A DNA stretch of 64,000 bases from Dermatophagoides farinae (taxonomy: Eukaryota; Arthropoda; Arachnida; Sarcoptiformes; Pyroglyphidae): NCBI RefSeq assembly GCF_024713945.1, contig NW_027461522.1:186001-250000 (forward strand), read 5' to 3'. A program made the translations under genes and the position numbers. Under the pieces are notes generated by a model. The model was not told the DNA's origin and made no database searches. It was given only the letters and a program-made list of their open reading frames with translations. Below, piece by piece: positions 1 to 64,000 of the stretch. Position 1 is the first letter of the stretch; each line of letters begins with the position of its first letter.

Positions 1-591
1 CAAGAAGTAAAAAGAAAATATATGCTGACATTACAGATAGAAGAAGACAGATAGTGATTATTATTTCATAACTCTGGATCAACCGCACGCTCAAGTCTAA
101 GTATATATTATTTCCCGATTTGTCATTAGTATAGATTTCACTCATTAGATTTATTTTTCATCAATAAACTTTGTAAAAGAAACTAAGTTAGCTTAATTTA
201 GTATTTATACAACGCAAATACTATATTTTTAATACTTAAGTGTATTCAGTGATAAATATTTTACACAGCAAATATAACAGACAGAAAATACTGTTTTCCT
301 AAACTTCATCGCAGCAAAGAAGCTGACAAACCTTTTCAAACAAATCGAAATAAATTGTGTCCTTCAATCATACAATACCTCAACGGATTATCAAGTTAAA
401 TTCAATTGTAGATACGAATACGTTGTGAAATTAATTATTCATAAGGCTAAAATATTATAACGTAGGAAAACGTAAAAATGTATCTGAATTTATCAAATTG
501 TTAAAGTAAGTTTCGTTAAATATACGTCGAACAACTGGTTTCAAGTAAGTTGATCAATTCTTTTGTATTGATATAATTATTAATGTCTTTT
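1..591. other. Left-edge stretch, no clear gene
   Basis: This AT-rich stretch lies downstream of the helicase gene that is read leftward. At the very edge, frame 1 on the plus strand is open for 17 codons up to a TAG at 52-54, so it could be the 3' end of a gene that lies mostly outside the window. Bases 7-36 also have the GT...AG form and size of the local tiny introns, but with no flanking gene this cannot be tested. Nothing else is recognised. Confidence 0.3.
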
Positions 592-3111
592 TTATTGATC
601 TTTAAGACGGTTTAATTTTAGTTTAGCTTTGCTTTCAGTTTCAAATGTTTTATAAATTTGCTCTTGGGTAACTAAAACTGAAAGTTCCGAATCACCAACA
701 ATTTGTAAGTAAAGTGGAGACTGAGTATAGCGTTTTTTTGCGTATAAAAGTTTGTTAACATTTTCACCAAGTAGCGTGATCGTGGTAGACAAAAGTTCGG
801 AAAAAGACAATAAAGACTCAGGACTCGTAAGCATGTTACGCACAACGGCTGGGTAATCATTAATATTCAAAGTGGCGATGTATTTATTGTTTGCTAACCG
901 AGAACATTTTCCAATTATTGATTCGTTCCTGTGATAATTTGAAGTGCCTCCACGCTCGTTAATGGAATTAATTAAATGAAAAACAGAAGGATATAAAGCT
1001 TTTTGTTGTTCCAATTTTTTTTTTGGATCTTGAATTGTTTTTGTCCACTCGTTCAAAATAAAGTCAATGTACTCATCTTTTCGACTAGCTTCATACGTTT
1101 TGTTTCCTGTCTGATCTGATTTTGTGACAACAGCTTTTTCCTGAGAATCTGGAACATTTTGTTTCGATTGACCGTCAGTTTGTGAGGTAGGAGGTAATGA
1201 ATAAAATCCTTTAAGTTTTTTGTTTCTAGCAGTGAGTTCTTCATTGTACAATTCGGCGAAAACTTTGATTTTTTCGTCTGCTTCTACGATAGAATTTTTC
1301 AAAGAATTAACAATAGTTGCAGCTGCTTTTATTTCGTCCTCCAAGTAAAAATTATAAACAACACCTATATTGTTGCCTCGGGCAGTTCGTCCAGATTTAT
1401 GTACATAGTCTGGCACAGATTTACTACCGTCATAATTGATTACTAAAATTACATTATGAAAATCGATACCACGACTGCCGATTTGCGTAGAGACCAAAAT
1501 AGTTCGCCTTCTTAAATTCAAAGAAGCCACGCTTTCAATACGCTCGTCCAGTGGTGCATTCTTATGCAAAGTAAGACAAGGGTATCCGTAGTTTATAAGT
1601 TCAGAAGCAATCCAGACACAGCGTTCTTCTATACTCATGAAAATTAAGATTCGTTCCCCATGTGGATGCCAAGTTCCCAAAAGTCGTAATAGCTCAAGAA
1701 ACTTATCGTTTTCAGTTAAAACAATTTTGAATACGTGCTTAGTTCGCTTTATATCGTCTTCAGATTTTGTCAAAGTGATAAAAATGGGCGAGTTTAACCA
1801 TTTCTTCGCCACAGAATACAAAAATTTGGGGAACGTTGCCGTCACAATGATCACTTGCTTTTCTTTATTTAATAAAGGCAGGATTGTTTCAACGCCAGAG
1901 TTATATCTGTTGTCAAACATACAGTCTGCTTCATCAATTACCAAAAATAACACATAACACAAACTAAACTTTTTGCTAAATCTTAAAACTTCGAGTAACC
2001 GAGTCATTGATGCAACTATTAGATCTGGCCCGTAGCGAACGCGGCCCAACTGACAACTGAGAGGCTCCCCGCCGCATAAAAAGGTTATTTGCAGACTCGT
2101 TCCAGCCGCCAGCCACAAACAGGTTTTGTGAATTAACAGTACGAGTTCTCTAGTAGGTAGCAAAACAAGTCCATTTGGTTTGTACTTTTTTGAAAATCTG
2201 TAAGTTTGGAGAAACTGGATCAATGGAATTAGATATGTGAGCGTTTTGCCAGACCCAGTTGGCGACACACAAATTATATCTCGGCCCATTAGAGCGTTGG
2301 GAATAACTTGAGATTGAATGGGTCTCGCTTTAAGCACGTTTCGTAGTGCTAAATTGCTTAGTATTTTCCTGTTCAACCCCATATCAGCAAATTCCAAAAC
2401 TGGACATACGTAATTGTTACCTGACACTCTGATATTATTTTGTTCTCTAAACACTTTTGCTTCGTCCATGGTCATCAACTCTGGCAATACAATCGCATTT
2501 CTAGTAAAAGTAAAATCACTATCGTCGGCATTTGATTTATTGAGGCTCCCAATATCTAATTGGTATTTTTTCACCAGTTCACTGTATGGTAATTTTTCTT
2601 TTATAGCTGTTTTTTCAAGTGTTTTTAAATTCTCAGTCGTAGGATTTTCTATTGACACAACACTCAACGAGATATTTTCTTCTTCGCTTGCTTGATCAGT
2701 TGTTTCGTTCATCTCTTTATCATTTAACACGGCTTCCAAATCATCTAAATCAGCTAAGCTTTCTGATCTGCCTTTAGGCAACGAAATAAACTCGTCAGAC
2801 TCATCAGAGTCTAATTTTTCGCCATCACGAGAAGATAGAAATGACAAAAACTCTTTTTTATTTTTCGTAAAATTCTTTAGTTCTGTTCCCTCCTTCAAGA
2901 TATTTTTGATTTTCTTAACCTGATTATTACCGTCATGAACATTAAGATTGATCTTGATCTTGCTTTCCGTTTTTATCAGTGCAGAGTGTTCGTCATTGCC
3001 ACTTTTATAGTTTGGATCTGAAAGTTTTTGTTTTTTCAACTTTAATCTAGCTTCTTTTAACCTAGCTAAACGACTATTTTTTTCATTTTCATTATTAAAA
3101 TCATGACTCAT
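592..3111 (-). CDS. PRP5: DEAD-box RNA helicase, Prp5/DDX46-like (pre-spliceosome assembly)
   Basis: This 839-aa protein has a charged N-terminus of about 215 residues and then a complete SF2 helicase core. Motif I (PTGSGKT) is near residue 283, the PTREL motif follows, motif II (VIDEAD) is near 391, motif III is TAT rather than SAT near 422, and motif VI (HKSGRTARG) is near 573. The segment before the Q motif (MTMDEAKVFREQNNIRVSG) and a C-terminal module near 740-835, containing NINDYPAVVRNMLTSPE, match the Prp5/DDX46 arrangement and its KH-like tail, which separates it from other DEAD-box families. Prp5 remodels U2 snRNP so that it can bind the branch site. It is a single exon starting at an ATG at 3111. 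The core match is strong; the orthology call rests on the flanking modules. Confidence 0.85.
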   Translation of the reverse strand: MSHDFNNENEKNSRLARLKEARLKLKKQKLSDPNYKSGNDEHSALIKTESKIKINLNVHDGNNQVKKIKNILKEGTELKNFTKNKKEFLSFLSSRDGEKLDSDESDEFISLPKGRSESLADLDDLEAVLNDKEMNETTDQASEEENISLSVVSIENPTTENLKTLEKTAIKEKLPYSELVKKYQLDIGSLNKSNADDSDFTFTRNAIVLPELMTMDEAKVFREQNNIRVSGNNYVCPVLEFADMGLNRKILSNLALRNVLKARPIQSQVIPNALMGRDIICVSPTGSGKTLTYLIPLIQFLQTYRFSKKYKPNGLVLLPTRELVLLIHKTCLWLAAGTSLQITFLCGGEPLSCQLGRVRYGPDLIVASMTRLLEVLRFSKKFSLCYVLFLVIDEADCMFDNRYNSGVETILPLLNKEKQVIIVTATFPKFLYSVAKKWLNSPIFITLTKSEDDIKRTKHVFKIVLTENDKFLELLRLLGTWHPHGERILIFMSIEERCVWIASELINYGYPCLTLHKNAPLDERIESVASLNLRRRTILVSTQIGSRGIDFHNVILVINYDGSKSVPDYVHKSGRTARGNNIGVVYNFYLEDEIKAAATIVNSLKNSIVEADEKIKVFAELYNEELTARNKKLKGFYSLPPTSQTDGQSKQNVPDSQEKAVVTKSDQTGNKTYEASRKDEYIDFILNEWTKTIQDPKKKLEQQKALYPSVFHLINSINERGGTSNYHRNESIIGKCSRLANNKYIATLNINDYPAVVRNMLTSPESLLSFSELLSTTITLLGENVNKLLYAKKRYTQSPLYLQIVGDSELSVLVTQEQIYKTFETESKAKLKLNRLKDQ

Positions 3112-3684
3112 TTCCAGGCTATTTAATTAAAATACATACAACCTAATAACTTATGAACAGTATTTGGGTTTCATTGATGTGAAGTTGCGATTTTATACAA
3201 CTACAGGAAAATTATTTTATTATTCCAGCCTGATAAAATGATGACAAAATATTATTTATTGCCAAAATTTTTCTTGTGGAACTATCTAAGCGAACTAAAT
3301 AGATTTTGTTTAACTTAATGTTTTAGTTAAAGAGATATATGAATTTGATGAAATAAAAAAATATAAACTGCTTTATTTTTTATCTCCAAAACAATCGATT
3401 TCAAGAGAAAACGAAATCGATTCAAAGTAATTAAGTAATTAAATGAAAAAATGCGAGCGGCAAAATGATTTTCAGATTATCACATGGATCATGAACTAAA
3501 CTGAGCGAGTTTTCGCCTAATCTCTCGCGATGGGGTTTAACCTAAATCTTAATAATTGTTTTTTTCATTTTTTGTGAACAAGTTAAATTAAAAAATCTAT
3601 TGGTGTTCTTAAAATAAGTGCGTTGACAAAAACAACATGTTTGGATTATCATTATGGAAATTATTGAAAATAATAGTGCTTGCC
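3112..3684. other. Intergenic between divergent genes
   Basis: About 570 bp between the helicase start and the small spliced ORF at 3685. It is AT-rich and presumably holds both promoters. I see no RNA gene or repeat. A short upstream ORF begins with the ATG at 3654 and ends at about 3707, overlapping the start of the next ORF. Confidence 0.4.
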
Positions 3685-3904
3685 ATGAACAGTATTGCAA
3701 TCATTAACGAGAAACGAATTCTCGCAAAATGTATGTTTGATAATATGTAAATTATTTTTAGACGGTTTAGACTTTCCAAGAAAAGAAGCTGGTGGAGTTG
3801 TTTTTCAAGTATCATTTATTTTATATGCTATACGCGTGTACGGGAGAATTTTTCTGATAACATTTAACACGATTATAATTTTTATTGAAGCACTTTTTGG
3901 CTAG
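3685..3904 (+). CDS. Small putative membrane protein, one tiny intron
   Basis: Joining exon 3685-3730 to exon 3762-3904 gives a 62-aa protein starting MNSIAIINEKRILAKYGLDF and ending in hydrophobic residues IIIFIEALFG. The 31-nt intron at 3731-3761 has a GTATGT donor and a TTATTTTTAG acceptor, exactly the form of the other introns in this window, and splicing keeps the frame. The C-terminal half is rich in Ile, Phe, Leu and Val and could be a membrane anchor. I do not recognise the family. The next gene (TAF5) starts about 110 bp downstream on the same strand. The support is the intron form plus the open frame only; a chance ORF of this length in AT-rich DNA is possible. Confidence 0.45.
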
Positions 3905-4016
3905 TTAAAACTACACATAAAAATTTAGTTGCAAGCGCTCATCAATAAAAAATCAGAATCTCATATTAGGAAAACAACATAGTTTTTATAGATCAAAATA
4001 GTCGTTTAAATTTCAA

Positions 4017-7000
4017 ATGAGCTACAATAACAACGGACAGATTGGCCCAAATAAACCGGGGAACTACAACCAGCAACGATATCTCCCACAACAAAACCCA
4101 AACCTTAATGAAATGCCGAGAAGCATCAACAATCATCCTGAGGCGCATCAGCATATGATGCAGCAACAAATGATGACGAATAACATGCACATTCACATGA
4201 TGGATAAAAACAAATCAGGAATGAGTTATCCCTATGTCCTGCATGACGGGCTAATGCCAAATGCGGTTAAAAAGCAAATGTACTACGGGCATCAGCCTCA
4301 AATGTCATATCACAAACCGGACGAAAATTTCTCTCAGTCCAATGATCCAAGAATCTACATGAAAAACCATCCCAACTCTAACTGGAACAAGTCGTCAGAA
4401 ATGATCAACGCTGGTCAGCGCTATAACCAAACCACCCCCATGTTAAACGGCATGACGGACAACGGTAATATCAACTCACGACCCATTAAAATGATGCCGA
4501 AAAATCCGAATTTGATGCCGTACGTTCCAAAAAATCATGAAAGTCTATCTCAGCAACCGAAAAACTTCAACATGGAAGGAGACATGAACTGGGATAAAAA
4601 CATGTACAACCAGGTTTATATGCAACCTAAACAAAATGAATTTGTAAAAGTCCGGGAGAAGTTTTATCCGTACCAGCAAAACGGGATATCTTTTATGCAC
4701 GAAACCAAGCCAAACAATATCAACTATGAATCACGCCCCATTGCAAACGCAAACATGATGAACGCGCTTTCCTACAAACAAAATAATTCAACTAACTTAC
4801 TGGAAAAGCAAAGGCTCTATGGCGATATGCACGACAAAAAACCGATGCTGCATTCAGGCTTGCATTCAATGAATAATGTACAAAAACCTGCTCACATGAA
4901 TATGCCTAATGCTAACATGGCCAGCTATAAATCCTACAACGACGGTCAAAATCTTGCTATGGCCAACAAACCTAGATTTTATCCTCAACAACATTTTCCA
5001 ATATTAAAACAAATGAACCAGCCTCAAGCGTATCCCATGAATCGAGAACAGTATCGCATTCAGTACAAAAAAAAAAATGATAAAGAACAATCTTTCGAAT
5101 CTGTTCAATTAGATCAGAAATCAGTTCAATACATCGAAACTCAGACCGATTTTAATTCGATTCAAAAACCCAGTCAACAATACCAAAACACCGATGAAAT
5201 GAACACGTTAGAACAGAGGGAACAGTTACCAAATGCGTCAGCAAAACCTCAAAAAGACCATTCCTTACATAAACCCGATTATTCTGAAAGAATTATCGAC
5301 ACTGCAAGTAAAACTCTACCTTCCAACTCTGAATCGCTTCGCACGAAAACTGACTTAAATAACTACTCTATCGACATGAGTGCCAATTCGAGAAGAAGCC
5401 AAAAAAGCCCAGGCAATGAATTCGAACAATTAGAGATGAACAAGTCTCAAAAAATAAAAGAAAATGTATTGACTGATGCTGCAAGCAACTACAACAAAGA
5501 GAAAGCTTCAGAAGCAGACATCATGGATACGAAGTCGCGTGACAAAAATTTTTTTGCAAAACCTGTTGATCATGTAGAAACTGAAATATTAAGCAAGATC
5601 TCCGAAGCAGATCAAATAAGAGTACTTTGGAATACCTATGTCGAATTCAGAAAGTTCGTCTATCAATCGTTTTTCATGTCACCAGGCATGCATGAAACGC
5701 TATTTATTCTCTTTATTGAAATTTGGGTTCGACTCGTGAACAAAGACACTCAACAAGCCGTTTCTTTTTTAAACACATATGCCGAGGAACATAAAGCCAA
5801 TCATCATTTAGAAATTGAGAAACTCAAAATCATAAAGAGTAAGGAATATTTGAAGAACAACAAGTTCGTAAATTCTTTGTTGAGCGGCACCAAGTATTTA
5901 TTATTTCTGGAAAACGAAGAAAAGAAAATGCTCTCTATCAAGCTAGTCAACGAGAATGAAAATCTTTTACTTAGTCTTCTTCAAAATCGAATGATTTTTC
6001 TGCCTTTTAACAACACTGAATCTGAAAAATGTGTGGCGAAGCTTTGCAACAATTTGAGCCAGCTAGGGATATGTAAAAGCGGTAATGGATTAATTTCGTC
6101 GCCTAACCTGGCTATCTTATGTGGAATTCACTCGTACCTACCTAATTTCCCTGCGATAAAACACAACGATATTCTGGAATTTGAACCTAAATGCATTTGC
6201 TTTCCGAAAAACTTGTACTCAATTTACACTTTACCGTTTAACAGCCTGAACAGTCCATCAGTCAAGTGGAGAATAGATCAATACTACAAAAATAAATATT
6301 GGAATCAACTACGCCGAAACGAAGTTAGTCGTTCAAACCTGCCAAATATCATGCAGCTTAATCTCAAAATAAGACATAAACTTGAAAGCTTCAGCAATTC
6401 GTTTAAATGTGAGTTGAACGCCGATCACAACAAAGTAGCCGTGACTAATTCTTCTAGCGGCATTGTATCCATCATTAATTTTAAAAACACGGTTTTCTCT
6501 CGAATTTTAAATAATTATCACGAGGCAAACAAGGAAATATTTTTATCTAATGACTCTGAGCAAGTCTTATCTGATTTATCACAATACAATTTTTCAAATA
6601 CTAGCGACCTGTTCAAACATAACTGTCATGCTATGCCCATCACAGGCTTCAAATTTTTATCGTCTTTTCAAACCGGTGGTCATTTAAACATAGCTTTATC
6701 TGCGTCGTTGGACAGCACAATTAAAGTTTGGGAATTGGACACAATGTCGACTGTACACCAATTTTCGGGAGAATCCCCGGTATTGTCTCTCGATGTAGAT
6801 GAGTTCGGATTTCAATTCGTTTCTAGTCATATTGCTAAAGTTGCGCTGCTATGGAACATGAACGCAGATAAACCTATTAGAGCGTTTTTAGGACATCCTT
6901 TTAGCGTCGACAAATGTTCTTTTCATCCTAACAGTGTTCTTGTTTCTACTTTGTCGAGTGAAGAAAAGAGAGTTCGCTTTTGGGATCCCCGAATCGCCAA

Positions 7001-7385
7001 CCTCGTGGGCACGATTAGCGTCTCTAGTCATATTGACAACATAGTTTACAGTCCGAACGGTCGTTATGTCGTATTATTTGGGCTTTCTACAAATATTAAT
7101 GTGTGGGATTTGATTAAGTCCGCTTTTTATAAAAAATACGAAGTCGATTCTTTTCCATTAACGGTATCATTTTCTAATAATTCAAAACTTTTAACAGTGG
7201 GCTGTTCCAACAATAAAGTTTACATTTTCGAAGTCGAATCAGTCGAAAACGACAAAATAATGTTTTCGCATAACTCTCCAGATTATTCCGAATTAATAAA
7301 AACATATGAACTGAAAAACAACATTTTAAATCTTTCTTTTTCGCCCGCCAACACTTTATTTTTAACCACAGTTCAGCATATTTAA
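4017..7385 (+). CDS. TAF5: TFIID subunit TAF5-like, with long N/M/Q-rich N-terminus
   Basis: This 1122-aa protein has three parts. Residues 1 to about 530 are low complexity, rich in Asn, Met, Gln, Pro and Tyr. Residues about 530-650 are helical and match the TAF5 NTD2 domain (IRVLWNTYVEFRKFVYQSFF, then FLNTYAEEHK). Residues about 800-1115 form WD40 blades, including LDSTIKVWEL, FLGHPFSVDKCSFHPNSVLV, VRFWDPR and INVWDL. The spacing of GHPFSVDKCSFHPN and the following blade resembles TAF5 rather than other WD40 proteins. TAF5 scaffolds TFIID (and in some lineages SAGA). I see no LisH motif; its place is taken by the low-complexity region. It is a single exon with its start at an ATG, on the same strand as the small ORF 110 bp upstream. 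Confidence 0.75.
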   Translation: MSYNNNGQIGPNKPGNYNQQRYLPQQNPNLNEMPRSINNHPEAHQHMMQQQMMTNNMHIHMMDKNKSGMSYPYVLHDGLMPNAVKKQMYYGHQPQMSYHKPDENFSQSNDPRIYMKNHPNSNWNKSSEMINAGQRYNQTTPMLNGMTDNGNINSRPIKMMPKNPNLMPYVPKNHESLSQQPKNFNMEGDMNWDKNMYNQVYMQPKQNEFVKVREKFYPYQQNGISFMHETKPNNINYESRPIANANMMNALSYKQNNSTNLLEKQRLYGDMHDKKPMLHSGLHSMNNVQKPAHMNMPNANMASYKSYNDGQNLAMANKPRFYPQQHFPILKQMNQPQAYPMNREQYRIQYKKKNDKEQSFESVQLDQKSVQYIETQTDFNSIQKPSQQYQNTDEMNTLEQREQLPNASAKPQKDHSLHKPDYSERIIDTASKTLPSNSESLRTKTDLNNYSIDMSANSRRSQKSPGNEFEQLEMNKSQKIKENVLTDAASNYNKEKASEADIMDTKSRDKNFFAKPVDHVETEILSKISEADQIRVLWNTYVEFRKFVYQSFFMSPGMHETLFILFIEIWVRLVNKDTQQAVSFLNTYAEEHKANHHLEIEKLKIIKSKEYLKNNKFVNSLLSGTKYLLFLENEEKKMLSIKLVNENENLLLSLLQNRMIFLPFNNTESEKCVAKLCNNLSQLGICKSGNGLISSPNLAILCGIHSYLPNFPAIKHNDILEFEPKCICFPKNLYSIYTLPFNSLNSPSVKWRIDQYYKNKYWNQLRRNEVSRSNLPNIMQLNLKIRHKLESFSNSFKCELNADHNKVAVTNSSSGIVSIINFKNTVFSRILNNYHEANKEIFLSNDSEQVLSDLSQYNFSNTSDLFKHNCHAMPITGFKFLSSFQTGGHLNIALSASLDSTIKVWELDTMSTVHQFSGESPVLSLDVDEFGFQFVSSHIAKVALLWNMNADKPIRAFLGHPFSVDKCSFHPNSVLVSTLSSEEKRVRFWDPRIANLVGTISVSSHIDNIVYSPNGRYVVLFGLSTNINVWDLIKSAFYKKYEVDSFPLTVSFSNNSKLLTVGCSNNKVYIFEVESVENDKIMFSHNSPDYSELIKTYELKNNILNLSFSPANTLFLTTVQHI

Positions 7386-8088
7386 GCGTTTCAAATGTAA
7401 TTCGAGCTATGACATTTATTTTAAGACGTGTATTTGTAAAATATATTAGTGTAACGTCTCTTATACGATTAAACAGAGTGTTATTTTGGTTCTGGATTTA
7501 TCAAATATATATTATTGTATTTATTAAGTAACACTATCTGTCATGTAAACTCAATGGTTATTCAGTAAAAGTGATATCAGTTAGCTTTTTTTAAATTATA
7601 TTGCTTTTTCGTCCTAATTGATTTATATCGGTATTGGAACTGGCGTTCATTAAGTCGGATCGAACAAGCTTTATGTCAGTGATATTTAATATGGTTAAAA
7701 TCAATAGACTTATTTTTAAACTGAACTATCGTAATAGACATTTGGTATATTTATAAATTTTCAATTATAGTATTATTAAATTTTTACGCTATTAATTTTT
7801 TTCCAATCATAATTCAAGAGTTGAAACTAAACAGATTGTTAACAAATTAACTGCTATGCTATAAATAAAAACTGTCTTATATAAATACACGTTAAATTCA
7901 AACAAGTAAGTAGAAAAATTGTATACTGAGACCTATGAGAGTCTTGGTTAAGTTTTGTTGAAAATAAATAATTCTTAAATTAATAAAATATCTTTGATCA
8001 AAAAAGTCCAATCGAACTTTTAGATTTAATAGTAATATGGCTAATATTAATAGTATTGTAAGATAGATCAATAAGTTTTAAAAGAGAG
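7386..8088. other. Intergenic, nothing recognised
   Basis: About 700 bp of AT-rich DNA between two plus-strand genes. It should hold the TAF5 3' end and the promoter of the CCp5-type gene. I see no ORF, RNA gene or repeat. Confidence 0.4.
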
Positions 8089-11000
8089 ATGTTCAAGAAC
8101 GTCGTTACATTAGTTTTTTTGTGTCTAAATACGCAACTAATTAACGCAGACACAACCAATCCGACAGAAATGTCTCAATGGATTTATGATAATTTGAAGT
8201 TAACTAGAAATCGATTCAATCATAGAAGAACGGTAGATGGTTTTCTCTGCGCTCCAGCTTTTATTCATAACGGACAGCGTTTCACCAACTGTACTAAAGT
8301 CACGACGCCAGACAACAGTCAAACAGGCGTTGAATGGTGCTACATTGAATACGACATAAACGAGCCAGAAGCTCAACAAAAGGAATGGGGTCTTTGTGCT
8401 GATCCTATTGAGTACGGGAAGGTCATTTCTCTAGCCGATAGAAATTTGAACACAAGTGTTAAGATTTTATCGAATTTAGCTATCAAAATTAAAAAAGATA
8501 ATGAGAATTTAGAAAAAGTTATAAATTCATTCCAGAGTGTTTGTACAGAAGGTTTGAACGAAAAAAAAGCCATCATGGAAAAACTTACTAAGCAAATGGA
8601 AGATCTAGAACATATTGAAAAATTAAATCGCAACGCTGAACAAAAAAAAAATGAATTAATCGTACAGCGCGAAAACTTGTTAAGAACAATGGAAGAAAAT
8701 CAAAGAACTACGGAGAAAAATCTGTATAATTGCCTCAATGTTCCAGGATACGATGGAAGTGAAATAGCTGATGGCATAATTGGCACCTACTATGATGGTA
8801 TTAACTTAGATTTAGATGAACAAATGTACTCAAAAAAAATAATACGTACCGATATGAACATTGATTTCGATTGGTACGACAGAGACCCGGTTTTAGGTAT
8901 TTCCAAAAATATGTTTTCCGTGGAGTGGAAAGGATATTTGTTAGTGCCAGAAGATGACCTCTACACGTTTTATATTAATGCCAGTGTTGGGGCTCGACTG
9001 TTTTTAGATGGAAAATTGATTATTGTGGACAGAATGCCTGCAAAATCTAATGCAACTATAGAACCTGACCCGGTGGATTTTGTAAAGAACCAGTTTTCTC
9101 ATCAACCATCTCGCGAACATGTCGTTGAGAGTAAACAGATCTTTTTATCAAACGTTAGAAGAATCAAAATAGTACTCCAATTCATACATTCTACTCACAT
9201 GGTGTGGAAAAACGAAAAAAATGCTTTCATCAAATTATATTGGTCGAACTCGACGTTTTCAAAAACGATTATCGAACCTGAATATTTTTTTCAGTTAGAT
9301 AAGTTGCCAAGTTTACAAGTGAATTCCTTACCTGCAAATTATGTAATGCTAAACAAAGCTAACAGGGGCGTTAAAGCTTTTTTTGACGATCCTGAGCTTT
9401 ACATTGGTGATATATCGTATTCGTTGCGAAACCAAAAATTCATTCAGAGACGTTACGACTTACTTCCTATATATCCAGACGTCCCGCACAATGAATTAAA
9501 TAATTTAACGTTTAAGTTGAACGTACCTACAGAAATGATCGTTGCTTATGAACGCGAATTTCCGTTGGAGTGCACTGGCGCGAAGGATGTATTTTTTGAA
9601 GATGGAGAAAAAGATTATTTAAGTCTTTACCACGTTCCAGATTTTACCAAGCCTGCCACAAATGTTGTAGTTTACAATATAAAGCTGGCGCTACTGCAAG
9701 CCAATCACTTGTATAATTTCACGATAAAAAATAAAAACTTCTTAACGTTTCTCCGGCCACACGATACGTTGATCAATTTATGTACAGGGCCTAGCGTAAA
9801 TGTTAGCAATCCTAAATCTGCCGATACAAATTATCTGTCCTGCTCAGCTACGAGTACACTCAGTCCGGATTTCGACTGTAAATTCGCTTTAACGGCTAAC
9901 CACTCAGACAACGCAAAAGAGAGCTGGAAAACCGGGGTGACAGGAATTGGTCAGTCTATTACGGTTAATTTTAAATCACCTGTTAAGCTTACTCATTTTA
10001 AATTTAAACCTCTACGTAATGCTTTACAAATGCCGGCAGAATTGACACTATACTTTAAAGATGTGAACCGACCTATGATAAAAGAAAAATTATATAAACA
10101 AACATTTAAAGTCTTGTCCACGGTGGATGACCAACTTCAAACGTATAATCTGGACCCTGTCGTAGCAACAAGTGTTAAAATTGAAATTTCTAAAATGAAT
10201 GCATTCGATCAGATAACTGGTGGTGGTTTTGAATTTTACGGCTCCGTATGTAAAACCGAACATAACGAAACCGATAATACAGGATTGAGATTAAAGGTAG
10301 GAAAGTTAAAGGCGAAAAACTGTTTGGCCTCATTGAACAATCTTCAAAAACAAACTATGGACCAAAATAAAACTAGTTATGACGTAGTTTGCGAAACTCC
10401 CTGCTCAAGAAAATTTATTTCTAGACCTTTAGTGTGGGGAACTAATATATATACTTTTTACAGTTCGTTGTGTATGGCAGCAATTCACGCTGGAATTTGT
10501 CATTTCGACAAGTCTTGTTCGTTTAATATTGAACTAAAGGAAATGGACAATTCGTTTAAAGGCTTACTTAGAAACGACATCCAGAGTTATGATGACAACA
10601 AGTCAAATAAAGGATTTATTGTTTTACCTTCCATATCAGAAACACCTTCGGATCTTTTAGTAAAAGAAACATCATATTCTAAAGATACAGTAATTGTATT
10701 CTTTGGGTTAGAAAGCGAAGTGTTTACAAGCAACGGTCCGACCAAAAAAATTTTTTATGACAAAGGAAGTCTATATCCACCGAAAAATGATCATCTTTAT
10801 TCATATGGGTGGTCTCACCTTGCAAAAATATATAATTGCGAAGGAAAAATCTTGGAAAACTTTGAAGGACTTTCTAAGTTGAGAAACTCAATCAGTAAAA
10901 GTTCTATTGGATTCTTTTATCCTCAAAACAGCAAAGTTTGTAAAAAAGATAATAAAGCCTGTATTTCAAAAAATTGGAAAATAAAGCTGAAACCTAATAC

Positions 11001-11253
11001 GCATTATTCTTTGGTCGTGCAGGTAGGCAGTGCTTGCTTACCTAAAACAGGTGAAATGTTACAGAACTTAGAAGTAAATTCTATTATTTTACTAGATAAC
11101 GTTGCTCTTAAAATCAACGAGTTTTATTATGGTACGCTATATAAATTTAAAACTGACAATGATGGATTTGTCTTCATAACGTCAACATGTAAAACCCGTG
11201 AATGCATTAACTCTATGACATTGATTAACCATGTGAAATTTACAGAAGAGTAA
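8089..11253 (+). CDS. CCp5: Secreted LCCL multi-domain protein, CCp5/FNPA type
   Basis: This 1054-aa protein begins with a signal peptide (MFKNVVTLVFLCLNTQLINA). Then come a fibronectin type II-like domain at about 53-103 (Cys 54, 68, 84, 103), a coiled-coil stretch at about 120-212, a PA14 domain at about 229-400 (GIIGTYYDG, FSVEWKGYLLVPEDDLYTFY, GARLFLDGK), a discoidin (F5/8C)-like region at about 585-720, and an LCCL domain at about 745-850 (CETPC, then SSLCMAAIHAGIC). A further Cys-containing region fills the C-terminus. FN2, PA14 and LCCL together are the known architecture of apicomplexan CCp5 (FNPA), a sexual-stage adhesive protein in Plasmodium. This is the best phylum-level marker in the window. 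There is no transmembrane anchor; it should be secreted. It is a single exon. Confidence 0.88.
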   Translation: MFKNVVTLVFLCLNTQLINADTTNPTEMSQWIYDNLKLTRNRFNHRRTVDGFLCAPAFIHNGQRFTNCTKVTTPDNSQTGVEWCYIEYDINEPEAQQKEWGLCADPIEYGKVISLADRNLNTSVKILSNLAIKIKKDNENLEKVINSFQSVCTEGLNEKKAIMEKLTKQMEDLEHIEKLNRNAEQKKNELIVQRENLLRTMEENQRTTEKNLYNCLNVPGYDGSEIADGIIGTYYDGINLDLDEQMYSKKIIRTDMNIDFDWYDRDPVLGISKNMFSVEWKGYLLVPEDDLYTFYINASVGARLFLDGKLIIVDRMPAKSNATIEPDPVDFVKNQFSHQPSREHVVESKQIFLSNVRRIKIVLQFIHSTHMVWKNEKNAFIKLYWSNSTFSKTIIEPEYFFQLDKLPSLQVNSLPANYVMLNKANRGVKAFFDDPELYIGDISYSLRNQKFIQRRYDLLPIYPDVPHNELNNLTFKLNVPTEMIVAYEREFPLECTGAKDVFFEDGEKDYLSLYHVPDFTKPATNVVVYNIKLALLQANHLYNFTIKNKNFLTFLRPHDTLINLCTGPSVNVSNPKSADTNYLSCSATSTLSPDFDCKFALTANHSDNAKESWKTGVTGIGQSITVNFKSPVKLTHFKFKPLRNALQMPAELTLYFKDVNRPMIKEKLYKQTFKVLSTVDDQLQTYNLDPVVATSVKIEISKMNAFDQITGGGFEFYGSVCKTEHNETDNTGLRLKVGKLKAKNCLASLNNLQKQTMDQNKTSYDVVCETPCSRKFISRPLVWGTNIYTFYSSLCMAAIHAGICHFDKSCSFNIELKEMDNSFKGLLRNDIQSYDDNKSNKGFIVLPSISETPSDLLVKETSYSKDTVIVFFGLESEVFTSNGPTKKIFYDKGSLYPPKNDHLYSYGWSHLAKIYNCEGKILENFEGLSKLRNSISKSSIGFFYPQNSKVCKKDNKACISKNWKIKLKPNTHYSLVVQVGSACLPKTGEMLQNLEVNSIILLDNVALKINEFYYGTLYKFKTDNDGFVFITSTCKTRECINSMTLINHVKFTEE

Positions 11254-11286
11254 TTTTATTTTACATTTTGAGATTATAAGATACGT

Positions 11287-12564
11287 TTATCTGGGTCTTA
11301 GTTCGAAATTAACGTTTTCTATGTTAGAACGATACAACCCACACGTGCAAGCTAGATCCCTAGCTGTCGGAAACGAAAATTTCAATCTAGAATCACCGGT
11401 AGCTTGGTTTTTCTTGCAAAAACGACAGAACATATGTTGTCTTCCATATAAAGTTGGAATTAAATTTTCTCCTGGTTTTTTGTTGTAATGCAAGTATTCT
11501 TGTAAGGAAGTTTGTTTAAATAAATCTGCGTAAATTAATTTAATAGGATCGAGCAAATTGTCAACAATAGATTCGTGTTTGCCACAATTGATGTATTTAA
11601 ATTTGCATTTGTGCTTGTTGCAATTTATCTTACAACGTAAAAGCTTCCAAAACTCGTTAGGGTTTCGTAAATTCATAGCTTTTGTTATATACAACTCTGT
11701 GGGAGTACAAAAATCTTCGTTTAAGCAATTTTGACAAGGCAGTCCATTATCTTGTGTGTTTTGACAAACAAAATAGTGTTTTTCGTCATCTTTTACGACG
11801 AGCTTAAAAAATTCATTGCAAAAATTTTGAGCGTGTTTAGGTGCTACATCAAGAGGCGACACAAAATCGTGATTTTGCTTGTAAATAATGCGATCCCAAA
11901 GCTTATTAACTGTGTTTAAAAAATTGTCATTTTGCCATTGTCTGGTTTGAATTTGTAATTTGTAGTCTACATTGCCAGTAGGATTTTTTGTTGTTTCTAA
12001 CAGGTACCCTTTTATTTTCTGCTTCAGTGAATTAAGTTGATCAGGAACTTTTAAATGGTTGTTAAAAAAATCGAGCTGCTTGTTTGCAAAGTCGCCAATT
12101 ATATCGGAAATTTCTATTAATACACGATCGCAGAGCGTGTCGTTCTCCTTCGAAGGAGCTATTTCCACCAACTCGCCTTTTAAAATTAGTTTGACTGGGC
12201 TCTGATATTTTAACTTTACTGGTTCTAAACCAGTTTTAAATGGTGATAAACCTGCATGTACTGATTTTTTACCAATATGTTCTAGCACCTTAAAAACGTT
12301 TCTACGATCAGGATTTGAAAAACCTTTATGGGAACCCGTAAAATGATCTGAGAAATTTAAATCTAAAGATTCTTTGTTTAGGCGCTGATATGGGTCTTGT
12401 TGAAGATTTTTTGTTGCTGAATAAGACGTTCTAGCAAACTTCTCTGCTGGTAAATCAAGTAATTTTTGATTTTCTATGTTATTGCCGGGGTAATTATAAC
12501 TTTTTTCTTCAGTACTAAGATAAGTTTGTGTTAGATATATATTTGCATGGTTTGGTTGTGACAT
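11287..12564 (-). CDS. Cys-rich protein of unknown function
   Basis: This 425-aa protein is not recognised. The N-terminal 110 residues are polar and probably disordered. The middle is helical, and residues from about 265 on hold paired cysteines: CQNTQDNGLPCQNC, CKINCNKHKCKF, and near the C-terminus CRFCKKNQ followed by CTCG. These look like zinc-binding sites. The CRFCKKN start recalls Nanos zinc fingers, but the conserved His is missing, so I do not call it Nanos. It has no signal peptide or membrane segment. Its stop codon lies 33 bp from that of the CCp5-type gene (convergent). Confidence 0.7.
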   Translation of the reverse strand: MSQPNHANIYLTQTYLSTEEKSYNYPGNNIENQKLLDLPAEKFARTSYSATKNLQQDPYQRLNKESLDLNFSDHFTGSHKGFSNPDRRNVFKVLEHIGKKSVHAGLSPFKTGLEPVKLKYQSPVKLILKGELVEIAPSKENDTLCDRVLIEISDIIGDFANKQLDFFNNHLKVPDQLNSLKQKIKGYLLETTKNPTGNVDYKLQIQTRQWQNDNFLNTVNKLWDRIIYKQNHDFVSPLDVAPKHAQNFCNEFFKLVVKDDEKHYFVCQNTQDNGLPCQNCLNEDFCTPTELYITKAMNLRNPNEFWKLLRCKINCNKHKCKFKYINCGKHESIVDNLLDPIKLIYADLFKQTSLQEYLHYNKKPGENLIPTLYGRQHMFCRFCKKNQATGDSRLKFSFPTARDLACTCGLYRSNIENVNFELRPR

Positions 12565-12784
12565 ACAGGAGAGAAATATTTTTGCTGTTAATCTATTCCG
12601 TGTGCATGTACAAAATAGTTTAATTTTGAGCTTTAATCAAAATAAATACGTGTATCATTGCTACAAGAACAAACTTGTCTTTAACGATACATGCTTTTTT
12701 AGTTAGTCAATACTATATCTTCTAAATGGTTTTTGATTACTAATATTTAATAATCGTAACAGTAATTTGAAAAGATCGGGAATA

Positions 12785-13075
12785 ATGTGCTGCTTATTGA
12801 GAAACAAACGGTTAGTGAAAAAACTTCCATCTGATACTAAAAGTGACCTGTATGAATTTTTGTATACAAATTACCTTATAGCGTTTAACAAATGCGAACT
12901 AATAAAAAAATTAAGAAAAGAAATCGAAGCTTGTGTAGCAGTCAACGTTCCGTCGGTTGAGGAAGAACATCCTAAATTAAAAAAAATTTTAAAACGGTTG
13001 TACAGTAAACCATCAAAATATGAATTAAAGAAAAATATATACACTAAAGTACAGATGTATAGGCTAAACGAATAG
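12785..13075 (+). CDS. Small Cys-Cys N-terminal protein, unknown
   Basis: The first ATG in this frame is at 12785 and gives 96 aa starting MCCLLRNKRLVKKL. The frame is also open a few codons upstream but has no ATG there. The MCC start followed by a basic stretch is typical of S-acylated peripheral membrane proteins, though this is inference. The rest is helical and lysine-rich. It lies about 220 bp from the divergent Cys-rich gene. I recognise no family. Confidence 0.55.
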   Translation: MCCLLRNKRLVKKLPSDTKSDLYEFLYTNYLIAFNKCELIKKLRKEIEACVAVNVPSVEEEHPKLKKILKRLYSKPSKYELKKNIYTKVQMYRLNE

Positions 13076-13343
13076 GCAAACCTAATTACTTTGTTTAATG
13101 AACCAAGCTTTATTGATGATAATTAATCATATTTTAACAAGATTGAAGAAAGTATGAATTTTCCCAATTTATTGTGTACTGGGTCAATAATCATTTAAAA
13201 AGTTAGTTTAGCAAATAATGCGTGGTTTTAATTGATTCATCACCTTTATTAATTGTGGATTTGCTCCTTTGTACATTTTATAGCTGTTTAAAATTTTTTG
13301 ATTAGATAAAGATAAATAGTTTCAAGTAAATTTGTATAAGAAA

Positions 13344-15827
13344 ATGGTAGAGAAAAGTGTTAAAACAGCAGTTGAAGAAATAGAAAAAACCTACTATGAT
13401 GGTAAAGGGAACTCGAACTTCACAGAAATCAAAACTAAAACTGGGGAAAGTAATGTCGTAGAAGAGAAACCTATAAAGACTTCCACCAATGTGCAAACCC
13501 AAGAAGTAGAAAAACCCACGCCTCAAAAAACATATTCGATAGAAAAGAAGATATCGAACAATAAAACTTCAGGTTCTGATAACATTAAAGTTGAAACGAG
13601 ATATGACTATGAGCGCGATAGAACTGCTGCAGAACCGGTTTATAAAAATGACGAACACCATACCACAGAAAAATCAAACTCCATCCAAGGCATTTATAAC
13701 AATATTAAAAAAAAGGTTTCAGACTTCATCAGTGGAGACCCCTCAACACCTAACACTCATCACACTCAAAAAAACAATCCAAATGCTGACCGAGGACGTC
13801 ATGGTATAAATGAAACGTGTACTAGTACTCACATTCCCGGCTCATCAATGTATTCAGTACAATCTAAAACTAATAACCCATTAGGAGTAGTTCGAGCCAA
13901 GGGAACTAGTGGTTATAACCCAACCTTTATTATGCATGGTGAAAAGAGACAAAATGAATCACATGCCATGGGTACTCAAGCAGTCAACTATAACTATATT
14001 TCTGACTTGGACGGAGACAATACTAGATCTCGAAAATTATTGGGTGATTACGTGTCAAATGCCAAAACACAATATGATTTCCACGCGAAAAACCACAACG
14101 GCAGTCACTATTCTAAAACACCACATAACGAGTCAGGTCTAACTGAAACATTTAACCCAGCCTATCAGAAAATATCAGCTAACCAGTATGGTACGGGATA
14201 CAATAAATCACAATTCGCCTCAAACGCAAAACAAGAAACAAACAACAATGGATGTGAATACACTTATACTTGTAAAACCCAGTGCGAATCGAATGCTAAG
14301 CAAAACAACAAATTAGGTGATATTGCGTACAAGGCAAAAACCCAAGTTGAATCTCAGGCTACTCAAAACCATGGTGGCATATATGATCCAAGAAAGGCAT
14401 TTGCATTCCATAGTAAACGTATGAGTAACATGCCTGACGACACTAAAACTCAAGTAGAATCTCACGCAACCCACGCAGCTAACAAATTAGGAAACATGGC
14501 CAGTAATGCTAAAGACCAAGCAGAATCTCACGCAACCCACGCAGCTAACAAATTAGGAAACATGGCCAGTAATGCTAAAGACCAAGTAGAATCTCACGCA
14601 ACCCACGCAGCTAACAAATTAGGTAACATGGCCAGTAATGCTAAAGACCAAGTAGAATCTCATGCAACCCACGCAGCTAACAAATTAGGTAATATGGCAA
14701 GCAACGCTAAAGACCAAGCAGAATTCCACGCAACCCACGCAGCTAACAAATTAGGAAACATGGCCAGTAATGCTAAAGACCAAGTAGAATCTCACGCAAC
14801 CCACGCAGCTAACAAATTAGGTAATATGGCAAGCAACGCTAAAGACCAAGCAGAATTCCACGCAACCCACGCAGCTAACAAATTAGGAAACATGGTCAGT
14901 AATGCTAAAGACCAAGTAGAATCTCACGCAACCCACGCAGCTAACAAATTAGGAAACATGGCCAGTAATGCTAAAGACCAAGTAGAATCTCACGCAACCC
15001 ACGCAGCTAACAAATTAGGAAACATGGCCAGTAATGCTAAAGACCAAGTAGAATCTCACGCAACCCACGCTGCTGACAAATTAGGTAATATGGCAAGCAA
15101 TGCTAAAGACCAAGTAGAATCTCACGCAACTCACGCTGCTGACAAATTAGGTAACATGGCAAGCAATGCTAAAGATCGAATAAAACATGGAGCTAAAAAA
15201 CTAGGAAACTTTGCAAATGAAGTCAAAGATCAAGTAGAATCTCATGCAACTCACGCAGCTAACAAACTAGGTAACATGGCCAATAATGCTAAAGATCAAA
15301 TCGAATCAGGAGCAAAAAAAGCCGGAAATAAACTATCTGAAATGCTACAACCATCAAAAACGCAGTTCGAAACGCACGCTAAAGGAAAAGCTAAAAAAGT
15401 AGTTGAAAAACAAGCTAGAAACAAAGTAACAAAAAACAAAACAGCCGATCACGGCGACTCATCAAAGAAACAAATGGAAACCAACGCTAAAAATGATGGC
15501 AAAAATTTACAAAACGTAATCTCACCTTCTAAGAAACAACACGAAGTGGCTGCAAAAAGTATCGCCAATAACAACATCAACAATTTCGCTTCAAAAGCTA
15601 AGCAGCAATTAGACTCAAATGCTAAACAAGTTAAGAGCGCAGCTTCCAATTTTGCTTCAAAAGCCAAGCAACAAATTGACTCAAACGCTAAACAAGTTAA
15701 GAATACAGCATCTAAGCTCGGAAATGCAGTTGGAGACGCAATGAATTCTATGAAACACCAAATAGAAGCCGGAGCAAAGAAGGCAGGAACTGAAATCCGA
15801 AATATGTTCAACTCAACGAAAAAATAA
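13344..15827 (+). CDS. LEA-like repeat protein
   Basis: This 827-aa hydrophilic protein starts at the ATG at 13344 (MVEKSVKTAVEEIEKTYYDG); the frame is open a little upstream but without an ATG. Its core is eleven tandem 22-residue units of the form ANKLGNMASNAKDQVESHAT plus HA, with diverged copies before and after (KTQCESNAKQ, KQQLDSNAKQ, HQIEAGAKKAG). Twenty-two is twice the 11-residue period of group 3 LEA proteins, and the composition (Ala, Lys, Asn, His, Glu/Gln; almost no Cys or Trp) fits that class. LEA proteins are disordered when hydrated, become helical on drying and protect cells; LEA-related proteins are known from Toxoplasma oocysts. A role in an environmental stage here is inference. 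There is no signal peptide. An apolipoprotein-like amphipathic helix protein is the alternative. Confidence 0.7.
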   Translation: MVEKSVKTAVEEIEKTYYDGKGNSNFTEIKTKTGESNVVEEKPIKTSTNVQTQEVEKPTPQKTYSIEKKISNNKTSGSDNIKVETRYDYERDRTAAEPVYKNDEHHTTEKSNSIQGIYNNIKKKVSDFISGDPSTPNTHHTQKNNPNADRGRHGINETCTSTHIPGSSMYSVQSKTNNPLGVVRAKGTSGYNPTFIMHGEKRQNESHAMGTQAVNYNYISDLDGDNTRSRKLLGDYVSNAKTQYDFHAKNHNGSHYSKTPHNESGLTETFNPAYQKISANQYGTGYNKSQFASNAKQETNNNGCEYTYTCKTQCESNAKQNNKLGDIAYKAKTQVESQATQNHGGIYDPRKAFAFHSKRMSNMPDDTKTQVESHATHAANKLGNMASNAKDQAESHATHAANKLGNMASNAKDQVESHATHAANKLGNMASNAKDQVESHATHAANKLGNMASNAKDQAEFHATHAANKLGNMASNAKDQVESHATHAANKLGNMASNAKDQAEFHATHAANKLGNMVSNAKDQVESHATHAANKLGNMASNAKDQVESHATHAANKLGNMASNAKDQVESHATHAADKLGNMASNAKDQVESHATHAADKLGNMASNAKDRIKHGAKKLGNFANEVKDQVESHATHAANKLGNMANNAKDQIESGAKKAGNKLSEMLQPSKTQFETHAKGKAKKVVEKQARNKVTKNKTADHGDSSKKQMETNAKNDGKNLQNVISPSKKQHEVAAKSIANNNINNFASKAKQQLDSNAKQVKSAASNFASKAKQQIDSNAKQVKNTASKLGNAVGDAMNSMKHQIEAGAKKAGTEIRNMFNSTKK
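14451..15176 (+). repeat. Eleven tandem 66-bp repeats (coding)
   Basis: Eleven consecutive 66-bp units fit this interval exactly (11 x 66 = 726) and encode the 22-residue motif of the LEA-like protein. Units differ by a few bases, such as GAATCT/GAATTC giving ES/EF and AAC/GAC giving N/D. Some neighbouring pairs of units share the same variants, pointing to expansion by unequal exchange. A twelfth, separated copy lies at about 15228-15293. Confidence 0.9.
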
Positions 15828-16269
15828 ACCACATTAAAAACAAAACATTTTTGCGTATTATGAATATCTATAAATAAGTAATCTAAGTATGTGACTAAAA
15901 CACTAATAAATTGGTTGTAATTAATCTCTATCATAAATTAGTAAGTGGTGATTTCATCGATTCTTTTAAGTTATAAGTGTGTATAATATCTTCTATTGCA
16001 TAAGAGATAACTGAGCTTTTAAAGAAGATATTATGTTATTGCAATATGTCGTTGTTATAAAATTTTACTATTTATGTAAATTCGAAATAAAAATGTAATT
16101 ATCCGCATACAAACGAACAAAATTCATCAAGAACCAGATATAGAGGTTAGAGGAATGTACGTCAATACATTGAAGATTTATTTCATTAAACCGTAAAAAA
16201 AGATTAATTAAAAATATTGTTTTATTTTTGAATCAAAGGTTTACTCAAATATACAAGTATTAAATTACA
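15828..16269. other. Intergenic, nothing recognised
   Basis: About 440 bp of AT-rich DNA between two plus-strand genes. I see no ORF, structured RNA or repeat. Confidence 0.4.
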
Positions 16270-17313
16270 ATGTTATCATACTCCGAGTTATACAACTGGA
16301 CTTATTTATCGCTGCAGCATATTTTGGGTAAAGATAAGCAAGACAACTCTTGTGATTTGGAAAATCTATTCACTCAAGTTCTTATTAAAATTCTAAAAAA
16401 TGAATTCCAAAATGAAGGCCCGAATAAAGGGCTTAAAATGCTTCTTGATCTGTTAGACGTCAACAATATATTGCAATACGTCAATTTTGCTTTGCAAAAA
16501 AAACCTGCACTAGTAGAATCCTACTGGAAACTCATGGGAATACAGGTTAACCCTTTGATGTTGCGAGGTTATTACAAAAAAAATAAGGATTTTGTTGTTG
16601 TTGAAAAGAGAATACGAGATATTGACGCGTGTAAAAATTTGGAAAAAAATGATCATTACGATTTTCTAATTGAAGATAATTACCGGTTCGACATTAAGAA
16701 TTGTCCGGGAAAACACAAATTTATTCACCATTGTTTTAGCGATGAATATCTGTTAATATATAGTTTGTACAAACAAGGAAATGACAAGTTACCTGACGAA
16801 ATTATTAAGTACATCTATAGAACGCTTTTTTTAAGGCTCAAAAATGCAATATTGGAACAGGACGTTTTTCCCGCGACCGAAAAGCAGTTTGAATTAGCCA
16901 TGAAACATAAAAGCAAGATTATCTTTTTAATGCCAAATTGTTCAGAGCGCGAAATACTCTACTTTTTAGAAACTAGATATAATTATGAACTCAAGGGTAT
17001 AATATTTGTAGCTCGAGACAACTACGCTAAATATCTTTCTTTATCTACCCTTAGTGACAATTTCGCAAATCGGGCACCCATTCATTCTGATTTATGTGGA
17101 CTCAACAGTATTGAAGATATAAAAAAATACGCCGGCATTCAAATAGAGGGCACTAAAATATTCGTTCACAGCACTGGGTTTATTGCTGGTGGCACTACTA
17201 AGAAAGATATTATCAACATTTATAATTATAAACGCGCTAAAGAAGATTGTGTTTATATGGATAGCGATTTTTACAAAGAAAGTATGAATGCCTTAAAAAT
17301 TAATTCAAATTAA
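16270..17313 (+). CDS. Conserved-looking protein of unknown function
   Basis: This 347-aa single-exon protein starts at an ATG (MLSYSELYNWTYLSLQHILG). The N-terminal third looks helical. The C-terminal half alternates hydrophobic strands and turns, for example KIIFLMPNCSEREILYFLE and LKGIIFVARDNY, ending with KIFVHSTGFIAGGTTKKDI, which suggests an alpha/beta fold. I find no known catalytic motif, signal peptide or membrane segment. Low-complexity sequence is absent, which argues for a real folded protein. Confidence 0.65.
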   Translation: MLSYSELYNWTYLSLQHILGKDKQDNSCDLENLFTQVLIKILKNEFQNEGPNKGLKMLLDLLDVNNILQYVNFALQKKPALVESYWKLMGIQVNPLMLRGYYKKNKDFVVVEKRIRDIDACKNLEKNDHYDFLIEDNYRFDIKNCPGKHKFIHHCFSDEYLLIYSLYKQGNDKLPDEIIKYIYRTLFLRLKNAILEQDVFPATEKQFELAMKHKSKIIFLMPNCSEREILYFLETRYNYELKGIIFVARDNYAKYLSLSTLSDNFANRAPIHSDLCGLNSIEDIKKYAGIQIEGTKIFVHSTGFIAGGTTKKDIINIYNYKRAKEDCVYMDSDFYKESMNALKINSN

Positions 17314-17447
17314 GTTGATTGGATGAGCTGATTAATTAAAATTTTTTAAATATAAAATTTTGAAAATTATTTACACAACTGCAGCTTTGTTTACAAAAAT
17401 TAGATGTTTGTTGAACTATTGAAGATAAAGCTAAGATTGCAATATTA

Positions 17448-18370
17448 ATGAATTATATTGAAGTGAGTTACGTTCAGATAGTACATTTTATAGTTAGGAA
17501 ACAGTAGCCTGCTTGAGAAAAACATTTTATCTGCACATTCAGCCGTAGAATCTAATGAAAATAGGTTTGATGATCCTGAATTGATTTCAACTAGTGACTT
17601 AATTAGCTATGCTTATAACAAAATCAGTAAGGACCCTTCCAGCACGTTAGACGATTTTAAAGCCAATGCGGCTACTGACAATTCTGTCGGTCAAAACTTA
17701 AAAGCGTTACTGGAGAGATCCGTTTTAATGCTTCATTTATATTCGATAAATAATAAAAAAAAAGACATTGAGATTTCACAACTTAGCAGTCGTATGATTG
17801 AGCTGCAGTCCTTACTTACAACGTGTTTGGATAAAAATAAAAGTTTGGTAGATTTGCTCAGCGAACTAGATGAACAATACAAAAACGTTGCTGCTGACTA
17901 TGATAGTTTTAAAGCAAAAAATCAAGCTGCACAAACAGCGCTTCAACTAGAGGTTAATAAGTTAAAATCCGAGAATCTTAAATTGGAAGAAAGTTTGTTG
18001 AAAACATTGAGTAGCCAAGAAAAAAAAATCAGTTTAAGCGAACAAAAGAAAGAGCTCGATCAAAAAAATCTTGAAATCAAAAACTTGAAAAACAAAGTCG
18101 AACAGCTAAACAATTATATAAATAGTTTGTTGAACAACAAGTCACAGTAAGTTTTCATCTGATAAATGTTTTTCAGCTCTCACCTGAAATGTGATTTCAG
18201 TTCTACTTCTGAAAATTTAATAGAGATTCCATCTGATCAATTAGTGTTAGAACTCAATCGCAAGTCCGAAGCGTTGCAAAACGACGTCATTAAATTGAAA
18301 AAGGTACGTTTCATCGTTTATTATTTTTTAGGTTATCATTGACTTAGTTAAAAACGCTAAATCTTGTTGA
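17448..18370 (+). CDS. Coiled-coil protein with three tiny introns
   Basis: The central exon is open from 17494 but contains no usable ATG at its start. Splicing from an upstream ATG solves this. Exons are 17448-17462 (MNYIE), 17494-18146, 18177-18303 and 18332-18370, with introns of 31, 30 and 28 nt whose donors are GTGAGT, GTAAGT and GTACGT and whose acceptors end TTTTATAG, TTTTTCAG and TTTTTTAG. All junctions keep the frame and give a 277-aa protein ending VIIDLVKNAKSC. Residues from about 110 to 215 form a long coiled coil rich in Lys, Glu, Leu and Ser. A helical segment (LKALLERSVLMLHLYSINNK) precedes it. I recognise no family; a tethering, centrosomal or Mediator-type subunit would all fit. 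Confidence 0.7.
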
Positions 18371-19089
18371 AAGCACAACCGTAAATACATCGCCATGATT
18401 TTATTTCTATAAAGAATTTGTGAAGTTTCTAGACATTATTCCAATTAAGCATAAGAAAATTTGCGAATCTATTATTCACTAACAAAAACACTTAAAAGCC
18501 TGTCTTCTGTAACATCAGTAAAGAAAATTAACTGTCTCAACTTATCAAACAACTCATCTATTTATTCATTAGATAATTAACATGTTTTACAAGAAAAAAA
18601 GCATTTTTTTAACTTTTATCTAATTTTTATAATATACCGTTTCATAGATACGTTTTATTATCATATAATAAACTTGTATATAAGTTATTACATTATTTAA
18701 AAAAAAATATACGAAAACTACCCGGACAAGCGTTTAAACGAAGTGTGTTAAATTAGCGTGAATTACACATTTGATCAAAAATAATTCGCAGTTCAATAAT
18801 TATTACAAATGATGTGTTTTATATAATGAGTTGTGAAAAGAATTTATTCTGCACTCCAAGATAATATAAATATTTCGGAACACGAAGTTATTTGTTTGTA
18901 ATAGCAATTATTATGCAATTGATGTTTGTATTAATATAACAAGTAAATGTTGATGAATTTGAGGTTATCTAGAAAAAAGTTCTGCTAGCTTAAAATAATA
19001 ATATATTAAAATATTATTTTATCTATAAGTATGATAATGATCCTTGGCCAATTTGTCACCAGAGAGTTTTTATTTAAAAATAATAGTTA
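18371..19089. other. Long AT-rich intergenic stretch
   Basis: About 720 bp with very low GC. Nothing in it resembles an exon, RNA gene or repeat. A further 3' exon of the coiled-coil gene cannot be ruled out, but the TGA at 18368-18370 gives a natural end. Confidence 0.4.
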
Positions 19090-20010
19090 ATGAACAAAAT
19101 CGATACAATACTAGAAGAGTGTGAATGTTTACTTGTTTTATACGCTGAAGAAGGTTGTGATTACGACGTAAAAGAAGATAGAATAGTTATTAATTTCTCC
19201 AATGTAGACTTGGAAAAACACGGATTTAATAATACAACTAATAGAATTTTTTTTCCTTTTAGCTTTGAAATAGAAATTTATGTGGATTTGCTGACTACAC
19301 TTCAATTAAATGAGCATGATATTTTTGACAAGATTTTAAAAATCACACTTGACTTATGGGAGTTCGATTCTTTTGTTCAAGAGCGTATTATAAAAAGTAC
19401 GCAGTATGAATTATCGGAAAATGTCTCTGTGAATGATTACTTTTTGACTGAATTAGTAAATTTGTTGATTAGCAAGATTGTTGAAGAATATTGTTTACTA
19501 TTTAGAAAAACTAGGAAAGAAGACACTAAAAAAAATGACCCTAATGATTCGATAGAAAAAAAAGAAAACACAGCTGAATCGCATAAAATAATTAATAAAG
19601 GTCATTCAACAACTGTTTTTAAGCCTTACGTCAAAGTTTATAGTTCCGACGAAATTATAGAACGTAAAAGCGTGTTCCAGGCTCATGTTGCTAATGTAAG
19701 AACAATAGAAGAAATAGAGTGTGTACTGAAATCTTTAGAAACAAACCCCCGTTTTAAAAGAGCTACGCACAACATTGTTGCTTACGTGATTTCGGCTAGT
19801 GATGCAAACCATGTAAAAAAAAATTACGACTCAGATGGAGAACATGGAGCTGGCTCAGGGCTTCATTGGTTGTTAAGCAAACTTAAAATAAAGGATGTGG
19901 TGGTTATTGTTAGTCGATGGTACGGTGGGGTTAAACTTGGTCCACAACGATTTAAAATAATCAATAGCTGTGCGCACAAAGCACTAATCGAAGCAAATTT
20001 AATTAATTAG
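19090..20010 (+). CDS. IMPACT/YIH1 family protein (RWD + UPF0029)
   Basis: The 306-aa protein has an N-terminal RWD-like domain (about 1-115, acidic with FPFSFEIEIYVDL), a charged linker, and a C-terminal UPF0029/IMPACT domain (about 190-300). The signature is clear: RATHNIVAYVIS, then DSDGEHGAGSGLHWLLSKL and VVIVSRWYGGVKLGPQRFKI. In yeast and animals this family binds GCN1 through the RWD domain and restrains GCN2, tuning the amino-acid starvation response; that function here is inferred from the family. Single exon, ATG start. The ORC4-like gene begins 52 bp downstream on the same strand. Confidence 0.85.
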   Translation: MNKIDTILEECECLLVLYAEEGCDYDVKEDRIVINFSNVDLEKHGFNNTTNRIFFPFSFEIEIYVDLLTTLQLNEHDIFDKILKITLDLWEFDSFVQERIIKSTQYELSENVSVNDYFLTELVNLLISKIVEEYCLLFRKTRKEDTKKNDPNDSIEKKENTAESHKIINKGHSTTVFKPYVKVYSSDEIIERKSVFQAHVANVRTIEEIECVLKSLETNPRFKRATHNIVAYVISASDANHVKKNYDSDGEHGAGSGLHWLLSKLKIKDVVVIVSRWYGGVKLGPQRFKIINSCAHKALIEANLIN

Positions 20011-20062
20011 AAATTGATTTTTTTATCTGTTACAGAATATTTGGCAGTTAAATAAATCTTGT

Positions 20063-21940
20063 ATGCTAAATAATTCTACGTACTATGAACCAGATTTGTT
20101 AAGTAGAAGTCAGGATTTTTTTCTCTTACCATTATCTGATGACATCAAAACTGTGGCAATCCAGATTCTAGCTCGTTATTCGTGGTTGTATTGTGGTTGT
20201 CCAGCTTTGAAAATAAACCAGGCAATCAAAAAAATTGTTACTTTAATTACGCAAGGGAATAACATTGTAACGGCGCAGATTCCACGGTTGCTACACCTTG
20301 GGACGTTTGTAGTTTATGAATATGTTTTAGCAGAATTTCAATCTAAAAACGCTTCCATTATCACGTTCCCTAAACTTGAAACACTCGATTCAGATGACCT
20401 ATTTCAGTCACGTGAATATGTATCTATATATTTGTTCAATCAACTATTCGCATGCTATTCAAAAGATGTACGTCGAACATTTAAAAAAGGAAATATGAGC
20501 GTATTTCATAATCTTAAACGACTAGCTGAACAGTCTTTAGAAACAACGTGCATCATCGTTTTTCCGGTGTATATGGAAGAAATTTTGTACATTACTGATT
20601 CGTCTGAAGCGAACAAAGAAGACTCTTTGTTTTACACTTTATTAGATATAATGAGTTCTCCGTCAAAACCGAATTGGAGCATATTAATTTATACCAGTAT
20701 GAATGATATCAAACATGTTACAGTGTCCAAAATAAAAAGCAGATTACATATTTCAAAAAGCGTAATTATTCCTCATAAACTAAATTTTTTTGAGGCTCAC
20801 GAATATATACATTTTTTGTCTACTTATTTAAAACGTTTGTTTAGGTCTACGTGCTTGTCTGTCAACTTTTTAGACGAGCTGGACACAGCTTTGCACCAGG
20901 CAGTAGATAAAAATATCTTTAAAATACGGTTGAGAGACAAATCTTGCTATAACTGCTTACAAGTTTCTGAAGTAAAAAGCAGGTACCAAGAGATTTACTC
21001 TGATTTGAGTGCCGAATTTATAAAGGACAGCGAGATTTTGTACTCATATTTTGCAAAAAGACTTTTGGCAACCTTTAACGAAATGTATAAATCTCAATAT
21101 CCATTTAAAGAACCGATAGACGCAATTAACCCATTGCTGTTTTTTAACAAATATGAATTGGTACCACGCAACGCTAGTAAAACGCCGGCTACTCCGTTAA
21201 GCCAACGACACGTAATTGAAAGTACAACGCCTCTTTCGCAGAAAGAACTATACAGACAAGAAACCGAGCGAGCGACGTGCTACTCCGATATAAGAGTATC
21301 AAAGAATCCCCGAGGCCAAAGTTCATCAAATACACCTACTATATACACTCCTATTGATCTTTGTTCAGTAAATACGACCCCTCTTACAACTACTCCAGTT
21401 ACACCCTTGAGTGCTTATAACTACGTGCCCGTTTCTGATTGCAAGCGGTATATGCAGGTTCTAAAAGGTTCTATCAGTGTTGATACTCCAGCAGAAGTTC
21501 GATTGGTAATTTTGCTCTGGTCGTCTTTAAGACTGATTGACCATTGTGTGCTTCGAGCTTTCTACGTCCTTTGTACAAAAGGCAAAATTCCTTTTATCTG
21601 TGGTGCTTCTTTGTTGTCTTCAAGCAAACTGGCGGAGGTTTGTCCAAATTTAAATTCCGAGCATGATTGGACAAACGAAGCTCTGGAAATAGCAGTATAC
21701 AAATTGATCAAATGTAATATTTTACAGCTGTCTTATGCACAAATAATTTACGACTGTCCAGAAGAAAGTTATCTACAAAAACTAAAAGAACGATACTTAG
21801 GTCTAAAAGATTTCATGTTTAACCCGTTGATAATGCCGTACTATGAGCTATACTCTCACTTTGTCGGTACGGTTGTGCGTCGATCAGATCTTCTGCCTAA
21901 AGTGTTTAAAATAGGTACGATTCGGCAAATTATTAATTAA
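20063..21940 (+). CDS. Degenerate ORC4-like origin recognition subunit
   Basis: The 625-aa protein has an AAA+-like N-terminal part. The best match to ORC4 is SLFYTLLDIMSSPSKPNWSI followed by TSMNDIKHVTVSKIKSRLHI, which corresponds to the sensor region where ORC4 tests nucleotide state. The Walker A position (around TAQIPRLLHLGT, residues 72-83) lacks GxxGxGK[T/S], and the Walker B equivalent (CIIVFPVYMEEI) lacks the acidic pair, so ATP binding is unlikely. Residues about 370-460 are a disordered insert full of Ser/Thr-Pro sites, such as TPATPLSQ, TPTIYTPIDL and TTPVTPLS, possible CDK targets. The C-terminus could be a winged helix. Its stop is 2 bp from the stop of the convergent Cwc2 gene. 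Another ORC or AAA+ relative remains possible. Confidence 0.5.
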   Translation: MLNNSTYYEPDLLSRSQDFFLLPLSDDIKTVAIQILARYSWLYCGCPALKINQAIKKIVTLITQGNNIVTAQIPRLLHLGTFVVYEYVLAEFQSKNASIITFPKLETLDSDDLFQSREYVSIYLFNQLFACYSKDVRRTFKKGNMSVFHNLKRLAEQSLETTCIIVFPVYMEEILYITDSSEANKEDSLFYTLLDIMSSPSKPNWSILIYTSMNDIKHVTVSKIKSRLHISKSVIIPHKLNFFEAHEYIHFLSTYLKRLFRSTCLSVNFLDELDTALHQAVDKNIFKIRLRDKSCYNCLQVSEVKSRYQEIYSDLSAEFIKDSEILYSYFAKRLLATFNEMYKSQYPFKEPIDAINPLLFFNKYELVPRNASKTPATPLSQRHVIESTTPLSQKELYRQETERATCYSDIRVSKNPRGQSSSNTPTIYTPIDLCSVNTTPLTTTPVTPLSAYNYVPVSDCKRYMQVLKGSISVDTPAEVRLVILLWSSLRLIDHCVLRAFYVLCTKGKIPFICGASLLSSSKLAEVCPNLNSEHDWTNEALEIAVYKLIKCNILQLSYAQIIYDCPEESYLQKLKERYLGLKDFMFNPLIMPYYELYSHFVGTVVRRSDLLPKVFKIGTIRQIIN

Positions 21941-21942
21941 AT

Positions 21943-23064
21943 CTAGTCCAATCTTGATGCAATGCTCAGTCTTTGTTTCGCAGAAACGATATCTTTTGAG
22001 ACGTTAATATCGTCTTCGACAACCCATTGTATACTAATAACGGTTTTTGCGTTATTTAACGCTAATTCATAGCCGTCCATTGCGGCAAAAGCGAATTCGC
22101 AGGCAGCTCGATAACAGTAGCGAATGAAAACTAAAGATTTGTTTCTCGAAATTTTAATGCTTTCAACGGGTCCAAACAGACAGAACTTAGCTAAGATAAT
22201 TTCTTCCATTGATTTATATCCTTTGAGTTGTGCTTCTATCGGAAAATCAATCAAAACTATGCTTCGGCACGAAGAATTGATCGAGCCAACGCCAATTTTA
22301 TAATGATGGTTGCCTTTAGGCCGTTCACGTCCAAAGATATCCATTTTGTACGGTATTAAATCGTTGTCGTAAAGGGTGGGGAGGCGGTGGTGAAAATCAC
22401 ATTCTTTGCCTTTAAAGCATTGACCTTTGGCAAAATACAGGCAAAAAGGTTTGAAAATGTTTTTAAACCTCGTAGCTCTTGTAATGCCTGAGTGCTCGAA
22501 CACGTTCAAACTGAATTCCGCCTTAGCTGCTCTCCGAATTTTCCGAGAGTTTACAAACGCGTAGCTGATGTTGTAGCCGTACCAAATATTGTACTCGCCT
22601 TGGATTGACGGGGTTTTCACTGCAAGTTTATCTTGCTGTACCGGAGCTTTGCGTCCCAATTGGCTCTCGTCAGGTGGGAAGTCGTGGTAAATGAACTTTT
22701 TGAAGTGCGCTGGAAGCGATCGTAAAGATTCTGGAGGCGTTAAATGCGGCAGCTTGAGCAGCCACTTGGCGTATGCAATCTCTTTTGTGTCACACGTATT
22801 GTTGTCACTGTCAGATTTTTGTTTTTCGTTGGTTGCGGGCTCAACTTGCTGATCGTCTAATTTCTCTTTTTCGAATACATCTGATTTTGAGTTTTTTTTG
22901 ATCAAGTTTTTCAATTTTTTTTTTTCCAGTTTTTTGACTTCGGTTTTCTCTGCTCTGAAGACGTTTTCGTCTGCAGCGCTGGGTGAATATTCTTCGATTT
23001 CAAAATTTATACTCCTCGTTTGCGCTTTAACTGTTGGAAGTAACGTTTCAGTATTAGGATCCAT
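21943..23064 (-). CDS. CWC2: Cwc2/RBM22-like spliceosome protein
   Basis: The 373-aa protein contains the Cwc2 torus module: YNIWYGYN, then a CCCH zinc finger with C-x7-C-x5-C-x3-H spacing (CLYFAKGQCFKGKECDFHH), then HRLPTLYDNDLIPYKMDIFG and RERPKG. An RRM follows (IVLIDFPIEA ... SLVFIRYCYRAACEFAFAAM). Cwc2 is an NTC-related factor that contacts U6 snRNA and helps form the catalytic core. The first 110 residues are charged and probably disordered. Its start codon lies 71 bp from the start codon of the divergent dCMP deaminase. Together with the Prp5-like gene it shows an active spliceosome, consistent with the tiny introns. Confidence 0.87.
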   Translation of the reverse strand: MDPNTETLLPTVKAQTRSINFEIEEYSPSAADENVFRAEKTEVKKLEKKKLKNLIKKNSKSDVFEKEKLDDQQVEPATNEKQKSDSDNNTCDTKEIAYAKWLLKLPHLTPPESLRSLPAHFKKFIYHDFPPDESQLGRKAPVQQDKLAVKTPSIQGEYNIWYGYNISYAFVNSRKIRRAAKAEFSLNVFEHSGITRATRFKNIFKPFCLYFAKGQCFKGKECDFHHRLPTLYDNDLIPYKMDIFGRERPKGNHHYKIGVGSINSSCRSIVLIDFPIEAQLKGYKSMEEIILAKFCLFGPVESIKISRNKSLVFIRYCYRAACEFAFAAMDGYELALNNAKTVISIQWVVEDDINVSKDIVSAKQRLSIASRLD

Positions 23065-23135
23065 ACATTTATTAAAGACTGCGGGCGTCTTTATTTTTTT
23101 AATTAATTAATTTAAATTTATTCGTACTGGATTGG
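23065..23135. promoter_or_regulatory. 71-bp bidirectional intergenic region
   Basis: Only 71 bp separate the Cwc2 start codon (minus strand) from the deaminase start codon (plus strand). Both promoters and 5' UTRs must fit here or overlap the coding regions. The DNA is A/T-rich with TTAATTAATTAA and TTTAAATTT runs. No further motif is recognised. Confidence 0.5.
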
Positions 23136-24072
23136 ATGTTCCTGATTTTAATTGGTTCACACGTAAAAATTATTGCTCAACGTCTGTCTTCGTGGGACTA
23201 CCAGTTTGTCCCTGCGAATGTGTTTAAACGTGACCACATCTTGCCTGGAAGAGGAAATTACTTCAGCATTATCGACACTTATGAAACATTTCTGATGTGT
23301 TCAGACAATATGCGTCACACATCCTTGAGCATTGTAGTGAATGCTATTTTGGACGATTCCGGTGTTTTCGAAAACAAGAGTTTAGAAGACATCTGCCGTC
23401 AGATGCAGGTATGTTTGAGTTCCTAAATAAAAAAGTTCTGTAGGAAACGCAAAAAATTATCAGCAATTTGCAAAATAAATGTTTATGCCTGACGAGATTT
23501 GACTTCACTCAGCAAGAATTTGAGAAATATTTGAGCAAATTCACAATTCCCTCGTGGCATAACTATTTTTTGGAGCTTTCCTACGCCGTTGCATTGCGCA
23601 GTACTTGCATTTCGCGTCGAGTGGGTTCTGTAATTGTCAAAGACAGAAAGATCATTTCGACGGGTTACAATGGAACACCGCCCGGCATGTTGAATTGCAA
23701 CAGGCACGGTTGCAAGGTGTGTGACAACCCCATAAAACCCACTGGCAGTAAGTACAATAGCAACTGCATCTGTGTTCATTCCGAGGTTAACGCCATCATG
23801 CAGTCTCCCAGAAAAAACCTAGAAGGCGCGTCTATTTATGTAACGAACAAGCCGTGCAATGCCTGTTTTTTGACTATTATCAGGTCTGGAATCAAGCACG
23901 TCTACTACTCAGAAGAATACAACACGGATTACGGAGATTTACAAGCCGCTTTGGACAGTAAGTTTACTAGACTATATTATTTATAGATAATTTAATTGAA
24001 ATGACGCAGATCAAGTATTTGCCTAATATGTTGTTGAACGAAGAAGAGGTAAAAAATCATAAGTTAATTTGA
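23136..24072 (+). CDS. DCD1: Deoxycytidylate (dCMP) deaminase, three exons
   Basis: Exons 23136-23408, 23444-23957 and 23987-24072 join in frame across introns of 35 nt (GTATGT ... CTGTAG) and 29 nt (GTAAGT ... TTATAG) to give 290 aa. The deaminase domain has the zinc motif HSEVNAI (catalytic Glu), PCNACFLTIIRSG for the paired cysteines, and RRVGSVIVKDRKIISTGYNG. It makes dUMP from dCMP for thymidylate synthesis. The N-terminal ~90 residues (MFLILIGSHVKI ...) resemble the extra kinase-like domain of yeast Dcd1, but the P-loop is not intact. The second intron removes an alternative unspliced end and adds a tail ending KNHKLI. It belongs to a tandem duplication whose second copy is broken. Confidence 0.87.
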
Positions 24073-24201
24073 GCGTCTGAAATTTTATTTATGTAGATTT
24101 ATTATTTTTATCGCTAATTAATAATAGAATTATAAAATTTTCAATCATAATAAAAATTTTTTCTCCGAACTTTTATTATTTGAAATTTATATTAATTGAA
24201 A

Positions 24202-24495
24202 ATGGGGTTTTCTAGTTTGTGCTGTTGCGGAAAAAGAAAGAAGTCTGGATTGAATTCGAAGAACGAGACATGTTCTACGTCCGAATTAACCCAAAATAAT
24301 ATAACTTACTTTGGCGACTACTCTAATGGAGTTTATACTGTAAGCGACGTAGCCGACGAAACCGACAAAAGCAACGCAATCAACGAAGACAACGTTTTCA
24401 AAGAGACAGCGCAGGAAGATAAGAACGAAATAACAGATGAACAGGCTGAACCATCGCGCTTGGACAACCGCCCTCAGTCTTCGGAAGTTCTGTAG
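24202..24495 (+). pseudogene. Truncated copy of the Cys-cluster protein
   Basis: From the ATG at 24202 this copy reads MGFSSLCCCGKRKKSG for 97 aa, closely parallel to the full gene at 25268. It is cut off by the duplication junction after NRPQSSE and ends two codons later (VL, then TAG) inside deaminase intron sequence. The C-terminal half of the family is therefore missing. It keeps an open frame and its own upstream region, so a short acylated protein might still be made. Confidence 0.75.
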
Positions 24496-25124
24496 GAAAC
24501 GCAAAAAATTATCAGCAATTTGTAAAATAAATGTTTATGCCTGACGAGATTTGACTTCACTCAGCAAGAGTTTGAGAAATATCTGAGCAAATTCACAATT
24601 CCCTCGTGACACAACTATTTTTTGGAGCTTTCTTACGTCGTTGCATTGCGCAGTACTTGCATTTCGCGTCGAGTGGGTTCTGTAATTGTCAAAGACAGAA
24701 AGATCATTTCGACGGGTTACAATGGAACACCGCCCGGCATGTTGAATTGCAACAGGCACGGTTGCAAGGTGTGTGACAACCCCATAAAACCCACTGGCAG
24801 TAAGTACAATAGCAACTGCATCTGTGTTCATTCCGAGGTTAACGCCATCATGCAGTCTCCCAGAAAAAACCTAGAAGGCGCGTCTATTTATGTAACGAAC
24901 AAGCCGTGCAATGCCTGTTTTTTGACTATTATCAGGTCTGGAATCAAGCACGTCTACTACTCAGAAGAATACAACACGGATTACGGAGATTTACAAGCCG
25001 CTTTGGACAGTAAGTTTACTAGACTACATTATTTATAGATAATTTAATTGAAATAACGCAGATCAAGTATTTGCCTAATATGTTGTTAAACGACGAAGAA
25101 GTAAAAAATCATAAGTTAATTTGA
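24487..25124 (+). pseudogene. Duplicated dCMP deaminase fragment, broken
   Basis: This copy has exons 2 and 3 of the deaminase but no exon 1. In exon 2 the TGG codon of the PSWHNY motif has become TGA (at about 24607-24609). The rest of the catalytic domain is intact and the second intron is kept (about 25010-25038). With no start codon before GTPPGM and an early stop, it cannot make the normal enzyme. Bases 24639-25026 are identical to the functional copy. Confidence 0.85.
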
Positions 25125-25267
25125 ACGTCTGAAATTTATTTACGTAGATTTATTATTTTTATCGCTAATTAATAATAGAATTATAAAATTTTCAATCATA
25201 ATAAAAATTTTTTTTTCAAAAATTTTTTTTCCAAACTTTTATTATTTGAAATTTATATTAATTGAAC

Positions 25268-25945
25268 ATGGGGTTTTCTAGTTTGTGCTGTTGCGGAAAA
25301 AGAAAGAAGTCTGAATCGAATTCGAAGGACATAACATGTTCTCCGTACAAATTAACCGAAAATAATATACTTCACTTAGCCGGTTACCATTACGACGACT
25401 ACTCTAATGACCTTTATACTGTAAGCGACGAAACCGACGAAACCGACGAAACCGACAAAAGCAACGCAGTCGACGAAGACAAAGTTTTCAAAGAGACAGC
25501 GCAGAAAGATAAGAACGAAAGAACAGATGAACAGGTTGAACCATCGCGCTTGGACAACCGCCCTCAGTCTTCGGAATCAGATCCTGAAAACGGGTCTGAC
25601 CTGGACCAAAACTTTGGAAACGATTTCTTTGCCAACCCAAAGGAATCGAAACAAAAACTTTTACAAAATAAAACTTTATCACTCGAAAAACTCGCAGTCT
25701 CACTTTGGCAATTGTTTGTGTTTGAGCACATCCTGGCTCGCTTAAAAAACACTACTCCTTCACCTGACTTCTTAAAAGCTTTGACCTACGAATGTAGTAT
25801 AGCTCACTCTCGTCCCGAGTTCGCATTACTTGCCGAGCTTTTCGAACGCGAAGACACTGAGCAGACTAGAAATGAAATCGTCGAAGTTTGTGAACAACTT
25901 GCAATCTGTGTTGTGAATGCTACAGAAGAACAAGCCCCGATTTAA
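25268..25945 (+). CDS. Cys-cluster N-terminal protein, full-length copy
   Basis: The ATG at 25268 gives 225 aa starting MGFSSLCCCGKRKKSE. Gly2 and three adjacent cysteines followed by basic residues suggest lipid anchoring by S-acylation and perhaps myristoylation; however Phe3 and Leu6 do not fit the usual myristoylation pattern, so this is tentative. An acidic tract with repeated DET triplets follows, and then a helical C-terminal domain (about 120-220: LEKLAVSLWQLFVFEHILAR, FLKALTYECSIAHSRPEFAL). A truncated relative lies at 24202. The family is not recognised. Confidence 0.7.
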   Translation: MGFSSLCCCGKRKKSESNSKDITCSPYKLTENNILHLAGYHYDDYSNDLYTVSDETDETDETDKSNAVDEDKVFKETAQKDKNERTDEQVEPSRLDNRPQSSESDPENGSDLDQNFGNDFFANPKESKQKLLQNKTLSLEKLAVSLWQLFVFEHILARLKNTTPSPDFLKALTYECSIAHSRPEFALLAELFEREDTEQTRNEIVEVCEQLAICVVNATEEQAPI

Positions 25946-26087
25946 TTAAAGACTTATTTCCAAAGCAAGTAAATTAAACTCTCGATTATCAAATGATTTT
26001 TTGTGTTGTGACTGTTACTTGTTGCTTTTCTATATAACTTTACATTTTTGAGCCTTTATACAGTAAATAGTAGTTAACTATATTAAT

Positions 26088-26930
26088 TCACCTTTCATTG
26101 CGTAGCAATTGATAGTTTTGCTCGATAAAAAGAGCTATCTGATTAGTGTAATATTGAGTTCTTTTTTTTGTGTTAGCGGTCGCTACGTCGAAAATAGCCG
26201 GCAGTGTTGCGTCCCGACCTTTGAGTTGAATGGCGTAAATGTCGCCTTCTTTATTGGTGCCTATGGAAATGTTCGAAATGCACGCTAGGGTTTCGCTATA
26301 CGTGGGGTCGAATACCAACTGTTCCTCGAAGCATTCACCCGTTTCCGGTTGCTCCGTCTCGTTTCGTTTAGTTTGACCGCAGAAGACGCCGAGCGTGACG
26401 AAATAAGGCTGGTTCAGCAGAGAAAAAAAACAGTTGGTTTTAGCACTCATCTGGCGAAAACTTTGAATTAGAGCTATCACCAGCACGCTGCAGGCGTCCA
26501 GCAAAGCGCCGTCGTGTTGGTGGAGCCTCAAAAACAACTTTAAAAAAAAGACTTTCTTTCCGCGAATTATGCATAAAGACTCCAGGTGGATCGCCGAGCT
26601 CTCTGTTATCAGTTGTTGCAGAGTGTTTTGAATCTCGCAGAGTTCGTGTTTCGGAGTAGAAACGGATTTTTGTTTGGCCGGAAAGTAGACGAGATCTGAT
26701 TGTACGAAGCAAATCGACAATTTCCCTCGGTTGGGTTGTTTGGGCGACGGCACAATGGTTGCTGCTTGAATTTCGCCAGATACCACAGTTTTGCCCAGCT
26801 CCACCGTGATATAGTTGTCTACGCGGCTGGTAGTTAGCTTAATTTCTCGAGAATCGCCAAACTTGCGAGAGTCTATTCTCAAACCGCTGCCTAGCAGGGC
26901 CTTTTCTCTGCTCTGCAGCTGTAAGTCCAT
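26088..26930 (-). CDS. RRP45: Exosome subunit Rrp45 (EXOSC9)
   Basis: This 280-aa RNase PH-fold protein begins MDLQLQSREKALLGSGLRID and continues RKFGDSREIKL, YITVELGKTVVSGEIQAAT and IHLESLCIIRGKKVFFLKLF, followed by HDGALLDACSVLVIALIQSF. This order and the ELGKT/ESLCII motifs match Rrp45, one of six ring subunits of the RNA exosome core, which processes rRNA and degrades RNA. The length fits the RNase PH core without the long C-terminal tail of animal EXOSC9. Single exon. Confidence 0.82.
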   Translation of the reverse strand: MDLQLQSREKALLGSGLRIDSRKFGDSREIKLTTSRVDNYITVELGKTVVSGEIQAATIVPSPKQPNRGKLSICFVQSDLVYFPAKQKSVSTPKHELCEIQNTLQQLITESSAIHLESLCIIRGKKVFFLKLFLRLHQHDGALLDACSVLVIALIQSFRQMSAKTNCFFSLLNQPYFVTLGVFCGQTKRNETEQPETGECFEEQLVFDPTYSETLACISNISIGTNKEGDIYAIQLKGRDATLPAIFDVATANTKKRTQYYTNQIALFIEQNYQLLRNER

Positions 26931-27056
26931 TATACAAATAAAAAATTAAGAGTAAATTTTCGTATAAACACAAGCTAAATACGTTTATAAGTTTAAACAA
27001 TAAAATAAATTAACAAATGAGAAATTACTGTTAGCGAATGTAAATTGATTTAAGAA

Positions 27057-27455
27057 TTATCCCTTCAACTTCTTCTTTGGGCGAAGTTGCGAAGAATGAC
27101 CGCACTTTCTCTTGCGACAGTTGGTAGCACGAGGATGGAGACGGGCATAACATTTACGACAAATCATCTTTTCACAGTTGTATTTTTTAGCTAAAGCGGC
27201 GAGAGTGGGCTCAATTGTAACACCACCTCCTCTAAGACGAAGCACTAAATGAATTGTGGATTCTTTCTGGATGTTGTAGTCGGATAAAGTGCGGTTGTCG
27301 TCTAGTTGCTTACCAGCAAAAATAAGTCTTTGCTGATCCGGAGGAATTCCTTCTTTGTCTTGGATTTTGGTTTTGATGGACTCAATAGTGTCATTTGGTT
27401 CCACCTCCAGGGTAATGTTCTTTCCTGTTAGTGTTTTCACGAAAATCTGCATCAT
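27057..27455 (-). CDS. UBA52: Ubiquitin-ribosomal protein eL40 fusion
   Basis: The protein is one ubiquitin ([11 protein letters not shown] ... RLRGG) fused to the 50S-type eL40 tail with its zinc-binding cysteines ([27 protein letters not shown]). Cleavage after RLRGG would release both. Two ATG codons lie in a row, giving MM; the second (27452) restores the usual MQIF start. Ubiquitin departs from the common sequence at a few places (for example [19 protein letters not shown]). The order is the universal eukaryotic one. Confidence 0.96.
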
Positions 27456-27769
27456 TACGCGAAAAAATTTATAATATCTATGATGAAATTATATTTAGAC
27501 AAAACGCTAATCTGTGTTTTAATTACTGAATTACTCGTGACTAGATTTATTAAGCCCAGTAAGTGTTGTGTTTTACTTTTATTTCTTTCTATAATGGCTT
27601 AACATATTTTTACACTCATCCCAGAGAATTAGTTTCTATTTTTATTTTAGTTTCAATAGATTTTTTTTTGGTTTTATTTTAGATTTAGCTATAAATATTT
27701 CGTTGTCTCTCTGCTAGCGATAGTTGCATAGTTTCCATGAGACGAGGGTTTTAAACACCACTTTGTAAC
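27456..27769. other. Divergent intergenic region
   Basis: About 310 bp between the ubiquitin-L40 start and the Myb gene start. It is T-rich and should hold both promoters. No specific site is recognised. Confidence 0.4.
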
Positions 27770-28597
27770 ATGACCGAAATGACTAAACCACAAATTCAAA
27801 ACCTCATCGATCTTGAGCAAGACCATTCTTTTCTAACGTCTCACTTCGACTTGATTTTAGACAAAAACGTTCAGTCAAAACTAAATGTTGACTATAAAGA
27901 ATTAATTTTGATGATACGACAGTTCGACGACGAAACTTTGTTTCGCTGTGCCGAAGTTATCAACTATCTGGTGGACAAAAGAAAAATTAAAAACGAAATT
28001 AAACCAATTGAGACCCTGATCGGTTCTGCAAGTATAAGCAAAAAAAAACCAACTGAGAATTCAAACGAAGCGCTACGATACGCAGCATTTTCCACCGAGA
28101 TGCCTGCAGGCGATCCAGATAAAATTAAAAGTGAATATTCAACGGGCCCAGAGGCGGAAAATGTGGCTGAAAATCGAGCTTTCGCTAAAAACATTGACAG
28201 TTTAGACTCAGAAAAAACAAATTCACAAGTCAACGCAAATTCAACCGAGAACACCACTCCTTTTTCGGACCAACCAGCTCAGATAGAAAATTCTCCAAAA
28301 GAAACCAAGCTAGCTTGGACTGAATCTCTGAGCAAAAAAAAAAAAAGATGTAGTTCTACTGGTAGTACGCGCACAAGAATGCGGTGGACGTTTGAAGAAA
28401 CCTGTGTTTTGATCGAGGGGCTGAATTTGTACGGCGTAGGCCACTGGAACGCTATTTCCAACATGCCGGAAATGAACCGTTCAAACGTGCAAGTTAAAGA
28501 TCGTTACATAACGCTGATTAAAGGCGGGTATATTCAGTTTGTAGATAACAAGTTTACAATTTGTGACTCAGCTAAATATCTAAATTATTGCGGATAG
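27770..28597 (+). CDS. Telobox-type Myb/SANT protein
   Basis: This 275-aa protein has an N-terminal helical segment, a long polar linker and a basic patch (SKKKKRCSS), then one C-terminal Myb/SANT repeat at about 205-258: MRWTFEETCVLIEGLNLYGV, GHWNAISN, and NVQVKDRYITLIKGGY. The third-helix VQVKDRY resembles the telobox VDLKDKWR of telomere-repeat binding factors (TRF, Tbf1, Taz1). DNA binding, perhaps to telomeric or rRNA promoter repeats, is likely; the telomere link is inference from the motif. I see no clear TRFH dimerisation domain. Confidence 0.6.
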   Translation: MTEMTKPQIQNLIDLEQDHSFLTSHFDLILDKNVQSKLNVDYKELILMIRQFDDETLFRCAEVINYLVDKRKIKNEIKPIETLIGSASISKKKPTENSNEALRYAAFSTEMPAGDPDKIKSEYSTGPEAENVAENRAFAKNIDSLDSEKTNSQVNANSTENTTPFSDQPAQIENSPKETKLAWTESLSKKKKRCSSTGSTRTRMRWTFEETCVLIEGLNLYGVGHWNAISNMPEMNRSNVQVKDRYITLIKGGYIQFVDNKFTICDSAKYLNYCG

Positions 28598-28669
28598 CCG
28601 CCAACATGTTCTTTATTTCATTTTATTCTATTAAAAAAAAAATTGAATCTGAAGTGCACAAATAATCTC

Positions 28670-29191
28670 ATGGAAGAAATCGAAGTTTCAGATGAAAGCG
28701 AAGGTGAAATTCGCGATCCCAATTACTCCCGATTTTTATCTGGACCGGGAAAATTGCGGTCCAAAGTTTTTCACAAAGAACAGCCTTGCATGGCCAAACA
28801 CAACTTATCAGAAGAATCTAAAATTTGGATACATAACCGTCGGATCAAACGGCTGTTGTCGAAGACGACAAACGAAGCTGAAAAAGAAAAATTACGAGCC
28901 AGACTTATCTCATCAAGCCTGGAACAAACGTTGCTGAAAAATAACATGAGCAAGTTTCTTTCGCCTGCGCTGAAAGTTGAATTCACCCAGTTACTCAAAG
29001 ATAGAATTAGAAATAAAATTCAAGCACTCAGAGCACACAAAAACTCTGACACAGTCAGATCAACGTACAACGACATTCTCGTCAAAAACCAGTCATTGCG
29101 ATACATACTAATCGAGAACGACTTGGGTGATCTAGAAAGATTCATTTTTTCCGCGATTTCTTACTTGTCTAATAAATATATAAATGAATAA
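28670..29191 (+). CDS. Unknown charged protein
   Basis: The first ATG in the frame (28670) gives 173 aa beginning MEEIEVSDESEGEIRD, an acidic stretch with possible CK2 sites. The remainder is helical and rich in Lys, Arg and Leu (IHNRRIKRLLSKTTNEAEKE, LLKDRIRNKIQALRAHK). No domain is recognised. It lies 72 bp after the Myb gene and 58 bp before the next plus-strand gene. Confidence 0.55.
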   Translation: MEEIEVSDESEGEIRDPNYSRFLSGPGKLRSKVFHKEQPCMAKHNLSEESKIWIHNRRIKRLLSKTTNEAEKEKLRARLISSSLEQTLLKNNMSKFLSPALKVEFTQLLKDRIRNKIQALRAHKNSDTVRSTYNDILVKNQSLRYILIENDLGDLERFIFSAISYLSNKYINE

Positions 29192-29249
29192 GCAATAATT
29201 TCGCAATATTTTTGTATGCTTTTCAAAAACTCTAGTTACAGCTTGCTAA

Positions 29250-30830
29250 ATGAGACTTTTACAAGCATGTTCGTTGGCGAAAGCTCTCCTCTTTGCGCAA
29301 GCGTTTAGAAGAAGCAAAATGACAAACAATTTTCTTGGTATTTCGGATGACGTCGACTTAGATCCAGAGTTTTTTTGCCCTACCTTTGACCCAAAAGAGT
29401 ATATCGAAATTACGGACAGTCTAGCGCTGTCGATATACAATTTCAAAGTTAAGACTCGACTCAGTGCGAAAAAGCCTCAATTAATCAACGATATGACGCT
29501 GAACGAGCAGACAAAACTGCTAGACTCACTAACTCACTCTACCCAAGTTTTAAACCAATTTTGCCAGTCAAACAAAAAAAACCTAAAGGGCGCTTCCGAC
29601 CAAAAAAGCGAAGTACTCAACATCTTGTTCGACAGTCTTAAAAAACAATTCGACAGCACAGGGCTTAAAACCGCGATGAAGCAAACATTCAACAAAGATA
29701 ATTTCGAAAAGTTTCAAGCTGCGGCGGACGAAATACAGACTCTTTTGCCGCATTGCGACGCTGGGCCGGAAATCCAAGATGAATCTTCGCAGCAAAAAGT
29801 AAAGTTTCCCGGCGGTCCTCTTTTATACACTTCGGGTTTTTCACTGGGAAAATGGTTGACTGATATGGTTATACAGAATATGACCTCCGCTGATCCGGGC
29901 AAGTCAGCTACAACTTCCTTAATCGGGATGACCGCCGCTATGTCGATAGTAAGCATAGTTGAAATTGCAGCTTCCATAATTATTGACGTTGTGCCGCCGA
30001 AAATTCCTCCTCCATTCTGGATTCTCTGGAGTTTGCCGTGTGTTCCTTTGTTGACATCCACAAACTGCATGTTCAGTGTTCTCTATCCTGTTTCTCTAAC
30101 CCATTTTGTCGGGGCTGTAACAAACGATCACGTACTCGACGGCAGTTTTGATAACTTTCCGGCGAAATACGCCGCCAAGGTCGGTAGGACTTCTGAAGCT
30201 AAATATCTAACTTGCGCGTCTGCGTATTTTGGAATGCTATGTGCAAAAAATTATCCTTTGTGCTGGATTCCCCTGGGTGTGCAAGAAGCTATGACATTTC
30301 CAATGTGCTTTATGCACTGTTTACTAACTCTGGTAGCTTGTCCTGGGTTTTGGATCGACGATATTATAGGACCGTGTAGCATGGTTTCCGCACCGCCGTT
30401 TTGCGCGTTTAGTTTGTATGTAAATTATACTCGAATACCACCACAGTACATTTCCTTCAACGACTCTCACCCGTACCCACGCGACTGCGCTCCTTATGAT
30501 AAAGATCTTGATGTATACAAAGATCCAAAACCTATTGATGTTCCAGAAGAAACCGCGCGTAAAAATAACGAGTTCATCAAAGACTACTTAAACAAGAATA
30601 GCGAAGTCTGGAAAAAAGCCGACGAAATCGTTAAAAAGCTTCAAAACGAAGCCAAACACAAAAAACCTCAGCAAAAGGATGACTTTTGTGACTGCAAAAA
30701 CTTCTGCAAAATATACGATGTTAATTATCATGATCCAAACAATCCATGCAACGACTATTGCCTTGAAAAATGTCGAAACGACGTAATGAAAAATCTGATT
30801 CAATTTCATACTAACCTTGATCAAGACTAA
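29250..30830 (+). CDS. Cys-rich membrane or secreted protein, unknown family
   Basis: This 526-aa protein starts at an ATG with a weak signal-like segment (MRLLQACSLAKALLFAQAF); a second ATG at 29319 would skip it. Residues about 40-190 are soluble and helical. Residues about 225-400 are hydrophobic with many cysteines: a likely membrane segment (LIGMTAAMSIVSIVEIAASI), a Pro/Trp-rich turn (PPKIPPPFWILW), and paired cysteines such as CFMHCLLTLVACPGFW, IIGPCSMVSAPPFC. The C-terminus has another Cys cluster (FCDCKNFCKIYD, NPCNDYCLEKC). It looks like a surface or secretory-pathway protein. I do not recognise the family. Its last 4 bases overlap the convergent neighbour. Confidence 0.65.
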   Translation: MRLLQACSLAKALLFAQAFRRSKMTNNFLGISDDVDLDPEFFCPTFDPKEYIEITDSLALSIYNFKVKTRLSAKKPQLINDMTLNEQTKLLDSLTHSTQVLNQFCQSNKKNLKGASDQKSEVLNILFDSLKKQFDSTGLKTAMKQTFNKDNFEKFQAAADEIQTLLPHCDAGPEIQDESSQQKVKFPGGPLLYTSGFSLGKWLTDMVIQNMTSADPGKSATTSLIGMTAAMSIVSIVEIAASIIIDVVPPKIPPPFWILWSLPCVPLLTSTNCMFSVLYPVSLTHFVGAVTNDHVLDGSFDNFPAKYAAKVGRTSEAKYLTCASAYFGMLCAKNYPLCWIPLGVQEAMTFPMCFMHCLLTLVACPGFWIDDIIGPCSMVSAPPFCAFSLYVNYTRIPPQYISFNDSHPYPRDCAPYDKDLDVYKDPKPIDVPEETARKNNEFIKDYLNKNSEVWKKADEIVKKLQNEAKHKKPQQKDDFCDCKNFCKIYDVNYHDPNNPCNDYCLEKCRNDVMKNLIQFHTNLDQD

Positions 30831-31555
30831 AGTTGATCTAATAAATTAATTCTGTTACGCTTTTGAAAAGCACCTTTTACTATTCTCTTACGAATTACCG
30901 ACTTTGACGGGACATGGCTGTTGTCTACTTTTCGCAATTGCAATTTTGGGTCAGTAAACAGAGCTGCGCTGTTATGTTCGTCGGTGTCGTCGCTGATCTT
31001 CATTCCCTTAGCTTTAACCACTGGTTCGCCGAGCCCTAGATGTCTCAGCGGTTTTGCCATTAACTTAATATCATCTTCTTCTGTGATTAACGTTGAAATC
31101 ATTTCGACGTATTCGTTAAACTTCTTTTTACGTTTTTCGAGTTCTATCTTGTGTTTCTCTTTGAGCTGCTTGTCCGTGTCGTTCAACAATGTAGGATAGT
31201 ACGGAAAACTGATGTATACCTCTTTTTGTGCTTCTTTAAACGAAATTGGTTTCAAAATAACATTCGTGGGCTGACTCCACAGAAGGTTATGTTTGCACTC
31301 GATGTCGCAGCACTGCTGGTACAAAAGGGCGTTCGTGTCTGTTTGAATTTTTGGATCAAACATCAGTTCATCTAAAATAGCTTCTATTGCAAGGCTCTCC
31401 CATATCGTATCGACTTTGTCGTTGGAGTGTCCAATGTTTCTATTGTATTCTGTGAGTCTGTCTAATGAAATTATTTTTTTGAGTTTCTCCTTTCTCTCTG
31501 CGAGGTGATCTTGTATGTTTGAGAAGTCGAAATAATCGTCAATATTGATATCCAT
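30827..31555 (-). CDS. Unknown charged protein
   Basis: This 242-aa protein (MDINIDDYFDFSNIQDHLAE) is helical and polar, with a pair of cysteines in QQCCDIECKHN and a Lys/Arg-rich C-terminus (SVIRKRIVKGAFQKRNRINL). No domain is recognised. Its stop codon overlaps the stop of the plus-strand gene by 4 nt. It starts only 26 bp from the end of the protein kinase upstream of it on the same strand. Confidence 0.6.
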   Translation of the reverse strand: MDINIDDYFDFSNIQDHLAERKEKLKKIISLDRLTEYNRNIGHSNDKVDTIWESLAIEAILDELMFDPKIQTDTNALLYQQCCDIECKHNLLWSQPTNVILKPISFKEAQKEVYISFPYYPTLLNDTDKQLKEKHKIELEKRKKKFNEYVEMISTLITEEDDIKLMAKPLRHLGLGEPVVKAKGMKISDDTDEHNSAALFTDPKLQLRKVDNSHVPSKSVIRKRIVKGAFQKRNRINLLDQL

Positions 31556-31580
31556 TTATTATGGTGCAATTAGACTGGTT

Positions 31581-32678
31581 TTATAAGTTACTTAATAACC
31601 AATAATGATTTATCAGCACACTGGCTGTAGGTCTTTTTGCGTAATTATAACATAAGCATTCGTTTATAAAAACTTTGCAAGCGTTTGAGCAACTTAAAGC
31701 TGAAACTTTTTTTGAATATGGAGTGTTATGCAAAATGGGAAAAGTATTCATATTTGAGTTGGTCCATTTTTGGGCTTCCACGAGCTGTTTAACATTTTTT
31801 ACATTGAATAGTTTAGTTTGAGTCAGTAGTTCATAAATTATACAGCCTAGTGACCAAATATCTCCGGAATATGACATGCAAATTCCGTGAAGTGCTATTT
31901 CAGGCGCTCTGTACGGCAGTGTAACGACGTTTCGGGAAGCTTTTCTACAATTACATCTGCAATCAGCATCTTCATTTATACTTTCGTTATCGCTAGACAA
32001 CAGTTTTCGACTTAGTCCAAAGTCCGCTACGGCGATTCTCGAATGATCAGACGCAAGCAAAATATTCGATGGTTTTAAATCTCTGTGAACGTAGCCGGCT
32101 AAGTTCAAGTTCAATATGCCTGTCAAAATCTCGCGTGTTATTCTTCGAACTTCAACTTCCAAAAAACCAGAAGATCTTTTTGCTAATGCTTTCTCTAAAT
32201 CGGTGCTGTAATAGTCAAGCAAAATGAATATTTTGTCGTCTTCTAACATTCCGGCTTGATAAAACGAAACGATACCCGGTTTATTTTGCATTATCTTTAA
32301 TACTTCTATCTCTCGAATTATGTTTACGTTCAAACCGTAAACAGTTTGGCCAAAAGGGATTATTTTCATGGCACATCTCACCATTTTTTTATTTCTCTTT
32401 ACTTTAGAACTAGTTGCTGCTCCTTTATTTGGAACGTCTATGTTTTCTTTATCAACTTCAGCTTCTTCGCTCAAGCCGATTATGTTTCTCTTGTCAAGAT
32501 TATGTGACAAAAAAAATTTATCATCGCTCGATAGTTCTAAAATCACTTTCAAGATCAAACTAGTCGAGCAACTCGCTATGACTTGCTCAACCTGAATTTC
32601 GTTTTCAAAATCTGGTAGTTTAATAGTTTTTTTCATTGTAATTAGTTTTTCTATAGAACCACATTCGTACGTAGACAT
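31581..32678 (-). CDS. CMGC-type (CDK-like) protein kinase
   Basis: The 365-aa protein carries Lys105 in CAMKII, a PSTAIRE-like helix (NVNIIREIEVLKIM, Glu123), HRDLKPSNILL (198-208), ADFGLSRKL (218-226) and YRAPE (256-260), so it should be active. Two features are unusual: the glycine-rich loop is not visible (EQVIASCSTSLILKV takes its place), and the stretch between it and the ATP lysine is long. The activation segment has an acidic and CRCNC-containing insert at about 229-250. The RAPEIA and SYSGDIWSLGCIIYELL motifs fit the CMGC group; the exact subfamily is not clear. Confidence 0.75.
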   Translation of the reverse strand: MSTYECGSIEKLITMKKTIKLPDFENEIQVEQVIASCSTSLILKVILELSSDDKFFLSHNLDKRNIIGLSEEAEVDKENIDVPNKGAATSSKVKRNKKMVRCAMKIIPFGQTVYGLNVNIIREIEVLKIMQNKPGIVSFYQAGMLEDDKIFILLDYYSTDLEKALAKRSSGFLEVEVRRITREILTGILNLNLAGYVHRDLKPSNILLASDHSRIAVADFGLSRKLLSSDNESINEDADCRCNCRKASRNVVTLPYRAPEIALHGICMSYSGDIWSLGCIIYELLTQTKLFNVKNVKQLVEAQKWTNSNMNTFPILHNTPYSKKVSALSCSNACKVFINECLCYNYAKRPTASVLINHYWLLSNL

Positions 32679-32843
32679 TTATAAATAAATATTTATATCT
32701 AGACAAATGAAGAAAATCAATTAACCACCACTAGTATAGAAGGTCTAACTAAATGAATTCAGATTATGAAATCTCACTGTAGTGAGTATTTGTTTAAAAA
32801 TTTGCAAATACAGTTATACAGAGAAAAATTAAAATCAAGCTGT

Positions 32844-34166
32844 TCAGAATTTACGGTATGATTCTCCTGCGTAAGTGCAGTTGGAGCCGAGTTCTTCTTC
32901 AATTCTTAATAGCTGATTGTATTTGGCAAGACGTTCACTACGGCATGGCGCACCAGTTTTGATTTGTTTAGTTCCGAGACCAACAACGAGATCAGCTATG
33001 AAGTTGTCTTCAGTTTCGCCGGACCTGTGTGAAACCATGACTCCCCAACCATAACTTTTCGCAAGAAGTACAGATTCAATAGCTTCGTAAACGGTACCAA
33101 TTTGGTTAACCTTGAGCAACAAAGCATTACAAGCGTCTTTTTCGTGGGCAAGCTTAATACGCGTTTTGTTCGTTACTAAAAGATCATCGCCTACGATTTG
33201 AATGCGTTTACCAAGAGTTTTGTTCATTTTGGTGTAAGATTCGAAATCATCTTGGTCGAATGGATCTTCAATTGACACAACGTCGTATTTGTCGACGAAT
33301 TGTTCGTAAAGAGAAATCAATTCTTCTCCCGTGAGCCACTTAGATTTGTCGCTATCAGGATTCTTAAAGTCAAGATCATATTTGCCTTCCTTGTAAAATT
33401 CGCTGGCAGCAATATCGGAGGCTATTTTAACTTTTCCTTCGTAACCAGCTTTCTTGATAGCTTCCGTTAGGATTACCAAAGCTTTCATATTGTCTTGAAT
33501 GTTTGGCGCAAAACCTCCTTCGTCACCTACGTTGGTTGCATCCTGTCCATATTCCTTCTTGATTAAACCTTTCAAAGTGTGGTAAATTTCAGAACCCATT
33601 TTCATTGCTTCGACGAAGTTTTTCGCTCCAATAGGCATGATCATGAATTCTTGCATGGCTAGTTTGTTTCCAGCGTGTGAACCTCCGTTGATAACATTGA
33701 AAGAAGGTACTGGCAGGGTAAACTTATTAACATCATTACCAGCAAGTTTGGCAATGTATTTGTACAAAGGCATTTTCAAGTAACCTGCAGCAGCTCGACA
33801 TACAGCCATGGAAACTGCGAGAATAGCATTTCCTCCGAGCTTGGCTTTGTTCCAACCCCATTCGTTCTTAGAACCGTCGAGTACTTGAGACATATACTCA
33901 TCAATACCTTTTTGATCAGTTACATCTTTTCCGATCAAAGCTGGTCTAATGATTTCGTTCACATTTTTAACGGCTTTTGAAACACCTTTGCCCATGTAAT
34001 CAGAACCTTTATCTCTGAGTTCTAATACTTCATAAATTCCGGTCGAGGCTCCTGAAGGAACAGCTGCACGATAAACGCCAGATTCAGTGGTTAGATCAAC
34101 TTCGACAGTTGGATTTCCTCTGGAGTCGAAAATAGATCTAGCAACAATATTCTTTATAACACTCAT
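32844..34166 (-). CDS. ENO: Enolase
   Basis: This 440-aa glycolytic enzyme makes phosphoenolpyruvate from 2-phosphoglycerate. Family motifs are complete: [65 protein letters not shown] and [15 protein letters not shown]. Residues 102-105 are EWGW, the short insertion shared by plant and apicomplexan enolases and lacking in animals and fungi, which supports the lineage call. Full length, no introns, ATG start. Confidence 0.97.
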
Positions 34167-34230
34167 TTTATTTAGCTATTTTATAATACCTTAAAAAAGA
34201 ATTAATACACACACGTCCGTGACAGAACAT

Positions 34231-35761
34231 TTAACGTGCGTAGAATAATCTCAAACTGCGCAGCGCAACACAAGATGATTCAATTAATAAAACAAAATTA
34301 GTTTCATATGCTTCTTGCAATGTTTCATAATTAGCTTCGTTGTATGCGTATGACTCAGCCATTTGTACTTGTATTCGTTTTAAAATAGCATCTGCAATTA
34401 TTCCAAGATTTTTTTCGGTGTTTATAAGAGTGTAAACTTCATTTAGATCCATAGTGTTGATCATCTTATGTGAACAGTAGGGCGCAAGGCAAAGAATTAC
34501 TCGTATATCAAATACGATGCTTGGAGGAAATTGAAGGTGGTTTTTTAAATCTTCTACTTTAGTTTCCCAGACCTCTCGATCAAGCACGTCGATAAATTCG
34601 TACTCAGGATCTGTTTTTGGCAAAAAATTATTAATTGATAAGTATCCTTGTGAGATAGACCTTCTTAGAGATAGTTGAAGCCACATGTGCTTAAATGTTT
34701 TACTAGGCTTTTCCACGTGAACGTACATTATGTTAATTGATAAATTCAAATGCTCTAACAAAGCAGATAGAAATTTTGATCCGAGTCCTTTTCGCTGATA
34801 CGGCGGCATTATCATGTATTGAGATATTCTCAATTTCTCTGACGGCAGAGAATAAAACTGGTAAGCTGAACAAAATCCCAAGATTTCTACGGGCTTTCCA
34901 TAATCAAATAACAAGTCGTAAGTTAGTTCTACTTGAGTATCGCGTTTTAAAAACGAGAATAGTTCTGACGATTTAGAAGAGTTATTAATGTTGGAAGGAA
35001 CAGCAAGTTTTTTACTAGCCTCAAAATCTTTAAACGTAGTGGTGAACGCGCTTGGGTCTTCCAAGAAACGGATCAAAAGGAAGAAACGCCAGCGCCAGCA
35101 AGGTTTGATCTCTGTCAAATCAGAAATGAAAAACCTCATCATCCACTCAATTCGACGCTGAACAACAAAAAATTTGTTTTGTGGGTCTAACAACATGTTA
35201 GTTCCTATTTCGCAGACATAACAGACGTTCTCTCCGGATGCATCGTCGAAGTTGGTTTTTATAGAACCGATAACAGCTCCAGGTATATTGAAGTATGAAA
35301 GAATTTGACGCGCTTTCTGATCAGCGGGAGACTCACTTTTAGCACTCAAATCTTTGCTGCCGTTGATAGCTTGGTTTTCACACTTATTCGTGTAAAGTTC
35401 AAAGCTGTGCAAAAGCATTCTGAACACTTCTTCACAGAGGAACTCGCCAGGAAAGTTGAAAAGCTTTTCAACACGCTTGACTAAGCTTGAAACGTTTGAA
35501 TACTGATCATTTCCCATAGGAAACGGCGGTTGAGCAAAAATATGCATGTCAAACGTAGTTGGGATGTAGCAAATATTAATTCTGAAATCTGCCGGCCATT
35601 GGACGGAAACGTTTGGTTTTATGTATTGGTGAAAATACGTTGCCGGATACCCTGGTGAATTTATTACCTAAAAAGTTACGAGTATCGCCACTTACTGAAT
35701 TAAAACTTTCAATATCTTTACATGGGTGAAAGCGAATATGTTTTGCCAAATTGTTAGGCAT
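34231..35761 (-). CDS. HAT1: Type B histone acetyltransferase HAT1, with a hidden first exon
   Basis: Exon 1 is 35761-35696 (MPNNLAKHIRFHPCKDIESF ... NS) and exon 2 is 35667-34231; the 28-nt intron at 35695-35668 has a GTAAGT donor and a CTTTTTAG acceptor. The spliced protein is 500 aa. Joining the exons recovers the HAT1 N-terminal domain (FHPCKDIESFNS, then PGYPATYFHQYIKP and RINICYIPTTFD), which an internal ATG at 35547 would lose. The catalytic GNAT core is LRISQYMIMPPYQRKGLGSK, with the Q/R-x-x-G-x-G acetyl-CoA loop. HAT1 acetylates newly made histone H4 before nuclear import and deposition. Confidence 0.85.
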
Positions 35762-36097
35762 TTTATTGTCTACGTCAGGCGTCTCTTCAATAATTCTTAA
35801 CTCAAAAAAGCAGATATAGAATAATATTATTAGTTGGAATTATTATTTTACACGAAAAATAAAAGTATCACTGTTACGTACAGATAGGCCCAACACCACT
35901 AATAACAATCTGCGAATAGACTTTAGCGATGAAAAATCCGTCAAACCAAATAAATATATATGTATAAATTAAAAAGAAAATAATCTCCTATAAATAAATC
36001 AATTTCAGCTTCGATACAACAAATCTGAACGTAAACTGCTCAATACTCGCTTAATTTTTTTTTAACGAACTATTTTACAAATCGATGATATTTAAGA
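35762..36097. other. Divergent intergenic region
   Basis: About 335 bp between the HAT1 start and the formin-like gene start. It is AT-rich, with no motif I can name. Confidence 0.4.
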
Positions 36098-38233
36098 ATG
36101 AATCATTATGATCAGAAGCTAATTCAGGAGTCTTATGAATTGTTTCTTCAGATATTGTCCAACAAAAAGTTGCCGTCAAAAAAACTTTTGAAATTGCACG
36201 TTTTAGTCAACCAAAAACTTATCAATTTAATAAGTAAAGAAGCTCAGACCCACAAAAATAATGTCTATCTTTCTTCTCTTTTATTGGCGATGCCGAACAA
36301 AAAATCCAAGAAAAAGCTGGTCCATAACGAGATAAGTGACGAGTTGATGATTTTCATTCCACATTGGAAAAAAAAGAAACAACTTATGCATGAGTCTGTC
36401 ATATTTCTCGAGTCTGAATTGAATCAGGAAAGTACTATGTCGTCTGACAACGCAACACCCACAGTTGAGAAAATAAATTCAAAGTTTGAACTCATTAATA
36501 CAAAAGGATCAAGCAAAAATTTAAAAGTTTGCAAACAATTGCCTACAAAACTGAGTCATAGTGGGAATACTAAGGCGTTTTCTATTGTTTCAAATGACAG
36601 CATTTCTTTAGAAAACGCAAAAGCTAAAACCAAGCTAAGTGAAAAACCAGTTTCCAAAAACTTGGTTGATCAAACAATAAAAAAATGCTCGACTAAGAAA
36701 AATCTGGTGACACATCCGAAAAGTCTTGTGAAAACAAATCCCCCTCTTAAGAAAAAACACCATACAAAAGCTCTCCTAGACACGGCAGGTAATTCTCCAA
36801 AGCTTAACACTCCACAGTCAGGTCGTTCTACCGCTAATGAAAAAAAACAAAAATTCATAGCCGAGATGAACAATTACTTGTGTGAGAATTCTGCCACATT
36901 AGCGGCAAAGCCCATAATTTTATTTGATATTGAAAACAAAAGCTCAAGCTCTTCAATTTGGTCAGATGTTGACATAAGTAAACTGCCTCAACCAAATGTA
37001 TTGACAGAAATAACGAAATACTTAGTTCCTACGAATGAACACCAAACTGTAAAAGAAGAAAAAGATGACTCTACGAAAACTAAGGTAAAATCGATTCTAG
37101 ACCCAAGTAAACTTCATAAAGTACTGATTTGCACTCGCGCTCTGGGATTTGACGACGACAACTTGACCAATATTAATAAGATTGTGATATGCACAGTAAT
37201 GAAATGTATACAATATTTCATAGAGAACAGCAAGTCCAACTTCATAAATTTGGACGAATCTGTAAACCACATTATTAAAATAAAAACAAACGGTACCGAC
37301 TACTCAGAATTTTACCGGTTCGTGAAAAATCACCCTACGATAATTAAAGCATTGAGTGAAATTTATCCTTCGCACGATGAACAAATAAAATTAAAAGAAA
37401 TAGAAGACTTGTCAGAATACAGTATAGCGGACAAGCTTTTGTATCATATTTCGTTTATTCCAGAAATTAAATTAATTCAAAAACTGATCTCTTCGACAGA
37501 GTCTCTGATCAAAATCAGGGGCGAAACTATTATTAAAACCAAAAGACTCATTAACTACTTGCAGAACTGTTGCTTATCTCTGCATTCTGGGGGCGCGTTT
37601 CGTGAGTTTTTACAAACACTATTGAAATTAAGCAATATTATTAATTTCGTCGCTTACAACAACCAAAATCTAAGTCCAAACGACTTAAGTAAAAAAATTC
37701 ACACTTCAATAAGTAGAATATCGCTTAGAGCGATTAAGAGATATAATTTTTTCGAAGGAAAATCCTTAACTCAATTCGCAGCCGAAACCACAGTTGCCAT
37801 GTCAGATATCGACGTAAGCCTTCTAGCGCGAATTACAGAATTAAGTGTCGCTGGTCAGGAACAAAAATTCGACTTGAACATGGTGAATGAAATAATTTCA
37901 GAATTAAACATAGTGTTAAAAGAAACAGATAGCATACTTAAAAACACTCTGCAGCGATACTCCTCACTGAACGAGAGCGACGACTCATTAGAAAACCAAA
38001 GCAGTACCTTAGCAGAACTGATCCACCACTTACACAAACTGATTTCGCAAGGGCTAATGGAATTTGAAATCGAGCTAAAAGATCAAAATCAACTTATCAC
38101 AGACATCTCTACTGCGATTCACGACAAGTTTGGCGAAATTCCGCACGATCTTGTTGAAGACACCGCTTTTATAACAGACATGTTTGAAGAGTTTTTAAAA
38201 AACTTAAAACAAGTCTGTAAGTCCAAGTTGTAG
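36098..38233 (+). CDS. Formin-like FH2 protein
   Basis: This 711-aa protein has a basic low-complexity N-terminal half and a C-terminal FH2-like domain at about 335-690. FH2 hallmarks include SILDPSKLHKVLICTRALGF, the helical PTIIKALSEIYPSHDEQIKL block, LLYHISFIPEIKLIQKLISS, then FREFLQTLLKLSNIINFVAY (the GNxxN-type segment) and YNFFEGKSLTQFAAE. FH2 domains nucleate and hold growing actin filament ends. No proline-rich FH1 is visible before it, so profilin-actin delivery would need another route. Single exon. Sequence identity to typical formins is low, so the family call is firm but not certain. Confidence 0.7.
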   Translation: MNHYDQKLIQESYELFLQILSNKKLPSKKLLKLHVLVNQKLINLISKEAQTHKNNVYLSSLLLAMPNKKSKKKLVHNEISDELMIFIPHWKKKKQLMHESVIFLESELNQESTMSSDNATPTVEKINSKFELINTKGSSKNLKVCKQLPTKLSHSGNTKAFSIVSNDSISLENAKAKTKLSEKPVSKNLVDQTIKKCSTKKNLVTHPKSLVKTNPPLKKKHHTKALLDTAGNSPKLNTPQSGRSTANEKKQKFIAEMNNYLCENSATLAAKPIILFDIENKSSSSSIWSDVDISKLPQPNVLTEITKYLVPTNEHQTVKEEKDDSTKTKVKSILDPSKLHKVLICTRALGFDDDNLTNINKIVICTVMKCIQYFIENSKSNFINLDESVNHIIKIKTNGTDYSEFYRFVKNHPTIIKALSEIYPSHDEQIKLKEIEDLSEYSIADKLLYHISFIPEIKLIQKLISSTESLIKIRGETIIKTKRLINYLQNCCLSLHSGGAFREFLQTLLKLSNIINFVAYNNQNLSPNDLSKKIHTSISRISLRAIKRYNFFEGKSLTQFAAETTVAMSDIDVSLLARITELSVAGQEQKFDLNMVNEIISELNIVLKETDSILKNTLQRYSSLNESDDSLENQSSTLAELIHHLHKLISQGLMEFEIELKDQNQLITDISTAIHDKFGEIPHDLVEDTAFITDMFEEFLKNLKQVCKSKL

Positions 38234-38554
38234 TTTTGCAAACCTACACTTTGATTGAATGTGAGGTACCCAAGTGTATCAGCGCTCCAGCAAAATTAGA
38301 ATAAATTTTAGCTGTTATTTTATTGGCACAATTGTTAACCGCCGCAAAAATGTATAAAATAGCTTAAAAACTCTCACCGCGGTTTTTATACGTCGGGTTG
38401 ATGGTCCCTTCTCGACTAAAAGTGAACTTTTACATATAAATCTTTTATAAGCCCAAAATTTAAATGTTATAATAAACAACGTCCGTCTCCAAATTCAAAA
38501 AAATGCTTATTGACATTAGAGTTATTCTTCATTTTTTAAAAAGAATGTCTTTGA
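38234..38554. other. Intergenic, nothing recognised
   Basis: About 320 bp between two plus-strand genes. No ORF, repeat or RNA gene is seen. Confidence 0.4.
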
Positions 38555-41271
38555 ATGACTGAATTTCTGTGTCAACATTGTCACGCTTATGTATTACCAA
38601 AAGATTTTACCAAGCACTTATGCACAGGAAAAGTAACCACAAAATGGATTTGTTGCACATGTAACGACGAAATGAACATCCACTTCGCTCTAAAGCATTT
38701 TCATAAAGACGCCCCGAGCGAGCTATATATGCGTTTAGGCGAAAAAGCTAAACAAGCTTATCTACAAAGGTCATCAGAAGCAGGAAATCAATTTACTCAG
38801 GAAATTGTTCCATATGAGTCTGATAATTATTTTGAAAATTACTATGTAATAGGAGCTGAGTCACAAAAAAAAAGTGATACCAAGGATCAAAAACAGAGAA
38901 ATAGCGTTATTATCAGTTCGCCCGATAATAAACGAAGGGATAACTCGATCTCTGTCGTTAACAATAAAAGGTCTTCTGTAAAAAAAGTAATTAAATTTCC
39001 TCAGCGAATATGCGAAGGCAATCGCAATAGTTTTGAACGTATTAGAACTTTAACTTTTCCCATTGAGAGTGGCTTTAAACCCAATAAAAACCTCAAGGAA
39101 TTCTCTTATCCAGCTTTCAATTTGTCTAAAGACATTTTCAAAAATGTACCGGATCCAAAGGACTATCCATCTTTTGTTAAGCTCGAAGACTTAAAAAACC
39201 TTGAATTTACTGATTATCCTGATGTTGATTTTTTTATGACAGGACTGAAACCTGTAAGAGTACGGTCTGACCAGACTGAAAAATCTGATCGAATGATAAA
39301 TTACCCATTCAACGAAAAATCAAAAAAACATCATACCACAAATATTGGTCGACAGCGTAGCGAATTCTCAATCACTCCAGACGAAATCGCAGAAAATAAC
39401 ATAAACTTTGAATTATACAGAGAACGTCATCTATTTGGACCCGCTGATGCGTCTCGAATATTTTTAGACTACATGAAAGGAACAATGCCAGTCAAACCTG
39501 ATATCCCAAAACATAAACCGTTTTCAATTTTCCTTAATTCAGAATGCTCTAAAGACGACTTTTATCATTCGTTTAAAGACAAGTTAGAAATGCATCTTTT
39601 TGAACGCTCTTTAATGCTTGAAGACCCTGTTACATTTGATGAGAAGGAAATTTTCTCGCTGTCCGAATGCAAAAATGTATCAGCAATTGTGAAATTAAGA
39701 AATCCCGTTCCTTCTACTTTTAACATCGCCAAGTGTCAGTCGAAAGCAAAAGTTTACACGGAAACGCCAGACAGAGCGGCATTTAAAAGTAGTCAAGCAA
39801 CTCCAACCAACGACAAAAAACCTCAGCCAATAGCTATGGGTCGTAGCTATGCTTTTGCAGAACAAGTTGATTTAAAAAAAAAAACTATTGTTGTAGAGAA
39901 TGAAAACCGTTTAGCGATAACGCCTATTTTGGAAGACTACTGTCAAGACGCAGATCTCGTGGAACAAGATGAGATAGTCAGAAAAATTAGAAGACTTGTA
40001 CTTCCCAGGAATATTCATGAACTTTCGCGTGTATTCTGGGATGGTTTACTCGAATTAGACGACAGCATTTTATCACGTTTGTTCGCGGAAATGAGTGAAG
40101 AACCCGTTGAAATTAAAACCGCATATAATTTCGCAACACCTCCACTGTTGACTGATGCTAGTAGAACGCCTTTCATGCAGCTTAGTGGACAAATCCCTCT
40201 ATCTCCGAGCCAGGAAATAACTATTGCGAAACCACTTGAAGATGAAAAACCAAACAAAATAAAAAGAATGACCTGTAAACAAGAACTTCGTGGTCCATTG
40301 AACACGATAGAAGTTTTAACTTTATATAAATTCATGATCGCGAACAATGTGTTTTTGACTACTTTAACAGTCTTGTGCCAACTTCTAAAGCGTACTATCC
40401 TGCAGACGTTACCAGTTCAAGACATCCAGTAACATTTGGATATTATAACAAACTCAAGCGTCAATACAGAAAACGCGTAGCTTGTCAAACCTTGTTGTCT
40501 GACTACTTGCCAACAGAATATTTAGTATCAGATAAAAAAAGACAAAAAAAATTCGAAGAATACGTGTCTGAGGTCACTACACAAACTCAAAGCTCCGCTG
40601 GAGAGTACTCTAACACCACAGGTTCTTGCAACAAATTTTTCAATGAAACATTACTCGATCTTTCATTTCCAAGTGCAAAGTTGGCTCAACAAGATATTAC
40701 TGATATTAATAATCAATCAGTGCAAACAAGCGCTACCCAAGAGTTAGAGAATACTGATATACTAGAGCGTTCAAAAAATGCAAAATACGTCATGACATCA
40801 TTTTATACAGACGTTACAGATAAGCTAAAACAATGCTGAGTCTAATGTATTCTCAGAAAACAAATTTGATTTACAAAAGAAGAACATTTTAAGTCCTAAA
40901 ACTGACAAAACAATTTTAGAAGTTAAAGATTGTGCTGACAGTCAAATACGTGCGAAATAAAGCCGATATTGTTGAGAAAAAGAAGAACACGCTAGAAGAA
41001 ATTAAAAAAGATTCACGTTCCAGACTGCAGAGCGAACTAGTTGACGTTACAAAATTTAGAGTATGACAACCTGATTTGCATAGTCAGCAGTAACGATCAA
41101 CCTAATGATTATATTCAAAAAGACAAATACATTGTCAAGAATAGCGGCAATAAGAATGACATCTATATTAATTATTACTTAGATAGCGAAAGTAGTGATT
41201 CTTTAAACGACGAAGATCTAATTGTTTCTGAATGCTCTGACGATAATTTGGACAATAATGAGATCAATTAG
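38555..41271 (+). CDS. Zinc-finger-like protein of unknown function; frame broken four times
   Basis: The first block (38555-40432, 625 aa) starts with MTEFLCQHCHAYVLPKDF and TKHLC, a C2HC-like site, then WICCTCNDEMNIHFALKHFH. The rest is polar with no known domain. The frame then shifts near 40345 (T5 run), at about 40837, at about 40958 and at about 41063, after which coding-like sequence continues (HPVTFGYYNKLKRQYRKR; FSENKFDLQKKNILSPK; KKKNTLEEIKKDSRSR; DNLICIVSSNDQPNDY) to a stop at 41269-41271. The blocks read as one protein of roughly 900 aa. None of the breaks is explained by an intron of the local type. Either the gene is recently dead or these are uncorrected single-base errors. Confidence 0.6.
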
Positions 41272-41654
41272 TTTTTCGTCATTTAAGATTTTTCTGATAT
41301 TAAAATTTTTATCTGATATTTTTTAGTTCCAAAACTAATTATTTTTATTCAATATGAAAATCCAAAAAAATAAATAAATAAACTAAAAATTATTTATTAA
41401 GTGCTCTACTAATGACTGCAAATAGTCGGTGTAATTCAGTAATTTAATTGTTAGGAAATTTTTTGTTATTTGAGAATATAAAACTACAGTTATCAAGCGT
41501 ACTAAGCTTTATTAATATATAAAACCTAGCTTTTTATGGTTTTGGGTAACTCAAAGCCAAATCATTTTGTTTCTAAAACCAAAACTTATAAGAACAAATG
41601 TATTTCCGATAAAATACCAAAGGCGAAAAAAATGCTGTTCAAGTTATCCTAGTG
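41272..41654. other. Intergenic, nothing recognised
   Basis: About 380 bp of AT-rich DNA between the zinc-finger-like locus and the SSSSDDE repeat gene. I see no ORF, RNA gene or repeat. Confidence 0.4.
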
Positions 41655-44600
41655 ATGGTTCAACATCAACGAAAAAAAATACGAGTTAATTGTTCTTCAT
41701 CATCAGATGATGATGAACCACCAAGTGCTTTTTCTGATAACCGGAGAAATAAGAATGATATAACAAATTCGCATTTACGCAAACTAGGTGAAAATACACA
41801 GAAAATTGATGATAATCTAAATGTTGCAAATTCACGATTAGATTTTATCAAAACAGGTTCACACACAAAAAAAAATCAAATTAGCAACAATCAAGCGTCA
41901 ACTGATAATGATGGCCAAGTAATAGATACGTTCAAAGGTACAGATAAAACAACTTCAAAACATTTATTTAAACAAAACGATAATACTATAAACTTTAACA
42001 CATCATCAAGTAATGAAGATTTAATTTTACCAGTTACTAAAATTAAACTACAGAAAACTACCACTGTTCAGACCGAGTCTACTACTAAAAACAAAAAACA
42101 AAAGCTCGATGGAAAAACCACTTTTGATGTTTCGAACAACTCTAATTCTTTGTCAAGTGACGACGAAATAACTATATCTATCAAAAGTAGTTCAGCAAGA
42201 CTTTCTTACGATGACGAACCAATTAAACCCGTAAAAAGAATTGAAGCTAAATCTTCACTCCACATTGATTCTTCATCAAGTGATGATGAACTTGTTAAAG
42301 CTGTACAAAAAACTGTTTTTTAAACCTTCAGTTCTTGATAACTCCTCTTCAAGTGATGATGAACCAGTTAAACCTGTACAAAGAATTGCAGCTAAACCTT
42401 CTGTTCACAATGATTCTTCTTCAAGTGATGATGAACCTGTTAAACCCGTACAAAGAACTATTACTAAACGTTCAATTCATGATGATTCTTCTTCAAGTGA
42501 TGATGAACCCGTTAAAGCTGTGCAAAAAACTGTTATTAAACCTTCTGTCCAGAATGATTCTCCTTCAAGTGATGATGAACCCGTTAAACCTGTACAAAGA
42601 ACTGTTATTAAACCGTCAGTCCACGGTGATTCTTCGTCTAGTGATGATGAACCAGTTAAACCTGTACAAAGAATTGCAGCTAAACCTTCTGTTCACAATG
42701 ATTCTTCTTCAAGTGATGATGAACCTGTTAAACCCGTACAAAGAACTATTACTAAACGTTCAATTCATGATGATTCTTCTTCAAGTGATGATGAACCAGT
42801 TAAACCTGTACAAAGAACTGTTATTAAACCTTCAGTTCATGATGATTCTTCTTCAAGTGATGATGAACCAGTTAAACGTGTACAAAGAACTGCAGCTAAA
42901 TCTTCTGTTCACAATGATTCTTCTTCAAGTGATGATGAACCCGTTAAACCTGTACAAAAAACCATTACTAAACATTTAGTTCATGATAATTCTTCTTCAA
43001 GTGATGATGAATCAGTTAAACCTGTACAAAGAACTGTTATTAAACCTTCTGTTCACAATGATTCATCGTCTAGTGATGATGAACCCGTTAAACCTGTACA
43101 AAGAACTGTTATTAAACCTTCAGTTCATGATGATTCTTCGTCCAGTGATGAACCAGTTAAACCTGTACAAAGAACTGTTATTAAACATTTAGTTCATGAT
43201 GATTCTTCTTCAAGTGATGATGAACCAGTTAAACCTGTACAAAGAACAGTTATTAAACCTTCAGTTCATGATGATTCTTCGTCCAGTGATGATGGACCCG
43301 TTAAACCTGTACAAAGAACTGTTACTAAACATTTAGTTCATGATGATTCTTCTTCAGGTGATGATGAACCAGTTAAACCTGTGCAAAGAACTGTTATTAA
43401 ACCTTCTGTTCAGAATGATTTTTCTTCAAGTGATGATGAACCAGTTAAGCCTGTGCAACCAACTATTTCTAAATCGTCACTCCACGTTGATTATTCATCA
43501 AGTGATGATGAACTTGTTAAAGCTGTACAAAAAACTGTTTTTAAACCTTCAGTTCATGATAATTCCTCTTCAAGTGATGATGAACCAGTTAAACCTGTAC
43601 AAAGAACTGTTATTAAACCTTCTGTTCACAATGATTCTTCTTCAAGTGATGATGAACCCGTTAAACCTGTACAAATAACTATTACTAAACATTTAGTTCA
43701 TGATAATTCTTCTTCAAGTGATGATGAACCAGTTAAACCTGTACAAAGAACTGTTACTAAACATTTAGTTCGTGATGATTCTTCTTCAAGTGATGATGAA
43801 CCCGTTAAACCTATACAAAGAACTGTTATTAAACATTTAGTTCACAATGATTCTTCGTCCAGTGATGATGAACCAGTTTAAACCTGTACAAAGAATTATT
43901 ACTAAACCCTCAGTTCACGATGATTCTTCTTCGAGCGATGATGAAACCTGTTAATCCTGTACAAAGAACTGTTATTAAACATTTAGTTCACAATGATTCT
44001 TCGTCCAGTGATGATGAACCTGTTAAACCTGTACAAAGAATTGCAACTAAACCTTCTGTTCACAATGATTCTTCTTCGAGCGATGATGAACCTGTTAAGC
44101 CTGTACAAAGAACTGTTATTAAACCTTCAGTTCGGAATGATTCTTCGTCCAGTGATGATGAATCAGTTAAACCTGTACAAAGAACTGTTATTAAACCTTC
44201 AATTCACAATGATTCTTCGTCCAGTGATGATGAACCTGTTAAACCTGTACAAAGAATTGCAGCTAAATCTTCTGTTCAGAATAATTCTTCTTCAAGTGAT
44301 GATGAACCAGTTAAAACGTGTACAAAGAACTGTTACTAAACGTTCAGTTCATGATGATTCTTCTTCACGTGATGATGAACCCGTTAAAGCTGTACAAAAA
44401 ACTGTTATTAAACCTTCTGTCCAGAATGATTCTCCTTCAAGTGATGATGAACCCGTTAAACCTGTACAAAGAACTGTTATTAAACCTTCAGTTCGGAATG
44501 ATAATTCCTCTTCAAGTGATGATGAACCCGTTAAACCTGTACAAAGAATTGTTATTAAACCTTCAGTTCGGAATGATTCTTCGTCCAGTGATGATGAATC

Positions 44601-45626
44601 AGTTAAACCTGTACAAAGAACTGCTATTAAACCTTCAGTTCATGATAATTCCTGTTCAAGTGATGATGAACCCGTTAAACCTGTACAAAGAACTGTTATT
44701 AAACCTTCTGTTCACAATGATTCACCTTCAAGTGACGATGAAATAGTTTTACCGAAGGGGAAGAAATTTATAGAAGTTAATGATTTTTTCGATTTTTCTT
44801 CTAGCGACGACAAAAAGAAAAATGCCAAAGATGTCAACGCTTCTATACCTAATAGCAGAAGAAAAACAAAAAAATTAATGGTTAATGATACATCAACGGA
44901 AAAAAGCAGATAACTCCCCAAGGTTTGATGATTCTTCATCTGAAGAAGAACTTTTAAGTGCATTTGAATATCAAACTTCAGCTTCAAATCTCATCGACTC
45001 TTTATCAAATAAAAGTGATATAAGTAATGTTGCTGTCTTGTCACGTAAAAGTAAAAAAATTCGAATTTCAAACAATGCAATCAATTTATCATCAAGTTCC
45101 GACGAAGAATTCAGAAATTTGAACAACAATGAAGTTTTGGATAAAAATCAAAACCAGCGTGTTTCAACAGAATTAGAGTTAAACGAAGAAAAAAAAAAAA
45201 TGCTTAGATAATGATGTTAAAAAAGACAATCAAAAGTCGGTTACATCAAAAAAAATTAACTATTCGACTCAGATTTCAGACAATCAAATATCAGAACAAA
45301 ATTCCAATAATGCAGCGCATAAGCACCACGATCAATACGGACTCTCCCTTTCATCACCTAAAATGTCTAATTGCCAACTTAAAACGAATAACCACGGAAT
45401 ACACGCATCAAGCGATGTGCATGTAAGCAAAAAAGTATGTATTCGTGAGAATCAACGAACTTTTGACACAGAGTCAAGTAACGATCAATTTGAAACTCCA
45501 TTATCATTTCATACCCCTTTACACGACACTGCCAGCGAAACTAGTTTCACCTGTGAACAAGACGAAAATAGAGTGAAGTTAGTCGAAGAATGCAATTTGG
45601 ACGACTTCAGTTCCGAATCTGATTGA
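41655..45626 (+). CDS. Acidic-serine repeat protein, Nopp140-like layout; frame broken six times
   Basis: The ATG at 41655 opens a protein (MVQHQRKKIRVNCSSSSDDD) with no signal peptide. Its core is about 35 copies of a 24-residue unit in which an acidic cluster (SSSSDDEPVK) alternates with a basic one (PVQRTVIKPSVHDD). Alternating CK2-type acidic serine clusters and Lys/Pro-rich basic blocks is the layout of nucleolar Nopp140/treacle; the C-terminus here does not match the Nopp140 tail, so this is similarity of architecture only. Single-base shifts occur at about 42316, 43868, 43939, 44311, 44893 and 45190; each is an extra A or T compared with sister repeats or with the frame that follows. 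Bridged, the protein is about 1300 aa and ends NLDDFSSESD. Confidence 0.65.
42250..44742 (+). repeat. About 35 tandem 72-bp repeats (coding)
   Basis: Units of 72 bp (one of 69, one of 75) encode the SSSSDDEPVK plus PVQRTVIKPS motif. Variants recur in blocks, for example an IAAKPS-type unit followed by an ITKRS-type unit appears twice, which shows that multi-unit segments were copied. Individual units differ in codons TCA/TCT/TCG for the serine run. Confidence 0.9.
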
Positions 45627-45863
45627 ACTGTTGTCTGATTGCTCATATGTTCACGCGATCAGTTATTTATTTTCATTTATAACAGCTAAGTAAAAAAATT
45701 CACGCTACGCTACGTCTTTTTGCATACTTGAGATAGATTGATAAATATACAAAATGTTTATTTTATATTTAGATATGATTTAAGAAAGTTCCAAACACGA
45801 TCTTTGATAACACAATATAACAAGTTTATCTAGGAAAATTTCTTGTGCTACATACAGTAAAAG

Positions 45864-46276
45864 ATGTCAGATGCATGTGACAAAAAACACACGCTACACA
45901 AAGATTCTTTTGAAATTTCAAAAGTAGAAATAGATAAAATGCCAGAAATTCAGTCGACCGCAAATCTGATGAAGATGGAAGAAGAAAGTCAAAAGCTATT
46001 AAAGTTGAATATGAAGGGAGGCCAGAATCACAATGCAAAAAGTCAGCACAAAAGATGACCTTAAATATAAATATGGGCAGGAGAGAAGATGTCTGTGAAA
46101 CCCCATTGATACAGACACCCAATGTAACGCTAAATTCGCCTTCGTGTTTAAACCTCACGCCTCTTTCTCCGTTAATGATAAATCAAGATGCTTTGTCTTT
46201 CTCGCAGCTAGAAGAAGATTGTTTATCAGAGTGTGTGGTAAATACGCCAAGAGGCGAACTGGTCGAATGGGACTAA
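45864..46276 (+). CDS. Small unknown protein split by a frameshift
   Basis: An ORF from the ATG at 45864 (MSDACDKKHTLHKDSFEISK, 64 aa) ends at 46058. A second frame is open from about 46003 and ends at 46276, carrying VCETPLIQTPNVTLNSPSCL and NTPRGELVEWD, rich in Thr/Ser-Pro sites. The two overlap by ATGA at 46055-46058. Adding one base near the GAAGGGAGG at about 46014-46022 would join them into one protein of about 135 aa; no local-type intron does this. Two separate small genes are the alternative. Confidence 0.4.
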
Positions 46277-46563
46277 ATAAAAAACTTTATTTTCAGAGAT
46301 TAAATAATTTCCTTATTAAAACCATTGTCTAGAAAACTGTGAGCAAGTTTTCGGCGATACCCATTTGCTGCTTTGGCTAACTGTAGTATAACAGTTAAAT
46401 TTTATAAGTTGAACTGCTAAAGACATGAAGTGATCGCTCATTCTGTAAACAGCAAACAAAGTCAGTTTCAGCTTAGGCGCAGAATAATTAAAAATCCAAT
46501 ACTCCGTTGTTGGACACCACCCAGTGAGTGTGTACTAGCCAATGAACACACTAACTAAGTGTT

Positions 46564-47233
46564 TTAAATGCTTGTTAGTTTGTACCCACAACAGATGACT
46601 GGCTTCTGTTCGGTATCTTTCAGCTGAAAAGATTCTCGATAAAAGTTGTCCCGCATACTGTTATCGTTAAATTTTTCGTTTTTTTGTTTTTCTTCTATTG
46701 ACTCTGCCATAGCGAGCAAAGTATCTGACACATTTTGTTTCGAAATCGCACTGGTTTCAAAAAACAACAGCCCGTTTTCATTTGCATACTGTTGGGCTTC
46801 TTCGTATGTAACTTTTCGTAAATTTTCTCCGTCAACAAGATCTATTTTGTTTCCAATAAGTATGATCACGATTTCTGCTGGCGCAGATTGTCGCAGATCT
46901 GACAGCCACCGAGGAATATTCATGTAGCTTTGTCGCTCAGTGATGTCGTACACCAAAAAACAACCTAAAGCCCGGCGGAAATGGCTTTTTGTGATAGATC
47001 TAAAGCGTTCCTGCCCAGCGGTATCCCATATATAGAAAGACTTTTGTTTGCCCGACTTGGTATTTACGACGATCGTTTCAAACTCGATTCCAATAGTAGC
47101 TGAAGGCTTGTCAGGCAATTTTTTTTTTGCAAAAGACATAACCAAGTGTGTTTTTCCAACGCTGGCGTCTCCCAGAATAAGCACTGCAAACTCTTAATCA
47201 GGCAAACTTACGCTTGTTCATTGTGGCGTTCAT
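46564..47233 (-). CDS. Rab-family small GTPase, one tiny intron
   Basis: Exon 1 is 47233-47212 (MNATMNK) and exon 2 is 47183-46564, with a 28-nt intron (GTAAGT ... TTTGCAG) at 47211-47184. The joined 213-aa protein begins MNATMNKLLILGDASVGKTH and has all G motifs: GDASVGKT, IGIEFE (effector), WDTAGQERF, GNKIDL and ETSA. It should act in vesicle traffic. The C-terminus reads ICCGYKLTSI as written, an odd position for the prenylated cysteines; a possible 31-nt intron at 46585-46555 would end the protein at ICCG instead. The exact Rab class is not clear. Confidence 0.85.
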
Positions 47234-47397
47234 GACAGATATGATGTCTTATAGTTGTACATTTAGCGCTGCAAAGTGTGACGACTTCAAACGAATGAAA
47301 TTTTATTTCTATGATTATATTTAATCAATAAATTATTTGAACGCTTTATTTTTTTGGCAGTGCCAAAAACAATTGAAGCTGTATAACCTAAGTACAT

Positions 47398-49968
47398 CTA
47401 CATGAGATCTAAAACTAAACGCTTGAGATTTCCTTGCGCGTCTATTTTAGACAGGATATAATTAGAATAGTTATTTTGTATGTGGACACAGTAAGGAATA
47501 ATATCTGGTTCTTCGAAAATTTTTTCAATAATAATGCTGTATATTCCTTGAATGAGCGTCGACGCATCTTCTGGCAAAGAGCTCACGTCGAGCTTTTGAG
47601 TCTGGAAGTTGAATAGATCGAATAAACAAGTGTTATGGGAACATTGTTTGTGTTGCACCGATATTTCGTGCGCAAAAGTGTTTAAATTCTCTATCAAGCT
47701 TTCGCGTGTAAAGCAAGCAAAGTAATTGAAACTCATAGAAAAAAATAAATGGGTTTCTACTAATTTATATTTAACGCTGTGTATACGAGCAATACATGGA
47801 GAAATCGAGGAAAGATCGGGTTCGTAGTAAATGTTTGCCAGAACATTAGCAAGAAGCTGAATTGCATCGAGTTCTGGGAATTGGTCTAGCATTGAAGCCG
47901 AGAATATCGTTTGTTTGGTAGATATGCTGTACTTCAAGCATTCGTACCAGATTTTATATATTTCTGTTTGGTTCTTAGCTACAGAACGCGTGTATTGCCA
48001 AACATAGTTTTGATTCACGGTATAAATGAAATCAATCAGATTCATTAAACTGTTAATAAAATTTAATCCTTTCAACAATTTGCAATAATCGAGCGAGTTG
48101 GCCTTTGTGTCGATAAGGCTCAGACCCTGAATAAGAGATAGGTTGTTTATAGGGTCTCTAAGAGCTTGAATAGAGTCGAGCAAATTAGATGGCATAAAAT
48201 ATTCGTGCAAATTATCTTTGTTGCAAACATAGACATTTTCCACAACCTCAGACTCGTTCTCAATCACAGACTCTGCATTAAAAATAAGATTAGTTAGCTT
48301 TAAGACGGATTCTGACTCAATAAAATACAGTAACTGAAGCAGTACGTTTTCAATGTCAGACTTTCTTTTTGTCGCTTCGTCCCAGTTTTTAATGTTTAAA
48401 ATAAACAACGCATGAAAAAAGATTGTGACGATAAACGAGATAAAATGACCGTTTCCCTCGTTTTTGTTTTTCGGACAAATGACGGTTTGGAAAAACTCAA
48501 ACAAAACAAAAATTCGAAATGTCTCCATAGGGTTTTGAACGGGGTTAATCTTATTAGACAGATGAGCGTGAACCACATTTTCGATCTGTTCGAAAAAAAT
48601 AAATGTGAAATGATACTCGCTACTTCGTACAAAACTTCGTGTGTCAGGCGTCGGACAATTGGCGCTATTTTTATATTGCGTCAACACATTATCACAACTG
48701 CCGTTGAAAATAGAGTCAATAAGGTGTTTAATTCTTTTCTGGTAAGTTTCGATCACGTATGAATAAGAACTTGACAAACTATTCAAGTTTGAACTCAAAT
48801 GTTCCGTTAAACTGTGAAAATGGAACAAGGAACCTTCCAACAAGATTTTGCATTGGGCGTAAAAATTTCGGCGAATTTCAGCATTATTGTGGACTGTATC
48901 TAATTTAAAAACTTCGCCTCCACTCCAGAAGTAGAAATTGTACATCAGCTCTGCCCGCATAGGGATTGTACATTGATAGAGCGTGAGACAAGACAGATGT
49001 GTTGGAACTCCCTTCCACCATATCTTAAAATTTCTAATGTCATTTCGGTAAAAAAAGTTATCTAGGTAGTAGATATATTCTAGCTGTGTAAAGTTCGCGT
49101 GATAAAAAGTTTTTGAGAGCAAAAAAAGCTCCAAAGGAAATCCTCTTGTCAAATGTATAAAGACTTGATTAGAAATTGTGGTTTCAGACTGAAGATTTTC
49201 GTACTTAACTAAGAGTTGTGAGTCCAGTTTTGTTTCAGAAATGTCTTGCCTAAGCACGCTTATGACTGCTCGCGAGAACAAGAAAGGAGTGAAATAGTAG
49301 GCTGGAATCACAGCAATTTCGGCAGAGTCGATTTTCAAAGAAACGTTCGAGTCTGGGCCGAGTTTATTCAAATTAGATTGAAACAAAACGTGGTACTTTG
49401 GATACAAGAAGTTTTCAGAAAACAAGCCAAAAAGCTTGTTGATTTTAGTTGTCAAAATGTCCTTGCGTTTGTAACTGATATGGTAGTTCAATAAATGAAA
49501 ACAGATCATTTCCAAAAGAAATAACGGTTTATTCGACAGCCTAAATGTCTCAATGGCTTTGCACAAGCTAGCAGCATTCAACAATAGACAGTCTACAAAA
49601 CTAGAAATCAGATCGAAATGAGCCAAACCGACCGTCAAATTTCGCATGAAATGAACAATAATTACACACCATTGCTCGCCGATAAAGCTGTCTCCGTCTG
49701 GTTGCAGTACGACCGCATTAAGCAAGACAAACAATAGCTGAATTAAGCGACTGCAAAAATTAACAGACAAAAAAGATGAATAGGTCACAAACGTAGTAAT
49801 AAAAGCTAAAATATCAGTAATATCTGCCGAGTGTTTATTGTACAGTTCTTCCAAGTAATCATAGGTAATTTCGTCGCATTTGGCGAAAATCTCCAGCGAT
49901 AATTCGCCATACAAACTTTTTTCTTTAGCTAACTCAAGAATAAATGATATTACTGGGTTAGACGCCAT
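47398..49968 (-). CDS. Large helical-repeat protein, possibly cap-binding CBP80-like
   Basis: From the ATG at 49968 the protein has 856 aa; the frame is open upstream to about 50028 but with no ATG. It is all-helical by composition, with no low-complexity region. Several segments follow the order of the MIF4G-type domains of nuclear cap-binding protein NCBP1/CBP80: EQWCVIIVHFMRNLTVGLAH, FDLISSFVDCLLLNA, ICFHLLNYHISYKRKDILTT and LDNFFYRNDIRNFKIWWKGV. Human CBP80 has similar blocks in the same order. Similarity is weak and the call is tentative; other helical scaffolds (nuclear transport, CCR4-NOT-type) are possible. Confidence 0.45.
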   Translation of the reverse strand: MASNPVISFILELAKEKSLYGELSLEIFAKCDEITYDYLEELYNKHSADITDILAFITTFVTYSSFLSVNFCSRLIQLLFVLLNAVVLQPDGDSFIGEQWCVIIVHFMRNLTVGLAHFDLISSFVDCLLLNAASLCKAIETFRLSNKPLFLLEMICFHLLNYHISYKRKDILTTKINKLFGLFSENFLYPKYHVLFQSNLNKLGPDSNVSLKIDSAEIAVIPAYYFTPFLFSRAVISVLRQDISETKLDSQLLVKYENLQSETTISNQVFIHLTRGFPLELFLLSKTFYHANFTQLEYIYYLDNFFYRNDIRNFKIWWKGVPTHLSCLTLYQCTIPMRAELMYNFYFWSGGEVFKLDTVHNNAEIRRNFYAQCKILLEGSLFHFHSLTEHLSSNLNSLSSSYSYVIETYQKRIKHLIDSIFNGSCDNVLTQYKNSANCPTPDTRSFVRSSEYHFTFIFFEQIENVVHAHLSNKINPVQNPMETFRIFVLFEFFQTVICPKNKNEGNGHFISFIVTIFFHALFILNIKNWDEATKRKSDIENVLLQLLYFIESESVLKLTNLIFNAESVIENESEVVENVYVCNKDNLHEYFMPSNLLDSIQALRDPINNLSLIQGLSLIDTKANSLDYCKLLKGLNFINSLMNLIDFIYTVNQNYVWQYTRSVAKNQTEIYKIWYECLKYSISTKQTIFSASMLDQFPELDAIQLLANVLANIYYEPDLSSISPCIARIHSVKYKLVETHLFFSMSFNYFACFTRESLIENLNTFAHEISVQHKQCSHNTCLFDLFNFQTQKLDVSSLPEDASTLIQGIYSIIIEKIFEEPDIIPYCVHIQNNYSNYILSKIDAQGNLKRLVLDLM

Positions 49969-50101
49969 AAAATGCGGTTTCAACTCATTTCTTGCGTCTG
50001 TTAGATGAAAATTCAAATTATAAGCCAAAAATTACTACCTAATACATTTATTAAATTATAAAAGAAAGAAAAATACCCGCACGACTTTATGCACTAACTT
50101 A

Positions 50102-51844
50102 TCAGTCTGCTATCACTTCTTCGTCAACAAGGTTATCACTATCGTCGTTAGAGCTATAGTTAGAGTCGTTCATTACCTCGGGCTTGTGGCTGTTTAGTTC
50201 ATCCAAAGAAGTAAATATTTTTCCAGCTCCCAGACTCAAAATCATACCTTCTTTAATTTTACTTATATCTTCAGCAACGAAGTCGAATTTGGTTGGATCC
50301 AGGTATTTTAAAACACACCTGATGTATTGACACATAAAAACTCCGCAATCTAGAGAGCCCGCGTTTTGTTGAGGCAAATCGGATACCACTATTTTTTTCC
50401 AAGCAGTGAGCTCATAATCGAAATCTTTTTCACGCTTTGACTTATAATAGAGAATAAATTTAACCAAATATTCTATTACAGCGAATCCTGGCCGCAACGC
50501 GATGTCTTGTTCTGCGGCAGAAAGTGAAAATCGAAGCCCATACTCACTATTGGAAAGCAGTTTTCGCACACCAGCAGAGTATTGCGACTGAGTGGAATCG
50601 AGCCAATACACCTTTTTGTTTTTCACGTCAGCAACCAATAATATCCAATGCACGGAAAAATAATTGTAAGGAAAACAAAGGAGTGAATAGTCGTCTAAAT
50701 TTACGTTTGCTCGCTGCAGATATTTGTGTAAGCGTTCAAAGACTTCAATGCACTTTTCCCTCACTTTCAAGCTAGCCATGATTCTCTTGATTTCAGACTT
50801 CCATGAACTCATGTTTGAAGGTAATACAATGTTGTCAGACAAAACTTGTTCCTCTTGGTTTGGTTTTGCTTGAAACGCTATGTCGAACTGGTTCATATAA
50901 TCTGTTTCGAATACATACACTTCTTTCGATTCATAGTGCTCTTTGAGCAGCGATATGTAAATATTAATAACGTCCGCGTTCAATTCTGTTTGTAAACGTG
51001 ACATGATCTGACTATTTTCGTTTTTTGAAACACTTTTGGTGTTTGCAAAACGGAGCATCAAACCATCTGGCTGAAGACATCTCAACAAAGTTTTATATAA
51101 ATAAGGATATTTATTGTTGCACATGATGGACTTTGAGTCTGGAGAGACATCCAGATAATGTAGTAAAAGTTCTCTGTTAAATTCCCGGTGTTTTCCAGCA
51201 ACCCACTCGTCTAGGTCATTTTCAACAAAGCGAGCGCGTACGATAGATGCAAACCTTTTTAGTACACAGTTTACGCCCTCATTGCAGCGTTTCAAAAAAT
51301 AATTAAACTCTATTATTTCTTTTAGCATATATATAGTAGTAATCGAATTCGAATAGCTGGAATCCACTCTGATTGAAAGAAAGTCCAAATCGTCGAAGTG
51401 GAAACAGTAAAAACAATTCTCCACCAACAAGTCCGAATTCGTAGCTGCTGTGGTGTTTTGTTTATCCATCTTACTGATCAAAACAGTATTTGTTGACAGT
51501 TCAATATCTGTTTTTTCTTTAATTTTACGGTTTATCTTGCTTTTCGAAAGTTTAGATTCGTAACGCGAATGCAAGTTTTTTGTTTCGTTATCACTGTTTT
51601 TTTTCGCATTTCTAGAGTCTGAAAAAGTTTTAGGCTTGTAAACCAAGTCGGAACTGTACCAATAATCGTCATTTTGTTCTGCTTTTGTGTCTAGCTCGCT
51701 TTTGCTGGCTTTATAAATAATTTTTTTGTAAGCAGAAGAATCGATTATAGAACTTTTTTGCTTGGTAAGACGCTTATTTTTTCTTTCATTCTTGATGAGT
51801 GAATCTAGATCTTGATTTAAGTTGTCTGAACTATCTACAACCAT
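50102..51844 (-). CDS. SUMO-specific protease, Ulp1/SENP family (C48)
   Basis: The 580-aa protein has a basic, disordered N-terminus of about 150 residues and a C-terminal Ulp1 peptidase domain. The catalytic triad is visible: His in SVHWILLVADV (about 399), Asp in VYWLDSTQ (about 415) and Cys in LDCGVFMCQY (about 500), with the oxyanion Gln in LPQQNAGS. Such enzymes mature SUMO and remove it from targets. The region between residues about 150 and 370 shows no known domain. Single exon. Confidence 0.8.
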   Translation of the reverse strand: MVVDSSDNLNQDLDSLIKNERKNKRLTKQKSSIIDSSAYKKIIYKASKSELDTKAEQNDDYWYSSDLVYKPKTFSDSRNAKKNSDNETKNLHSRYESKLSKSKINRKIKEKTDIELSTNTVLISKMDKQNTTAATNSDLLVENCFYCFHFDDLDFLSIRVDSSYSNSITTIYMLKEIIEFNYFLKRCNEGVNCVLKRFASIVRARFVENDLDEWVAGKHREFNRELLLHYLDVSPDSKSIMCNNKYPYLYKTLLRCLQPDGLMLRFANTKSVSKNENSQIMSRLQTELNADVINIYISLLKEHYESKEVYVFETDYMNQFDIAFQAKPNQEEQVLSDNIVLPSNMSSWKSEIKRIMASLKVREKCIEVFERLHKYLQRANVNLDDYSLLCFPYNYFSVHWILLVADVKNKKVYWLDSTQSQYSAGVRKLLSNSEYGLRFSLSAAEQDIALRPGFAVIEYLVKFILYYKSKREKDFDYELTAWKKIVVSDLPQQNAGSLDCGVFMCQYIRCVLKYLDPTKFDFVAEDISKIKEGMILSLGAGKIFTSLDELNSHKPEVMNDSNYSSNDDSDNLVDEEVIAD

Positions 51845-52089
51845 TTATTTCAGTGCCAAATCAGCGAGTTTAGTTTTTTTTCTTTGCCAAAGCAAATTAG
51901 ATAATAACGTGTATCATTTATGTCTTTCTGAGGTTGCAGAAAGAATAATATTAATTTATCTCATGTTAAAATAAATACAAGAAGTTTTAGAAATAAAAAT
52001 TTTTTTTGGGTAGTTTCGTCGTGTTAACACTGCAAAAAACAATAACAGTCCATAGACAGACAACGACTTAACATTAGAAATAAAAACTA

Positions 52090-52554
52090 ATGGCAAATAA
52101 AAAACTAGCGACCGTAGGCGTCGTCAGACTTCACAAATTACCGCATTTACTTGAAATTTCTGATTTAAAAAAATTTTTTTCGCAATTCGGGACAATCAAA
52201 CGTACAATTATATGTCGAAGTGCGAAGACAGGAAACTCAAAAGGTTTTGGTTTCATTGAATTTGTGAACCCAGAAGTGGCCAAAGCCGTTACAGACTCGC
52301 TCACGAAAATTCCTTTTCTCGCTTCGTCAGTCAAGCTGACTTACACAGAAATGCCTAAAGCCGCACTTCGTTATTTGTCAGCCAAAAACTCGTTTTCTAA
52401 CGTGATTCAGGAAGTGAAAAATCGCGCTCCACGAATTATAGAAAAACTCACAACTGTGACTACTCTCGAAGCGGACCAAATTAAAGATACTATGCGGAAA
52501 AAACTTATTGACTCCGGAATTCCTGTATCTTTCGAGCCTCTCACTTCGCTCTGA
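52090..52554 (+). CDS. RRM protein, Nop15/NIFK-like ribosome assembly factor
   Basis: This 154-aa protein is one RRM plus a short helical tail. Key segments are VGVVRLHKLPHLLEISDLKK, FFSQFGTIKRTIICRSAKTG, NSKGFGFIEF and PEVAKAVTDSL. The TGNSKGFGFIEF motif and the LPHLLE start match the Nop15/NIFK (MKI67IP) group, which acts in 60S subunit assembly. A generic RRM protein is the alternative. Its stop is 63 bp from that of the convergent coiled-coil gene. Confidence 0.75.
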   Translation: MANKKLATVGVVRLHKLPHLLEISDLKKFFSQFGTIKRTIICRSAKTGNSKGFGFIEFVNPEVAKAVTDSLTKIPFLASSVKLTYTEMPKAALRYLSAKNSFSNVIQEVKNRAPRIIEKLTTVTTLEADQIKDTMRKKLIDSGIPVSFEPLTSL

Positions 52555-52617
52555 CTTCAAAAAGTCATAAGACGAAATTTTTCACGAGCGATTGCAAAAA
52601 AGCTGTAAATATCCTGC

Positions 52618-52968
52618 CTACTTTTGGGTGCACGTGATTTGCTTGAACGAATTCATGACTTCGTTGATATGTTCTTTGTCTTGTTCCATGATGTTCAACT
52701 CACTTTTCAAAAGCTCTTTCAAATCTCCTACGAGAGCTATTGTTTTTTCATACTCAGTTTTCAACGTGTTTAGCTCTTTTAGTTTACAAGATTTCATCGC
52801 TCCCAACATTTGGTCTGATTTAGCTTTAAACTCCTCCTTCGTTTTGGTCAGTTCGCCTATTTTTTCCTTATACTCACTTATCTGGTCTGACAAAGTGTTG
52901 AATTGGTCTATTTCAGCAAAGTCAATGCTGGAATGCGTGGTTTGCGAATCAGAATATTGGAGTGACAT
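52618..52968 (-). CDS. Small coiled-coil protein
   Basis: A 116-aa protein (MSLQYSDSQTTHSSIDFAEI) with a heptad-rich Lys/Glu/Leu helix from about residue 25 to 105. There is no signal peptide or membrane segment. Small coiled coils of this kind occur in kinetochore, tethering and chaperone complexes; I cannot choose among them. Confidence 0.55.
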   Translation of the reverse strand: MSLQYSDSQTTHSSIDFAEIDQFNTLSDQISEYKEKIGELTKTKEEFKAKSDQMLGAMKSCKLKELNTLKTEYEKTIALVGDLKELLKSELNIMEQDKEHINEVMNSFKQITCTQK

Positions 52969-53249
52969 ATGTTAAACAAGCGTTAATAAACAAAATAAAA
53001 CATGTACGTGCAAAATTTTTTAATCTATATTATTGTACAGACGAAAATCGACCCATCACTACGGCCGCTCTGATTCTCTATTACTCGATAACCAATTATA
53101 AGTAAATAATTATTTTTGCAATTAACAGATTTTTTTATTTTTAATCTCAATTTGTGCTGGTTCAATAAAATCAAATAGCATTTTTCTTGATTATCATTTT
53201 CAGTGAATAGCGATACTAACGTATTCAGTTATTTAGTCGTCACAACAGC

Positions 53250-54072
53250 ATGTATAACTCTCAGTACGTTAACAAACAGCCATTATTTGTCTAGAAACGA
53301 ATACGATCGAGGTGTATCAACGTTTTCTCCAGAAGGACGATTGTACCAAGTCGAATATGCTTTGAACGCTGTCAATGTAAGTGAATGACTGATTATTTTT
53401 TAGCACGGGTCTACCATCATCGGTATTAAAACCAAGGAAGGAATAGTGTTAGCTAGTGAAAAAGCCATCAAAGACAAACTAATGGAAGACACTGCAGATT
53501 TGAAAAAAATCAGCAAAATAGACGAACATGTAGCGTGTGCCATTAGCGGTATTATCGCTGACTCGCATGTTTTGATTCGCCACGCCCGTTTCCAAGCCAA
53601 GAACCACTGGTTCTCTTTCAACGAACTTATGCCCGTTAAAAGCATTGTTAACTGCATTTCCGACTTGTCTCTTCAGTTCAGCGGAATTCGAACTGAAGAA
53701 AAACAAATGTCGAGACCGTTTGGAGTTTCAATGCTCGTCGGCGGTGTCACGGACAGAGAAGGCCCAGTTTTGGTTTCCACTGATCCAAGCGGCACTATTA
53801 GAAGCTGGAACGCTGCTGCTTTTGGCGCCGGCCACGAATGTGCCACGAACGAGTTGGAAAAACAATACAAAGCCGACATGACGCTCAAGGATGCATGTCT
53901 ACTAGCATTGCAAATTCTGCGACAGGTCATGGAACACAAAATCGCAGACTCCTCTGTTCATCTGTGCATCATTCCTACTAGCACCAAACAAGTTACTTTC
54001 ATCGAAGGTAAAGAACTTCAGGATTTAATTGACGAGCTACCAGCAAACACTGATTGTATCAGAATTGATTGA
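53250..54072 (+). CDS. PSMA5: 20S proteasome subunit alpha5
   Basis: Exons 53250-53263, 53295-53376 and 53404-54072 join across introns of 31 nt (GTACGT ... TGTCTAG) and 27 nt (GTAAGT ... TTTTTAG) to give 254 aa. The first exon supplies MYNSQ ahead of [20 protein letters not shown], the proteasome alpha signature. Downstream, [43 protein letters not shown] and [15 protein letters not shown] match alpha5 rather than other alphas. Alpha subunits form the outer gated rings of the 20S core. Confidence 0.93.
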
Positions 54073-54326
54073 AGTTAAGCACGCCTTTCTTCATTAATTA
54101 AGAATTGTTTCTTGTTAATTAAACACTTAATATCTTATATCTGAATCTTTTAAGTTTAAATATTCATTTTTAAAGAACCCAATTTGTGAAGTCGTTCAAA
54201 AAGATCCAAAAGTACATAAACTGTTATTTTATCAGTAATACTAGTTAATAATTTACACTTACAAATTATTATAGAACTATAAACTGAAAAATTATTTTAA
54301 AATACAAAATAAAGCGTTCATTAGAC

Positions 54327-55568
54327 TCAAAACGATGCAAGCAAGGCTTCTATTCTGTCTTGAACGACTTTGTCTAAGCGGAAATCTACGTTCAAATCAT
54401 CTCCGTAACAATACTCTAAAACGACGGAACGTAAGACTTCCTGCCAATAGTCAAAATCAAGACATTTTAATTTCTGTTGTAGTTTTTGTTTCAGAACAGG
54501 ATAACGTTCTAGTTTAGCATAGCAAGAATCTCTCTGTGCTGTACTCGATAATTTAATTTTTTTTGAATCTTCTATAGTTGCGATTATAACGGGCTCTACT
54601 ATTATTGAAAGTGGCTGTAAGTTTTGTTGTTTACGTACATTATTTACATATAAGCCTCCTTTGATTGTTTCTTCAGAAACAATCAAGGCTTGTATATTTT
54701 CCATAGTACCAATCGGGCTAACACCGTGTTCGTCAAGTTCTTCGATAAGCAAATTAATTGTGGGCGAGCTCTTTTTAGTAAACTTTTTAAAAGTTACGTC
54801 AACGGTGTATTCGTAGAGATTAAGAATTTGTCTAATCATTTCTCGCACCATATAGTAACGCGTGCTAAACGTATAGCTAACTATAGCTTTTTTCAGACTT
54901 TTTGCCTGAACAGTTGTGTCTGGCATTATCCCTATATTGATTGACAATTCGTTAGAACTATTCAAATCCAGTCTTTGTATCAACGCTAAAAGTAGTAAAT
55001 AATGTCCAGGATGTAATCCGTCAAAAGAGCCACCCAAAGCGATGTGGTTATATTTTTCGTGCGTATATCGATTCGAATGTTTTGACGCGATACGCAGCAT
55101 TACATTCTGGCTCAACTCGTTCAATTTATATTTGACGTAAATTTTGGCAATCGATAATTCTTCCACTTGCATTTTCGTAACTTGAATAACCATTATGTTT
55201 TTCCATGCTAGCGTATTCATTCCCATCATCAATTCTTTGACAATTTTTTTTATCATCACATCAGGAGTAAAATTACACATAGAGCAATCTGAGCTGCAAA
55301 CAGCATCATGCTTATCGCTGCTGTCCATCTTAAGCTTAATATCAGGGACAGGAACCACCAATAAAGCTGTGCTTTCTTTAATTAGGGCACGAAACACTTC
55401 GTATAGTTCTTTAATATATCTACTTCTAATTTCTTTGTTCACAAAAATTATCAATATTGCGGCATTGTCAAGTAAGTACTCATGTTTGACAGAAAATTTG
55501 TTTATCAAGCGAAATCGACGAAGAAATGTGACTTCATCTTCTAACACTAAATAATATCCATACCACAT
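54327..55568 (-). CDS. Phosphopantetheine adenylyltransferase (CoA biosynthesis)
   Basis: The 413-aa protein has a poorly conserved N-terminal half and a nucleotidyltransferase domain from about 170: HIALGGSFDGLHPGHYLLLL is the (T/S)FDxLHxGH nucleotide-binding motif, and LIVSEETIKGGLYVNNVRKQ followed by QPLSIIVEPV is typical of the eukaryotic PPAT (Cab4/COASY N-terminal) group. It makes dephospho-CoA from 4'-phosphopantetheine and ATP. No dephospho-CoA kinase domain is fused, so that step must come from another gene. A CxxC pair (SSDCSMCNF) is seen at about 95. Confidence 0.82.
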   Translation of the reverse strand: MWYGYYLVLEDEVTFLRRFRLINKFSVKHEYLLDNAAILIIFVNKEIRSRYIKELYEVFRALIKESTALLVVPVPDIKLKMDSSDKHDAVCSSDCSMCNFTPDVMIKKIVKELMMGMNTLAWKNIMVIQVTKMQVEELSIAKIYVKYKLNELSQNVMLRIASKHSNRYTHEKYNHIALGGSFDGLHPGHYLLLLALIQRLDLNSSNELSINIGIMPDTTVQAKSLKKAIVSYTFSTRYYMVREMIRQILNLYEYTVDVTFKKFTKKSSPTINLLIEELDEHGVSPIGTMENIQALIVSEETIKGGLYVNNVRKQQNLQPLSIIVEPVIIATIEDSKKIKLSSTAQRDSCYAKLERYPVLKQKLQQKLKCLDFDYWQEVLRSVVLEYCYGDDLNVDFRLDKVVQDRIEALLASF

Positions 55569-55919
55569 TCAAAATGTTTAAACTAATAATTGACAAAATA
55601 TTTCTTTGTCAAAAAAGAATGACTAGATACAAAAGTAAAAAAATCTTGTGCGGCGAACACTAATTATAAATTTAATTTCTACTAAACAAAGAAAATATAT
55701 GCATCTTTAGTATATTGTCGACACGAAAAATTGAAAATTAAACATACTCTATTGTATTTAACTAGGTAGAAATGTTTTCTATTTTTTGGGTCAGGAAAGA
55801 AATCTGATAACAACGAACTCTATTCGTTGAAAAAAAAAATTTTCCAATCTAGAAACTGAATCAGACGGATTAGAAATAGTAGAAGGTGAAACTCTTATAA
55901 TCATTGTTAGTTGTTGAAT
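55569..55919. other. Divergent intergenic region
   Basis: About 350 bp between the PPAT start and the GalNAc-transferase start. It is A/T-rich with no recognised motif. Confidence 0.4.
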
Positions 55920-57767
55920 ATGTATCATAAACTTTGTTTGTTATTTTCATTTGTGTTAGCAAACTCTTATTTTGAGAACAAAAACTACTACCCTGAAATC
56001 AAAGGATCAATGAATAGAGTTCCCCAAATTAATCTAGATCATTTCGGGTCAGAGATTAAAGACAAATTTCAATTACTGTACGGAGTAAATCAAAAAAGAA
56101 TAAAATTTGACCTAAACAGAAAAATTGACCACCCCGTAGGGTCTGAAAAATGGTTCAATTCTCTTATTGTCAGCCCAAACCAAACTCCAGAGGAAATGCA
56201 CGGTAAGATAGGGTTCCAAATGGACGGTCAGCCCTTGTACAAACCCAAGCCAACACCACCACCACTTAAAAAAACTGGTATTGAGCGAAAAAAAGAATTG
56301 CAAGTCGGTGGTTTCTACCAAAAACTAAGTGATTCTTTGCCATTAAGTCGACTTCCAATAGATAAAAGAACTGAAATTTGTAAAAAAAAACAGTTTGATT
56401 ATTCAAAATTGCCACCGGTTTCGATTATCATTACCTACTATAATGAGCCTTTTAGCACTTTGATGAGAACAGTACACAGCATTCTTAACAACACTCCTCC
56501 TGAGTTGATAACAGAAATTTTACTCGTTGATGACAATAGTAATTACGTTCTTGGCCCGACTTTTGATCAATCAGCACCAGAAAACTTAGATTATGAGGCT
56601 TTGATCAAATTTTACATCCAGCATCTTCCCAAAGTTAAGCTGGCAAGACTTCCCCACCGTAGAGGATTAGTTCAGGCTAGACTCGCAGGTATTCGACAAG
56701 CTATAGCCGATGTAATTGTTATAGTTGATAGTCACATGGAAATGAACGTAAGTTGGTTAGAACATATGCTCGAGATTTTGGTTGAAAAACCTAAATCAAT
56801 CGTTGTCCCTCAAATTCCATCCGTAGACGCTGTCACTTTTGATTATAACACGAACACGGGAATAGGATGTCAAGTATCATTCAAATGGGGAATTGTGGAA
56901 AGAAGCAGTTTAACAGAATACAAGTCAACCGAACCAGTACGAAGCCCTGTTATTGCGGGAGGTATTTTCACAGTTTATAAAGATCACTTTTTTGACATGG
57001 GAGGATATGATGAAAAATTCACCATGTGGGGTGCTGAAAATGTTGAAATTGGATTGCGTCACTGGATGTGTGGCAGTGCTATATACTGCGCCCCATGCTC
57101 CCTAACGTATCACATTTACAGAACAGAAGGAATTGGATACACAAGTCCAGACAAAGCTTTACTGTATAACAAACTTAGAACAGCCAAGAATTGGCTTGAC
57201 GATTATAAAAAAATTTCTGAGTATTTCATTGGAGATACAACGGACCTTGTACAAGATACCAAAGAAATTGAAGAGTTTAAGAAAAACAAGCAGTGTAAAC
57301 CATTTACCTGGTTTTTAACTAATATCGTCCAAGCCGATGATATGGACACTGTTTTTACCGATTTAGTTGTGCACAATATTCAGCCAAAAGATCTTATTGG
57401 TAGTGTTGAAATCCGCTCAACCGGAGATTGTTTAGATACTATGAGTAGTGCAAGAGAAGACAGTCAAGTAGGTTTTTATTGGTGTCATGGCTTGAAAGGC
57501 ACGCAAAACTGGGTCCTTGTAAGGAGTAAAGATTCAACGCAGTTTTACATAGTCCCGTCGTCAGAAGAAAACTTATGTTTGAATGAAAACGCCAAGTTTA
57601 CAAAATGTCTTAAAACTGCCAATAACATTATATGGCAGCTAGACGGATACAAGTTGAAAAACACATACACAGGTTTATGTTTAAACAAAAACGAAGATAA
57701 TAAGATATCTATGGTTGATTGTGACGCAGCTTTAGAATACAATATCACTAGTCTTGTTAATTATTAA
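55920..57767 (+). CDS. Polypeptide N-acetylgalactosaminyltransferase
   Basis: The ATG at 55920 gives 615 aa with an N-terminal signal or membrane-anchor segment (MYHKLCLLFSFVLANSYF). The GT27 catalytic domain has VSIIITYYNEPFSTLMRTVH, the metal-binding DxH motif as DSHMEM (about 272), GGIFTVYKDHFFDMGGYDEK and WGAENVEIGLRHWMCGS (about 374). A C-terminal ricin-type lectin domain follows at about 490-615 (DCLDTM, GFYWCHG, GLCLNKN). It starts mucin-type O-glycans on Ser/Thr in the Golgi. Apicomplexans such as Toxoplasma and Cryptosporidium carry this family, which modifies cyst- and surface-type glycoproteins. Confidence 0.93.
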   Translation: MYHKLCLLFSFVLANSYFENKNYYPEIKGSMNRVPQINLDHFGSEIKDKFQLLYGVNQKRIKFDLNRKIDHPVGSEKWFNSLIVSPNQTPEEMHGKIGFQMDGQPLYKPKPTPPPLKKTGIERKKELQVGGFYQKLSDSLPLSRLPIDKRTEICKKKQFDYSKLPPVSIIITYYNEPFSTLMRTVHSILNNTPPELITEILLVDDNSNYVLGPTFDQSAPENLDYEALIKFYIQHLPKVKLARLPHRRGLVQARLAGIRQAIADVIVIVDSHMEMNVSWLEHMLEILVEKPKSIVVPQIPSVDAVTFDYNTNTGIGCQVSFKWGIVERSSLTEYKSTEPVRSPVIAGGIFTVYKDHFFDMGGYDEKFTMWGAENVEIGLRHWMCGSAIYCAPCSLTYHIYRTEGIGYTSPDKALLYNKLRTAKNWLDDYKKISEYFIGDTTDLVQDTKEIEEFKKNKQCKPFTWFLTNIVQADDMDTVFTDLVVHNIQPKDLIGSVEIRSTGDCLDTMSSAREDSQVGFYWCHGLKGTQNWVLVRSKDSTQFYIVPSSEENLCLNENAKFTKCLKTANNIIWQLDGYKLKNTYTGLCLNKNEDNKISMVDCDAALEYNITSLVNY

Positions 57768-57791
57768 AACAGCTTAACTAGATATTTTCAT

Positions 57792-58576
57792 TTACGATTT
57801 TAAGTTTTTTCTTTTGCAAATATCATCTTCAACAATTTGTAGTTTACTTAAAAATTCTTTTTTTTGTCTTGCTAAGTCAAATTTCTTAATTCCCTGAAAA
57901 GCAATAGGGGTGTTAAATAAATTTGAGACTTTATCGTCATTGTTTGAGTCATTTTTAGGCATTCTTAAAGCATAATTAGAAAATTCGACTCTGCAGATAA
58001 TTTTATTTTAAATGAAACTTACTGTATGGGATCGTTCGGATCTAATTTTTTGTTTTCGTGCACAGCTTTAAAAATTGCCTCAGCTATTATCTGGTTACTA
58101 AACGTTGCTATGCATACTTTGTCATTTTTAGGCGTCGAATCAAATTTTATTTTTATAGGAGATTCGAGATGGAGCGTTTTATGGAAATAAGAATAAAACT
58201 GTAACTCATTCCAAGTATTCGGTATATTGTAAAATATAAGAGTGGAGTAGTTTTCTAGATTGTTTGCGGTTTGTAAAGCTTGAGCTGGGTCTCGAAAAAC
58301 GACTTTGATAATGACTCCATTGAGAAGTTTTCCTGCAATAGTAGACGCAATGTTAAACGATTCAACCGTTTTTAACATTATTTTGGCATATCTAATTTGT
58401 GTATTTGGATAGCTAAAAATACTTATTACAATTACTTACTAGTGAATAAAAATTTTTTCTATGAAGTCCTTGCAAGTTCGATGCTCATCGACAAGTAAGG
58501 TGTTGAGTAAGCTGACAATCGAATCTTCATCTACAGACAAGCTAACGTATTTTATGTAAAAGACATTAATACTCAT
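57792..58576 (-). CDS. RRM protein with two tiny introns
   Basis: Exons 58576-58440, 58412-58023 and 57990-57792 join across introns of 27 nt (GTAAGT ... TATTTTTAG) and 32 nt (GTAAGT ... TCTGCAG). The result is 241 aa beginning MSINVFYIKYVSLSVDEDSI. Two degenerate RRM-like units follow: the first ends RYAKIMLKTVESFNIAST ... GVIIKVVF, and the second has STLIFYNIPNTWNELQFYSY and KVCIATFSNQIIAEAIFKAV, with the last strand (IQVEFSNYAL) restored by splicing. The tail is basic. The family is not identified. Its stop lies 24 bp from that of the GalNAc-transferase. Confidence 0.72.
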
Positions 58577-58756
58577 TAACAGCGACTAAGCATATATTAC
58601 AATTTATTAATAAAGACAACAAAAGCACAACTATATGGAGATTTATTTTTGTTAAAAGATTTTATTGCAAAATAAATTTGCAATAAATTGACGTAAGTTA
58701 TTATCCAAAAAAATTTTTTAGAAACAAAATATTTTTCTGTTATTAGACAATGTGAT

Positions 58757-61700
58757 ATGAAAAGTCAATGTTACTTAGGAACATTGCACTCAAAGCTTTA
58801 CAATGGCTGGACAGTTGACCTACCTACCAATAAAGTTGGGTTTCTACGGTTTAACAACGCAAATAAAGACTCATGGTGTCAAAAACAAGTGGGTGATTTC
58901 GTAGTTGTAAAAGTAATATCACTACCAACGAGCACCGAAAAGTTGGTCAATTTATCTGGTGATGTTTCTGACATAAATTCAGCTTTCTCGATTTCAAACT
59001 TGCCAAGCAAGAACCAGCTTTTTCCTGTTGAAATTATTTCGATTGAAGACTATGGTTGGACTGCCTCTCTGGGCAACTTGACCGCTGACCACGGCATAAA
59101 GGTGTTTGTAAAAAAGCACAATGAAACCACTAAAGAATACGTGGTGGGAGAAATAGCGTTAGTTACTTGTCTTGATTACAAGGCAAACCAAAAACTTTTA
59201 GTTTGTTCAAATGATTCAAACCGATTTTTAAATTATGCTACTGATATAACCTCTTCTTCCTTATGTGCTGGGCAGTTAATAGAATGCAAAGTCGAGGAAA
59301 TACATGAATTTACTGAAAATCAAAGCGATGAACAAGGAATTCCGCACAAAAAAAAAAAAAAAACAGCTTGTGTCGTCACGAATCTATCAAAATATTTTCC
59401 CAGTACGGTTTCATCTATTTCTGTAACTTTCTGCAACTTCTTGAAAGGGTCTATATCTAACACTTTAGTTCATAATCCAATTTTAAAGTTGGATCCTGAA
59501 GAAGATTTAAATTCTAATTTTTTCAAGCAATATCCGAATCTCGGGTCAAACAGCGATTCCATTTTAGAGTCGCCAAATTTTTACAGATTAAAAAATAATT
59601 TTTTGTACGCTAGAATTATCGGTGTCGAAGTGGATAATAATGATGAATTCACTTACACACTGTCTAGTTTAGTGAATGTTGTAAATCTAAACAATCCATC
59701 AGATCTACTAAAAGCTTATCTTAACAAAGAATTTAAGAAACAATTAATACACAACGGTAGAGTAATAACAGCAAGACAAAAAGCAGGAATATTTATACTT
59801 TCCAACGATGCTGAAGAGACTTCAGAAGAAGGAAAAGAAAATAGTTCCAGATTTATTGCTTTTTGTCCTAAAAAACTCATTTTTAATAAAACACCTGAAG
59901 CAACAATAGCTGCACTTAACAGCGATTCCATACTGACATTCAGAGTGATATCTGTAAATTTGTTTTCTTTCATTGGCAAAGTTACTATGTTTGAACAGTC
60001 AACTAAGTCTACAGCTTTCCATGCCTTATGCGAATTTTCTGTTGGAGACGATGTGATGTCAACGATAACCAATAAAGATGACAACTACATCTTTGTCAAG
60101 TTCCATGACACTTTCAAAGGTGTTATTTCCAAACATCATCTGCTAGATACAGCGATATCATCTATGCCGCAGGGAAAATTCAAAGTAGGCCAAGTCATAC
60201 CTTGCAAGATATTTGAGTTAGACTTTGAGCGTAATTCTGCAAAGTTAACACACAAACCTGCTTTTTTGAAACTAACTAAAGATGAAATTCAAGCTTTTGT
60301 CAAACAGCCTTTTATTGGAAGTTGTATGACATACATGATAATCCAACAGTTACCCAACGGGCTTTTATGTAAAACGTTTAACAATATTTTAGTTCTTTTA
60401 TCTTATCAAGAAATCATCAAATTTGAACCTGAGATTTTTATTGGCATATCGTTAGACGAGGCAAAGATACTCATTGTATCTTTAAAGCGTTACTCAATAG
60501 GTTCTATTTTAAAACTTTACATTACTAATACATTGGTAGACGTTTCTGACAATAACAAGATACTTCGTTTCGCATCTTTTTTCAAGCCATCAGAGAAATC
60601 GATTAGTTCAAAAAACAAGACTGAAGATTTTTTCATTGATGAAACCCTTGAGTTATCAGAACTTAAAGATAAAGTGCTCGAGCTACTTCCAGCAGGAAAA
60701 ACTATTACAGGCAGAGTCTGTTACTTTAGTAAAATAGAAACGGTAATGTACATTAAACTGGATTATAATATTCTTGCTTCTTTTAGTGCCGTTGAATTGA
60801 TCAAAGACGAAAATGATGGAAAGAATGTGTTTGCAAATTTTAATAGAAACGACCCTATGACAGTTGAAGTACTAGGGTTTTTAGAAACTCCTAGTATTCC
60901 CCATAAAATACTATTACGAGTAGGATTGTCTCTACCGCCGAATAAACTGCGTCAGTCTACAAAACAGTTTTGCGATTTCAATGTAAACGATATTTGTGAT
61001 GGAATAATAAAATACGTTTCGACAAAAGGAATTTTAATTAATATATCTGACTCTGTAGTAGCTCGGTTGATGTTTAGAAACATAACCGGTTACAAATATG
61101 ACGAATATATTGCAAGTAAGAAGGATGGAAAAATTGTTCTTAGCGAATTAAAAACTTTATTCGGTATGGGCATGATGGTTAAAAATTTAACAATAATCAG
61201 TTTAGATCCAAAATTAATGACTGTCGAAGTTTCTTTATTTCCAACAAAAAAAAATGAAAATGGAATTGTTAACTGGGATAATATAAAAATTGGGCAACTA
61301 CTACCAGGCTCAATTAAAGGTATTTTCGACTTTGGAATTATAATCACTTTAGACAATTCGTTACCAATCGATGTTTTATGTACAAACAATAATATTTCTG
61401 ATAACGTCACCGACAAAACTAAATATGAAAAAGGAGACAAGGTTTTGTGCAAAATAATTTCGATAAACGAAAAAAAAAAGAAAGTTTATGTGTTACTCAA
61501 GGACATTGACGTCAATAACCAAGATTTAGCTGGTGAAGTTGCCGAGAATCGTGTTTTTTCTGAGTTAGATAAAGATGATGTAGAAGCTGTAAGTAAATCA
61601 GAAAACTCCGGGGATGAAGATTTTTCAGAAATTTCCGATATATCTGATTCCGAACAAGAAACTAGTACAACTTCTCCTACTTTGGCGGAACCAGTCGGTG

Positions 61701-62650
61701 AAATGTTTGTTTCGCATGATTTTCAAGCAGAAAAAGAAATTTCAAAACAAAAAGAGCAACTTTTACTTGATAGAATTAACCCTCAAAGCATCGATAAATT
61801 GAAAAATGAAGAATTTTATGAAAATAATTTAAAGTCTCTTGAAGGTTTAAAAAAATTGGTTTTCGTTGAAGGCGACAAAGGTATATCTTGGCTATATTTC
61901 ATGGCTTACTACTTAGACAATGGACAGTACGAGCGGGCGATAAACATTGCAAAAAAAGGCTTTGACTCAATTCCATTAGAAAACATGACTGAACGCATCA
62001 TATTGTGGAAAGGTATTTTAAATGCGGCTATCAGTTTTTCATCGTTAAATAGCCTTTTTGAAACTTTATTACAAGAAGCTTATCAATTTTGTGATCCAGA
62101 TATTATATATCCCCACGTGTTAAATCAGCTGTGTGAATCCGGCAAACAAGAACTGTTAGATATGGTTACAGAAAAAATATTGAAAAAACAGAAATCTCTC
62201 AAAACTTGGATTTCATTTTTCGTCTGTTTATATAAAATCGGCATTGTTTTGAACAGAGACAATATTAATTCACATCTCAACAACGCGAAAAAACATCTCA
62301 GCCCCGCAGATTATTTAACTCTGCATGTTAAACAAGCACGACTCGAATATCTGTTTGGCTCAAGTGAACTTTCCAAATCTTTATTTGAGCAACTATTAAA
62401 CGACAAACCAAAAAGATCTGATATTTGGAATTTATACATCGACTTATTATTAAAAAATATTAAGGATAAACGTGACAGAATATATATCAGGAACCTATTT
62501 TACAAATTATTTGAAACTAAAATAAATCCAACGAAATTAAAACCGCTTTTTGAAAAATGGATTAAGTTTGAAGAAGAACACGGTAATTCTAAATCACTTG
62601 AAGAATGCTATATAGCTATTAAAAAGTTCTTAAGTAAACAACTTGAGTAA
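58757..62650 (+). CDS. RRP5: Rrp5/PDCD11-like pre-rRNA processing factor
   Basis: This 1297-aa protein is a string of degenerate S1 RNA-binding repeats (residues 1 to about 940; for example FKVGQVIPCKIFELDFE, FNVNDICDGIIKYVSTKGIL, IKIGQLLPGSIKGIFDFGII), an acidic Ser/Asp/Glu linker at about 945-985, and C-terminal HAT/TPR repeats from about 1030 (SWLYFMAYYLDNGQYERAIN, IWNLYIDLLLKNIKDKRDRI, FEKWIKFEEEHGNSKSLEEC). This layout is specific to Rrp5, which binds pre-rRNA and serves both 40S and 60S assembly. The S1 repeats are fewer or more worn than the twelve of yeast. Single exon. Confidence 0.92.
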   Translation: MKSQCYLGTLHSKLYNGWTVDLPTNKVGFLRFNNANKDSWCQKQVGDFVVVKVISLPTSTEKLVNLSGDVSDINSAFSISNLPSKNQLFPVEIISIEDYGWTASLGNLTADHGIKVFVKKHNETTKEYVVGEIALVTCLDYKANQKLLVCSNDSNRFLNYATDITSSSLCAGQLIECKVEEIHEFTENQSDEQGIPHKKKKKTACVVTNLSKYFPSTVSSISVTFCNFLKGSISNTLVHNPILKLDPEEDLNSNFFKQYPNLGSNSDSILESPNFYRLKNNFLYARIIGVEVDNNDEFTYTLSSLVNVVNLNNPSDLLKAYLNKEFKKQLIHNGRVITARQKAGIFILSNDAEETSEEGKENSSRFIAFCPKKLIFNKTPEATIAALNSDSILTFRVISVNLFSFIGKVTMFEQSTKSTAFHALCEFSVGDDVMSTITNKDDNYIFVKFHDTFKGVISKHHLLDTAISSMPQGKFKVGQVIPCKIFELDFERNSAKLTHKPAFLKLTKDEIQAFVKQPFIGSCMTYMIIQQLPNGLLCKTFNNILVLLSYQEIIKFEPEIFIGISLDEAKILIVSLKRYSIGSILKLYITNTLVDVSDNNKILRFASFFKPSEKSISSKNKTEDFFIDETLELSELKDKVLELLPAGKTITGRVCYFSKIETVMYIKLDYNILASFSAVELIKDENDGKNVFANFNRNDPMTVEVLGFLETPSIPHKILLRVGLSLPPNKLRQSTKQFCDFNVNDICDGIIKYVSTKGILINISDSVVARLMFRNITGYKYDEYIASKKDGKIVLSELKTLFGMGMMVKNLTIISLDPKLMTVEVSLFPTKKNENGIVNWDNIKIGQLLPGSIKGIFDFGIIITLDNSLPIDVLCTNNNISDNVTDKTKYEKGDKVLCKIISINEKKKKVYVLLKDIDVNNQDLAGEVAENRVFSELDKDDVEAVSKSENSGDEDFSEISDISDSEQETSTTSPTLAEPVGEMFVSHDFQAEKEISKQKEQLLLDRINPQSIDKLKNEEFYENNLKSLEGLKKLVFVEGDKGISWLYFMAYYLDNGQYERAINIAKKGFDSIPLENMTERIILWKGILNAAISFSSLNSLFETLLQEAYQFCDPDIIYPHVLNQLCESGKQELLDMVTEKILKKQKSLKTWISFFVCLYKIGIVLNRDNINSHLNNAKKHLSPADYLTLHVKQARLEYLFGSSELSKSLFEQLLNDKPKRSDIWNLYIDLLLKNIKDKRDRIYIRNLFYKLFETKINPTKLKPLFEKWIKFEEEHGNSKSLEECYIAIKKFLSKQLE

Positions 62651-62746
62651 GAACTTCTTGATCGCTTTTATTTATATTTTTTTAAAGAGGTGCTAAGGTG
62701 CTAGTTTATCTATTTTCTATATCCAGTAACGTTTACACATTGACTA

Positions 62747-63034
62747 ATGACAAATGATCGCTGGATTCTATCAGGATTAAGTTTCGGTTCAAAAATTGCG
62801 AATGGAGCTAAATTTTTGCTTGGAAGTTTTGTAGGTGCTGTATTTAATACTTGTATTAATGAACAAACGGCAACAAAAGAGAAATCACCCAGAAACATAA
62901 TATGGGTTCCAGCAGAAATACCTTCAGAGTACATAGAATTTATCAACACTGTGAATATGACTCCAAATTATTATCAGTACGATCACTTCGTTCCAAAGAA
63001 AAAACTTATTATAAACAAAGCTTTAAAATGTTAA
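62747..63034 (+). CDS. Small protein of unknown function
   Basis: An ATG at 62747 opens 95 aa (MTNDRWILSGLSFGSKIANG). Residues about 8-36 are a hydrophobic Gly/Phe/Ala-rich stretch that may insert in a membrane; the rest is polar with NYYQYDHFVPKKKLII near the end. It lies 96 bp after Rrp5 on the same strand. It could be a small mitochondrial protein, but I recognise no family. Confidence 0.5.
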   Translation: MTNDRWILSGLSFGSKIANGAKFLLGSFVGAVFNTCINEQTATKEKSPRNIIWVPAEIPSEYIEFINTVNMTPNYYQYDHFVPKKKLIINKALKC

Positions 63035-63257
63035 ATTATTGCATTGTTTAATGAAGGAATTTTTATATTTTTTAACACTGTATTATGTTTTAATTGAGTA
63101 CATGCTTCGAATACAGCAATAAAATTAATTATAATCGCTCATGATATAATGACTTAAATTTAATTCGCACTATCGAAACTACTCGCCGTATTGTTTTTTA
63201 TTTTTTTAATTTTTGGTAATATAATAATACTGTTTGTGTATATAATTACATAAAATT

Positions 63258-64000
63258 TTATAATTTAAAATCGACGTTAAAGTAATGACGATAGTGTGCA
63301 TATTTATTACGCAGATTTTTTATTACCGTCTTATAAATATTAAGTTTAAATTTGTCTAACGTTCGAATGGTATTTAATTTTCTCCAAAGGAGTTGAATGA
63401 AATTAACATCGATCTGATCATTATTTTCTTCTTGATTAAAGATATTAAATTCTGACTGGTTGACATATTTTTTGGAAAAATAAACTTTTTCATTATTAAA
63501 ACAAAGATTATCAAAATTTGATTTCGGACCGAAATCCGATCTGACCAATAATCCATTTATCAATATAGTGGTTTGTCTTAATATTAGTTTCAAAAATTTG
63601 AAATTTTCAACGTCAATAATTGCCAAAAAGTTGTTTACTTCATGGTCAAATTCAAATAAAATATTTCCAGTCTGCAAATTAGTTAGAAATTGTTTCGAAA
63701 AACTCTTCTGAATAATACTAGATATTTTATTAGATTTTTTATTGACTAGCGCATATAATTCGTAATATTTTTGCGATAATTCATATATCAATCTAATATA
63801 TTCTGTATACGTAGCATTCGGATTAACGAAATAAGATAAAATATGCATGAAATCGTTAAAATGAGAACTTACAAAGAAAGATATTAAGATTTCTAACTTG
63901 TTTTGTTTTATTTTGTATGATTTTTTAGTATATCTTCTTAGCAAAATATATCTGATACATTTTAATGATGGTAGAAAACATTTGAAATGAAAATTTATAC
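63258..64000 (-). CDS. Unknown protein, 5' end outside the window
   Basis: The frame is open from the right edge of the window to a stop at 63258-63260. Near the edge it reads FHFKCFLPSLKCIRYILLRR with no ATG, so the true start is probably beyond 64000. The visible ~245 residues are helical and rich in Asn, Lys, Phe and Ile (YTEYIRLIYELSQKYYELYA, FLKLILRQTTILINGLLVRS, KNLRNKYAHYRHYFNVDF). No domain is recognised. Confidence 0.5.
   Translation of the reverse strand, partial: INFHFKCFLPSLKCIRYILLRRYTKKSYKIKQNKLEILISFFVSSHFNDFMHILSYFVNPNATYTEYIRLIYELSQKYYELYALVNKKSNKISSIIQKSFSKQFLTNLQTGNILFEFDHEVNNFLAIIDVENFKFLKLILRQTTILINGLLVRSDFGPKSNFDNLCFNNEKVYFSKKYVNQSEFNIFNQEENNDQIDVNFIQLLWRKLNTIRTLDKFKLNIYKTVIKNLRNKYAHYRHYFNVDFKL

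Follow-up and report, generated by a model that had tools for sequence, protein, structure and literature searches.

The 12 intervals of 27 to 35 nt that interrupt coding frames in one stretch of the Dermatophagoides farinae genome assembly, together with a 13th found here, are very probably (about 93%) U2-type spliceosomal introns of an apicomplexan-like parasite or symbiont, 3.59 Mb of which was left in the assembly. The stretch analyzed, hereafter the window, is 64,000 nt long and corresponds to positions 186001 to 250000 of contig C19 in the 62.4-Mb assembly GCA_024713945.1. By the figures in the published accounts, introns of such length are already known from Porospora (PMC9250747), and shorter ones from Babesia microti (PMC5082761). 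What is new is their source, an unrecognized apicomplexan-like cobiont in a published mite assembly, and this is more interesting than the introns.

Short introns in the window

All 12 intervals were GT-AG on the strand of the gene that contains them. A first-pass annotation of the window had listed 12 introns of 27 to 35 nt, and its coordinates, lengths and donor counts all matched the sequence (Table 1, in order of position). The donors were GTAAGT (seven introns), GTACGT (two), GTATGT (two) and GTGAGT (one), all of which fit GTRNGT. The introns had been assigned to eight genes, but splicing yields seven open reading frames (ORFs), because the three introns at 17463-18331 share one ORF and the two at 57991-58439 likewise share one. 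The window genes were read with standard stop codons.

When the introns were read through, the stop began inside the intron or across its start in 9 of the 12. In the remaining three, whose lengths are not multiples of 3, it was encountered 36 to 117 nt past the intron start. All three introns with lengths divisible by 3 hold an in-frame stop. The 13th intron was found in a tandem copy of the deaminase gene. For 7 of the 12 joins listed at first pass, the support consists of ORF continuity and splice signals. Ciliate-style excised elements other than introns were also considered as a source of the intervals and were ruled out, as the units are GT-AG and their orientation tracks the gene strand.

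Table 1. Intron-bearing and related genes in the window, with the evidence at each join (window coordinates)
Feature	Position	Strand	Evidence
Yos1/IER3IP1-like gene, 2 exons	3637..3904	+	Spliced 78-aa protein; PF08571 at residues 6-78, profile 1-81 of 81, E 2.2e-16
Intron, 31 nt, Yos1-like gene	3731..3761	+	GTATGT..TAG; join near residue 31, within PF08571 match
Coiled-coil-like protein gene, 4 exons	17448..18370	+	Single ORF over three joins
Intron, 31 nt, coiled-coil-like gene	17463..17493	+	GTGAGT..TAG; ORF continuity only
Intron, 30 nt, coiled-coil-like gene	18147..18176	+	GTAAGT..CAG; read-through gives immediate in-frame stop
Intron, 28 nt, coiled-coil-like gene	18304..18331	+	GTACGT..TAG; ORF continuity only
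Cwc2/RBM22-like protein, Torus domain	21943..23064	-	PF16131, E 5.7e-23
dCMP deaminase gene, 3 exons	23136..24072	+	PF00383 in exon 2; PDB 1vq2 and 2w4l
Intron, 35 nt, dCMP deaminase join 1	23409..23443	+	GTATGT..TAG; join outside homology
Intron, 29 nt, dCMP deaminase join 2	23958..23986	+	GTAAGT..TAG; join within 2w4l alignment
Second deaminase copy, no exon 1 detected	24485..25140 (end approximate)	+	Direct repeat
13th intron, 29 nt, deaminase copy	25010..25038	+	Copy of 23958-23986, 1 of 29 positions changed
HAT1-like acetyltransferase gene, 2 exons	34231..35761	-	PF00583; PDB HAT1 match, E 1.4e-4, residues 299-381
Intron, 28 nt, HAT1-like gene	35668..35695	-	GTAAGT..TAG; ORF continuity only
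Rab GTPase gene, 2 exons	46564..47233	-	PF00071; PDB Rab14 and Rab4
Intron, 28 nt, Rab gene	47184..47211	-	GTAAGT..CAG; only 1-2 aligned residues on exon 1 side of join
PSMA5 (20S proteasome alpha-5) gene, 3 exons	53250..54072	+	Spliced protein aligned from Met1, both joins gap-free
Intron, 31 nt, PSMA5	53264..53294	+	GTACGT..TAG; join in alignment
Intron, 27 nt, PSMA5	53377..53403	+	GTAAGT..TAG; in-frame stop; join in alignment
Gene without assigned family, 3 exons	57798..58576 (ends approximate)	-	Single ORF over two joins
Intron, 32 nt, gene without assigned family	57991..58022	-	GTAAGT..CAG; ORF continuity only
Intron, 27 nt, gene without assigned family	58413..58439	-	GTAAGT..TAG; ORF continuity; in-frame stop spans join

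Homology at the splice joins

Nine introns in all had homology at the join: the two in PSMA5, the one in the Yos1-like gene, the second in the deaminase gene, the one in the Rab gene (at the alignment edge only), three in a PSMA6 gene on contig C21 and one in an RPA1-like gene on contig C18. The first-pass annotation had expected PSMA5, HAT1, Rab and dCMP deaminase to regain conserved residues at their joins. This was borne out for PSMA5, both of whose joins were free of gaps against 5fmg, which we take to be a Plasmodium structure, and against mammalian alpha-5 chains. For the deaminase, it held at join 2, join 1 lying outside the alignment, and for Rab the agreement amounts to the one or two aligned residues that precede the join. 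For HAT1 it was unconfirmed, the PDB match lying far from the join; apart from the join, the sequence points weakly to a HAT1-like gene. In the Yos1-like match, about eight profile positions were unmatched, at a location within the match that is not displayed.

The PSMA6 introns measure 29, 31 and 27 nt. None of the three joins was gapped against the Plasmodium chain, and against a second chain a 6-residue gap adjoins join 2. In the RPA1-like gene, homology backed one 31-nt intron, whose join falls within the match, about 10 residues from its end.

These joins bear on a rival reading of the breaks in frame, as intron look-alikes produced by indels in sequencing or assembly or by lesions in pseudogenes. 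The assembly was built from long reads, with a stated quality value of 36 (PMC11074847), and one deaminase copy has no first exon, both of which would suit such an origin. However, a GT-to-AG unit of 27 to 35 nt that contains a T run is not what an indel leaves behind, five joins in PSMA5 and PSMA6 lie within alignments to known proteasome subunits, and the same length class was seen again on other contigs. An origin in indels or lesions is very improbable, and assembly indels in particular were ruled out by the proteasome joins and the recurrence on other contigs. The interpretation of the intervals as ultra-short spliceosomal introns is well supported by sequence and homology.

Intron length distribution

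Spacings between GTAAGT and YAG in 153 kb of cobiont sequence peaked at 25 to 29 nt, with 23 counts, against 5 to 17 in each of the 20 remaining 5-nt bins between 15 and 119 nt. GTATGT, GTACGT and GTGAGT gave no peak of their own at 25 to 29 nt in this simple distance count of the same 153 kb. Splice-site matrices were built from the 12 first-pass introns, which makes their agreement with the window partly circular, a limit from which the other contigs are exempt. Outside the window, the pairs scored with these matrices at middle thresholds numbered 14 at 25 to 29 nt and 1 to 10 in the other bins; the mite pieces gave 4 in the 25- to 29-nt bin at middle thresholds.

A gene finder that combined codon usage, the splice matrices and a flat length prior of 15 to 500 nt (middle penalty reported) predicted 42 introns in the window and on other contigs. 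Twenty-four of them were 25 to 35 nt long (14 of the 21 window predictions and 10 of the 21 from other contigs), and three, all among the 21 outside the window, were 36 to 40 nt long. Six decoys with permuted signals, which were free of the GT-AG restriction, gave 0 to 5 introns at 25 to 35 nt. The 14 predictions in the window comprised the 12 first-pass introns, the 13th and an interval at 46624-46658, which interrupts the reading frame of Rab and is likely a false call. The same 25- to 35-nt class is thus seen again on further contigs of this organism, and the ultra-short class, mostly 27 to 31 nt, is the only intron class above the decoys.

It is rather unlikely that, beside these introns, longer ones also exist and were overlooked. 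The gene finder placed 12 of its 42 predictions at 60 nt or longer in addition to the three at 36 to 40 nt, and 28 to 29% of Porospora introns are given as outside the short class (PMC9250747). Against this, the 12 predictions of at least 60 nt compare with 20 to 31 in the six decoys, a rough comparison given that the decoys lacked the GT-AG restriction.

Two organisms in the mite assembly

Contigs C1 to C10 total 58.83 Mb and are mite-like, and contigs C11 to C21, which include the window, total 3.594 Mb. In a test of 29 sampled pieces, with the last 4 kb of the window omitted, 4-mer composition divided the two groups with no overlap, all 12 pieces from C1-C10 falling on one side and all 17 from C11-C21 on the other. 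Housekeeping genes were present on both sides. Manual grouping of 32 profile matches gave 14 proteasome subunit genes on C1-C10 and 11 on C11-C21; Prp8 had one match on each side, on C7 and C14, and 11 of 28 Sm/LSm matches lay on C11-C21. Manual grouping also gave eight genes of the Cpn60/TCP1 family on C14-C21, although a full CCT set is unproven because this family also includes Cpn60. A single organism was ruled out by the doubled proteasome set and the 4-mer separation.

The possibility that C11-C21 are mite DNA, such as a germline-restricted portion of the genome or a recent acquisition, was weighed against these observations. The contigs were deposited as mite, and the assembly paper gives 62.43 Mb as anchored to its 10 pseudochromosomes (PMC11074847). 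However, C11-C21 carry a separate housekeeping set and a separate composition, and AP2 matches occur on these contigs only. Moreover, figures in the same paper give another D. farinae assembly as 58.78 Mb in 10 contigs, and its repeat percentages, as recalculated here, fit about 58.9 Mb (PMC11074847). We consider a mite origin of these contigs very improbable. Microbial sequences are described there as removed by BLAST against microbial RefSeq at an E value of 1e-50 (PMC11074847), so a divergent protist, as in the cobiont reading that we prefer, could survive the removal.

Four of four AP2 domain matches were on C11-C21, three above the curated cut-off and one below, the domain not being exclusive to the phylum. 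A protein with LCCL plus PA14 domains was also found on the cobiont contigs. The cobiont enolase was closest to 3otr, presumably the Toxoplasma enolase, and contains the insert of 3otr that is missing in the next two matches. From these three features the cobiont seems apicomplexan-like, and it is perhaps of gregarine or Cryptosporidium grade. Among the open-access papers listed, none was seen by its title and abstract opening to report an apicomplexan in Dermatophagoides.

The completeness of the cobiont genome is uncertain, as C11-C21 yielded no 18S, U2 or U6. None of five 18S pattern matches lay on these contigs, family and pattern searches of them, in which only the best candidates were scored, gave no U2 or U6 snRNA, and RNA family searches of a further 89 kb of cobiont pieces gave U1 alone at the gathering score. 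Three proteasome subunits were likewise not found on C11-C21 by a family search that scored the best candidates and missed short exons. Such absences are weak evidence, since the searches score best candidates only and miss short exons; nevertheless, the contigs are perhaps incomplete, because 18S must exist yet is missing from them. With the expected Sm/LSm set assumed to be roughly 15 genes, counts of up to 8 of 8 (Cpn60/TCP1), 11 of 14 (proteasome) and 11 of about 15 (Sm/LSm) suggest an estimated completeness of about 80% and a total of 3.6 to 4.5 Mb.

A practical consequence, which may outweigh what the introns offer, is that the reference of a medically important mite appears to hold 3.6 Mb of protist, whose proteins could pass for mite proteins or allergens, and cobiont genes in C11-C21 may have been annotated as mite genes. 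The cobiont may rank among the smallest apicomplexan genomes, is already in 11 contigs and has a host that is kept in laboratories.

Splice signals, U1 snRNA and branch point

A set of 27 putative introns was assembled from the 12 first-pass introns and 15 picked by eye for their signals and ORF; less convincing candidates and the duplicate deaminase intron were set aside. Their median length was 28 nt and their range 27 to 40 nt. The earlier description of acceptors as TAG or CAG after a T-rich run agreed with this set: all 27 ended in YAG, with T at 70 to 93% at positions -7 to -3, a signal on which the candidates were partly chosen. Positions +7, +8, -11 and -12 lay outside the matrix positions. 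T was present at +7 in 19 of 27 and at +8 in 18 of 27, and the background T over all 342 GTRNGT sites was 43% at +7 and 36% at +8. A was present at -12 in 18 of 27 (P of about 0.001, uncorrected) and at -11 in 15 of 27, and there was no single branch-point motif among the 27. In the nine homology-backed introns, A was at -12 in seven, T at +7 in six and T at +8 in five.

A cobiont U1 snRNA was identified at L036:1501-1656 on the minus strand, with a score of 72.8 bits against a family cut-off of 69.5. It carries ACUUACCUG, the complement to the GT donor consensus. Its predicted 5' end is AAACUUACC/AAACUUACCUG, compared with AUACUUACC/AUACUUACCUG in the two mite copies, with A in place of U at position 2. 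The first two A residues of the cobiont U1 could thus pair with T at +7 and +8. A Prp8 domain was found on the cobiont contigs in an open frame of 2341 codons. The first-pass annotation had argued from the narrow lengths to a spliceosome tuned to minimal introns; the short introns stand, but the tuning is conjectural, as the Prp8 and U1 found give no indication of an unusual machine. The U1 5' end could be the sole hint of tuning, coming from one U1 gene barely above the cut-off and a predicted end, and a compact genome alone could be the cause of the narrow length limit.

In the mechanism that we propose, U1 would recognize the extended donor GTAAGTTT, and recognition would be intron-defined. 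A branch adenosine would sit about 11 to 12 nt upstream of the 3' splice site, with a short T run between it and the terminal TAG or CAG. Compaction of the genome may have pushed the introns toward the smallest length that the spliceosome still handles. A broader and more tentative proposal, which we rate at somewhat less than even odds, is that C11-C21 make up the bulk of a nuclear genome of about 3.6 to 4.5 Mb that belongs to an undescribed dust-mite apicomplexan, in which essentially all introns form one ultra-short class, the branch spacing is near -12 and the 5' end of U1 varies in step with the donor, with A at its position 2 matched to T at +7. If this is true, the cobiont genome would be far smaller than the 6.5 Mb of Babesia microti, given as the smallest genome in the phylum as of 2016 (PMC5082761).

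Comparison with known short-intron systems

In the gregarine Porospora cf. gigantea, 71 to 72% of introns are reported at 25 to 30 nt, with a mode of 28 (PMC9250747). The cobiont likewise has a 25- to 30-nt class, with a median of 28 nt, in a compact, gene-dense genome. The two differ in that Porospora introns are described as having a highly conserved A at 6 nt upstream of the acceptor, whereas A in the putative cobiont introns was at -6 in 0 of 27 and at -8 in 11 of 27, with the peak at -12; no Porospora-type branch A at -6 was thus seen in this set. They also differ in composition and size, Porospora being given as 54% GC and about 9 Mb and the cobiont having about 30 to 37% GC in the sampled pieces and 3.6 Mb assembled. 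Babesia microti is similarly an apicomplexan with a compact genome and mostly ultra-short introns, but these are stated to be 18 to 21 nt long (PMC5082761), versus 27 to 31 nt in the cobiont. Among ciliates, the introns of Paramecium and Nyctotherus are described as about 25 nt and those of Stentor as likewise tiny, a near-minimal length as in the cobiont; however, ciliates are another phylum, and the cobiont genes use standard stop codons. The introns would add another lineage to the few with near-minimal introns, and a branch-point position apparently unlike that described for Porospora opens the way to comparative tests of how minimal introns are built.

Other features of the window

Pfam searches gave no match for the spliced coiled-coil-like protein or for the gene at 57798..58576 and assigned no family to the genes at 11287, 17581, 20063, 29250, 30827, 36098, 38555 and 47398. 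The tRNA and RNA family searches of the window found none. The Cwc2/RBM22-like protein presumably has a spliceosomal role.

The deaminase copies form a direct repeat with a spacing of 1052 nt and 98% agreement over 300 nt. It belongs to a tandem repeat of about 1.05 to 1.09 kb at 23433-25576, 88 to 98% alike, which includes the deaminase copy that has no detected exon 1; as detected, the repeat starts within the first deaminase intron. At 13332-15827, a long repetitive protein with the repeat HATHAANKLGNMASNAKDQVES, which we take to be LEA-like, matched the Pfam family Apolipoprotein below its cut-off and is perhaps linked to desiccation tolerance. A highly repetitive Ser/Asp-rich protein (SSSSDDEPVKPVQ) at 41652-44913 is spread over several frames, perhaps through an assembly error in the repeat. 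The region at 55911-57767 encodes a polypeptide GalNAc-transferase-like enzyme with a ricin-type lectin domain.
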